A stretch of 64,000 nucleotides of DNA, taken from Siniperca chuatsi. Lineage: Eukaryota; Chordata; Actinopteri; Centrarchiformes; Sinipercidae. This document shows positions 1 through 64,000 of this stretch, piece after piece. Below the pieces are notes generated by a model. It did no database searches. It was not told where the DNA came from and was given only the letters and a program-made list of their open reading frames with translations. The number at the start of each line of letters is the position of its first letter. Position 1 is the first letter of the stretch. Position numbers and translations under genes: made by a program. The DNA is taken from the NCBI RefSeq assembly GCF_020085105.1, contig NC_058052.1, positions 24,418,233 through 24,482,232 on the forward strand, given 5' to 3'.

Positions 1-1407
1 TTTGTGTGTGTGCTAATAAACGTATGTGACGGCAGAGAGGTATGAGGTGCATTTAACCAGAGCTCTTGTGACTGATGTAAATGGTAATGTGAAATACCGC
101 CTCAGGGTGACACAGACAGAGAGAACGAGAGAGAAACAGAGAGGGTTGGGGGTAATAAATGAGGAAGATGATGAAACAAAGGAGCACTATAAAACTAATA
201 ATATATGCATTTTCATATACAATATATAACATTTAATGTAATGTACCTCCTCTATAATCTCATTCTCTCACCTTTTCTTTCACGTTGTGTCTGTTACTTA
301 GGGCAGTACTCACTTTGTAATAGTAAAGCACTGCAAAGGAAATACACTAAAAATGGTATTTGTATTACCATTTTACTATTGTCAAATGAAAATCTCGTAT
401 CTTCCAGAACTAAGAAAGCATGCTTGTTTTACCAAGCTAATATTCAGATTTTCAAAGGCATCACTATGCTTAAAACAAAGTTCTTTTCAGAACATCTTTT
501 TTAACTTTTTTTTAGCAATTTCACAATCACGGCGCAATTTCACACGTGCAGTGATTGGCCAGTGATTGGCCAGGTGTGCAGAGGTGGGAAAATACAGGCA
601 CATTCAGACAGACAAAAGCACTGCATGAAAAAGCGCCGCCCTCTTATTCATTTGAATGATGCTACTGCGCTGAAAAAAACACACGTCTGGCAAAAAAGTT
701 GAACCTGGCTCAACTTTTACCACAACGCAATGTCATCCAGAAATGCTTTGGCCAATGAAACACACCCTGTCACAAGCACACATTCCTGGTAGATGAATTT
801 GTAATATGAATACTGTATTTTTACTGTTTAAAGATAAAATGATTGCCACCATGATAACTTTCCAGAACAGCTAAATCCTGAATGTGAGTATTATACACCA
901 CTGTGCAATGTTTTGGTGTCTAACAAACCTTCAAACTCAGGGATCTATTATCAAACTGAACTTACTGGGCCATATTTAATCGTCTCACCGGCACCTGATG
1001 CAACATCCCTCCATCAACGCATCCCCTTTGCATTTTTTAAATGCAGGGCTGTTTTCAGAAAATGTACCTGTTGATAAAGAGATAATCCACAACAACATGT
1101 CATGATAAAGGAAAAGAATAATTAAGTTAGTGTCCATATCATGCTGTGTTTAAAGAAGATTAATTATTTTGACATATAGCAGATGAAATGCACAGGTGTA
1201 ATTAATGACATTGAGAATGCTGCATTTCATTTAGGTGATCCAGTTCCAGTGTTGGTATCATGCATGCTTGCAAATTATATATATATATATATATATATAA
1301 TCCAAAGGGCTTGGAAAATGGTATTGAAAAACTTGATCTGACGCTAGATGAAAAGTTAAGGATCAGCAAAATAATTATAATTTATCCTGAGAGAAAAATA
1401 AATAATT

Positions 1408-1565
1408 AATAATACATGCCAATCCCTTCAATAGTTGTTGTGACATTTCACGAAAAACCACAAATGTCAACCACATGGGGGGTCACCAAAGTCAGTAGGC
1501 TTTATCCTCTGTGGTGGGCCAACAGACCAACATTTGCCATCCAAGCTGCTGGCATGGCTAAAAAT
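1408..1565 (-). repeat. copy of a dispersed fish repeat
   Basis: The segment has phrases that recur elsewhere in the window: failure of a site around 'caatagttgttgtgacattt', then 'caccaaagtcagtaggctt' and 'tatcctctgtgg'. Copies of related wording occur near 6.3, 7.4 and 11.4 kb. I remember this unit as an abundant interspersed repeat in percomorph genomes but cannot name its family from the sequence. Confidence 0.5.
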
Positions 1566-3320
1566 CTGGTTGTATTTCACTAAGGCAGATAAAAAGGCAG
1601 TTTTAAGATTTTATTTGAAAGGAGTAAAGTAGGTGTAGAACATTTGAGAGAAATATGGAGGTAAAGAAGTAAGGCGGGGAGGTGAGAAGAGGAGGGACGG
1701 ACAGAAGGATAGAGGAAACTATCTCTGTTACACACATGCACACACACACACACACTCACAGAATTCATACTCCCATTAAAATCCAGAGATAACAACCTAC
1801 AAATTTCTTCCAAAACGGACTCTCCACCCTGCTGCCTCATCCTGTTTCACTCCGACAAGTCTCTCCCACCTGTCTGTCTCTTATTGCTCCTGTCTTTCAT
1901 CATTCCCTCTGCTCTGTGGCCGAAACCTATCATAGGTTGAATCAATGACAAGATGTTTGAGGGTGCCTCTGTGTGTCTTTGTGTGTATATCTGAGATCTG
2001 AGTGAGAGAAAATATGCGTATGCCTTTGCACATTGTGAAAAGAAATCTGTGCGTATGTGTGTTTCTTCCTCATTATGGAGAGATTTTGTGATGGTGTGGT
2101 TTAATGTGCTCTGCTTAGCTCTCATCTCAGTATTTCATATATTAAAAAGTGTGAAAAAATACATTTACAAGTGTGTGTGTTTGTGTATTTGTGTGTGATT
2201 CCTTGAGGATGCTAACTAGTGGATGCTAAATAATGCAGCGTTCTGCCGAATGCCTCTCCTCCCCAACAACATCCCCATTAGTGATTCGGGGTTTGAAAAT
2301 GTTAATGCTTTTAACACAGTCAGTCCTCATTCACATCAAACTGGAGAAAATAGCAGAACTGGAGAGGCTTGCACATACAGTATACACAAACATGGACAGA
2401 GCCAGAACCAGATAGACAGCCTTGTACCAAACCACAGTACATACATAGAGAGACACAGACATGGACATGCAAAGATACTCACAGAAACTGACACATACAT
2501 GCATATAAGTCACACAGCTGGCTCAGAAAGAGGTTTAGGAGAACAGGGTTTTTGATCTTCTTTGTTATTATTCAGTAGTATCTACTGTCTGATCAAATGG
2601 TCTCTTTGCTGCTCAAAAAGAGATACACTGAACATAAGAGAATTTCCTGGTAAAAAATAAATGTTAAATAAAAAATAAAATAAAAAATAAACTACCGCTA
2701 GCTATCAAAGAGGTTAGAAGAGGGCTGTGTATGTGACCTGGAGGGTCTTCAACTTGAAGCTAAAGAAGCAGTTTGTCCAATTCCCTGAGCAGTGTAACTC
2801 CACTGTTGGCAGGGGGAGGAAGTAAAAACACACAATGTCGTCAGCCACTTCTCTACACCTGCTACTGCAGAGGTTGCCCAATGGTGTGAGTGCGGTCCAA
2901 GATCCCACCAACCTGTAGTAGGCAATAGATCAGTAACAAGGATGTGATCCCTCGCTGACTTCCCACCCTCAAACACTGCCAACAAATCAGATATGGCGGT
3001 GGATCTGCTGGATGACTTTACAGCACCAAAACAAAAAGAGGGAACTGTTCTGGAGAAGAGAACAGGGATGTATTAAGGGAGCTGGATTTGACAAAGCAAG
3101 TCAGTCTTGCTGCTAATTTGACCAAGTGGCCAACTACGGTACTGCAACAACATAATCAAATGTGGCTCAAAAAACATTTTTCCTATAGAAGTCCATTATA
3201 AAAGAGATGTCTGTAAAACAACAAAGACACCTTAAATGACAAACAAGGTCAGTATTTGATCTATGAATTTTTAAATCATGCAGCATTAATAGTTTCCTAG
3301 AAAAGCAATTTTTATGAGTG

Positions 3321-3352
3321 TGGCCTCTAGACATCATAAAGTCTAGAGGCCA
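3321..3352. repeat. perfect 12-bp hairpin
   Basis: The arm tggcctctagac (3321-3332) and its exact reverse complement (3341-3352) flank an 8-base loop. The stem is GC-balanced in an AT-rich neighbourhood. No T-tract or gene context assigns it a function. Confidence 0.6.
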
Positions 3353-4229
3353 AGCAGGCAGGTCCAGGGACCCTAATGCACTTGTAAATGGCTGTATTTG
3401 GCTACATTTCCAGTGGGCCACACAATTTAGAAGCAACCCAGGAAGAGAAATTAGCTTTTTTTGGCATATATCCTGTATGAGTCATGTTCATTGGAATGAA
3501 TGACTGCCTTTTTGGATTCCAGTATCATCTTCTGGTATCAATTTATTTTCCTAATGAAAACATTTTCTGTGTAACAGAAAACCACATGGTTTATGGGAAA
3601 TGTGGTAATAGTTTTTGAAATCACAATTACTAACGATGGTGTGAGATGCCAGTCTTCACCAACCACCACAGTGGCATTTGTTTGCAATAATTCTACCAAT
3701 GTATTGTTTTAATCAAATGTATAGACGTTTAAAAATTATTTCATGGCACTTGCAACATCTTACAGCTGCACCAGTGAGCAGTGCAGCTCAACACTTTGTT
3801 TACAGGCAACGGGAGTGATGCTCGACTTCTAAAATGAGGCAATAGAAAACCATCTCACATTGCAGCATAGAGCATTAAAATTCAGAACCGTGAAAATGGC
3901 ATTCGTTTTATTCCCCCTTGTTTGAATTTTGGGCAGCACTCAGCAAACAAGGTGAAAAGAATGAGCTCCCGATTTTGAATTTTTAAAAGAAGTGACAGAG
4001 AAAGACTTTATCTTTTCAAATGACTGAATTCAAATGAACTCATAGTGCAACAGAAAATGTGTTCAGTTTAAACTGCCTGAGGCCGAAAGTGAGAAATAAA
4101 CATGCTCTGTGCGCTTCCTTTTGTTATTCCTCCCTCTCTTTTGGTTTGAAAATGGAGCATCTTTAGAGGACTTCTACATCTGTGTGACATTAGAGATTTA
4201 TAGAGAAAACAATATATATGGTATGTTTT

Positions 4230-4286
4230 CATTGTTTCAAATACAGTATTTTATTATTTAACATCCAGACTATATTTGAAACAATG
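4230..4286. repeat. inverted repeat, 14-bp perfect arms
   Basis: The arm at 4230-4243 (cattgtttcaaata) is the exact reverse complement of 4273-4286, with a 29-base AT-rich spacer. Shorter flanking complementarity (gagaaaacaat against attgttttgtc) suggests a foldback unit of about 90 bp. No gene lies nearby. It may be a relic of a small MITE. Confidence 0.55.
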
Positions 4287-6269
4287 ATTGTTTTGTCTTA
4301 TTTTACATTCACAGATCTGTGTGTGTGTTCCCTTCCACCTCACTGATTAACTTGTATTCTTATTTATTCTCTTTATAATCATTTATACAGGCACAGGAAT
4401 ATAGTAGTTTCTCATATCTAGGAACCATGTTGTGCTGTTGGAATCACTGTCCCTCTGCATTAGAATGTCTGCTAAATGTGTTCAAAGGTAAAAATGTAAA
4501 TTATTTAATTTTCAAGGTCACCATACTGTGAGATTTTCTTTGACACCTAGTCATGCAACTGTGATATGGAGAGCATCAAGGTTAAACTGTTTTGATGTTT
4601 TCAGTAGGTGATCTCCCTCTCTCCCTCTCTCTGATGATGCAATCTCTCCTCACTCCTTGCCAAACGGTGCTAACTAGTGCCCAGACTCTAGGACAGTCTC
4701 ACGCGTGCCTTTTCTTGTTTTTTCTTTTTTATTGCTGTTTTTTTCCCCTAGAAGCACGCCGAGCGCCAAGCGGGCCAAACAAATCTGACTGAGTTGTTTA
4801 TCACAAGCGCTTGAATGTCAACTTGGCAAAACCTGCAGCTATAGCTGTTGTGTGGAGAGGAATGAGAGTAATTACACAGACTGACAGACATAAACACACA
4901 CAAAAAGCTTGCAAGAGATGCAACAGTGCAATCAGAGACACAAACACACACACACATGCAGTGTTTTTTTATAATAAATAGACTGAGGCGATGCTTTCAT
5001 GTTGCCTCTTAGTTTACTGTATGATGAAGTTATTAATTGTCTTTCTCTCTACCTTTCTCTCTCTTTACTTTATCTTTCTTTACCTCTTTCCTGCAATCTC
5101 TTGTTACCTCTTTCCCTTCTTCTTTCTCTCTCTCTCTCGTTCCACCTCTCTCCCTTTCCCCCTTTCCCTCTTTTTCTCACTCTCTGGTTCAATGATTGGA
5201 GACTTCAAATTGCCACTGAATTTCATCATAAAACCCCACTCTGCTCTTACTGCCCTTGTTGCCTCCTGCCAAACACACAAAGATATGCATGCACACACGC
5301 AAGCTCATGCTAACATGCCACCAGAACATATTACACTGGGTAACTATCAACAAATCCATGTCAAAAACAATTACAGAAAGAAAAGCAACAGAAAGAAAAT
5401 TGGAAGTTCCTTGTTTGCAATGAGCGAAAAAATATTTATTGAAGCGTCTGAAGCACACAAATCAACAAAAGCACATAGAGCAGAGGAGGGAGATACGAAT
5501 GGCTGGAACACAATGTGCAAATAGGCAGGCAATGTGTTTTGAGCTCAGTGCTCTCCCTCCGGCTGCAACTAATCACTTTTCACAAAAATATGCATATAAA
5601 CAACCAAATTGACATGCAGGTACAATCACTAAATACTCTAATTTCAGAATAGTATTTTGAAATATCACATCCATGCATTCGTATTTCACCAGGTTAATGC
5701 AAGTGAATTCTAACACAAATTTGATTCATCTGTTTGCCAAATCTGATCAACTGGCAGGTCTTTCTTGTGAAAAATCTTTTGGGACACAGGGAGTGATGAG
5801 TGTTATGCCTCTAAAAGTGGGCTGTTAAAACAGAAGAGGATCTGCATTACCATGAGCAGTGATATCTGCTATGGCTAAATTAGTCACTTTCTGTTCAAAA
5901 ACTACTCTGGGTTTTATGCAGCAAACAATCTGGATCTCTTGGTCAAATCAATGCACAGGGGACAATATTCACTTTGCAGCATGAATATTTGATAATTGAG
6001 TGGATGAAATGCAAAAAAGTGTACTCTTAATTATCATTTTTAATTTCATAAACTTTTTCGACAATTATACAAATATCTGCACTATGAGTTACTGTCAAAT
6101 TCTAATCCAGGCATACGTCACAATGACTATTATTTAACTAGTTGCGCCAATATTTTTGGAATGAAGTAGTAATTAGGTTTGGGGCAATTAGAGATGCGTG
6201 TGTATTTTCGTGATCTTATTTTTAGAAGAATATATCACATAAAACATCAGTCAAATTAAAATGGAATGG

Positions 6270-6450
6270 CTGGAATGTGTCTAGCAACTTTCGTGGCAAT
6301 CTGCCTCTTTAAAATATGAGATATCTCTTACTTATCCCAGTGGTAGCACTAACAGGAAGCTCACAGAGTGTCCAAAATTGAAAGGGTTCATCCTCTGGGG
6401 AGCATAAATATGCTCAGTAGTTTCATGGAAATCTGCCCTTTACCTTTTGA
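6270..6450. repeat. copy of a dispersed fish repeat
   Basis: This contains 'gtgtccaaaat' and 'gggttcatcctctggggagc', then 'atgctcag' and 'tttcatggaaatctgccc'. Nearly the same run occurs at about 7385-7455 and, more degraded, near 7.55 kb. The repetition within the window is direct evidence of an interspersed element. Confidence 0.6.
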
Positions 6451-6741
6451 CGTGTGTTATGTACAAGACAACTGACAAAAAACAACTGGAAAACTCAGTT
6501 AAAAGCTTTGGTCGTTCAAGTTACACTTGAGATAAGATGTTACAAGTGAAGTCACTGCATTGTTGCACTGTGTAGAAAAGGAAATTGGTCATCTGACGCA
6601 GACGTGAATCGTCGTCTGCTATCTTTAACACATGACGTTAGATTGAGTGAACATCAAACGTCACGTCCATAAAAGGATTTCCTGCCTGCTCACCAGAGCA
6701 GGGTGCTTCATCGCACCAAAACCAGTGCGATAGAGTAGTCG

Positions 6742-6746
<5 letters not shown>

Positions 6747-6776
<30 letters not shown>
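6747..6776. repeat. (TG)n microsatellite
   Basis: About 15 uninterrupted TG units, followed by a short purine-rich GA run. Confidence 0.95.
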
Positions 6777-6778
<2 letters not shown>

Positions 6779-7284
6779 AGAGAGAGAGAGAGCGCGAGAG
6801 AGTGCCAAGTGAGACAGAGAAAAATACTTAATCTCATCTAGCCAATCCTTAATCAGGTCTCTCCGGTCCTTCCCTTGGTTTCCCTAGCAACAACCCTTCA
6901 CTTCCTCTAATCTGGCGTTATGTTTGTGTATGTTTGCAGACATGTTCATGTGTGTGTTTGCTTTGCCATTGTCTCTCTCTCTCCATATTTACCCTTGGTG
7001 TTGTGAGTTAAGGTCTGTGTGTGTTTATGTGTGTGCACAATTTTACAGTTTAGTTGTTATGATCCTTTTCTCATTAATTTACAGAACAGTTTTATTCTGA
7101 AGCTTTGAGTAAAAATAAATAAATAAATAAAATAAATAAATTAAAGCTCTGATAGCTACCCCTAGAGGCTGCAATGTTGATTACACCCTGCTATACCCAA
7201 GTGTTGGACAGAATGAATAAAATGCCAATGATTTACTTTCCGTCAGTATTTAAGAGTAGTGATGCTAAAAATGTAAAGTTTGTT

Positions 7285-7620
7285 CTGATTGTGGCACCAG
7301 AGGAAATGCAATGGCAATCTACCCATTGGATAATGAAATGTCTTTTGTGCAGAGTTGATATTTTGTTTTAAGAGTGGTACTGAAGTCATTCAGTGTCCAA
7401 AATGGACAGGGTTCATCCTCTGGGGAGCATGAATGTGCTCAAAAGCTTTCCAATTAGATTTTGATAGTTCTTCTGTACAAGTGTGATTTTTGGCCTCATA
7501 GTAGCACTAAAGGAAAGTTCAAAGGATTTCTAAAAACATTAGGCTTCATCCTCTGTGGATCACAAATATGTGCTGGTCATTTTATGGAAATCTGATGGTT
7601 AATTGTGAAGATATCTTTCT
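7285..7620. repeat. two tandem-like copies of the dispersed repeat
   Basis: Two successive units each contain a 'tcatcctctg' core followed by 'tttcatgg/tttatgg aaatctg'. They resemble the copy near 6.3 kb. Either one degenerate element carries internal repeats, or two insertions lie side by side. Confidence 0.55.
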
Positions 7621-8760
7621 CTGGAGTGAAGTGGAGTCAATTGACTGTGATTTTTTTTTTTTAACGAATATGACCACAAAAATAATAATCAACCGATTAC
7701 AACTTTGAACAAGTAACATTTATTTAAAACTTAAGTAGAGGTTAACATCACAGGCAGGATAACTGGAGGGAAGCAGCTACATCGTTGTAGAGTTTTGACT
7801 GTGAAGTTTAAATTACTGTATTCCAGCTGTGAACTGGTCAGAAATTTCCATCGGCTCAACAGGAAGGCAGAGGTTACAGGGTTTCACAGTGCTTTGTGTA
7901 TGTGTGTGTGATACATGCTGCTACTGTTTCAATTGAAGGAAGTCTGTGTGACCCAGCACAGTAGAAGAATTCCTCGGTCCACAGCTGCAGAAATTTTTTC
8001 CTGGTAGTCACTGGTGCACATTTTTTGCATTTCACCCTGCTCACATCACTTTGTTGAGTTGACATAGTCATTTTGGACACTGTGTGTGATTCATCAGAGA
8101 ATAATGAGCAAGTGATTCATTCCACTGGATTCTAGGTGAGAAGATTGTAGCTGCCTGTGATCACAAAACAGCCAGAAAATGTTACTATCTTGCAGCCAGC
8201 GAGCTGGAGGAGACCAAACTTACACAGCCAACAAAAATTCAATAACCAAATTTGTTAAAAAAAACTCAATAGTCAAAAAATGAAAGATAGAGGTCAAGCA
8301 CAGAAAAGGAGAAATCAAACAATATATAAACAAGGAACACAGATAAAGAGTAGAAACATTAAGGACAAAGAGGGGAAAACACGTTCAAAGATAATATCCA
8401 TCAGATGTTATAAGCTCACATATTTGGTGTATTTACGTTTTTATGCCCTCATGGAAATCCATGCACATCTCTCTTGTTCCTTTTTTGCTTCTAAGTTCAA
8501 CCTAGTAATGATCTCTTGTGTAGCAGTTTGGTGCACGTTGACTGTTGTAACAAATTGACTGTCTGTATCTGGAGTTTTTGTAAAGCTCAACTGGCATGAC
8601 TATGTGCCCGTGTTTGGAAACTCTCTTCACACGGTGCTATTAATCATCAATAATTTCATTGCTTGTCGGATCACACTTGTCCTGGCTGACAGTACCAATG
8701 AAGTTTGTTCAATAGCGTCACACATGGCTGACTGACACATGGCAGTGGTTGATTGATATA

Positions 8761-8794
8761 CATCTACTGATATACATCAGTATATCAGTAGATG
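8761..8794. repeat. perfect 14-bp hairpin
   Basis: The arm catctactgatata (8761-8774) and its exact reverse complement (8781-8794) enclose the 6-base loop catcag. A further 'gatatacatc/gatggacatc' echo flanks it. The composition is simple, so slippage during replication could have made it. Confidence 0.6.
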
Positions 8795-9839
8795 GACATC
8801 TACGCTGCAGATGGTGACAACATGTGCAAACTTGTGGATTTCAGTTTTAAAGTCGTCTTGTGCAGAAGATGCAGGACATTGCTTCATCTGCCCTTCCTTC
8901 TTTATGTGCAGTATTTAACATTTGCAGCCATTCTATAGTTAGAGTGCAGTTCCGTTAATTTTTGTGCTCTCCTGATTCCAAATGTGGACATAATTTCTGT
9001 TAATTTTTTGTTTTTGCTCTAGTAGCTTGTTGATTGAACTTTGGGAGGCCACTGTAACTGCTGCTAGTTTGAATCAGTATTAATTATTATTAGTATAAAT
9101 TTAGAATTGAATTACCAAGATGTGATCCAGCAGTATAATTATTTAATGATTAAATATAATTACCATGAAAGTGATAAAAAAACGCCCCTAAAACATAAAC
9201 TGAGTTAAAAAAAATGCTGTCTGAATAAAAAACTTTCTTATCTCACTTTCTTTCTATCGCTCTCACTCTCTCCCTTGTCCTTCAGTGCCCTTGTGACATG
9301 CATTACCCCTCTTGTTACTATCTGTCTCTCTACATGGCAGTTTCCCTTTGCTTGCAGTTTCTCTTCTTTATTCAGTGAACTTGATGACTATAACCAGAAA
9401 CATTGAGTTTTCTGGTTCAGTCACTGTATTCCCATGCTCCCACAAATCCCCTGATAGAACAGAATAAAATAGGCTTGAATTCAACAGAATATAATGGAAT
9501 ACAAAAGGGGACTAGACTTTAATGGATAAAACCAAAATCCATTAAGTGGATGGCAGTTTTTCTAATAAAATCTCTCTCAATATCTTTGCATGTAGGCCTA
9601 CAGGTTACCCCGTAATGTGATTCCGTGTCTTGAGAGAAAGCGACAGGAACAGAGACAGGATCAGCCATGCATGACTGCCAGGTGGACCAACAGGATTACA
9701 CAGAGGAGATTCAGAAGCTCCTTTCAATTTCACACTGCAAAATCTTTTAAGATCTGTTGTCAATCAGATGCGTTTTTCTCTCTTAATCCCATCTTTTTTC
9801 ACTCTTCTTTTGTTAAATTCTGCATCTAATGTTTATTTT

Positions 9840-9990
9840 TAGCCAATGCTAGTGGCATGGCTGCTGTCATTCGGCAATCCATCCAATAACTGTGAGCATG
9901 TTAGCATGCTGATGTTAGCATTTAACTCAAAGCACCGCTGTGCCTAAGTACAGCCTCACAGAGCCGATAGCATGGCTGCAGACTTGTTCT
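9840..9990. repeat. copy of the 'tgttagcatgctgatgttag' repeat
   Basis: The run at 9893-9988 (gagcatgttagcatgctgat, then caaagcaccgctgtgcctaa and cagcctcacagagc) recurs at about 11776-11860 with few changes. The repeat is abundant in percomorph genomes from memory. Confidence 0.7.
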
Positions 9991-10040
9991 GTTCCACTAT
10001 ATGAAGTAAACACATTAGCATATGCTTTTAATAGACCTTT

Positions 10041-10262
10041 CTTACAGCGGACATTTTGACTTGTCAAACACAGGTAACTAATAACATTAATGGTGGCTCA
10101 TTACATTTAGGGGTGCCAGTTCTAGGGCTCTCCTACCATACTCGCTCACTGGCATGGCTTCCTGGCACACCTAAATGGAACAGAGCCATCATTAATGTTA
10201 TTAGTTACACCCGTGTTACACCTTTCCCTGCTATGACAAGCCGAGATGAACATTTTGGTTTT
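10041..10262. mobile_element. foldback / MITE-like DNA element
   Basis: Long imperfect terminal inverted repeats are visible. About 10063-10106 (cttgtcaaacacagg, then taactaataacattaatgg and tggct) is matched in reverse complement by about 10177-10242, where an extra 10-15 bases interrupt the arm. The centre carries no open frame. I recall similar short elements in many teleost genomes and infer a non-autonomous DNA transposon. Exact ends and target duplication are not clear. Confidence 0.6.
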
Positions 10263-11344
10263 AATTCAATCACATTTTCCTGATCAACCCCTTTTGGCAC
10301 ACTTCCTGACTTTCTGTGCATCGTGCATCGATAGTGTAGGCAGGGTTCTCCCCAAAGACTGGCTGAATGTGTAACAAATTATCCTCAGCTGTAATCATTT
10401 ACTTTTTAATTTCAGTTGCATTTATGCTCTCATCTTCACATTATTCCTCCGGCCCTTGCTTTTCCTTTATCTATTTGCTCAGCTCAGTTCAGTTTTCTGT
10501 ATTGGTATCAGTGGATCATTCTGTTGCAAAAGCATTATTGTGATTCACCAAAACTGAATAATGGTGGACACAGCCCACACTTAGTAAGTATCTGGGTGTG
10601 TTTGACTCCTCTGCTCTCTTTCCTCTCCTGATATTCAGCCCTAAGACTCCATTGCGTGGGATTTCTGTCTCAAAACAGATATTCTCCTAGAGCTGAGAGT
10701 TGCATACAGCTTTCAAGCCTAACTTTTACATGCTACAAATCCTCTTTGTCTCCCTCCCCATTTACACAAATCCTCACCTCTGTCTCCTTTTTTTCTCTCT
10801 TCCCTCAGTTAACACTTGTTAGTTTATAGAAGCTTTGCATTTATGCCATCATGACAATCCACTGGGGATAAATATATAACAAATGGACTAGAAAAGTAGA
10901 GATACTAAAGCAGTCAGAGATGTAGCTTGTTTGGAGTCAGTTCACTTAGCTTTTTGTGTATTTGGTTAGATAAGTAGCCAGTAGGCAGGTGTACAGGCTA
11001 TAATCCAAAGTGATACAAAAAAATAAAGTGGAAAGTTCTCAGAATCTTGTACAATAATAATATACTCAAATGTTTCCCTGGTGCACAACAGGGACTACTT
11101 CATTCTGAAAGAAAAATGAATATCTTATGAAGTGCCCCAGTTGTACGCAGTTCAAAAGAAGTCCACAAAGTTTCAGTTAGAGTGAGCAATCCTTCCTCCT
11201 CCTCACAACATCTCAGTGTGTGTGGCAACTACACACTCTGGCTCAACGCTGCCTGAGCAAGCACGATTCGATTTGTGTCCAAAGGGTGCATCCAGATGGA
11301 GTTGTGGGAGGTGAAAGATCGTCTTGTGTTCATGTGTGCATGTT

Positions 11345-11880
11345 ATGATTTCTCTCGGTCCACCACTTTGTCCAGACTAAAATATCTCAACATCTATTAC
11401 ATGAATTGCAATGAAATTTGGTACAGATATTTATAGTACCCAGAGGATGAAATCTCAATGACTTTGGTGATTCTCTGACTTTTCCTCTGGTGCCAGAATG
11501 AGGTTCACATTTGTAGTTTAGAGTGAAATGTCTTAACAACTATTGAATAGATTGCCACGAAATGTAGTTCATACATGTGTGTCCCCTGCAGGATGAATTC
11601 TAATAACTTTCAATTTGTTCACTACTTTGGTTTATGACTAAATACTCGCAAACTAATGACAGTCTTTGTGTTTAGTGCTAATTAGCAAATGTTATAATGC
11701 TAACATGCTAAACTAAGATAGTGAACATGCTAAACATTATACCTACTAAATATCAGCATGTTAGCATTGTCATTTTGAGCATGTTAGCATGCTGATGTTA
11801 GTATTCAATCCAAAGCACCACCTTGCCTAAGTACAGACTCACAGAGCTGTTAGCATGGCTGTAGACTTTTACTCTTTTGG
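11345..11880. repeat. long copy of a dispersed percomorph repeat
   Basis: About 535 bp with the typical succession 'accactttgtccagactaaa', 'cagaggatgaa', 'tttggtttatgactaaatac', 'agtgctaattagcaaatg', repeated 'catgttagcatgctgatgtt' and 'aagtacagactcacagagct'. The left part matches the units near 1.4, 6.3 and 7.4 kb and the right part matches 9.84-9.99 kb. This is therefore the fullest copy of a composite family whose fragments lie across the first 12 kb. Confidence 0.7.
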
Positions 11881-12341
11881 TTTCATGTCTACAGTTTTCA
11901 CGCTTTGTGGCCCTCAGGTGATTTAATACAGTTCCTGATGTTTCTCTGGTAGTTGTCATGCTTCCCAAAATGGGCGTTACAGGCTGTTTTTTTGTTATCC
12001 ATGACCCTGCATTTATTCAAGCCCTGTCAGCGTCGCCAATCACCACCACTATGAAAAGGTCAGAAAAAGCCTGCAGGTAGAAGACGATGACGTCCAGTCG
12101 TAAACAGAGGAGACAGTGGGGGGTCTGACATTGGCTTTACCCCAGGCGACAACAGCATCTGGAGTGTGTGTGTGTTAATCTGAGTAGAGTGTGTGTTTAA
12201 ACCGCAGTGGGATGATCTGCCCTCATATCCACCGAAAGAGGAGAGGAGAGGAGAGGAGGGGGTGGGTTTAAGCTTGTTATTAGGAGCACCAGTCAGATTC
12301 TCTGGAAAGGGACTGGAAATCCCTCTCTGTCTCTGTGATTG

Positions 12342-12408
12342 TCAAATTCAAATTCAAAGGGGCTTTATTGACATGGGAAACAGACATTTACATTGCCAAA
12401 GCAAGTGT
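12342..12408. repeat. short interspersed repeat fragment
   Basis: The segment containing 'ggggctttattgacatggga' and 'acattgccaaagcaagtg' matches, from memory, a very common fish repeat of the LINE/SINE tail type. A (GT)n microsatellite starts 37 bases later, which is usual behind such tails. Confidence 0.5.
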
Positions 12409-12442
12409 GAACTAAAAACAACAACATTTTTTAATTGAATGT

Positions 12443-12444
<2 letters not shown>

Positions 12445-12504
<60 letters not shown>
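12445..12504. repeat. (GT)30 microsatellite
   Basis: Sixty bases of uninterrupted GT. The pseudo-peptides of repeated Cys-Val or His-Thr read from it are not genes. Confidence 0.97.
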
Positions 12505-12505
<1 letters not shown>

Positions 12506-15500
12506 TACTCCCCCTATCTTCATTCACTCCTATTGTCCACACCCAAAAAACCCTCCCAATCCAAAGGAATGGGATTATAACAAAGTGCTGCACGAGCCAT
12601 AAGACCTGCTCTCTGTTTTTCATTATCTATAGACAAGGGATTCATAAAAGAGTGAAGAGATTTTAAGGTTAAAGGACAATGTCGGCTTTTGTTTTTGTTC
12701 AAGCCTACAGTGTGTATCACACCATATGCATATTTTGAAAATGTCTGTGCTGTGCGCTGTGCTCAAATTTATTTTTGTCAAAGATTCATTCTTGAACAGG
12801 TCAGAAGTCCCACACCCTATAATCAGCATTTGAACACACCAGAGAAGTGTAGACGTGTGTTAAAAAATTTGACAAAAACTGATTCTTGCAAGCCAATTTT
12901 TATTCATAGTTCAGTCCAAATACTAGAACGCACATATACTTTACTACCAAACCATACCATATGACTTGAAAATTGCTTGTGGTTGGTGATCCATCAGAGC
13001 AACTACACTCCCAGACCTAAATCATGTACTCAACATTACATTAATGTTACATTTGCTTTTTTCCACAACATTAGCGTCATGGATCATTTGTAACAAGAGG
13101 TGCTTTCACATGTTGGTGAGAAGCTTAGACATTTTCTCCTCATTCGTAGCCATTTGTCTTCCAGGTTAGTTTTTCTGACAAAAAAGAACTTGAATGCACT
13201 GGTGCATCCTTGATCCAGATATTGTAGCTTCATGTCTCTGTGTTTAGGCACAGACATGACCTGCAGACATTTTAATTCAATATCCAATCAATAATAAAAA
13301 ATATCAATTATAAAGTAAATTTGACAAAAATTAGCCAAGCATGTAGACACTATGATAAATGAACTCAAGAAAGTCTCAAGGCAAGGCATAAAAAAGGCAA
13401 GAAAATCTTGTATGTTATGCAAAATTCCCCCACTCAATCCTCCATACATAGGTACCTGATTTACCTAGTCTTCAGAAAATGTTATACTGTGTTGAGACAA
13501 CAGAAGTTCACTCTTTAGCAGATACAGATACAAAAATGTGTACATTCTGTCACAACACACTATTATATTAAAGCAATTTTTTTTTTCATTAGCTCAACAG
13601 ACAAAAAGACAGTTGATGGTCTTGAGAGAGAAACTATTCTGTGAAGCAGGGCGATGCTGAAAAATAAGCCTGCTTGCTGCTTGGTCAAATAAATTAAGTG
13701 TAGCGACAAATAAAACAGAGCAACCAGAGCGAGGAGAAGCACCAAGGCCAAAAGGCAACATTCACTTAACATACAAAAGCCTTACGACAAGTTCACCTAG
13801 CTGCTATTTCTGGCAAAGCGGCTCACAACAAAGGCGGAAGGATTGGATTTCAGCACAGAGGCCCTGTATCTCTGGGCTAGTGGCTCTGGGCTAAAGGCTA
13901 ATCGGACACAGGAGACGATCAGTCAGGCATGATGAGAAGGTAGACAGAAAAAAAAATAAAAAGTGAGACAGAGAGAAACAAGAGTTGGAGGAGGGGATTT
14001 CTGGTGCACACGGGCACTAGCAGTTACACACACACACACACACACCCAGAGGGATAAAACTTTAGTCAGTGTCCGGGGGCAGCAGTCGTATTTGATGCAT
14101 GATTAACAAATTAATCTGCAGTCCTACTCAATATGGATTAATAAGCTATAAATAGCTCTCATTAATCTTCCATAGAAATAATGACATTAGCATCATTAAC
14201 AGGATCTGGATAGTTAGTTTCGCAGATCAGCAACAAAGCATTGTCAAGTTGAGTGGTTAAAGTCTGTTGAAAGTAAAGACTGTCAGGGAGAGCAAAGCAC
14301 TAGCTACCATTGTTAGAAGTTCCTTTTCCTGATCAACCAAACCAAATGTCAACCAAATTATTCAAAACGGAGAAAATGTCAGCTAGTGAAGTTCAGTCCA
14401 TAAAGGCTGGTTCAATGTCAATTTTAATGACGTTTCAAGGATCATTTCAAACCAGCCGACAAACTAATCTGTTTAATGTCTGGTATAAAAAATGATACAA
14501 GCATCATTTGCTTTAACAAGCTATTTCTAGCCAGTTACGGTTTGTGTGTGTGTTCTTTGTGCAGACTAATTTGAGTGTTTTACCTTGAGACAAGAGTTTT
14601 GGAAAATTAGGACATTTATTCAGGTCCTCACTTCTCAAAAGGGATGTTTGAGGTTTGAGATTCGGTTTTAGGTTTCTGATTAGAATTAGGTTTTGGGTCC
14701 ATATAACACTCACCAGATTCATTACAAGATAGGGTTGACAAAATCCTGAAAGTTTTGTGTGCATCACAAGGTTTGTGTTCGGGTAATAATAACATTCTCC
14801 TAATGATATATGGGTTTAGGTATGATGGCCAGCCCACTGGGTGTAGACCCTTTTCTAACAAACGTTTACATGTGAGTTAATCCAGACCTCTTGAGCATGA
14901 CGGGATGGACATCTGGCTATGTGAAATCTTTACATGTCACCTCCTAGGATTTAAAAAACCTTTAAAAACTCAACACATCACTCATTGTCACCAAATTTAC
15001 TTACTTAGTTACATTTTACAGATAAATGGTTTTCAGTGGACAGCAAAAGATTGTTCAGGTGGAGCAAGTAATTGCAGCAATAGTTCTTTAAATGCAGAAT
15101 GTAGCCGACATAATAAGTATCCAGTCCCAAGGACCACGTCTTGACAAAATGGACCCAGTAATGCAAAGCACATCACTGAGATAGAAGCAGTAAGGAGGAG
15201 AAGGAGGGAAGACATGACAGAGAGAAAGATAAGTGAAACAGAGGACCACTTAAACACAGATGTCACTGTAATGTACAGTATATGGACATGACAAGTACAT
15301 GAGAAACACATTCTTCCACACCCGAGCGCACACACTTTCACTTTCTGCACTCATGTTTCCAGTTAACATCACTCTCTCTCAGACACACACACACACACAC
15401 ACACTGTTGTTCCAGCTATGCTGAACACAGCCAGTCGAACTATAACATAAGGAAAAACACACACACGCATACCACTGAAACACAAAGAAGGCACAGCATC

Positions 15501-15702
15501 CATTTCCTCTAAATTACAGGGTAATGCACTCTAGGATATTAACATTAATATGTGTGTGTATGTATACTTCTTCAAAAGCCAGAAACCAGAAGTTAGATCA
15601 TTTTGAGACAATATCTGTTTTTTTGAAACGCACTGCAGGGAACATTTTGGATTGTTTGTCCTTGAATTCTTCTCTAAGAACTTCTCAGACACGATGCAGG
15701 AA

Positions 15703-15703
<1 letters not shown>

Positions 15704-15750
<47 letters not shown>
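15704..15750. repeat. (TG)n microsatellite
   Basis: About 23 uninterrupted TG units. Two more long GT arrays follow within 280 bp. Confidence 0.97.
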
Positions 15751-15751
<1 letters not shown>

Positions 15752-15920
15752 AGGTAAACAAGTGGAAGAGACACAATAAAGATGCCAGAACATAAAAGTG
15801 AATGAAAAGACAGTCACTTACCTTTCTAGTAAAACTGCAACAACAGTATCAGCCTTTGACCAGAGAAAGAGTATGTTCTGCCTTGTGCAGACTGGGTCTG
15901 AGGTATTCATGGACCATTGC

Positions 15921-15921
<1 letters not shown>

Positions 15922-15959
<38 letters not shown>

Positions 15960-15982
15960 ACTATATTTTTTAATGAATGTAA

Positions 15983-16027
<45 letters not shown>
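15922..16027. repeat. twin (GT)n microsatellites
   Basis: Two arrays, 15922-15958 and 15984-16027, are separated by a 25-base AT-rich spacer. They probably arose from one array by interruption. Confidence 0.95.
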
Positions 16028-16035
<8 letters not shown>

Positions 16036-18992
16036 GTCTGATGTTAATAGGTCTCATTATGAACAACCCCTAATCAGTAAAAATAGCAATGTAGGTCAGT
16101 GTTTAGTCTGCACACACATGCATGTATAACACACACACACACACACGTTCTTCATGTTTCACATGATCATTAAATTTCAAGGCACATATGTGTGATTACA
16201 TGGTGCTGGGGTCTCTGAGGCCACTTAAGCCTCATGGTCATAGAGGGCCTCCACACACACACACACACACACACACACGTACACCCACACTTGGAGTGAG
16301 GTCACTGGAGAAAGAGTGACAGCTTCAGGAAATGAAACACACCTCAGATTACAGTTAAACAACATTAACTAACATTTAAAACATGTGGCTTCACATGACT
16401 CGCTCTCTCCATCAGAGCCGTGGGTTTCTTGACTGAAACCTTTCCTTCTTCTGTCGGTCGCCTTAAACAAAAACAGCAGAGTGTGAAAATGTCACTTGGA
16501 GAACACCCAGGACTTTCTCTCCAGGTTTCTATATTCTCATCATACCGTTCTCATTGTACCAATCTTGTAGTTTCTCCTCGCCTTCACATTCTTCCTGTTG
16601 TTGTCTGCACACACTCAGCATAGCAGGAGATATCAAGGCTTATTTTCCTTCCTTCAAAAGAAGCCATATGCTGCTATTTAATATTAAAATCAAGTTTCAA
16701 ATCTAAGTAAACCATCATAGCAAACACACAGGTTTCTGTTGAGGGTTTTCACATAAATACATGCATCAAGTTACGCTTTGCTTGCTGTCAATCACCCAAC
16801 ATCACAAGAGGAGTTTTCCACCAGGAAATAATCTTTACAAATACTATGTTGGCTCACAAACTTTATTGTTACATCCATGCAGTGCTAAAAGGTGTCTTTA
16901 TTCTAAAGCAGCAACTGCACAGCATACAGCCTTTATGAGTAAGCAGTGTTTATGGCTGGTTTACTGTGATGAATGACTATTAAGCATGTGGTTATGTTAC
17001 TATGTCTCCTTATATAAAAACAACATAAAAATTCAAAAGTAAAGCCCTTATAAGTATGTTATAGCATATTTCAAATTACTGGTGGTATGGTGATGATATA
17101 ATGTCCGTGTGTTGTTATCAGCCCATTCATCTCAGTGTTCCCAGGTTTGATTTGTGGGAGTTAGAGGTGTATCGGCACACATTACTGTCTGCCACAGTGT
17201 CTTCTTTGATACTACTACTTACTACTTTGATACTGGGAGATGTGAAACTCAAAAAGACACCTATTCTTTTCTTAGGTGTGATCATTTTTGGTTTCTTTTA
17301 TTGACTAAATTTGACTTTCATTGAGTCTAAAAACTGTTGAAATCACTTTTCAAAAACCCAGAAATCAAAACATACTATGAGTTTCCTTGTCCTAAAGCTG
17401 AAGCATATGATCAAAAGCTGAGAAAAGTATCAGAGGACTGTTTTGATGAGAACCACTTTGAAATGAGTTGGCAAGACACCTCTCACCACATGTTCCTGTC
17501 AGCAGATATTGTCTTATAAGATATAAGTTTTTCACTAGCAGCTGTGCGGCTTAATTAAGTCACACATTACATCTCAAACAATGGGAGAGGATCAGCACCT
17601 GCCTGCCTCCACTCTGGGCTTGTAAGAAAGAACAAAATGAAAGACCTGAATCTGATTGTTTTTAAAGTAAGTGATGAGTATGGAAATAGAACTAATGGTA
17701 CACAGGTTGGAAAAAAATGAAAGGTTACTAGAGTACTAGAACAATTCAAACACTGCCTATTCATTCAAATAATGCTCCACCCAAAATAGTGTCTTGTGAG
17801 CACAAAACCCTCTGTAGAGCTGAAAGATGGCTATAAAAAGTTTATACCGTAGTCCTTCACTGAAAATGGAGACAGGGATCAGTTTTAAATTGCTGTGGTT
17901 ACAATGGATTCCAATAATGACAAGCTTTCATACAGCATGTCTGTATACTCAGTATGTTCTAAACAGTCATGTTTATTTTTGCCAGAATTTGGCTAAATAC
18001 GCTGCTTTTATCTCAGATTAAATGCACGACCCTGTAGCTCAGTCACTGATTGTACTGTAAATTAGACACAGACAGATGTAAATGGGCCATTCTGACTCTA
18101 AATGACACCAAGATTCTACTTTGAAACAAACAAAATAATTGCTGTCTTGACCACAAAACTCATCATAAATCATCACTGGAGTTACTGACTGACTTACGAA
18201 ACAATAACATTATAATTTTTTAAAACTATAATAATAATAAACATTGCCAGAAAATCATCAGATAACAGCTTACTTACTAAATGGATTTAAAGAGTTTTGA
18301 AATGAAGCCCTTCAACTGTGGTGGAAGATTTCCAACAGACTCTGGGCTAAAATCCAACATGTTTGTCTTTTTTTGCCCTTAATTTGTGCACGCATATTTA
18401 TATTCTAGTAAGTGAGAGCAGGCACGTGCAGCTTGGATTGGCTTACAATCTCATTATTTTGAGAGAAAAATTGAGATGAAAACTTACACATGTACCTTAC
18501 ACTCTCTCTCTCTCAGACATCAATATGAACGCTTCCTACACCTGACTGGACTGGTTGCTACATTTCTAACTGAATGTACCTGCATATTATATTCCCTTAT
18601 ATGTCTTGTTCAAGAACTCCTTGACAGTCACTTGTGGGGGAGCAGAGAACATTTAGTATTTATTTCACATGGATGTCGCCTACTACACCAGGGTGAGAAT
18701 AAACCACCAGGTGATCTGTATGTAAAACTGTGAATTACCATAAGCAAAGTAGGAGAATATGAGAATCTGAAACCTTGAAATGTTTAAGCCTTTGAGAGTA
18801 AACAGCAACCTTTCCTGAGACAAATCAGGCTTGTGTTTTTTCAACATGTAAATTCTCACTTTAAGTCTGCTGCAGCAAAGCAAGTTTATCAGCGTAAACT
18901 GTGAAGGATGAGGCTGAACACGACTACAACAAACAACATGGTCAATTAGAAGAGACATGAAAATCATGAAGGAGGGAAGAAGCAAAATGTTG

Positions 18993-18994
<2 letters not shown>

Positions 18995-19046
<52 letters not shown>
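18995..19046. repeat. (GT)26 microsatellite
   Basis: Fifty-two bases of pure GT. A (CA)n array of opposite sense lies at 19171-19199, so the two could pair as a loose stem in single-stranded DNA or RNA. Confidence 0.97.
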
Positions 19047-19048
<2 letters not shown>

Positions 19049-19168
19049 GCATGAGGGGACGGACTATGAGAAGAGGAGAGGATTATCGACACACAGCTAA
19101 TCTCTTTATTCCACTCAAATCTACATTGCCTCAAAAAAAAAAAACACTTCCTAGCACAATTAGAGTGC

Positions 19169-19199
<31 letters not shown>

Positions 19200-20622
19200 A
19201 GTAGACATGATGATGGCTACTTATACACACAAGTAGACCACACGGGCAAAGAAACAAACACACACATACATGCCTTAATATAGGTGGACCTTCCATAAGA
19301 CATAGTTCGGCTGCTCTGCTCTGATGAGAATCGGTCGCCAAGTATGGCTTCTTCCCCTTGCTGTTCGCGCTCCTGTTGTATCAAGTTTGCTGCTGTGTTA
19401 TTTTGTGCTAAAGACACAAATCCGTCTGCTTGACCAGAGACAGTGTAAGCAGCATTTTCATTTACCTGTATGGTTAAGGCTGTTCACTGTCATGGTTAAA
19501 ATAAACCAACACTAACTGTTTGATAGATCAGATATGAACTGTGTTCTCGGTTATCAATAGCATATGTTTTACTGACCCAACCCAAAGGTGCGTTCTGGTT
19601 GAAGCGACAATTTTCCTCGCCTGTACAACTGTAGAGATGTTAGCTGTTGCTAGCTACTTTCAACATCTAAGCCTCAGTTTGAGCCACCCAGAGTAAATAT
19701 GCATCTATTCGCTACCATTCATTTACATTAAAATGGTACTCCAGGGATTTAGTGTTGCACCTCTATAAAGTTGGGGGACTTACAAAAGACAGATTTTAAG
19801 AAATGGAGGTGAATTGATCTTTAGTGCCTGGAATGGGTCGGTATTTCCCATGATGCAGCTCGACAGCATTTTTCATTTCCTGATGACGTCAGGGTTATTT
19901 TCCCAGAAAGCTTAGAAATCTCCCTCCAGAGTCAAAGACGACATTTTGCAACTCCACAGGCTGAGTAGCTCCTCATGACAAATAAACTGAACTTCATGTG
20001 CCCGTTTAGCTTTATATGCTAAAAATAAATAAGTCTTACGTTGTGTTAATCATGCTAATTCTGCCATTGCTAATTATACAAGCCAGTAATTATTCGCCAC
20101 AACCACAAGAGACTGCTTGTCAGGAAAACATAAACATAGGTTATTTTAAGTGTTTGAACAAAGAACTAATACAGTCATTTTTCTAGGTAAGACATTAAGT
20201 TTGCTATTGCGCTGGCTTTACTTTCACAAACTTATAAATGTGTGTCATTTTGAAACTGCTTCATTTGTATTCATTTTCTTGCCACTTTGTCTTCTTCTAA
20301 CTGAGTGAAGGGCATTTACCACGCATTTGAAAACCTTCAGTGAGAAGACTCATTAGGCTTTGTTCACTGAAAAGTGCAAATAGTTTTTGTTTTCTTGCCA
20401 GGAGTGTGTAATGCGAGGTAGAGAAGGGCAGGGTTTCCTGCAGCGCTGTCATTGCGCCGAGCCTTGGCAGGGTGGTGGTAAATCACAGTGAATGTGGGGG
20501 GTTGTGACATATTTTGCAAAGTCAGCCGCTCAACCTTGATGAAATTATGTTTTCTATGTTAGAATGATTTTGTCATGAAAAAAATGCATTCGCCTAAATG
20601 TTCTGTGTGTGCGTAGCTTAGC

Positions 20623-20624
<2 letters not shown>

Positions 20625-20668
<44 letters not shown>
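20625..20668. repeat. (AC)22 microsatellite
   Basis: Forty-four bases of uninterrupted AC. Confidence 0.97.
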
Positions 20669-20669
<1 letters not shown>

Positions 20670-22846
20670 ACAAGCCCTCAGCTCAGTCTCTGCCTGCCTG
20701 GGGCCTCCAAATCACTAAAACTGTCCCTGTGCTTCGACACCTGAGACGTAATGCCAATCCTGTTTATGTGAATGAGATTAGAGATATACTGGGTCACAGC
20801 ACCAGAGATTAGACTTATTGCATTGGTTTTATTAAATTAAAAAATATACACCATATGCATAGACATACATAAACCATCTCACCCACACTCAGCAGATACA
20901 ATAAAAACAATCTTCTTTTGCTGTCTTCTCTCTCTCTCTCAGAAAGTCCAGATTATGTATCACGACTCACTCTGATAATTAAGATGTGTAATTATCAGCC
21001 TCCAGTCGTACTGTCTAATCTGACACTTCACATCACAGCACATGTACTTGTACACATTCACACTCATGAACACAAACTCTTCTTTTTTATGCATTTCAAC
21101 ACCCCCCACACTCTCTTTCCCTCACACACAAACGCACACACATTTATCGCACATGTATCTTTATGAAGATCTTTCAATAACTCTACATGCATTCTCTAAA
21201 CACCTACCTGAGACCAATACTGAACCCAAATCTAAGTAGCTGGAAATTGTATTTAGTATTATTTTCAAACATGTGATCAACAGAATTTAAGTTGCACACA
21301 TCATTTTCTTATCACACATTCAATTTCCCTTTATCACACCATTATTACGTTGTTAATTGTTCTTTGTCCCAACACCACTTATGATTATGATTAACTGATT
21401 TTAATTAAAATCCATTTGTTATTCAGCAACATGAGTAATTGAAACCCTGTTTGTGCCAGTATGTGTTACATGTCACCACATAAAATGCACAGCAGAAGAA
21501 ATGAAATAATTATTCTGAGTGCATTCAGACTCTCCAGCTATACCTATTCAAATTCCTCATGTTTTGGGGGGGGGGTTTGCATTTTGTTGCATCATGGCCC
21601 AGCATGCATCAAGAAACTGAAAGAATGATAACCAGTGCAACTAACTGTGCTTCATACTAGTCAGTGGAGCAATGAAAATAGAACAGAAGCCAATCCACCC
21701 TTTACATAGGCTCCTCTCTTAATGTAAAGCAAACACATTTTAAAAAATGAAACCAACAAGAACAAAAGTATATTCCAAACAGCAGACACCCCTCCTCTGG
21801 GAAATGTTTACTGTCACATTTTCCGTCGCTGTGTCCAAATTTGGTCATTCTTCTATATTCTTAAATATATCCTACATAAAATTTTGCCATAATCAGCAAA
21901 CATCTAAACTTTCAAATCTCTGCAGCAGCAGGATCCTTTTCCATCCTCATGCTGTCCCCTCCTGGAAAAAGTCGGTCATTACAATCCGTGGATCTGATGC
22001 TCAGAGTAAATCTGTGCTCGCTGTAGGGTTTCAAAAATAAAGGTTTTCAAGATGATGTGAGTTTTTCTTCATGTTTCTCACACTTTCTTTCTCTTGTGTA
22101 TGTATTAGTTAGTAATTAGTTTGAATAAGCACAAAAGTCTTTTTGTAAAATCACTATATAAACACATTCAATACTGAAATATTAAAACTATATTTTAACT
22201 CAGGACAGGACAGAGCCTCATCGTCCTTTATTTGTGGATACAGTATTAAGAAGCACATTTGCAATTAATAAAAATACCTCAAACTAATCTCCACATGTTG
22301 AACCTGGAACCTTCTGTCCCCTGATGATCTGAGGCCCAAGGACAGTTTCCTGCCGTGCCCGTTTGGTAATCCAGCCTTGATAAAAGTAGGTCTATTAAAA
22401 CAAGAGTTTGGAGAGAACATGGACATTGCAGCTGTCTCTACTGAAAGCAGGGACAGTGTTGTAGTTACGTTTTAAAGAAAACAGAAAGGTCGGAGAACCA
22501 CCGCATGGCCTTCTGGCAACAGGCTTCCCTGCTTTCTGTGTGTGTCTCCCGGCAGGAGAGCTGAGATGAAGGTAATCAGGGAAAATTCTGCTCACCTGGT
22601 GTGACTGGCTGCTACATAAGGCAGATAAGTCTCTATCTCTGCATCATACAACACTCTCACAGTCCACTAATGTTGTAATTAGCTTACATTATGTTCACTT
22701 TAGTTCAATGTTTCTTATCTATTTTGGTTAAAAACTAATTATTTTTAATAACAAATCATGTATGGGCTCCTGTTCAACATCTGTGTAAAATGGAGGCTCT
22801 AGAAAGAAGCCCTTATGTCTTGATTGTAAGGAGCTAACATCAAAAC

Positions 22847-23406
22847 CAGTGTTGGAAAGTAACTAAGTAAATTTACTCAAGTGCTGTACTTAAGTACAAT
22901 TTTGAAATGCTTGTACTTTACTTGAGTATTTCCATTTTTTGCTACTTTATACTTATACTCCACTACATTTCAGATGGAAATATTGTACTTTTTTACTCAA
23001 CTACATTTATTTGATAAATTGAGTTACTAGTTACTTTGCAGATTTAGATTATTAATACAAAATATAAGTCAATTAATACATTATGATGTATTATTATGGA
23101 TTAAGCTACCCAGGTGTATATGAAGTAATTATAATTAGCTTCACCTTTACCAGCGGCAACATTAAAATGATGAACACATTAATGCATCACTAATTGGAAT
23201 CCAGTAATATAATATATATGATTCTGAAATGGGCCATTCTGCATGATGAGTACTTTTACTTTTGGTACTTAGAGTATATTTTGATACCAATACTTTTGTA
23301 CTTTTACTTAAGTAAGATTTTTAATGCATTACTTTTACTCCTAACAGAAAATAGTATTGCTACTTTTACTTACTTTTGAAAGATCTAAATATTTCTTCCA
23401 CCACTG
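22847..23406. mobile_element. hAT-type MITE (non-autonomous DNA transposon)
   Basis: The 560-bp element starts cagtgttggaaag and ends cttccaccactg, so its ends are short terminal inverted repeats (CAGTGNTGGAA). Internally it is full of 'acttttactt/aagtaagta' words. The flanks are an 8-bp duplication with one mismatch: atcaaaac (22839-22846) against accaaaac (23407-23414). An 8-bp target duplication and CAGTG ends are typical of hAT transposons. There is no transposase frame. I remember this family as very common in percomorphs. Confidence 0.85.
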
Positions 23407-25061
23407 ACCAAAACACATTGTAGCTGCATTGACAATATCTCAGCACAACTCCACATCATTTGTGTTTGACCTGAGTGGACCTGAAACGTAAGAGTAAGCC
23501 TTTTAGGGTGAATTTTATCTCTGAGAGTCAAAATTCAGAATTAATCTATAAATTGTGTGTGGCTCTTGGTGGCCTGAGGCTCCAGGTCACGTGGTTTGAA
23601 AATCCACAACTGGCTGTGGACTTAACTAAACTTTTTCAATGAGATGTACCTTTCTGTTTATTTCTCTCTGTCTGTCCGCCTGTTGTCTGGCTCATGACCT
23701 CTAACTGTGCAGAGTTCGGCCAATGCTGGTCATCACTCATGATGTCACAGCTCCTGGAAGTTCAAAGGTCACACTCTGACCTCACAGGAAACCTGGAAGA
23801 CAGACACTCGCTCTGTCTGCCACACACAAACTGCTCAATTGGAGGGCAATCGGAGGTGATCAGACATTACCATTGAGCTTGTCTGAGACCTGGAGGCAGA
23901 AACACACACACAGCCGAGTGTGTGAACCTAGGTATCAGGCCCAAAAATAGATTTCAATAGACTGAAGCTGTGTTACTCTTCCCTCAATTAAATCTGATTT
24001 TGTCTGTTATCTTTAATTTTGCTGCATTTTCTAACTCTTACCTAAAATATGAAAATATTTCATATGGTGAGAATGTTTCAGCAACGCTTCAGTGATGAAT
24101 TTTTAAAAATCATCGGACTTATGAGTGTGTGTGTGTGTGTGTTAGGGTTATGGTGATTTTTTTATTTAATAACAGTATGCTTCCACTATTTCTACTATCA
24201 TCAATCAATAAATTATTACACATAAAATGTCAAACACAGGATAACATAAACAACTGGTGTAATTTTGTAATAACTTTAAATTTGTGTTATGAACACATCC
24301 ATGCTCAAATCAAAGCTTTATATTGTGGGGGAAAAAAGGAAAAAAAACTACGTTGAATTTAATGACTTTTATTTTGTAGGCACTTTCAATTCACACAAAG
24401 AAAACAATGGTGGAAAAACTAAGGAATAAGTCACATCCTCTTCATTATCATTATGTTCATGTGTTTTTTGTACAGAAGAAAAGCAAGTATGCCAACACTG
24501 CCTTGCATTTCTTACAAGCTTCTAAAGTTCCTGGAAGGAAAAAGAAAATTAGCAAGCCATTTCACCTCAAACCCAGTTGAAGTGGAGTCCTGCCTTCTGA
24601 AAGGCAGCCATGTCACACAGCTGTGAAATCTATACCCAACCTCTCTGAGAGTCTGTAGGTATTTGTAAATGCACTACGATACATGTCAGAGTAGACAGCA
24701 TTCCTGTGTAACAGAGTGCAAACAATGGAAAAATAAGAGCAAATAAATAAACCTGTGTTGGGAAGCACCTTGCTGAAGTGTTACCCTGACTACTGACTAC
24801 CTTCTGGGATTTGTGAAGAGTTGCATTACTATCATCAATACTCTTGTTATTATCTTAAAGGTGCCATGTTGAAATCTAATTTAGTGGCTTGCTGAAGCAG
24901 TTCAGCAAAAACAGTTATGCAGATCAGACTGACTGGCGCATGTGGTGGAAATATTTTTGTAGACATGTGTTGTTAAGAATGATCTTTACTGTGATTTTAG
25001 GGTACTTTGTTGCTAGCCATGCCTGGAATTATAGTAAAGAACTCTCTTCCTGGTATATATA
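23407..25061. other. non-coding DNA just downstream of mtx2
   Basis: No open frame with homology or paired splice sites is seen. The part next to mtx2 may include its 3' end if a distal polyadenylation site is used. A TTTATT-type signal for the minus strand also occurs near 24.37 kb. Confidence 0.5.
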
Positions 25062-25067
25062 TTTATT
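25062..25067 (-). terminator. mtx2: candidate mtx2 polyadenylation signal
   Basis: AATAAA on the minus strand, about 230 bases after the mtx2 stop codon. It is the first canonical hexamer I find downstream. Use is inferred, since no transcript end was available. Confidence 0.4.
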
Positions 25068-25295
25068 TGCAGTGGACACGTCTTAATCCTTCAAAGAACT
25101 GGCTCCTCTGTACTCCTATCAGCAGCATGCAACAATGTACAAGTACGAAGCAAAAAGGAGAAGGAAAGGAAGAATCACAAAGGGACAGGTATGTGAATAG
25201 AAGTTTTTAGCTTCTCAGTGCTACAGTGAGGGAATGAGAGAAGGAAGGACAGAATGTACAAGGTAAGATTATACAGAGAGGTTATTTTCAGTCCT

Positions 25296-28200
25296 TCAAG
25301 AGCTCTTGTCTTCAAAGTAGGTCTGTTCGATGCGTCTGCAGAAGGACAGCAGGTTGCTGTAGCTCTTGATCCTCTCTGCCAGCTCAGTGCTGGTCAGCCT
25401 GGTGGTCAGTATGGTGAAGAGGTGACCAAACACCAACGCATCCAGTTCTGTAGGCCTACAACACACACACAGTTTGTTTGTTACTGCTGAAAACAACCAT
25501 TCATCCATCCATCCATCCATCCATTTTCTTCCGCTTATCCGGGGCCGGGTCGCGGGGCAGCAGTCTAAGCAGGGACTCCCAGACTTCCTTCGCTCCAGAC
25601 ACTTCCTCCAGCTCCTCCGGGGATCCCGAGGCGTTCCCAGGCCAGCCGAGAGACATAGTCCCTCCAGCGTGTCCTGGGTCTTCCCGGGGCCGCCTCCCGG
25701 TGGGACATGCCCAGAACACCTCCCGAGGGAGAGGCGTCCAGGAGGCATCCGGATCAGATGCCCTAGCCACCTCAGCTGGCTCCTCTCGACGTGGAGGAGC
25801 AGCGGCTCTACTCGAGCTCCCCGTGTGACTGAGCTCCTCACCCTATCTCTAAGGGAGCGCCCAGCCACTCGGCGGAGGAAGCCCATTTCGGCCGCTTGTA
25901 TCCGCGATCTTGTCCTTTCGGTCACTACCCAGAGCTCATGACCATAGGTGAGGGCAGGAGCGTGAGATTGACCGATAAATCGAGAGCTTTGTCTTTCGAC
26001 TCAGCTCCTTCTTCACCACAACGGTCCGATACAGCGCCCGCATCACTGCAGACGCTGTACCGATCCGCCTGTCAATCTCACGCTCCATCCGTCCCTCACT
26101 CGTGAACAAGACCCCGAGATACTTGAACTCCTCCACTTGAGGCAAGGACTCCCCACCTACCCGAAGAGAGCAAACCACCTTTTTCCGGTCAAGAACCATG
26201 GCCTCAGATTTGGAAGAGCTGATTCTCATCCCAGCTGCTTCACACTCGGCTGCAAACCGTCCCAGTGCATGCTGCAGGTCCTGGTTTGAAGAAGCCATCA
26301 GAACGACATCATCTGCAAACAGCAGAGATGAGATCCTGTGGTTCCCAAACCGGACACCCTCCGGCCCCTGACTGCGCCTAGAAATTCTGTCCATATAAAT
26401 TATGAACAGAACCGGTGACAAAGGGCAGCCCTGGCGGAGTCCAACATGCACCGGGAACAGGTCTGACTTACTGCCGGCAATGCAAACACAGCTCCTGCTC
26501 CGGTTATACAGGGACCGGACAGCCCTTAGCAAAGGGCCCCGACCCCATACTCCCAGAGCACTCCCCACAAAGCGCCCGGGGCACACGGTCGAATGCCTTC
26601 TCCAGATCCACAAAGCACATGTGGACTGGTTGGGCAAACTCCCATGAACCCTCGAGCACCCGATGGAGAGTATAGAGCTGGTCCAGTGTTCCACGACCGG
26701 GACGAAAACCACTCTGCTCCTCCTGAATCCGAGGTTCGACTATCGGACGAATTCTCCTCTCCAGTACCCTGGAGTAGACCTTACCGGGGAGGCTGAGAAG
26801 TGTGATCCCTCTGTGATTGGAACACACCCTCCGGTCCCCCTTCTTATACAGAGGACCACCACCCCGGTCTGCCAGTCCAGAGGCGCTGTCCCAGACCGCC
26901 ACGCGATGTTGCAGAGACGTGTCAGCCAAGACAGTCCCACAACATCCAGAGACTTAAGATACTCAGGACGGATCTCATCCACCCCTGAAGCCTTGCCACC
27001 AAGGAGCTTGCCAACAACCTCAGTGACTTCGGCCAGGGTGATGGATGAGTCCGCCTCCGGGTCCCCAGCCTCCGCTTCCTCTTCGGAAGACGTGACAGCG
27101 GGATTGAGGAGATCCTCAAAGTATTCCTTCCACCGTCCGACAACATCCCCAGTCGAGGTCAACAGCTCTCCACCCGCACCGTGCGGTGTTGGTGAAGCAC
27201 TGCTTCCCCTCCTGAGCCGTCGGACGGTTTGCCAGAATTTCTTCGAGGCCGACCGATAGTCCTCCTCCATGGCCTCTCGAACCTCTCCCAATCCTGAGTT
27301 TTTGCCTCTGTGACCGCACGGGCTGCAGCACGCTTAGCCTGCCGGTACCTGTCAGCTGCCTCGGGAGTCCCACGAGCCAACAAGGCCCGATAGGACTCCT
27401 TCTTCAGCCTGACGGCATCCCTTACTTCCACCGTCCACCACCGGGTTCGGGGATTGCCGCCGCAACAGGCACCAGAAACCTTGCGACCACAGCTACGAGC
27501 CGCCGCATCGACAATGGAGGTGGAAAACATGGTCCACTCGGACTCAATGTCCCCAGCCTCCCCGGGATCTGGGAGAAGCTCTCCTGGAGGTGTGAGTTGT
27601 AGACCCTGCTGACAGCGGGCTCCGCCAGACGCTCCCAGCAGACCCTCACGATACGCTTGGGCCTGCCAAGTCTGTCCGGCTTCCTCCCCTGCCAGCGGAT
27701 CCAACTCACCACCAGGTGGTGATCGGTTGACAGCTCCGCCCCTCTCTTCACCCGAGTGTCCAAGACACGCGGCGGAGAATCAGATGATACGACAACAAAG
27801 TCGATCATCGACCTCCCGCCTAGGTGTCCTGGTGCCACGCGCACTGATGGACACCCTTGTGCTTGAACATGGTGTTAGTTATGGACAAACTGCAACTAGC
27901 ACAGAAGTCCAACAACTGAACACCACTTGGGTTCAGATCGGGGGGGCCGTTCCTTCCGATTACCCCTCTCCAGGTGGCAATTGAACAACCATTCAATTAA
28001 AAGATTTTTACTTTCATTTTAGATATCTAGTAAGTTGATTTGGGTGGCAAGTAAAGATTAGGTCAGCAATAATATTTTGTTATTATATTATTAAGTTATT
28101 ATAAATGCACAACGTGTTGTTTTTAATCCACATGCTGGTCATTTCTTTTATTCAAAATGTACAGTTGAAACCTGTACCAGTGATGCACTATAGCATTACT

Positions 28201-29712
28201 GCTTATACTGGGAAACTTCCTGGCTTCTACCAATCATTTCATCCACTTCTTTCACTCAGCTATAAATGAGAAATGGAAACTGAGAGGTTAAAAGAAACCA
28301 TGACATTAAAATACAGTACATTACAAACATTGGCTGCAGTTTTCATAATTTGTTTGAAAGGCATTAATAAATACTGTTGTTCTAAGAATGTACAGAAAGA
28401 AGTTTCACTCTCAGGCGATTAGGAGGTCATTACAGTTTTACACCACAAGGCAGCGCTAAAGAAAAAGCTGTCAGATGCTTTCAAACACTTATTTCCTTTT
28501 TGGCTTGGACCCCTATAAGGTCAGCTACAGAGCAGAACCTGCAGGGGTTCAGCATATCGCTTAAGTACTGAAGTATACCCCCTCACTATGCCATCCTATT
28601 GCTGTTTTGTTATTCAGCTGCTATGACAGAGAAAAACAAAACACATCAGACAGATATACACACACAGACAGACGGACAGACAGATACATACTGTTTATTA
28701 AAGAAGTATGGTTGTGTCCCCAGCCTCTGGGAGAGAGCCTGGCAGCACTGACTCACATCCTCATAAACCTGAAACACATGAGAGGACAAAAAGTTTGTTG
28801 TCAATTTGTGTCAATATTTTGTGAGACTACAAAAACATAAATTGTATCTGGGATTGCATGAAAACAATTGTAAAGCTTGTAAAACACTGTACATTTATTG
28901 CCGGCGGTTGCTAACCTGCTCCAGGGTTTTCCCTCCCCAGCCGATGGCGTTCATCTTCCTGCGAACCTCCCACTGCTTCTGATAGGCGAGGATGTTACTG
29001 AGAGGCCATGAGTAAGGACTGCTGTACCTGGGGCGCGAGATCTACACAAAACACATGCATGTGATTAAGAGGCAATAAATAATCACTGCCAAATCTGTTT
29101 TTTTATTAATCTAAAGACAAGTATACACACCTCAGCAGCTGTAGCGTCATCACACCACTGGATGTACAACTGTAGAGGGGAGAGGAGACTTGAATGAGAA
29201 GATATTATCCACAAATATTGGTTCTACTAACAGTATATTGATTCAACTGTGTGTATTTTGTTACTTGGCAGTGAGTGTACGTGTTGTGTGTGTGTGTACC
29301 TCGGCAGTAAGCAGCATGTTGTTGACCAGCTCCATGTACGCTTTCATTTCAGCTCTCTGAACATCATCTAAGCCATCGCTCAGAGAATGACCCTGAGAAC
29401 CCAAAAAACACATGCAGAGAAAATTATTTTTCTTATCATCTTAAATTAATCCTATTTTTCTAACTAATAAAAAGAAAAAGAAACTACTAAGATGTCCTAA
29501 CATGAATAATATTGACAATGATAGCTTTAGGTGATAAAATGTCTTAATGTGTCTATGAGCATTAAGCAAGCAGTGATAAAAATCTATAACAACTTCGATA
29601 TCTGTGTTACACACACACCTTAGCTTTGGTGAATTGCACTATCGGCCCCAGTTCTGACACCACCTGGTTCCCTACGTGGATAAAGGGAATCTTACCTACA
29701 AAGTGACAAAAA

Positions 29713-29781
<69 letters not shown>

Positions 29782-31837
29782 CAAACCATTAGTCATTTTG
29801 GAAGGAGTAACCCCACCACCTATAACCGCAAAACCCAAAAGGCCAAGAGTCCTAGAGTCTTATCCAGTCAAAACTGCTATCTTTTCACCTGCATCTAGAC
29901 ACAATCTGGATACAAAGTAGTGGGACAGACCAGGCCACAGAGACAGAGAAGTACATGGAAGTTATATAACTGAATTTCCAACAAAAGACAAGCTGAATAG
30001 CTTACAGTTTTTGAACCAGCTAAGCCTATGAGTAATGTAGGTTACAAAGCACAGTCAATAAGTACCAAATTAACTTTAAAACAAGGATAACACCTGTTTC
30101 AACTTCTGGTTATATGCGGATACACGATACTGGATTTGAAAACATCCCAGTTGCTCTGAAGTGAAACCTAAAGTTAGTATTGTTAATTTTTCAGTGATAT
30201 GGACCACAAAACAAAGACCACATGCTGGGATTCAAACATTGTATTCATAGCATGAAAAGACAGCATGGCAAGAGTAAATTCACATCTGCAGCAGCATGTG
30301 TACTAACCGGAAGGTGACATGTATTCAGCATTTGCTCTGCAAGCCACCTGCACTGGTAGACCGCACATCCTGAGGTAGGCCTGAACAGGAGAGAAACATG
30401 GCAGTGTCAATTAGTACTGGAACAATTAAGTCATAAGAAAATCAATCAACAAAAAATTAAACCATGATAATGTTTATGATCCATTTATCTTTTAAGTCAT
30501 CTATTAACATTGACACTAAGGTCTGCACTAAATATGCTGACACACACATGCTGATATATTTTCTGAGAAGTCACACAAACTTCACCTGAACAGCGAGAGA
30601 TGAGGCGCAGTCTGACAGCAGAATCTGATCCTCTGTAAAAGCAACACCAAAGTAATGTAAACAACTACGCTGATTGCCTCTATCATGGCAATTCATATTG
30701 TTTCCCCATTTCAGACAAACACTGACTTACCCTTCAGCGGTTGGTACAAGGTTGCAGTTTCAGGCCAAGGCTCAGCAGCTGTCAGTGTCAAAAACACAGA
30801 GAGAGAGAGATTGACAATTATGAAGGTGATAAATTGGCTTATCAAACTATCATGTTGCTGGTGAGTTTAACGGTTTACATTCTTCTATTTATTTGTGCAA
30901 TACATTCACAATTAAATCAATGTTACGTTAATTAAACTTTAACTGTACGCCAACAGACACACCCCCGTAGAGGAACAGACACTATACTGTGTATTCCCAT
31001 TGTTCAGCTTAGTTTAGATGCAGGGCCATTTCAGACATTCACCGTTAATAAACCTGCTAATCGGACAAATGTTGAAAACGCAAACCCTTGAGAAGGCAGG
31101 TTAACTTCTCAGCAACAGTTCAGGAGGTTTCACATCAATGCGCTCACCGGAAGTTATATTACAACAGCGTATGGTTTTATATACAGGCAATGGGTTTACA
31201 TCATTTTTATTGCAATATAGCTTCCAGCCACAAGTGGCAGCACTGAGCAGACCAGTGCCGAGCAGCACTTCAGGTTCAGCGAGAAAGAAGTCATTCGCCA
31301 TCTTGGATCTTACGCTGATGGTTGAATTTAATATAATTTAGCCGCACTTGATTGGAGTAAGGCGTGTTTTTGTAACTCGACACAAAGCTGTCATCGACGT
31401 GGATCCTCCTGAACGGTTGCTGCTTGAATTCGCTGTCCTCCCTGAGGTTTGTGTTTTTCCACGTTATTCCGACAAACAACTTTTTTAGCATTATACGTCT
31501 AAAAAGGGTGCAACACTTGGTTAGCCATCTAGGACACATAGCCAGCGTGACAGTACTGTATGAGAGCTAGGCTAACCAAGCTAGTCACTGCTAAAGACAC
31601 AGAAAAAGGTGGACAAGGACAGCCATCGTTACAGTTATAGTTGAGCAGTCCTGCTACGTTAAACGGCGATGGACACTTTTATGTAAATAACCAACGTTAG
31701 GAAACGGCGACATGACTGTAAACGTTAGCTGATGTTAGCTGGCTAAAGTTAGCTTAATAGACAATAATAAAAGCACTGGGCAAAGTCAACACATTACCTG
31801 CCATCTGCGACACGAAAGCCTCTGCCGCAAGAGACAT
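25296..31837 (-). CDS. mtx2: metaxin 2, mitochondrial outer-membrane import factor (10 exons)
   Basis: Metaxin 2 works with metaxin 1 on the cytosolic face of the mitochondrial outer membrane in protein import and SAM/MICOS-linked assembly. Exons by eye: 31798-31837, 30731-30778, 30586-30632, 30308-30380, 29619-29695, 29300-29392, 29131-29169, 28916-29041, 28692-28768 and 25296-25455. All introns are GT-AG and phases join without a stop, giving 259 residues against about 263 in mammals. The product starts [13 protein letters not shown]. Family blocks include [20 protein letters not shown] (thioredoxin-like/GST-N fold), [19 protein letters not shown] and [20 protein letters not shown] with FCRRIEQ (GST-C). 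The start has A at -3. The frame stays open upstream to 32089, but family members begin at MSL. Intron 9 carries a Rex3 insertion. The gene marks the 3' flank of HoxD clusters. Confidence 0.96.
25492..25503. repeat. Rex3 target-site duplication, copy 1
   Basis: aacaaccattca, repeated exactly at 27984-27995. It abuts the tetranucleotide tail of the element and lies 37 bases before the mtx2 exon 10 acceptor on the minus strand. Confidence 0.85.
25504..27983 (-). mobile_element. Rex3-like (RTE clade) non-LTR retrotransposon, 5'-truncated and broken
   Basis: This 2.48-kb LINE is coded on the minus strand. Pieces run from the end of an APE-type endonuclease (about 27840-27600, with IDFVVVSSD and [10 protein letters not shown]) into reverse transcriptase ([15 protein letters not shown], then [16 protein letters not shown], about 26840-26690). 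The catalytic FADD is at 26308-26319 and the C-terminal block [13 protein letters not shown] near 25920. The 3' end is a (GGAT)n tail, typical of Rex3. The sites I remember for the standard Rex3 PCR primers occur at 26413-26433 and 26855-26874. The reading frame is broken by several frameshifts, and most of the endonuclease is missing, so this copy cannot move by itself. Exact 12-bp target duplications flank it. It lies in mtx2 intron 9 in sense orientation. Confidence 0.93.
27984..27995. repeat. Rex3 target-site duplication, copy 2
   Basis: aacaaccattca, identical to 25492-25503. Its perfect state suggests a fairly recent insertion, although the frame damage shows the copy is not pristine. 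Confidence 0.85.
29717..29780. repeat. (AG)32 microsatellite in mtx2 intron 4
   Basis: Sixty-four bases of pure AG on the plus strand. On the mtx2 transcript this is (CU)32, ending about 20 bases upstream of the exon 5 acceptor. It thus extends the polypyrimidine tract. Confidence 0.95.
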
Positions 31838-32136
31838 TGTGATGTAGCACGTTAATATCCTTATTGCTAAATAATAATTATGAGAGCTGAGGTCAATTCC
31901 ACTGCATGCAAGTTTAAGGGCAAGTGCTGTTCTGCAGTCACCGACCGGTCCGTCCGCGAAAACGTCCCGAGGAGTAAATGTAACTCCGATTTTAGTTCCG
32001 CTTTTCGCCCGAGCTGGAAACGACGACTGTCTGCTGCTATCGCTGTGTGTGGAACATGCAAGACTCTGTCGCAATATCGGTACAAACATGTAGGTGTAGT
32101 GCGGCTTTCTCTACAGTCTGTGGTGTGGCGATAATG
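31838..32136 (-). promoter_or_regulatory. mtx2: mtx2 5' leader and likely CpG-rich promoter
   Basis: The roughly 300 bases before the mtx2 start are richer in GC and CpG (ccgaccggtccgtccgcgaa, cgaaaacgtcccgagg) than the introns around them, as expected for a housekeeping promoter. I see no convincing TATA box. The transcription start is not fixed by the sequence. Confidence 0.5.
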
Positions 32137-32330
32137 TACGCGGGTGGACAAAATAACAGAAACACCACATAATGGAGTCCAATACAATGCCACCGCGAAT
32201 TTTAGCCTTAAAAGTGTCAGTACTTTTGAATCAGTTTTGACACCGTCTCAACAACTGAACATCGCAAGCTTTACAAACAGTAGTGTGTATTGCTCGTTTG
32301 TTTGCATAATTGTGTACAGGTGTCCCTTTT
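32137..32330. repeat. possible dispersed repeat fragment
   Basis: 'gggtggacaaaataacagaa' followed by 'acaccacataatggagtcca' resembles, from memory, a widespread vertebrate repeat unit with a 'tattttgtccaccc' end. No flanking duplication is visible. Confidence 0.3.
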
Positions 32331-33248
32331 ATTATCACTTCTTGACATTAATTCAATCAATGTTAATCAAATCTGATTACAACTCACATTTTCCTAATGT
32401 ATGTTAATATGTTTTCCCTAAGTGAGAAAATGTCTACGTGAGCTTTTCTTATACGTTCTTTGTTTATTTCTTTCTCTGGCTGCAATACTTGGTGCAACCA
32501 GTCGGGGGCGTTCCTGCTTCACTGCAGGACTGCAGACTGACAGGGTGGTGTGATATATAGCCTATAGCAGCCTACATGCATAACGTCCATTAAGCGCAAA
32601 CACATACATCTCGGGCATTACAAAATATGATTAAAAATGTTTACAATACAGAGAGTAGGTGCAATGCACAGTATATAATTAATGAGACAATATATGCTGT
32701 TCTGTTTGAATTATATTCAGAAGCAATAAAGCCTATTTTGCACACTGAGAATATCCATACATGCATCTTTGTCAAGTTTATTTGTACTATTCTTTTGTCC
32801 ATTTAAATTTAAATAAAAAGGCCATATTGTCAATTAGCATATGCGTATATGTTTGTTTGTTTTTTACTATTTCTGTAAACTTTTAAAAGTAGGCCAGTAT
32901 ATAGGCTACTTAACATGGGATCCGAGTAATAAATGGCAGGTCTATAGTCGTTTAGTGGTTTACTGGATTTCCCACAGCAGAGCAAAACAAGTAAAGTATC
33001 CCTCAGTTGTCTTTGGCTACTGTCTCAAATTGCAGACATGTAGACGTGTTTTCGTTTGTGACTGAATATCTGGGCTTCTGTTGGCCTGACTGGTCAGCTA
33101 TGTTGTGGATCTCCAACGTGTGATAGATATCCCATGTTGCCCATGTCAGCCCCGTTGTGCCTTTCCTGCACTCTTAACCGCGGCTCGACCGGAAGCCACC
33201 AATTAATGCCTCTCATTTCCCTTACATCCCACAAACACACACACACAA

Positions 33249-33311
<63 letters not shown>

Positions 33312-34142
33312 AGAGGATTTCTTTCACCCAAAGTAGCCCATGTCGTCCCTGCGCTGTGCGTAAGCAATGCGTAAAAAGCGCATGCAATCATAAGATCCTC
33401 CGAATGGTTAAGAAATGTTTTTAACCACATAGAGACGCGGATGTGTAATACAGGCTACAATGTACGTCTGCCATAGTCCTATATAAACTTACAAACATCT
33501 CAGGCAATATTAAAGTCTGCTCGATCACTGTCATATTTTAACATTTTACATTCCAGCGACTTGAAAAGACATCTAGGCCTAGGATACCTCGCATTTTAAA
33601 CATTTTAACGCAACAACAACTTTGTGTAGAACATTCCTCGACCAGCGGGTCCTTTACTATATCTCTGACTTGGCTTAAGACAGCAGCAAACTGTCGCTGT
33701 AATGATTAAACGTTAAGGATCACCGTTTATCCGCGGAATAATTCGGTGCACATTTTAAATCCTCCCACGGGAGAAAATAATCACGTTTTAAAAGCATCTC
33801 AAGGCTTAACGGACTAGATATTTGTCTTGGCTCACCTCAAGTGACTTGACGCTACGTTAAATTATGACTAACAAAAATTGGGTATGGTACAGAGGATCGC
33901 TTTGTTATGTTTAAAAAAAATTTACTTTCCCCACATATATTGATATATTGACAGTAAAAGTAGAATATAATTTTGTATTATTATCATTATTATTATTATT
34001 ATTGTTGTGAATTCGTCTTTCATTCATAAACCATGTTCGGAGTAATTCTACGTCACTTCCGTTGATTCTCTCTCACCATCCCTTCACCCTGCAAAGAAAA
34101 AGTAATCTGTCCGCTTAAATACGATCACAGCATACACATATG

Positions 34143-34174
<32 letters not shown>

Positions 34175-34600
34175 AATATTCGCAGTTTGAAACATTTTTA
34201 ATTTTTATCATCTAAGTATTTTATCAAAACATTTCCACATATAAAATTCTTACACAAAGAGTTTTTCTCTTTTTTTTTTCAAAGATGAACACTTACAAAA
34301 AAAGAACAGAGATGATGCTTGCTACAAAGAATAAAATATGCTTCTAAATAATACAAATAAAATTAAGTACTGGCGTAGGCTATAATAGAAATCAATAGCA
34401 TATTAAACTGGAATCAAAGAGAGAACATATTCTTTGAAAATGTAGCATTATGCTGTTTCAGATTATTTTAAACCTCTCTGTGCTGAATCAAACAACAAAC
34501 GTTTCAGAAAGTTCTGTTCGTTAAAACCCTGTAACCCTGAGAAAATAAGTTGGATTTACAGTCAGCGTACGTTGCATTAAAAACCTGTACCTCCAATTTG
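32331..34600. other. spacer between hoxd4b and mtx2
   Basis: About 2.3 kb with no homeobox, hexapeptide motif or other coding trace on either strand. A hoxd3 or hoxd1 gene would be expected here in a complete HoxD cluster. It holds the CA/AG microsatellite at 33231-33306 and a TG/AG run at 34144-34173. Confidence 0.6.
33231..33306. repeat. (CA)n-(GA)n compound microsatellite
   Basis: An interrupted AC array passes directly into an uninterrupted AG array of about 46 bases. Confidence 0.95.
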
Positions 34601-34610
34601 GCTGTTTTTA

Positions 34611-34841
34611 ATTCTGTATTTATTCCCCCTGCGTACAAATGTGTGACTTTCCCCCTAAACTATTCAAAGGTGTCTTCACTTTTTAAGAGATAAAAATGCT
34701 GCACGATATGGCTACTTATCCTACTAAATATGCATTCTTTTTGGATGCTCCTCTATGTACAAAATAAAAGCTAAAACATTATTTGTCCAACCATTCTGCA
34801 AGTCAGCCTCCGAGCAATTTGGCGTTCTTCTGTTTATTGTT
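34611..34841 (-). terminator. hoxd4b: candidate hoxd4b polyadenylation signals
   Basis: Two AATAAA hexamers on the minus strand lie at roughly 34836-34841 and 34617-34622, some 600 to 820 bases after the hoxd4b stop. That is a plausible 3' UTR length for a Hox4 gene. Which one is used cannot be told. Confidence 0.35.
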
Positions 34842-35437
34842 TTGCCCCTTTAAGCGCCAGTTTGTGGGAACAACGTGTTGGTAATGTGCATATTCATAAG
34901 TTAGGCTATTTCATCTTTTAGGTAGCTATTATAAAACCCTGTATTATGTTTACCCTGTAGAAATAAAACCCTGTTTTCTCCAAAAGACACAATCTCTCCT
35001 CGTCCACCGTAGATAGGGATAGTTTGGCAAGACTGCAACCAATAGGCACCATGCTTTTGCGCCTTTAATATCGGATGTCTAAATATGAAACATCTCCCTA
35101 ATTTCACCACAGAGATGTCAGACCATCTACAACCTTGACGTTTACCTAAATGTAAGACTCGAAGACTCATGAATGAGTTAAATATCAGACTGGAATTGGA
35201 TGCAACCTCTACACAAGAGAAATATTTAAAAACACTTCAAAGTAAACGTTAAAATATAAGGCGAAATACATTAATGAATTTATAAAGCCTTATGTAGACC
35301 TATAGATGGATAACCTATACGTTTAAAGCAGTTTAGAATTGTTTCACTGCAGTCACCCTGGACCAGTCAGTTTTGGAGAGTGAAGATGCTAACATGGCTG
35401 CCTCACACGGCCAAACTCTGCTCCTGCAGTTCTGTTT

Positions 35438-36874
35438 TCAGACAGTTATCACTGCCTTCACATTGCTGTCGTTGCTGCCGCCGCTGCTGCTGTTGTTGTT
35501 ATTGTTGTCCGTTGCTTTCTTGTTTTTGCTCCTTCCTTTGGTGTTTGGTAGCTTGTTGTCTTTCTTCCAGCGCATGCGCCGGTTCTGGAACCACACCTTC
35601 ACCTGCCTCTCGGACAGGCAGAGCGCGTGGGCCACCTCAACGCGGCGGCGGCGCGTGAGGTACCGGCTGAAGTGGAACTCCTTCTCGAGCTCCAGAACCT
35701 GCTGGCGCGTGTAGGCCGTCCGTAGCCGCTTTGGTTCCGGGCCCACGTGGTTCGGATTAACTGTAAAAAAACGAAAATAATAATAATGAACACATGAGAA
35801 AGAAAGAGAGAATTAAAGCGAGATCTTTTTTATTATTTAATTGTACAACTTTTATTTTGTTTTACTCATTTGAACTAATATTAGTATTATTATGAAAGGG
35901 TAGGCGAAATAACAATAGCCTACACACTAAATTAAGCTAAATAACATGTAATTATCCTGCAAGTCTAGCATTTTATCAAATCTTATTTTAACATTATTGC
36001 AGTTATTATAGTGTGGTATTTTTTATGTGTTAATATTCGTTTGTGGTTGACTGGGAAAAGGTCCAAGAAACGATTTTTATTTTTAACGTGCAGCTTTTTG
36101 TTCAGCCGCAGCGTTGCACACCAGAGACACACAATCACGCGTGCGTGCGTACACACACACACACAGACACAGACACACACACATACACACACGCTGTGGC
36201 AGGGCCATAAAACTTTATAGGGGTTGTAATTCTCCTTGACTCATGGGATCATAAATAACTCGACAACAAAAAACGGTGCTCACAAATGGACAAAACACTA
36301 GAAAGAAAGAAAAGAGCGAGATTGCGCCTGGCAGGCAAAACGACATAAGCATGGGAATCAGACAAAGTGAAATGATGGAGAAATAGAAGGGGGTCAGTTA
36401 AGGACAGAAAGATAAAAATCTTTAGGCTATCTCACCATGAGCGACGTGCACTTTCTTCATCCATGGATAAACAACAATAGGCGGCTTGTCTTTCCCCTGG
36501 CATGCCGTTTTCCTCTGCACCTGAGCGGGCTTTGTACAGGTCATCCAGGCCTGGCACTGCAGGTCCCCCACGGAGAACCTCTGCTTACTACCGGGTGCGT
36601 CTGTCTCTCTGTAGCCGGGGAAGGGCGCACCTTGGTGCTGCGACTGGTCCTCTCCATCCTCCTGTTGGTGCCCCTGTAAAGAGTGTTGATAGCCGGTTTG
36701 TTGTGGTGTGTATGGAGGCGGAGGGGGCTGCATGGACTGATAGCCCCCTCCATAACTACCACTGTCCTGGGGGTTGTTGTAATACCCCCCTTGGTTACTA
36801 AAATTACTGTAATCTTCTTCACATGGCGGGAACTGCGGCTCAGCATATTTACAGCTCACCACGTAGGACTCCAT
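35438..36874 (-). CDS. hoxd4b: homeobox protein Hox-D4b (2 exons)
   Basis: An Antp-class homeodomain transcription factor of paralog group 4, which helps set hindbrain and anterior trunk identity. Exon 1 is 36436-36874 and exon 2 is 35438-35760, joined by a GT-AG intron in phase 1, giving 253 residues. The N-terminus [20 protein letters not shown] is a diverged form of the Hox4 start. A proline-rich run and the PBX-binding hexapeptide YPWMKK with KVHV follow late in exon 1. Exon 2 gives [12 protein letters not shown] and the homeodomain, with [17 protein letters not shown] and the recognition helix [18 protein letters not shown], then LPNTKGRS and a poly-Asn/Ser tail. Compared with the Hox4 consensus I remember, several sites differ (I47V and K55R among them). 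Assignment to the b copy rests on mir-10d upstream and mtx2 directly downstream. Confidence 0.95.
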
Positions 36875-37060
36875 GATTGATTTATAGCGAGGCTGGTAGG
36901 AGAATACTAATTTTTCTTTCTCTCCCCTCTCTCTGTCTCTTTTCCCCCTCTGGCATCAAGCCATCCTGCGGCTGTCAAATAGACGGACGGCCGCGCGAGC
37001 CACGTGACCCTGCGGCCAGCCAATGAGAGACGGCACTTCGGATTGTTTATGTCGGACGTA
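36875..37060 (-). promoter_or_regulatory. hoxd4b: hoxd4b proximal upstream region
   Basis: Directly before the start codon lies 'tgattgatttat' (plus strand 36874-36885), which contains the PBX-HOX-type words TGATTGAT and TGATTTAT. Further up are an E-box CACGTG (37001-37006) in GC-rich DNA and a CCAAT pentamer on the plus strand (37020-37024). These are motif matches only, and binding is inferred. Confidence 0.4.
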
Positions 37061-37262
37061 ATGGGATCATTTGAAACAAAAAAATGTTCATTATAGGACT
37101 AATGAAGTTTTGCTGGCGGGGAATAATGGTTAAGAATAGATGTTTGTGGACTTTGAAAAATAACGTTAAGAATTCTATACACCTCTGGCATGCTGGCATG
37201 TGGGGTCTAATTATCACTAAAAATGAATGAGATAGATTTTAGTAGGCCTATAATAGGCCCTG

Positions 37263-37263
37263 A

Positions 37264-37352
<89 letters not shown>
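37263..37352. repeat. (TATC)22 tetranucleotide microsatellite
   Basis: Ninety bases of nearly pure ATCT repeat, (GATA)n on the hoxd4b strand, beginning about 390 bases upstream of the hoxd4b start codon. Confidence 0.97.
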
Positions 37353-37353
<1 letters not shown>

Positions 37354-37360
37354 GTCTCTT

Positions 37361-39248
37361 TATCTGCCCCCTCCCCACCCCTCCCCCACACAGCACCTAT
37401 TGAAAACGCACGGACTGTAGATTTATGACTTTTAGCTGAATGACTTTTACCCCCACACAGATGGCCGGAGCTGCAAAATTAATCTCGCACATATTGAGGG
37501 ACGGCGGGGCCATATTTGGCCTTGTGGCCAGTCAAAGGATGGACAACAAAACATGGCCGGTCAGAAAGGCCTCCAATAAAAGAATGAGATAAAAGGTTCC
37601 CAGACAGTGACTAGTAGTTGGCTTTGTTAGGCCGGGGTCAGCCCGAGGTGTCCCGTTCACCACCACCAATTCGGCTTTTAAAGGGGGAAAATAAATGCAT
37701 TGCTTGGCTTAAAAAATGATGCTAAAGCAAGCTGGACGAGAGAAAAATGCGACAGGGCTGAAAAATGAAAGTGAATTATGCTGGATCTATAATCGAAAAA
37801 CGTGAAAGAGATAAGTGAATATGCTAAGTTCAAGCCCTCACACGAAGAAAAAAAAATCATATAATGAGGGTGCTTGTATTCCGTGCGTGAATATTTTGTC
37901 TTTTGCTAGACTGAACTAGTTTTTGTCCAAAATGCTAAAACACAAATGCCAGGGTATAAAAATAAATCATCTTTGCACGGAGGAGTAGACCATAAATCAG
38001 TGTTATATCCTTCAGGATTTCATGAGGATGTCTTCTTTGGCTGCAGCTGCTCTCTAAGGATGTTAAAGGTCTGATGCTCAGCCAAAACCTCTTAATAAGC
38101 ACTGTTAATCCTACTATTACCTCTGCCTAATATAGCCTGTAATAATACTCCAATAAAGACAAGAGGGAGAAAATGTTTTTCCTTGGCTGGGGCATTAAAG
38201 GAGCTCATGTGAAGGGTGTAATGGGTTTGAAAATTTTGGCATGGTTGACAGAGTACAAGTGAACTAAAGATTATATGGGCTTAATCTATCTGATCTAATG
38301 AGCCACTTGTTCAGAACAGCTCATAATGAATGACTGATAAGCTACCAGATAGGTAATAAAGGGGCTAAACCTCACTTTTTTTTGTCAGTTTGAACAATTT
38401 TTCCTCTTAGTTTCATTGTTCCTTTTAACACGAAAACAAAATCTGCGTGGTGAATGGGTCCCTTGCCTCAACCTCTTCCACTGAGATGTCATTGAGCGAA
38501 GCACTTACACCATATTTTGTGATGGGAAGTGTTAGTGTACACTTGCATTTGCAACTTTTTCATTTCACAGGAAGATTTTCAGCCACTTATACATTATTTA
38601 AAGCTTTTAATTTCAGACATTCAGCAACATTAAGGCAAGATAAACCAACATATTTATATGAATTACTGTGAACAAATACTTTAAAATATTACAGCCACAT
38701 TAGCTACAGTCCTTTATGAATAGAGTGTGCTGCAGAAGTGATTTCATCGGGGCAGCAAGCCATGTAACTAGTTTTGAGTGAAATCTTTATTAGGTTACAT
38801 GCACACCAGTACGCAGATCAAGGTATTGTGATGCTGTTGTTGTGATAACTTTTTTTCTGTGTTTAAGCTTTGTGCTGCAACCAAATTGCCGTTTTGATTT
38901 CTTAATCAAGACTCAACGCAGACCTTAATGCTGCCGGGGGAATTGGATCCTGTAGCGTGATCACATCGTACACTGTGTAACTCAGCATGTGCAAACTGTC
39001 CTGCTCAATTGGTGATCAGTTTGGATGCAAACAGCAAAGGATGACATGACAACCTAACTTCCCCATCACCTCATTCGAGCTGCTTGGTGCTTAACCACAG
39101 ACAACTGCCAAAGGTAGCCTTTAGGAAAGTGTGAATTGTTAAGGAGAGCTGGCCTGAAGAAGGATACGTTCCTTTGGCAAACAAAAGCATTGTTAACAGT
39201 CATCAGTTTTCATTCTCTTCCCTTGGATTATGATAGATGGTTAGTCAT
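37361..39248. other. spacer between hoxd4b and mir-10d
   Basis: No coding exon is visible. The stretch is AT-rich with ordinary-looking unique sequence. In other Hox clusters the interval between Hox4 and mir-10 carries shared regulatory DNA and 5' exons of long Hox4 transcripts, so some of it is probably functional. Nothing in the single sequence marks which part. Confidence 0.5.
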
Positions 39249-39328
39249 CGCCCATAGACTCCCCTAGAACCCAATCTGTGACTGAGGCAGCTCCACACAC
39301 ATTCGGTTCTACAGGGTATTTATAGGCG
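39249..39328 (-). ncRNA. mir-10d: microRNA miR-10d precursor
   Basis: On the minus strand the 5' arm (39296-39318) reads TACCCTGTAGAACCGAATG followed by TGTG. This has the miR-10 seed ACCCTGT and the 3' end that I recall as distinctive of fish miR-10d. The 3' arm near 39259-39281 gives CACAGATTGGGTTCTAGGGG, a miR-10 star sequence. The arms pair along their length around a loop of about 15 bases, and the outer CGCC/GGCG closes the hairpin. miR-10 genes sit between Hox4 and Hox5 and have Hox and other mRNAs among their targets. This copy lies about 2.4 kb upstream of hoxd4b on the same strand. In zebrafish mir-10d is reported as the only survivor of the HoxDb cluster. Confidence 0.97.
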
Positions 39329-42300
39329 AAGGTTCACTTCACGGCTGGCTGCTGATGACTTCTTCTTGTTGCTGACAGTGATTTACACTCACATGTTCCT
39401 CCACTCCGTTGTATTTACTATGACTCCAAATAATTACAGTAAAACACCATTCAACCGCATTCGTTTTTAAGATGTGCATGTTTCCGTTGTTCAACATATG
39501 ATGTATCAGTGTCATGAAACCACTGAAGGTGCTGTAGCATGTGGCTTTTTGACATCAATAACTCATTAAGGCACACCACATTAATTCTGATACATGGCCT
39601 GAGTGTAATTACTGTAAGCAAGCAAGACCATCACCTAGAAGACTGTCAGCCTCGACAGTGCACTGTGGACAAGGTGGATATTGGATTGGGAAATCTGCAT
39701 GAGATCTGTCTTGTAGCACAGCGGGAGAGTGATTTACAGAACAAAATAGCAGAAGCTAAAAGTTTGTCATAATGGCACATGGTGAAACAAGTGGATGAGT
39801 TTGTGAAACAGTCGGCCACCTTGTCCCAGCCACAGTCTCATTCATTTAAAGTAATTAAACAAGGTTTTCAGAAATACTTTGAAATCATGTATTGATCTTT
39901 GAACACTCCATCATAATACATCATCCAGCTCAGCACTGCAAGAGCATTTCTAATTAGTATGTGTGACCTCGGTGGTATCTAAGCACCTATAACTCTTTCA
40001 GTGAGTGCCAAACTCTTCATTGAAATATATGTGCTCATACTGGATTGGAAAAAGTACCATGAGTATAAATAGAACTTTAAAATCTGTGAAAATGAATGAT
40101 TTGCTTACATATAAGAGAAACCTGTATTATGTTATACAGTTTGTTTCTGATTTGGATGAACAAGCCTTGTATATTTTGTTATTTTAAACATCTGTTTTAC
40201 AGGCCACAGCAGTTGGTAAATCCACCTTTTTCACATTTTCACCAGCCACCCTGGTTTTGAGGATAGAATAATGACAGTTGGGCACCTGCCAGTTGGCGAA
40301 CAAGCGACCAGCTTGTTTACAAGCTACCAGCCGCAGTGCAAACGTGACCAGCATTGGGATGGTGGCTAATGGCAATTTCTGAACTTGGCCTGGGCCTCAG
40401 ATTGGACTAAAATGAAGATTACGAGAACATGACACTGAGGGCAATTCTATATTTCTCATTTAGATCCTGCCAAAATACATTTATGATGGTCCCCAGCCCT
40501 TATATATGTTTATAATTCAACATCTGTTGTCAGCTGGCCAGTGGAAGCACCAAAGGATCATATCCAAGGATGTTTGAGTTTAAATTATAATCAGGCAATC
40601 TGCAATGAAAGGCAATTTTACCAATATGACTATATGATAGCATATTATTATTAAATTAAGGGTATTTTATAAAACATATATATATGTATATGTAAATAAA
40701 TAATGTATTGATTTTTATCCCACTCTTTTATCAGTGGCCATGCTCTACTGAAGGCAACATTATTGTCTTTTTCAATTCCCACACATCATGTCTTTATTCA
40801 CGCATGGTAATGTATTATTAAGAATATCGGTTGTTTTGGTCAAGATGCCATAGGGATTCTCTGTTTCCAGTTCTCGCCTTGGCCAATTTCATGTGTTCTG
40901 ACAGGGACTCATTTTAGCTGTTTACGTTTACTAAATTCCCATGGCCGTTTGAACGAGGGCCTGGTGAAAACCCTGCTCTGAACCATTTGTTGCTAAAGCA
41001 AAAACAGCTTGGGTTGCATGGAGTGAGAAGAACAGCAAAACTTTATGTAAAGCATGATTGGTTTCATATTAAACAGTGGGAAAGGTAAACACAAAAGAGT
41101 TTTAAAGCTAAGCTAAACATTGATTCAAATGGATTTGGTTGAATAATGAAACTGCAGAGTTTAGAGAACCTATCTGCACATGTAGAAAGTACAAATGGTC
41201 AAAAAATCTATTCAGTTTAGGACTATTAATCCATGCCTTGACTAAAAAGGACTTTGACCTAAAACTTTCATTTTTCACAATGATTCCAGCCTAAACTCTC
41301 CTGCTGAATAGGGGTTAGAGGACTGGAATCATTAGCTTACACCTTTTGAATGGGGTTCCCTAGCTCTGAACTTTGGTGGACTCCTTTTAGAGGCAACAAC
41401 AACAACGGAGTGATGTTTCGGTTTTTGAAAGAGCATTCTTCTTTAAGAATGTAGCCTAGCTGCCGTCAGGTCGCGGGAGGGTCAATCAGAATCGTTGACC
41501 GCTGGTTCACCGTTTCATTAGTCCTCGTGCTGGACAGGGCCACGCAGGGGCTCGAGCTGGGGACCATCCAAAGTTCACGCGGCCTGCGGGAGCCGCGAGG
41601 CCATTGTTTCGCTGGTTTCTCCCTCTGTAGATAGATTATTGTTGTGCAAAGGCAAATGCTAGTTGGGAATTAAAGGGTTAAAGTGTGAGAAAACAGGACC
41701 ATTTTTTAATCAAAATATAGTCCGCGGATTTCATTTTAACAGATTGGATTAGCGGAATAGATTTTTTCCCCTGCTACATCATTCACTAACTCCTCCTGTC
41801 GCTGCCGTTTAATCATCCCTCATATATCCATTTTCAGTTATTGGTAGAGTATTGATTAACGCCAGCTCGTAGATGGTAAACCAGTATCTTAGGCTATTAG
41901 GACGAATATTCCTCTACTATTCCCCTATTTTGTAAACATCTAGCAGCTGAAAATGCTCTTTCTGAATATTCTAGCTGGCCGGATTTGTATTTAGTAGATT
42001 ATTTTCCAATTTATAATTTTGCATACAGACCTCCCAGTCGCTCCGCTCATATAACCACAGACAGCTCAGTAAGACTAAAACAGCTTCTCATATAAACAGC
42101 CTATTGCCTTTTAGACAAATTCGCCTCTCATCCAGAGTTGGGTCTGTGATATAAAGCCATTCAGATGTGGCTTTTCTTTCTGGGGTCGTTTCACTTTTTC
42201 ATCTTAGACAGGCTGACCGCCGGCTCACCCCTCCGCCCCCGGCCCTCTGCCGGGTCAAAGCCGAGCTGAGTGCAGCTTTAACCCGGTTTAGACATTAACT

Positions 42301-44347
42301 GCGACCTCCAGCCCTGGGAACCCGTGCACCGTCTCGGACTGACCAGTGCCAACAAGTAGAAGCCGCAGATTCTGACTGTAAATTAGGCAGATGAAACGAA
42401 ATCACAACCACTGAGTCGAGATGGCAGAATTGTATCATTTGTTGTGCCTACAACTGCAGCACGCAATCTGTGTGAAAACGTGTCTTATTGGTCTATAGGC
42501 ATGAGCGAATTGTGATTACAATTGAATCAGTTTAATGGCTCTGAAACTAAAAAAGGAATTAGCCAAATCACATCAGCGCAAATGTTGGTATTTACTAAGG
42601 AAAACCAAATCTGTTTTATATAGTAAAATAAAGAAATGTGTAGGCTATGATTATTTATTTATTTAGCCTAGTTTCCAAAATATTGTAGACTACAAAATAA
42701 TAATGAATAGAGATTAAAATATTGCATTGTGAACAACACAAACCCTGTTGTCTTACCACAAGTATTAATAGCTGTATGCAGGTTATGATATCGTGAATGA
42801 GTCCTTTGGATGTCTGTATAAAGATTAGATAGAGCCTTTAACTGTTGCCGGGCAGCTAAGTAAATACAATAGGTTGCCGTTTTCTGCCATAATAATAAAC
42901 TGAAATGCAATTGGTTACTGTAGTAAAAAAAATATATATATATACTTTCTACAATAATAATACATTCTTCCTTTGTGTCAGTCTACAGAACATTTAGTTA
43001 CGTTTGTGCACAATCCAATAAAGCCAAAAATATATCTTTGAGAAAAGAAAACTTGCCAGCAACTTTCAGTCACTGCACCAAAAGTGCTCTACAGCCCTGG
43101 ACGTTTTTGGGTTAATGTCACTGTTGTCGTGTATTTTCCATGCGGTTATGGAACAGAGTCCCCAGCTGTGGCTATAATCAACATTTTCTCCTCGTCATAA
43201 ACTGCTGGCATATAGTTCCCTTCTCGCTTCTGTTTATAGCCTGTAGAGGAGGGGAGGCTTGGTGTGAGCAGAGATACTCGTAAAATTTTACATCTCAAGA
43301 AAGTGCCGTAACTCCTGCTAACTGTGTTTACATATACACACAAACATCCACCGATATACGACCAGAAAATCAAATCCTTTTGAATGCGGCACGCAACACT
43401 GCAGCTCTCGGCCTAACGACAGGTTAGAGTGCTAAAGTTGCTCAGCTGAAAACTTGCAGTCCTCCAGCCTGCAGACACAAACAGTGTATTCAAATGTGTT
43501 TTCTGATACAAAATCATCTCAGAGGCACGGCTTTATTATTACCCATTTGGCCTTATTTAAAATTAGTATTGTTACGACGTCCCTAAATTGGAGATTATGA
43601 TGTCAAAATCCTAAACCTGAAAATCCTCAGCATATGGAATAAGGTTTTGCCGCTTCAGTATTCAAAGGATATACTGCATGCCCACTTAAGAACACACATG
43701 CTGTTTCATGTTAGGCCTTCCTACGAAACAAGTTAAAACACAGACCTCTGTTAATTAAAAATCCAAACAAAGCTCCAAACAGAATGACGGCGAACTGATA
43801 TTTGATATCACCCACTTCTCTGGACTGTAAGGTGAGGGCGGACAGCAATATTTAACATGATCCTAAACAGTCCTCCTTAACAAAGGCTTCCCACGGGCCT
43901 TGAACATTTTTGATTTGGAAAAAAAAAAAAAAGACGTTAAACACGTTTGAAAAAATTCTGACTGACCTCAAAGTGTGGATATTTTTAGGATCTTAAAAGT
44001 AGCCCGTTTAATTATCCTGCGTCCCTGATGAGTTTTATCTTGTATTAACTAATTGTTTTGCAATTTTAGAAATTATAATTTGACTTGAAAAGCTCAAGAA
44101 GAAGAAAAAAAACATCAACAAAATATCTAAAGTGAACCAATGTCACGTCTTACCACTGAAACACGCCTTGGATTTCACCAACACAAGGCCTTGAAAGTGA
44201 CTGAATTTGATGTCCGAAAGTCCAAGAGCATGACTGCCCTGCCAAAACTATAACCTCTGGAGTGAGTTAATTAGATTATATGTTGGACCACAGGTGGATC
44301 TCTGGACCCCCCTCACTCACTTTAGCAAGGGCGCCCACCCCCCCACT

Positions 44348-44399
<52 letters not shown>

Positions 44400-45445
44400 C
44401 ACCACCACCTCTGTCCCTCCATCTACCCCCTGCCCCTTACAGTCATAACTTCATATCTGTGCCAAATATGAAATCAAGACACACTTACTTGCTCTGTTCT
44501 GATCTCGCGTGAAAACACGATTGCTCGTTACTGTAAAATCCCGTTGGAGCGGATCGAAACTGATTATTGGAACCGTCTCCGTTGTTTCTCTCAGCAACAC
44601 AAAGAGCATTCTGTTGATTTCGGACAAATATCGGCTACCAATCCCATCTGGCCGCCTGTCGGCTATTCTCTCTGAGTTATATTTTGGGGCATGTCAAACT
44701 GCCGGCAATAAAACACACTTTATTACCGTCACGTGCTCAGTTTTTTTTTTTCGCTGCTCCCACGCGGGTTCATAAATTATTAGGCCCCTGCACCGAGAGC
44801 CACTCTATTCGATAATGGCGCCAAAGAAAAAAAAGGCTTTAATCTCTGGGGGTTTGTGGTCATTTTAACTCACGTAGAGCGGTTTGAGTGTGTTTTCTTC
44901 CTCTTTTCGATTTTATTTTTTGCCTGTTTTTGAATATGGGATTTTCGTTATAGATACATACAGAAGAAAATGATTTTTCTTTGTGTTTCTGGAGTTTTAA
45001 TCGAATTACTTGCCCTCTTTGATATAATTTGGGGCTCTTTGGTTGCTATGATATTGAAGGGCGACACATGTTCCTGGAAGACATTTGTGAACGGAGTACA
45101 ATCCGTGCGTGAAAATGATATTTCGTTTGTAGAGTCTGCATGCTGTCACCTTGTTGAGACCCCCGTGTGGCTTGCACTGCAGTCCTTTCCTCCAAAACAA
45201 GCAGAGACTAAACGCTGTTTGCATTTTTCCGGATGTTTCTGGAATGCTGTTTGGAGCATTTGTTTCCTGCTTTGATTTCCGTAAATGGGGAGCAATAAAA
45301 CCATAAACTGGCTCTGTGAAAACAGACCGCGGGTCAGTGTGTGTGGTTGTGTGTCAGCTCTGCGGCTGCTGAGCACATTTAAGTGTCAAAACAATGCATT
45401 AAACCAAAAGTTACATATACAAAAGTATTTAAAAATAGGCCTACT

Positions 45446-45478
<33 letters not shown>

Positions 45479-46103
45479 GCAAAAAAACGTTTGTAACTGA
45501 CTTAAATAACACGCATTTCACGTGTATTTTTTTTATCATGTGCAGCAAAACACATTTATTTCTTGTCTTTTTTGCAGCGGGGTTTGTTTGGTTTATTATC
45601 CCCAAAATGTTCAGTAACCGCTGATGAAATTATTAATAATGCACAGGCGAAGCCGAATGTCACCAGTGCGCGAGCGTGGTTTAGCAGACAAGGTGTTCAA
45701 TGTTCAAGAACTGCGGTGCAAACGAATACGTTTTCTTTATCTTTCCTTTAATTAGCAAAGTGTCACCGCCGTTTGTAAAGCACAACCCACTTGAATCCGT
45801 GATTTATAGCGCTTTAGCTTGGCGTCCTGCCTAATAACGCCTCCCAGCTGCTGTGGCATAAAGTCACGTCCAGACCAAACAAAAATGTCCCGGGACAACA
45901 GCGCGGATGAAGTCGCCCTTTTCGAGGTGCATTCAAGGTAACTGGGAGAAGAGAGTTCTCATGACCTCCAAATTGAACGAACCGGAGGGGGGTGTCGTTA
46001 CCCGAGTCTGAACCGGGGTCGATGCACATCCACAGAGCTGGAATCTGTGTCCTGGTGCTATTGAAGAACATATCATCCTTGAATCTGTAGCGCCATCTAG
46101 TGT
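39329..46103. other. long Hox-free interval, mir-10d side
   Basis: No homeobox remnant, hexapeptide exon or other gene is recognised on either strand. GC-rich patches at about 41450-41630 and 42205-42320 stand out from AT-rich surroundings and could be CpG-type promoters or conserved elements. A (CA)n array is at 44348-44399 and (AAT)n at 45449-45477. The groups 5-8 genes that would sit here are absent. HoxD5 to D7 were lost before jawed vertebrates diversified, and hoxd8 is missing from this copy. Confidence 0.55.
44348..44399. repeat. (CA)n microsatellite
   Basis: About 26 CA units with a single CG interruption, ending in CCACCACCACC. Confidence 0.95.
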
Positions 46104-48994
46104 TCAAACCATACACAACAGCGCCAACTCTGGTCCGTGAGAAGCCAGTGGAGGATGCAGCTGTAAATCGACACTATAGTAGTCTCATCTAAAGACTTTT
46201 TTCGCTACTTACTATGTTTTTAATAATGGACAAGGATGATGGAGCAGCATCTCCATTAGCGCGTAGTAGTATTAGTATTTTTCCGAGGTAGATCGATAGT
46301 ATTGGAAGGAATTTGTTACACTCAGTATGTGTATTACCATGCAGATCTGCGTCCATGGTGCAGGTAAAAAAAAAAAAAAAAAAATAATAATTTTTTTAAA
46401 TATTATTCAAACAACTAATTTAAGGAGCCGTGCATCTCTGATGGAGGTATGCCTCTGGAAGCATGTGCGGTGTTTCACCTATTTCCTGACTGATACCACC
46501 CCCTGGTGGCTCATAATAACAATAGCACTCTTGGCACAAACATTAAAAAATTGGATACAATTACCTGAACGTCCATCAACAGTTTAAGCAACCACGAATT
46601 CACGAATTCAAAATGGTACTATGTGATGCAACATACTTATTTTATCTCACAGTTACATTTGTTATAATCTGTTAAACCCAGTCGAAAATAAGTTTACCAT
46701 ATGTGAAATAGACAGATAGACAGATAGAACTATTACTTACTGTTTTAATCATTGAGAAATAATGAAATAGCTCATAACCTTTTTTTTGTTACCTGTTTCA
46801 GATGATAATGTCCAGCTGCCTCACTTTGGGTAAACTGCTCAAGCTGTGTGAGTTCTGAAAAATAAACAAATAAAAGAAACATGTTATCAGTGAACTGCAT
46901 AAGAATAAGCTTCCTAAAATGTGAAAGTCTGTGGATAAACATCAAAGACAAGCCACGACACAAAGGCCCTTTTACTAAAAAGTAATGATCCCACATCATC
47001 AATTCTTAAATTCAGCTTTATTTTGCTGTTGTTAAAAATCTAGTGAGGATTTTTCAGTAAAAATCAGGCTCTCAAGACAAACCTGCAGGGTGTTTTCTTC
47101 TTCTGTAAATGTCCGACTGGATCTGAAGCACCATCCTGCGGGGACAGCGAGACAGGAATGTTTTGTAATATACTGACAGGGGACACAAACGCATCTCTAG
47201 CTGTAGGTTTCTGTCTTTGTCATTCTGTCTCTCTCTCAGGCTCTGTTTCGCTCTGTCTTGTGTCTTTCTGTCTTTCTCAGGCTTTAATTTAATGTCTCCC
47301 CTATCTCCTTTTGTCTCTTTGTTTCTCTCTCACACACATAAACACACACACACACACACACACACTGATTCCCTACTGCATTGCGGTAGGTTGTAAATAT
47401 TGAGTGCCAGCTGAGCTTGACTGAGCAGCACCAGTGAAACACTGTCTTTGTTTCTCTCTATCTCTCACACCCCGCCTGCTGCCCTCATGAGAAAAGAAAA
47501 AGAAATGTAAAATTCAAAAAAGGGAGAAAATACTGTCTCTTTGTCTCTCTGACACTCAGGCTGCCCTCATAAAAAAGGACGTCAATGAAAACAAAAACAC
47601 AGAAGGATTCCTTCTGTCTTGTTCTGTCCATCTGTCCATGTACGTTTTATGGAGGAGGAACGAGAAAATCAGTTTCTTTTACAGTGGCCTCAAAAGATTT
47701 CGTATAAAAGCAGTATGAAGAAAGATAACCGGACAAAGAGGAGAAAGCTAAAATGTGAAAGGAGAACATTTTCTGATGGTCTGTCTATTCAGAGGGCAGA
47801 TGATCCACTGAGAGAGAGAGAGAGAGAGAGAGAAAACCTGTTCACGGCACCTACATGTTTTTCTTTGCATTGAAAGAACCACTAGTAGTCCTTTTTTGTT
47901 TTTCGGCTGAAGGACGAACATTAAGCCACTTTGTGTGGGATTAAACACCTGCATATCTATAAAAATAGCCAAATTCACGTGCATGTGCATTTTAAAAAAT
48001 GTCGCTCAAGTGTGTCTTATGACCACACTGAGGACTGCAAAGGGCTCAGGGCTGCACTTTGAGAAACCGTCCTTGTATCAGCATCATACATCCTTAAACA
48101 ATTTTTAGTTACATTCCTCTTGAATGCATGTGTGTATTTCACTACACTGAAACATCTGTCAGTTTGTACACAGACATATACACACTTAGAATAAATATAA
48201 GTTTTGTGCATCAGGCCTTTTAATTGTAACCAAATGCAGTTGTGTTATTATACAATATGAATCATAAAGGATGGTGCTGTTCCCTCTTATGACTTGGAGC
48301 ATTTGGAAAAACAGGAACAGTTAAACAAGAGTTGTCTTATAACATATTTCTTATAACCTGTTTCTTGTAGCTCCAAATATGCAATTTAGTCATATAGGAA
48401 TTATATTCACATGAGACTAAGACCTAAATTTTAGTTTGATGTTTGTTTGTTCGTTAGCTACAGTAACTGTGTTGGTGAAAAAGCCATTTTGCCAGTGTGC
48501 AGACACAACAGAGCCTAACAATTACAAATTAAGTTATTCTGTAATAGTCTGCAGACCGTGCAGTCCATTGTAAAAGCCTGCTTAATTAAGGTTTAAGGTG
48601 ACTTTTATTGTCTCCCATTGGAGAAAATTGTCTTGGATTAAGGGAATTGCTGCATTAAAACGAATTACATTACAATAAAACACATGCATAAACATGCACA
48701 CGTGCAAACATTAGCCTGAGATAAAACAACTAAGCAAATTGGTCAGAAAGCCATTCACTCCGTTAAAAACTACACAAATTCAAAGGCATTGGCTACATCT
48801 CAAAACATACACACCTTAATTAGGTAAACTTACCTATAATGCAGCATAAATCTACACACACACATCTAGTGGAGCAATGACTGGATATTCGTTTTCACAC
48901 CATTATGAGGGTTAAATTGCAGTTCAAATGTCAATGCTCAGTCTCGGTACCTGGTGTGAGCAGCCTGCTGGACTCCATTTTCCTCTGCAGCATC
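46104..48994 (-). other. candidate spliced transcript with open frame, unrecognised
   Basis: Four exon-like blocks are seen on the minus strand. They are 48951-48994 (44 nt, CCCAG before, GTACCG after), 47083-47135 (53 nt, CCGCAG, GTTTGT), 46793-46854 (62 nt, TTTTCAG, GTAACA) and a possible last block from 46160 (TTTACAG) to a TGA at 46104. Joined, one frame stays open for 71 codons, with the pieces DAAEENGVQQAAHT, MVLQIQSDIYRRRKHPA, LTQLEQFTQSEAAGHYHLKQ and LHPPLASHGPELALLCMV. No start codon precedes the second block, so an upstream exon is missing or translation starts at its Met. I recognise no family. It could be a small gene, 5' exons of a long mir-10d/hoxd4b transcript, or chance. Confidence 0.3.
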
Positions 48995-49480
48995 CTGGGA
49001 TCAACAGACAACAAAATAGAAAACGAAATTAAAAACTCAAAGCAGATTTAAAAAAAAAAAACAACTTAATTTCAGCCAGAAATCAGTGGACATTGCATTT
49101 GCCCAAAGCACGTTATCAAATGTATAGCTAGACAGTTGGAACAGGAGAGAAAACGTGCAAAATAAATCTACGTACGCATCTTTTTTCACTAGTTGTTTTC
49201 ACACCCTATCGGTAATTAACGTTATTTTATGTCAGATGTGTGTAAACAAGGGGAATTTTAACATTAAACGTAACATTTAACGAATAAATTAGACAAATCT
49301 AGATTTTGTTCGGGGGAAATATTGCAGAGAGACAAAGAAAATGTAGAGAGGAACCGTCCATGAAGGCGCGCGGGTGCAGAGGAGCGGTTCTGGGCCATCG
49401 AGAGCGCGCGAGGTAAGGCTGCAGGCTGAGGGTACGCACTGCACGCGCACACATGACCGTTAGCGGCCAATGGCGGGCAG
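48995..49480 (-). promoter_or_regulatory. possible CpG-rich promoter block
   Basis: 49320-49480 is GC- and CpG-rich (tgaaggcgcgcgggtgcaga, atcgagagcgcgcgaggt) in otherwise AT-rich DNA. It contains CCAAT-type words (ggccaatggc). It lies just upstream, in minus-strand sense, of the candidate spliced blocks at 46.1-49.0 kb and would suit a transcription start for them. Confidence 0.35.
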
Positions 49481-50537
49481 TGTCGGCTCGTAAAACGGTT
49501 TTATGACCTGTGTGTGTAAATCATACCGACAGAAAAGGGAATTTGTGGCAGCTGCACTCAAGAGCAAGCTCTATTTCCAAATAAACAAACACACACACTT
49601 ATACATAGCCTACAGAAACACGTACACACACACACACACGCGCGCGTTAACCGTGGTGAATCCAGCCTTAAACACATTTTTTTAAAGGCCTTTGTGCCAG
49701 TCTACTTTGCAGTTCTGTTGCATTTTCATTTGGTACCTATTTTTTAGACAACGACGACGAAGACCACTGATGTCGGAAATGTGTTTGAATGTCGCCTCCA
49801 AAAATAATAATCATGGTATGTAGGCCTGCATAGAAGAAAACCATCACTCGTTTACAGTAAACGAAACCAAAACCTTAACCAAAATAACATAATTCCCCAA
49901 ACTTTACAGCAATGTAGCTTAATCTAACCCCAACCCCCATAAAACGGAACTAACGAAGAAAACAAATAAGATGTTTTTCATTAGTGCAAAGAACATGTTT
50001 GCACTAATACAACAAAATAACAAATGCAGACAAACACATTTCCCCTACGATCAGACTCTCTATTTATATTAAAATACTGATTTATGTAATGTAAAGAAAA
50101 ATAGGTTCATTACTTTTCATAGTATCTGATCAATTTTAAACTCACAAATGTATCTAAGATGTTTTTGCTACCTCAGTAAATTCACAAGCCATGCATGGTA
50201 TATTTTCTACTTCTTTTTTCTGTTCAGTTCCGTTGTTCAGTTACACTATTAATAGTAGATTAATAGACGAAAATACAAAAACAGAATCGGACGTGGTCTA
50301 TAGATTATTAGTGAGGAGAATAACTTGAAATATGGCCAGACTTTAACGTATTTCCCGGCGAAATTATTAAATGAAAGTGTTCCTCTAAATGTTTTAACAT
50401 TTATTGAAATTATTCAGATTGTTTGAAAATAGTTTAAGAGCTAATCTCTTCTGAAATATTGAATTATTCTTGCTTGCTATGATGTTGGAATATTATTCAC
50501 ACAAAAATACAGTATTCTTACTAATATTTATTTAAAC
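49481..50537. other. unassigned intergenic DNA
   Basis: AT-rich sequence with a short CA/CG run near 49624-49646 and nothing that looks like a gene or transposon. Confidence 0.5.
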
Positions 50538-51105
50538 CTGCAATAACTGATTGTTTGGCCACTTGGGGGCAGCGGAAACAAGTTGCGAACACAACACTGA
50601 CATATCATCACCTTTTAAGTTGATATAGCGAACAGCAAACAGCTGCTTATTTACACATCCAGCAGTTATGGAGCAACATTATAATTCATTTGGAGTCGTG
50701 TTTTGGCCACCTGGTGAACTCAAGTCCAAAATTAACTCTCTTTTAGCTCTGTTTTTGGTCTCCACCAGCTCCTGAGGGAAATATCTGGCTCTTTAGCTGC
50801 TAAATGCTCCACTATGTTCCCCAGCTAGTCTCTAACTGTGTCTGTCTGCCGTTTGATGCTGAGCAGGTAGTGTACAGTGGGTTTTTTAGAGCTTTTTTTG
50901 TTGAAAACAGCTGCCTGCTGCCGCCAAAAATAGCTATGAGAGCTATGAGAGTGAACCAAAATAGTAAAGCTGGACAGCTAAACAGCGAGCTGAAACAAAC
51001 TCTAAAGCTCCTAAAGCCGGGGGAGCTGCAGATTCAGGTGATAATTCTCTGTAGGTTCACTATGACTGGCCCCTTTCACACTGAAACGTTGTTTTCACAT
51101 TGTCA
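50538..51105. repeat. dispersed percomorph repeat
   Basis: Phrases such as 'gtttggccacttgggggcag', 'atccagcagttatggagcaa', 'tctttagctgctaaatgctc' and 'gatgctgagcaggtag' are, from memory, one of the most common interspersed repeats in percomorph BAC sequences. No coding capacity. The ends are approximate. Confidence 0.55.
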
Positions 51106-53610
51106 TTTGATAAATTGTTAGTGTAAAATATTATTATGGCAGCTTTAAGAATACTGTATTTTCCTTCCATAAGGAATAAGCAGTAAGCTTCACAGCCACC
51201 CTTTCTCTTACTAATTGAACTCACAGTTGACTGCAGTAAAGTCGTGCTTTTGTCTGGGGATTGTTGGAAGGCAATTTGGGAAAAATTGCAGATGACTAAC
51301 TGAGGTAGTGTGGAAAGTAGGTTAAAAAAAAAATAGAGCACTTTGTTGCAGTATTATCTGCAGAATAACTCCTGGTTTGGTCTGATTTTCCCGTTAGGCC
51401 CACCTTTCTAAACTTTTCATGAGCCAAATGTCCCAGCTAATGTTGATGTAGCCTGTTGAGGAGGGCTATTGGCCACACACTTTATACCCTTTGTCTGCCT
51501 GTGCTTTGTAGCAATAAATACAAACACTGATTTGTCAACTCTGGGCTGATCCCATGTCTTTTATTTGGAGCATCTGATTGAGGCATAATACTAATAAATG
51601 TGTGCTGTTTATGTTGTAATCCTTTAAATACACAAAACTGCTTATAGGCTTTAATATTTTATGTTACAATGCCACATAAGTCTTTCTTTGGCATATTAAC
51701 TCTGGCATAGCTAATATATAGGCTACATACTAAGGTCGTTACTCTCATCTCTCTGCTTCATCATCTTTGTCCTTGAAAGAGGTCAGAAATTCCTTTTTTC
51801 CTCAACAGAGTGAAACAATATATTCACTTCACTGCCATAACAAAAACAAAATCTTATTTTCATTTAACTGAAATTGAAGTAACTATTGCCAGACTTAAAT
51901 TAGTGGTAAAAAATCTTGTGAGTGCATTTTAATGGCCACCAGAAGCTTAAATAAACTGGGCTTATAGTTATCAGAGCATGCCCAGAAAATAATTTTCATT
52001 TTAGTCAACACCTTGAATAATCCAGAATGGTCTAATTTAAATAACTATTAATTCAGTTCTTATAATGCATTTACAATGGCTCTTTTTTATGTTATTGTTT
52101 CAAACTTCAGGTAAACTATGTGCTGCCCAATCACATTTTCAGATGGTCTTTTCCACTGTGTCTCCCTTCTACAAGTGAATGAGGCTGCCATAAAACATTC
52201 GCAATCCTTCCATTTTCATGACAATGGCAGCCATCTTATTTTAGGTAGTTGAATACCACAATCCACCTGTGCATTCCTACCATTTTAGGTTAAGGGACTC
52301 TAATAGAGAGAGGCTTGAAAAACACGGAGGAAATGAAAAATAGAAAGCATGCAATCAGATGTTAAAATGCATGCTTTCTCTTTCCTGAAGCTGGCGCGCT
52401 TCTCTCTTATATTCTGAATCCACATTTTGTCACATTTGGCACCTTGTCCTGAGGAAACACACAATTGACCATTTAAATACAGCTGTTTAAAACTACAGCA
52501 ATTCTACATGGCCGTAACCACTGTGGCTGATGGTTATACTCAGAGTTCACCATGGGAATTCTTTGGTATTTTCAAGGATGACAAGACAAAAACTCAGAAT
52601 TAATTCTACAAGGTGGTAACATATCTTGTCTATGTTTTTGTTTAGGTCTATGATTTATTTCTGTCTGTCTTTTTATAGCCATGCAACTCTCTGAGAATAT
52701 GAGCAGCAAGATGTGTTGACAACATTTTAATGCCTACATTTGTCATAAAAACGCCAACGTCATTTATGTCATACCTAATGAGCGGTGAAAGAGAGTGGGC
52801 TTTTTAAATGACAAGATGCATTTTTTTTTGCATTATGTTACTCTTTTACAATACTTTTTTATTTTTTCATGCTTTGTTATAAGATACTGTATTTGTAATT
52901 TTCCCTTTTTCTCAGCTTAAAGTAAATAGCTCTAAATAAAATAGCTAATGTTTAAATACTTAGAGAGAAGAAGGGCTAACAATGTTAAGCCATAACTGAA
53001 GCAGGTCAAAGTGACTGCACAGACCTTAACGCATTGGTTTTATTTTGAAGAGGAAACAGAAAGTGGAAGTAGCATCATGCACCCCTCTGACTGCAGTAAT
53101 GCTCCCAGATGCCAGCGTTTTTATCCAATTTGTTTTACATGTAAATGATTGAAGAACACAATTTGTTTCTTATTCATGTAGCTTTGCTGTCTAAATTAAA
53201 GCAGGTTGGATAAAAATGAGCATCACCTCATTAATGAATGGCCCTTTTCCTTTATGTATTACCCCCTATCTGCAAATTAGGGACTTTCCATACTGGTGGA
53301 GAAATTAATTCTTTAATCATTTTCTAAAAATGTCTAGGTAGACTAAACATTTAAAAGACTTTGTGTCACTGAGTAGAAACAGAGCTTTTTCCTGATTTCA
53401 GAACGTTTAACTCAACAGCAGCTGTATTTTCTGAGGGTTTCTCATGCTGAATGTTAAAACTTAATCTGCAAGTACAGCCGTGAAATAGCCTAAATGTCAT
53501 GGAGTATAAATGCTGTAATTGGCTGAATGCAGTGGGAAACCGTTTGAACTTCACTTCAATTAGCCTGAACTAATTGAGTAAACTACTTTAAGTACTTGTA
53601 TGGGGTTGGA
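51106..53610. other. unassigned intergenic DNA
   Basis: About 2.5 kb of AT-rich DNA without a credible exon, RNA gene or transposon on either strand. Confidence 0.5.
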
Positions 53611-53616
53611 AAATTC

Positions 53617-53688
53617 AGGTTCTACTGAGATTTGAACTCAGATCGCTGGATTCAGAGTCCAGAGTGCTAACCATTACACCATAGAACC
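53617..53688 (-). tRNA. tRNA-Gln (anticodon CTG)
   Basis: The 72-nt gene is read on the minus strand from GGTTCTATGGTGTAATGG. The 7-bp acceptor stem GGTTCTA/TAGAACC is perfect and the D-arm region contains the usual TGGTGTAATGGTTAGCA A-box. The anticodon loop is ACTCTGAAT in a paired stem (GGACTCTGAATCC), giving CTG. The T-arm contains GAGTTCAAATCTC (B-box). It has no intron. A TTTT run directly after the 3' end (53610-53613) is a Pol III terminator. Compared with the standard vertebrate tRNA-Gln, the T-stem and acceptor have paired changes, so it looks intact and functional. It lies between hoxd9b and mir-10d, an unusual place for a tRNA gene. Confidence 0.95.
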
Positions 53689-55070
53689 GCTGTGAAGGGT
53701 CGCTGCAGCTGAAGCAGTACAACACTTCCACCCAGCGGACAGAGTCGGTAACTACACACACCGGCAACAGTGCTGGTTCTTGGTGTAGTGTTTTTAGTTG
53801 GTTTTCAGTCTTTAAAACCAGTTCACATCTTTAATCACTTTGAGACAACAGCGTTAACAGGGTCAGTTTATTGACGAAATGGATTTCTAATCATTTATTG
53901 TTTTTATTCCACTCTAAGGTTCCACGTTCATTTTGTCCCTTTGGTTATCCATGTGTGGCTGTATAGTAGACTATATACTGCTGTTACTAGTACAGCTTCC
54001 TCCTAAGAATATGCTATATGGGTACTAAACCATGCTGCAGGAATCCTTTTTCTAAATAATCATTTTGTATGTAGTTATTAGAGTCTAATAGCCTGCTATA
54101 CTGCACCACTGTGAATTCATTTTATGTTACTGCAGACATTGTCCTGGGAACAACATTTAATCGGGAGTAATAATTTGTACATTACTTGCCGTACTATTTA
54201 ATTTCTGCAGCACAATAAGTATTCCCCTTGTTGCAGTTGGCTGTTGATGCGGTTGTTTCGTTCATTTTATTTTATGACACCTTCTCGTTAGGTCTTATAC
54301 ATTTAATCGTTATTTCTAAACTTGTTTTGTTGTTGTTGTTCCATTATCATATTTTTTTATTATTTGCCTTTTTTGCCTTTCTTGTACAATCACTTTGCTG
54401 CACATTTCAGTGCTTATGGAGTGAACGTGTGTAGATTTTGTAATTATGGAATGTTTAAAGAAATTCATATTTTCAGGTTTTCTTGTCTTTCTCGGCGTTC
54501 ATCTAGCCTTTATTCTTAATATCCTTAATGCTAATAGCTTTATCAGCGCTCAGTGAACATTTGGAAATAACGCACACACAGCGTGTGTAATAGAGCAGTG
54601 ACATTTTGATTTAGAAAATGAGACGAGAAGCTTCTTTTCCGCCACTTCTTATTCATGGCAAGAAAACAGAAATAGAATTGAAATGATGTCGTTCATTATA
54701 GCAGACAGTGCTACTGGCGATTTGTGGCATTAAAGTTTCTTATGTTGGCCTGAGACGGCTACATTGGAGTGTCACATTATCTACTGGCTAAAATCATGGC
54801 GGTAATCCGGATTTTAAAAAATGAAAGACCTACAGCTTTTTAGTAACAAATGCGGACTTAAACGCTATTTAGGCAGAAACGCCTTTGTTTTATGTTTTAA
54901 TTCCTGCTCCTGTTTTGTGGTCTGTAGAAATGTGACTGAGGCTGTCTTGTCTCATCTGCAGACAATGACTTTAACATTTAGAAGGACAGTTGAGGCTCCA
55001 AGGCAGGAAAGGGTGTCCAATAAAACCATATAGTCACGATGACTGTCTGGGCTAAATGACTTTATGGTAC

Positions 55071-55073
<3 letters not shown>

Positions 55074-55134
<61 letters not shown>
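55074..55134. repeat. (TG)30 microsatellite
   Basis: Sixty-one bases of uninterrupted TG. Confidence 0.97.
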
Positions 55135-55135
<1 letters not shown>

Positions 55136-56326
55136 TGTCTTGAGTGTGGGGAAAGTCACGTTTATTCTCCAAATGCATGCTGTTGGTTTATGACCCTGCA
55201 GTAGGATGAGCGCTGAGCAGATTATATGGCCGCAATAAACGAGGGAAGCTACGAGGCGCTGCACTGACTTTGACAAAACAAGGAGGCAGAAATGTCTCTC
55301 TGTGGACTCAAACTCCGACTACATACCTGAGACCGGTGAACACCTTGACGTTGGAATAATATAATCATAATAAAAAACATAATAAATCGTATTATGGGTC
55401 TATAATCCAGTGAAACGTCAACTATGAGATACTGTGTGTGTCTCTTGTAGGATCACACCATGATAGTGTAGGGTGATACTGTGAGAACAAGAAGTAATCA
55501 GTAGTGCAGTAGTGTAGTAGCATTTTGTGTTTCTCTCTTTCATACCAAAAATATAAACATTAACAAAAAAATGAATAACAATACAACTGTAATTTTATTA
55601 CAGCTGTAATAATCGAACCAAACGATTGCATACATAACATATTTATCATTAATAATATTATTATTTGTATCAGTAGTAGTAGGCTGATATTATTATTATT
55701 ATGTCCGTAGTTATGGCCAGGTAATGTTATTAAATCGTACTAATTCGGTTACTACATATGTACATTAGTGGAAATGTCAAATAAAAGCCTAAAACCGATG
55801 TCGCCCAAATGACCAATTTCTTCGCATAAAATCACAAATACGAACTGAACAGACACAGAAAAACAACAGGGAAACCGCACAGTTAACAATGATGTAATGC
55901 ATCTTTTATTTCATTTTTAAAAAAAGTCATCACGAGCAGCATATTCAGCCTAAATGAGCAGATGAAGGCCTCATTTCATCACATCTCGACTCCAGTTAAA
56001 TCACAGCACAGGCCCGCCGCTGTAGGCTAACATAGCCTGATGTGTTTCCTTTTCTCCCAGAGAGAACGTGTTGTTTTTGAGTCCATCTCATCCTCGTGAA
56101 AAAAAAACCCCCACTAAAATACCTTTGACATCCCTATAATATTCCTCTAATATTTCAACGTGATGTTATCGTACATTCTAAAATGAAAACAGGTTGTGCG
56201 TTGTTTCTGTGTGTAGTCCTTGTTAAACGTCTTACATGGACTGTAGCTGTTTATTCTTACAGGAGGTAACAGTGAAACAGAAAAATAACCATCAGACTGC
56301 TGTCACACCATAGCTTAGCCATGACT

Positions 56327-56361
<35 letters not shown>

Positions 56362-57284
56362 GAATAAAAACATGACCATATCTGCATATTAGACCCACAG
56401 TAACAACAGATATACATAGCAACATTGACAACAACAGCAACAACAACAATAACAAATATGCCCATAAGGCTACATGCACAGTTTATAAAACAAAACAAGG
56501 AAGCTTATTCTGTTTCTGAGGAACAAAATGTCCTTTCTGGTTATTTTAGGGGAGACTGGGGTTGGTTGTAACACAGAGAATTGCTCCAATCAGGAGCAAG
56601 ATAAACAACCACATGATGATCTGTGTATAGGCCTTTTCTGACAGCATTACTCACCTGGGTGCACCTGAAACACATTATGAATCATTCAAACATATCTTAA
56701 TATTACAGGGTTTTTTTAATTGTTTATTTAATAATTTGCTTGTTTGTTTATTTTTTGTTCATTTTATACTTTTGCTAACTTGACATACTTTTCTGTTCCA
56801 GAATAAATGCTAGTCCTCCACACTGAGGTTTCACTTGCAAGCTGTGTATTAATCTATGAGGTTGTGGATAGACATAACACATATTTCAGCATGTTGCAAC
56901 AAACCTCAGGTTGTCCAACTATTTTGATCTACACATTTGTCTATATTTATATCCCTGGACCAGGGAAAGACAAGAGTACTCCTAAACACTGAAATTCTTC
57001 TTTTTGCAGGTTGACGAGGTCGTTTATTGTATTGGATCTACACTGAATACGGCAGAGCATCCAGAGTCACTCGTGTAACAGCTCGCCTTGTTGTTGTGTG
57101 CATATTCAGCCATCTAGCAGAAAGAAAATATCCATCTTCAATAACTTATTTGCTAAAGTGGTTCATCTTTACACTAAAGTGACATGATGTTGGATGTTTC
57201 AGTCTAAAAGGAAGTTCACAGCAACTCTGTGTTTTTTTCTTTTTCCGTGACAAGTCTGCTTTGAACAAACTTTGCCTTGCTAAG

Positions 57285-57430
57285 GAGCACATGTGAATTT
57301 ATCACACTTTTACCATGTTAAAAAGTCACATTTAGGCACATGTGGTTTTAATATATTTCACATGTGAAAAACAGCAATTTCACATGTAGTATCTTGGTGT
57401 GAAATCTTGACGTGATAGATTCACATTTTT
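57285..57430. repeat. possible 'ttcacatgtgaa' palindrome-rich repeat
   Basis: Words related to cacatgtgaa appear at least five times in 150 bases, in both senses. I recall similar dispersed units in teleosts, but I see no clear ends or target duplication. Confidence 0.4.
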
Positions 57431-58118
57431 GTAAGGGTAATAAAATTGTCAATCAGAACCAATGAGACTGAATAGCAGCACACTGACAGTAAGCTCAGCC
57501 ACAGCAAATGTGCTTTGTGTCTTATGGTCAAATAACACTCGATCATCCAAATGACTTAATATTACAGCATTTTAAATCAGATTTCATCTTTAAAGCTAAC
57601 AAAGGGATCAGCAAAGTACATCAATTGCTCATATTCCCGTTTACATCAGTTACCACGGAAACTCACCACTTCATCTCTCCAAATTTGTCTCACTGTTTTG
57701 TCTCTTTTAGGCAATTAGTGTATTATAAGTGTCAGGCTTCTGTTTGTCTTCTTTTCCACAAGTATTTCATTTTAATTTCAAATAAACACTCTGCGACTAT
57801 TTTTCAGGCCATAACCGACTGCTCAGTGCTCAGACATAAGATCACTCATAGGATTTATCTTTGATAGTTGCCTGTAGTGCAGTCTCGTCTGGCACACTGA
57901 AAGCAGTTTTCATGAGGACAATAGTTTTTAAAACACGATTCACGTTTTGGCAGAAAGTACAGACAATTTAAGCGAGTCAAGTCAAGTAGTTTCAGTTTTG
58001 GACATGTGAGATATATAACCTTATCAAAAACAGATGTGTTTTAAAATGAACAAAGTCTTTGATATCAACTAGTATGTTTTTTGCTTCAATTTATGGATCT
58101 CCCTATGAATGTTAACAT

Positions 58119-58124
58119 TTTATT
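58119..58124 (-). terminator. hoxd9b: candidate hoxd9b polyadenylation signal
   Basis: AATAAA on the minus strand, about 370 bases after the hoxd9b stop codon. Use is inferred from spacing only. Confidence 0.4.
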
Positions 58125-58493
58125 CTGAGCATTATTTACAACTACCCCAGGTTACAGGTTGACTGTCTTCATTTTGTAACATGCAGAGGGAAGAATTCTA
58201 CACCAGAGTTCAGAAGAGCTAACGTGAAAAGGCCAAAAGACTTTGATAGGAATATATTTTTTAAAAGTGTTACAACACATCCTGGTCTCCCCTGTAGAGT
58301 TTCACCACTGCAGTTTTCCAAGGCAGCCATGTGAGCTCCACAGTCCCTTGCTTAGTAACAGCTGATCATGCCAGCTGAGATTAAAGGTGTTGGGCATCTT
58401 GGAGCACTGCATTTCTTTTATCAGCTATAACCTCACCTCCTCCTCGCCTAGCCTGGAAAAAACAACCCCAGCCTCTTCTCCAAATCCTCCAAA

Positions 58494-58807
58494 TCATTCA
58501 TTCATACTCCTCCTCTCCCGGGTCATCAGCTTCTTCATCTTCATCCGTCTGTTCTGGAACCAGATTTTGACCTGTCTCTCTGTCAAATTTAAGAGTCCTG
58601 CCACCTCCAGGCGCCGGTCCCTGGTCAGGTACATGTTGTAGAGAAACTCCTTTTCCAGCTCCAGGGTCTGGTGTTTGGTGTACGGACACCTTTTCTTCCG
58701 GGTGGACTTGGCATAGATCCAACTAGCTGATGGATTTTCTGCAGAAGAAGAGATAGGGTGGCATAGAATTTTACTTTAACCGCACACCAGTATATTTACT
58801 TTCTGCT

Positions 58808-58883
<76 letters not shown>

Positions 58884-61058
58884 TGTGTGAGTGCTGTGGG
58901 GAATTCAAAGACTGACATAAAAATCAAAGAAAATATTCTCAGGAACAAATTTTATGAGCCTGCAACTTTTGGCTCATTAGAAAAAGAAACAAACACCACA
59001 GCTCCATAAATAGAGACAGTGTTCAATTCTTTTTTTTTTTTTTTAAACCATATTGCTCTTTTTACCAAGGCTAAAACAGTAACTGAGTTTTTATTAGCAT
59101 TAGGGTTGTTTATTCCCGCATTTTACCCTTCCCTCATTTCAATAATTTAACATAATGTGACATTATGTAAAATTATGTTTGTGGTTTCTGATGTAGCTAT
59201 AGACATTTTAAGATGAAAATGTTTTTGGGAGGACAGCAAGCAGCAATAAATAAATTCCCAATAAAGATCTGTCTGAGTGCGAAAGTGTTGATAAACAGCC
59301 AAAGTGAGCCTCATTTTTAGAATTATTAAACTGCAGTCGGGGATAGATATTTGAACCTTTGACTGATATAAAATGCTTTATTGGCCACTTTGAAAAAGTA
59401 CAGCAGCCAGAGAGTGCTGTGAAGTTATAGTTAAACAGAGAGCAACAAGTATTTTGGCTTTGGCTTGGTGGCCATACACTCGGACGTCTTTGCTCACTTT
59501 GCTTCAATTTCTGAATTATTTATTTGATGAACTGGACTTCAGGTTGGCAAAGATCTCCTGAAAATATTTATTTAACAATAAGTAAAACTTTGAGACGAAT
59601 CATAGCTATTTTATATAATTATTTTAGACCAAATTTCTGAGCTAATCGTCATCATAGCGTTTTATTCTGTTGCACATAGCCTACACTTTAACAATAAACC
59701 AATAGCCTACAATTAGTATTAAATGTAGCAAATATAAATATGTAGTAATAGCCAATAAATGGTATTATTATAATAAGTATTAGTAGTAGGCTATTATAGC
59801 ACAGTCATATTGTTTTGCTTCACGTCATGTCTTTTACACCGTGTTCCTCTGTCATTTTTGTTTATTGTAATTTAGACTTTTTTTTAAATGGTTTGTTGTG
59901 GCTGTTTGAGGCACGCTGCATTATGAAGTTACTTCTGTGCAAGCCATGAAACGGTAAAGGGCCTTTAAATTATGAAGGTGTTTTTGGATAGACATACTTA
60001 TACAACAGATTACAGGCTATTATAGATACAGGCTATTTTTGGTAAAATAAGCGTAGAACATTAATTGCAAGAAAAATGGGCTAACTCATGAGTCTACCCC
60101 CCTGCACAAATCCACTCAGAGGAATGTAGCGCAAGCCTACCTGCGCTTTCCCTCTAGTGACAAATTGTTAAATAACAGCAATAGCAACTTAATTATTTTA
60201 ATGGACAATAAAGTTTTATATTTTACCGTTTACAAGACATTTATAGGGCTATAAAAGTCACACACGCTTACATAGGCCACGTTCTCCTTCTCTGTCACAC
60301 ATTCAGACAGACACACACACCTGTGTATGCACATGCTAATAAACAGTCCTGAGTTTGGTATATCTGTCATTACCCGGGTCGGGCTGTTGCTGTGTTTTCC
60401 TCTCCTCGTCCTCTTTTTTGGGCTCCGGCTTTCTTCCCAGTTCCTCCACCGTCCCAAGCCGCTCGAGAACCACCTCAGTCGGGCTTGCGAAGCTGGAATC
60501 CCCGGGGCTGTCGTGTGGCGGCGGTGAACTCTCGGGTTTAACCGCCTCATACCTCGGGCTCAGATTGGAGAGGTCACCCTGAGTGGGAACACACCCGGGG
60601 AAACCGGCCGACGCGTGCGACAGAGAGGTCTCCGAGGTGGGAGTCGCCCCCTCCCAACAGCGGACGAACCGGCTCTCGGAAGCGGCTGCGGATGCGAGGT
60701 GCTCGGAGTGGGACTGCGTCTGCGGGCCGTAGTAAGGGTGGTGGTGGCTCAGGAGGGGATGTGGATGAAAAAGGCCGGGGATGGAGGCGCCGGGGGTGGA
60801 CTGCAGCTGCGGAGAGGAGGACGAAGAGGAAGTAGAGGTGTTTGTCCAAGGAGAAAAGCCGTTTAAGCTCGTTTGTTTGTTGGAAAAATGTGAAAAATCC
60901 GGAATGTGTGAGCCGGGGGTCCCCTCCTCCTCCTCCGCTCCCCGGACTGGCTTTGCGCAGCCGGCCGTCGAACCCTGCAAGCCTCCCGGGATGAAATGTG
61001 CACCGTACGGCTCCTCTGTCTGGAGCCCCATCATTGAATAATAATTCGTTAGCGACAT
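58494..61058 (-). CDS. hoxd9b: homeobox protein Hox-D9b (2 exons)
   Basis: An Abd-B-class homeodomain transcription factor of paralog group 9, acting in trunk and fin patterning. Exon 1 is 60374-61058 (685 nt), ending in a GGTAATG donor. Exon 2 is 58494-58738, after a TTCTTCTGCAG acceptor. The joined product has 309 residues. It begins [12 protein letters not shown], a shortened form of the SNYYVDSLI start of group 9, and has Ser-, His- and acidic-rich stretches. Next to the splice is [17 protein letters not shown] with the Trp that contacts PBX. The homeodomain continues [20 protein letters not shown] and LTRDRRLEV, then [20 protein letters not shown], which fits group 9 (RDRR, NLTERQ, MKMKK) and not group 10. 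The short tail ends MNE. The intron (58739-60373) contains a 72-bp GT array. The b-copy call rests on the neighbours. Confidence 0.95.
58809..58880. repeat. (GT)36 microsatellite in the hoxd9b intron
   Basis: Seventy-two bases of pure GT, about 70 bases from the exon 2 acceptor. On the hoxd9b transcript it reads (CA)36. Confidence 0.97.
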
Positions 61059-61240
61059 GTTTATTTTATTATTTCAATAAAAAGACACTTAAGTGCGACT
61101 GTAAAACGTTAGATGGGCTGGTATAGTGGCTTACATCCTCCCCTAAAATGGTAGTAATTTTTTTTTCCTGCCCTTACCTTCTTCTCGGCTGCCCATTGGT
61201 TATACTGTGGATCACATGGTTAGACTGTAGGCCTATTTAC
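61059..61240 (-). promoter_or_regulatory. hoxd9b: hoxd9b proximal upstream region
   Basis: A CCAAT box on the minus strand (complement of attgg, 61195-61199) lies about 140 bases before the start codon, beside 'ggatcacatggtta' with an E-box-like CACATG. There is no clear TATA box. The transcription start is unknown. Confidence 0.35.
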
Positions 61241-61416
61241 CCAGTACTGGAAATAAATCAAATGATTCTTTTGTGTTCAGAAATGTGATAGTAGGCCTAC
61301 TAGCCTGTTGCCAGATGGGCCTGAATGTAGCATACAGGTTTTTAAAACTCTGTACTTGAAACACCGTTTTACAAGCTGAATAAAAAGTAGCAGGGAGTAG
61401 TTTACAAGCTTGTTTG

Positions 61417-61418
<2 letters not shown>

Positions 61419-61464
<46 letters not shown>
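61419..61464. repeat. (GT)23 microsatellite
   Basis: Forty-six bases of uninterrupted GT, about 360 bases upstream of the hoxd9b start codon. Confidence 0.97.
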
Positions 61465-61466
<2 letters not shown>

Positions 61467-62234
61467 TCAAAGTGTAACGGGATTGATTTGAACAGAAGAC
61501 ATGGCCTTTGGCTTTTCTTTGCCTGGACAAGTGATTTCCTTGATCTTGATTTTCTGAAAATAGTGTGTATTTACTGGAAAATTGAGACGAAAACTCCCCC
61601 TCGAAGTTCATGGTGGATGGTGATACCTGCGCTTTCTTGTGCGCATACTGTAACTACTTCCTGTAATTTTGACAGCATATTGTCTTCATTTGGATTTGTG
61701 TCAGTGGACCGGTTCACTGGTCAAATCATTCCGTTTCTGCTGTTCTGTTTCAGTTATCAGATTTCTAAAGCTGTCATTTGTTTTAATTAATTGATTTACT
61801 TACTGACGTAGCCTATATTAGCCTAATTATTAATTCATTGATTAATGAATAAAATTCAATTTCCTGCTTGCGCAAAGGCATGGATTTCACTTTTTTTTTA
61901 TTCTAAGATGCTGAAAACTTTACAATTAAAAAATATATTTGGCCCCATGCCAGTTCATTTAAAGACTTCTCCGTCATTGTGCCCATGTTTGTGTGTGAAA
62001 GTGAAAGTCCATTGGCTGGAGAAGAGGATGACAAGCAGGATGGGGGCGTGGCTTAAATACAAAAAAAAGTGTGTTCCTTTCGCAAATTTTGTAACAACCC
62101 TCTAACATAGACCTTGATCGCTGTCTCTTCTGCACTCTTAGCGCCATCTGCTGGCTGGATGAGTTAAAACAGGAGGGATTCCCAGACGTTTTCATGTAAG
62201 AAGGCACAAGTCTACATTAGAGCACAGACTGCAA

Positions 62235-62272
62235 TTAATAAGACCTGGTCCTGTGGAACCAGGTCTTATTAA
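62235..62272. repeat. perfect 15-bp hairpin
   Basis: The arm ttaataagacctggt (62235-62249) and its exact reverse complement (62258-62272) flank the 8-base loop cctgtgga. It lies about 1.2 kb upstream of the hoxd9b start codon. It is the most striking stem in the non-coding DNA of this window. Confidence 0.7.
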
Positions 62273-64000
62273 ATTCTCTGTTGAGAATATTTCTTATTAA
62301 ACATTACTCCAGACACACTGTAAGTGGAGGATGAAGGGCAAAATCTGAGTAAAACAATCCTTTAAACAGCATCATTGTGCTAACTTCCAAGGAGTGACAC
62401 AATAGTCAAATGAAATATTGCAAATGTTCTTGTAGACTACCTGAAACCACCTGCCTCTGGAAGTCCTGAAGTTCATCTTTGACAACCATTGCCTAAGAAT
62501 ATCCCACTATGCAACAAACAACTTTAATAGAAATATTTGAGCTGCCAACCCTGAAGATCTCTGGTCTATTTCAGCAAGCAGGGCAATTTAATGCATTTGT
62601 TATTTATTGAGCACTTTAAGCTCTGTCAACTGGTCTCAGTAATAAAATGAAGAAACACATGAATCGGCACTTATAATTTAATTTAGCTGGACCCTTGAGG
62701 ATTCAGGACAGAGAGCTGTTATTGCAGTAACTTCCTCTCGGTGGCAGTGCCATCATGACTGCTCTGGTGGTGAAGGTGGGGGTCAAGCTCAACCTGCTGT
62801 TACAGAATCTGTTTGCTGTGTAAAAGCCATGCAGGCTGACATATACATTTATATGACAGACTGTAAGAAGTAATGGAAATATATTGGCAACGTTGCCCAC
62901 AGTGCATTGCCATAAACTGATGTCAACTGTTTTAGAGGTGATCATTGAGAAAATCTTTTAGTGAAGTATTATTATCACCATTTATTTTACTATTACATTA
63001 CTATTTCTATTACTGTTACTGTTACTTTGCTATTGCTGTTTCTAGTACTGTTACCATTACTGGTAACACCTTACTTTAAGTCCACCCAGCATTTAAAAGC
63101 AGTATACAGACCTTGAATAAATGTACACACTATAATGTAGTTGTCACCAGATATATAGACATCTTAAGTGTTTATTAATGTATAATATTTGGCAACAATT
63201 ATAACTTATCCTATGAAGTTATATTTTATAGTATTACAACTGTTTTACTATATTGTCATTCATTATCTGTTTCCAGCCTCGCCCTTATGAGTGCCCACAG
63301 GAGGATTATACACAATAAAAAACTGCTTAAAACTACATTATAGTGTGTTACTAACTGTTAATTGCTGCTGCTGGCACTAATATTACTACTGCTACAAATC
63401 TTAATACAACTACTACCAATACTAAGTCTACTAATATACTACTGCTATATGCCACTTTTTCTCCTTTCAACAATAATGCTGCTGCTACAAATATTGCTAC
63501 TAACACTGCTGCTGATACTATTACCACTAACATTGCCTCTTCAACTACTATTATTACTATTTGCTCTACAATAACTACACACATGCCACTGTTACTGCTT
63601 CTACTGCTAGTTCTATTACAATGCCTACTTTCTACTTGTCAACAACGAGTACATTATCCATTTCTTTACGACTGTAAAAATTAAAAAATGAAATTAAAAC
63701 AACACAATGCTTAGCATTTATAAATAAAAAAATAATAATAAATCAGTTAAAAACATGTCTGTGTTAGTAAAAAAAAAAAAGGCTCAGCAGGTTTGTGGTC
63801 AAGTTTATTGTAGGCCATTAGGTTAAATGCCTTTAGTTCCAACCAGAAACACAATCTCTCCTTTCATCTCTTTCTTTTTATGCCACACACAAATACCAAG
63901 TCCCACTCACACACAGACTGAGTCAATGTGTGAGATAGAGAAAGAGAGAAACAGCAGACTGTCTGTGTTGCCCCAATAAAAGTCATTAGGTTGAGGAAAT

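Follow-up and report, generated by a model that had tools for sequence, protein, structure and literature searches.

A reduced HoxDb cluster of the published acanthomorph type, with three miR-10 seed matches downstream of hoxd4b

It is nearly certain that the window, i.e. the whole stretch of 64,000 nucleotides that was analysed, carries a reduced teleost HoxDb cluster of the published acanthomorph type. Read from high to low coordinates, the minus strand contains hoxd9b, a mir-10 hairpin, hoxd4b and mtx2. The initial annotation had proposed a group 9 and a group 4 Hox gene, a miR-10d-type hairpin and mtx2 on one strand, and all four were located there. In both Hox genes the coding sequence is intact. 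The surprise value of the locus is limited to three putative miR-10 sites behind hoxd4b; the cluster itself is textbook.

Exon models of the two Hox genes were obtained by translation of the minus strand, with joins at GT-AG splice sites. Exon 1 of hoxd9b (60374..61058, minus strand) has its start codon at 61058 and ends in a GT donor, and exon 2 (58494..58738, minus strand) encodes the homeodomain and the stop codon. The product of 309 amino acids has no internal stops and matches two Pfam families, the Homeodomain (E = 3.1e-21) in exon 2 and Hox9_act, the Hox9 activation region (E = 2.9e-13), in exon 1. Its best sequence matches among PDB chains were Hox-A9 and Hox-C9. The gene thus combines a Hox9 activation region with a group 9 homeodomain, as expected of hoxd9. 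A candidate miR-10 site 3' of hoxd9b was rejected as not canonical, since its 9-nt match covers positions 3-11 and leaves the seed incomplete.

The second Hox gene, hoxd4b, has a first exon with a YPWM motif (36436..36874, minus strand) and a second exon with an Antp-type homeodomain and the stop codon (35438..35760, minus strand; Pfam Homeodomain, E = 3.4e-21), together encoding 253 amino acids without internal stops. Its best sequence matches among chains of solved structure were Sex combs reduced (Scr) and Antennapedia (Antp), consistent with a Hox protein of the central or anterior type, although these matches alone do not settle that hoxd4b belongs to group 4. The assignment to group 4 draws on the tail LPNTKGRS, which we take to be a group 4 signature, as we do a second motif of 11 residues. 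Compared with Antp and with Scr, the homeodomain has 12 residues that match neither, four of them valine in place of isoleucine. About five of these 12 differences are presumably normal for group 4, which would leave roughly seven as derived. When the hoxd4b homeodomain was used to scan viral and prokaryote contigs, no relatives were returned. Furthermore, the whole window contains no retinoic acid response element of the DR5 form (strict or loose) or of the loose DR2 form, and hence gives no support for a hoxd4 element of these forms.

The hairpin between the two Hox genes (39251..39325, minus strand) was assigned to the mir-10 family by Rfam (RF00104; 55 bits, above the gathering score of 47.5), and folds with a z-score of -6.05 relative to 200 shuffles. 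Its mature 5' arm begins at 39318. The G at position 19 of the mature sequence is what we take to be the miR-10d form. The remainder of the mature sequence is identical to miR-10b as printed in PMC2148072. In mouse, Hoxd4 and miR-10b are described as having a common upstream promoter and transcript (PMC3185001). By analogy, and given that mir-10d shares its strand with hoxd4b and precedes it by 2.4 kb, mir-10d is probably made from an upstream transcript that it shares with hoxd4b.

Directly downstream of hoxd4b lies mtx2, the neighbour expected from the published synteny of HoxDb (PMC2080641). A tblastn search with human MTX2 mapped the coding region, start and stop codons included, to 25296..31837 on the minus strand. 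The coding pieces run from MSLAAEAF at 31837, through one at 28771-28691, to the stop near 25296, and the last exon matches GST_C_6 (E = 3.5e-13). The last two coding pieces are separated by the remains of a LINE reverse transcriptase (25936..26739, minus strand; RVT_1, E = 7.4e-19). Two open reading frames beside the LINE, at 26740-27333 and 27159-27779, gave no Pfam match above the curated cut-off.

Behind hoxd4b, the heptamer ACAGGGT, the seed match of the microRNA encoded 4.3 kb upstream, occurs three times on the minus strand within 34936..34974, with starts at 34974, 34958 and 34942, exactly 16 nt apart. The first copy lies 464 nt past the hoxd4b stop codon, in the presumed 3' UTR, and a candidate poly(A) signal AATAAA (34833..34838, minus strand) follows downstream of the third. 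At the middle site, 12 nt (34962-34951) could pair without interruption with positions 1-12 of miR-10d; apart from the miRNA gene itself, neither strand of the window has a longer match of this kind, and the predicted duplex with miR-10d has an energy of -21.3 kcal/mol. Our literature search, which covered mainly titles and abstract openings, returned no report of miR-10 sites 3' of fish hoxd4b.

Two readings of this pattern were weighed. It is rather probable that the three sites came together by chance or are what is left of a decayed local repeat, and that they play no role in microRNA control. The pattern was noticed by eye before it was tested, so that all shuffle figures are post hoc. 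When the 605 nt between the hoxd4b stop and AATAAA were shuffled with dinucleotides preserved, neither three sites nor the 12-mer was recovered (0 of 5000 each; post hoc), but shuffles of the whole strand gave three sites within 60 nt in 1 of 300 and the 12-mer in 2 of 300 (post hoc). As a control, some tripled 7-mer (of at least 3 letters) within 60 nt was present in 3 of the 35 tiles of 605 nt from the gap between hoxd9b and hoxd4b. That some word is tripled is not very rare in itself; that the tripled word matches the seed of the resident microRNA is, and in the 605-nt stretch no 7-mer other than ACAGGGT is tripled within 60 nt. Across the window the heptamer is not enriched, with eight copies per strand, one of the plus-strand copies being the miRNA gene itself.

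The exact 16-nt spacing could reflect a local duplication, as could the 12 nt that copies 1 and 3 have in common (ACAGGGTTTTAT). Against such an origin, pairwise comparison of the three copies showed full agreement of the core (21/21), whereas the 9 nt downstream agreed in only 8/27 and the 9 nt upstream in 7/27, these flanks being partly overlapping. The unlike flanks speak against a simple tandem repeat of recent origin, the 12 nt common to copies 1 and 3 notwithstanding.

The other reading, which we put forward tentatively, is that miR-10d, or another miR-10, damps the hoxd4b mRNA through the three seed matches. In its full form, a possibility to which we give a similarly guarded weight, mir-10d would regulate its neighbour hoxd4b through three cooperative 3' UTR sites in a closed negative loop, which would postdate the loss from the cluster of the usual anterior Hox targets (groups 1 and 3). 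Several features count against this loop: an earlier ATTAAA at 35069, between the hoxd4b stop and the sites, could end the mRNA before it reaches them, the regular spacing could reflect the duplication considered above, and the heptamer is not enriched across the window, nor are tripled 7-mers very rare in the gap. For human HOXD4, neither a likely miR-10a site in the 3' UTR nor a response of the 3' UTR reporter to miR-10a is reported (PMC2680403). Compared with mammals, a loop linking mir-10d with hoxd4b would thus be an altered state. If true, it could help to explain the lasting linkage of the two genes in fishes that keep both, and if the sites are conserved among spiny-rayed fish they would mean that the Hox-microRNA network has been rewired in that lineage specifically. 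A similar relation is described in zebrafish, where miR-10c acts on a HoxB3a transcript (splv2) that also contains miR-10c (PMC2148072). Both cases have a Hox-embedded miR-10 and a neighbouring transcript with miR-10 seed sites. In contrast, the zebrafish pair belongs to HoxBa and has support from morpholino knockdown, whereas the hoxd4b sites are known from sequence alone.

The window was screened for further Hox genes by tblastn with 11 queries, comprising eight homeodomains and three N-terminal regions (d3, d8 and d10). The screen covered hoxd1, d3, d8, d10, d11, d12, d13 and a group 5 gene; the low-complexity filter was off, and five shuffled windows served as control. Outside the two genes, the best E-values of the eight homeodomain queries ranged from 0.14 to 1.2, while the shuffled windows reached 0.048 with homeodomain queries. 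We thus found no third homeobox in the window, in agreement with the earlier statement that d8, d3 and d1 are missing; in particular, hoxd4b has no hoxd3 homeobox beside it, and the 2.9 kb that precede hoxd9b in the window contain no hoxd10 homeobox. HOXD12 was the only one of the eight homeodomain queries to outscore all five shuffles (E = 0.14, 24% identity), at 8.5 kb, beyond mtx2.

The three N-terminal queries also beat the five shuffles, each on the plus strand. HOXD8 matched at 60923-60970, antisense to hoxd9b exon 1 (E = 0.008), HOXD3 at 26548-26883, overlapping the LINE open reading frames (E = 0.052), and HOXD10 at 37334-37417, over a TATC array (E = 0.086). As ghost exons these candidates were rejected: they lie on the strand opposite to the cluster and, in our judgement, are composition noise.

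The exon models confirm the separation of about 21.6 kb between the two Hox coding regions that had been given in the initial annotation (36875 to 58493, 21.6 kb). Its description of the cluster as nearly empty holds in so far as a third homeobox is missing from the window, but does not extend to the 5' end, of which only the 2.9 kb from hoxd9b to position 64000 are visible. Chances are about even that the cluster is fuller than this, with hoxd11b and an AxE-like axial enhancer just past position 64000. Stickleback and both pufferfishes are reported to keep hoxd11b (PMC2080641), and in Apeltes the intergenic region between hoxd11b and hoxd9b, which holds the AxE enhancer, is about 6 kb long (PMC9525239), compared with the 2.9 kb available here. 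Neither of the 30-nt AxE flanks printed for stickleback is present in the window with up to 3 mismatches allowed, as would be expected of an AxE that is situated beyond the window, has changed too far in sequence or does not exist in this fish. Conversely, A. burtoni and medaka are listed as lacking hoxd11b (PMC2080641), so that either state is possible.

The reading as HoxDb, already made in the initial annotation, is well supported by the synteny with mtx2 and mir-10d, by the gene groups and by the rapid evolution described for hoxd4b and hoxd9b in percomorphs (PMC4166920). The group 9 and group 4 genes are co-oriented, with a mir-10 of the d isoform, as judged from position 19, upstream of the group 4 gene. 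One analysis cited in PMC9774920 failed to separate hoxda from hoxdb coding sequences, which makes synteny the better criterion. It is very improbable that the genes are instead the a copies, hoxd9a and hoxd4a, of a broken HoxDa cluster: the failed separation would leave room for them, but the mtx2 neighbour and the miR-10d-type sequence fit HoxDb, the derived state of the hoxd4 homeodomain agrees with the rapid evolution of the percomorph b copies (PMC4166920), and hoxd3 and hoxd10 homeoboxes are missing from the places given above. The set of hoxd9b, mir-10d, hoxd4b and mtx2 is a known arrangement, and this is one more fish that has it.

Woltering and Durston (2006) are said to have described the remnant of HoxDb in zebrafish. 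This remnant consists of mir-10d (mir10-Db) between lnpb (lunapark b) and mtx2 (PMC2080641, PMC2148072, PMC3707753). Zebrafish and the window have mir-10d in common, whereas both Hox genes are lost from the zebrafish cluster and intact here.

The HoxDb cluster of Astatotilapia burtoni is described with the same content as the window, i.e. hoxd9b, mir10-Db and hoxd4b, followed by a complete mtx2 downstream, and with no other Hox genes (PMC2080641). Unlike in the window, its 5' end is known and shows lnpb without hoxd11b; for HoxDa of the same species, lnpa is given as the only further gene found on the sequenced clone (PMC2080641).

Stickleback likewise has HOXD9B, miR-10d and HOXD4B, but also HOXD11B and the AxE enhancer upstream of HOXD9B, a region that falls outside the window (PMC9525239). 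In view of the expression of the stickleback orthologues (PMC9525239), hoxd9b and hoxd4b presumably act as collinear axial patterning factors. The initial annotation had also remarked that the spacing of the cluster has not collapsed. This is true, with 23.1 kb from the hoxd9b stop codon to the hoxd4b stop codon, but not unusual: the 3' UTR markers of stickleback HOXD9B (17,764,664) and HOXD4B (17,783,616) lie about 19 kb apart (PMC9525239).

The tblastn screen for remains of lost Hox genes, with a HOXD8 N-terminus as query, gave a weak match on the plus strand at 60923-60970, antisense to exon 1 of hoxd9b. It covers 16 residues at 50% identity (E 0.008) and beats the five shuffled windows; composition probably accounts for it. 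The gap between hoxd9b and hoxd4b contains a tRNA-Gln gene with anticodon CTG (53617-53688, minus strand, 68.9 bits).

A GT array of 90 bp (58809-58898) stands about 70 nt ahead of the exon 2 acceptor of hoxd9b, and a perfect TATC array of 22 copies (37264-37352) precedes the start codon of hoxd4b by about 0.4 kb. Downstream of hoxd4b, three miR-10 seed matches with a spacing of 16 nt were found on the minus strand (34936-34974); an additional, fourth copy of ACAGGGT is at 34532. Within mtx2, the remains of a LINE reverse transcriptase (25936-26739, minus strand) separate the final two coding pieces.

The hoxd4b homeobox (35555-35731) is very rich in GC. Its third-codon-position GC is 93%; the coding sequence of hoxd4b taken as a whole reaches 69%, and the GC content of the hoxd4b intron is 36%. 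In the hoxd4b homeodomain, valines occupy four positions where both Antp and Scr have isoleucine. Among the possible explanations is GC-biased gene conversion.
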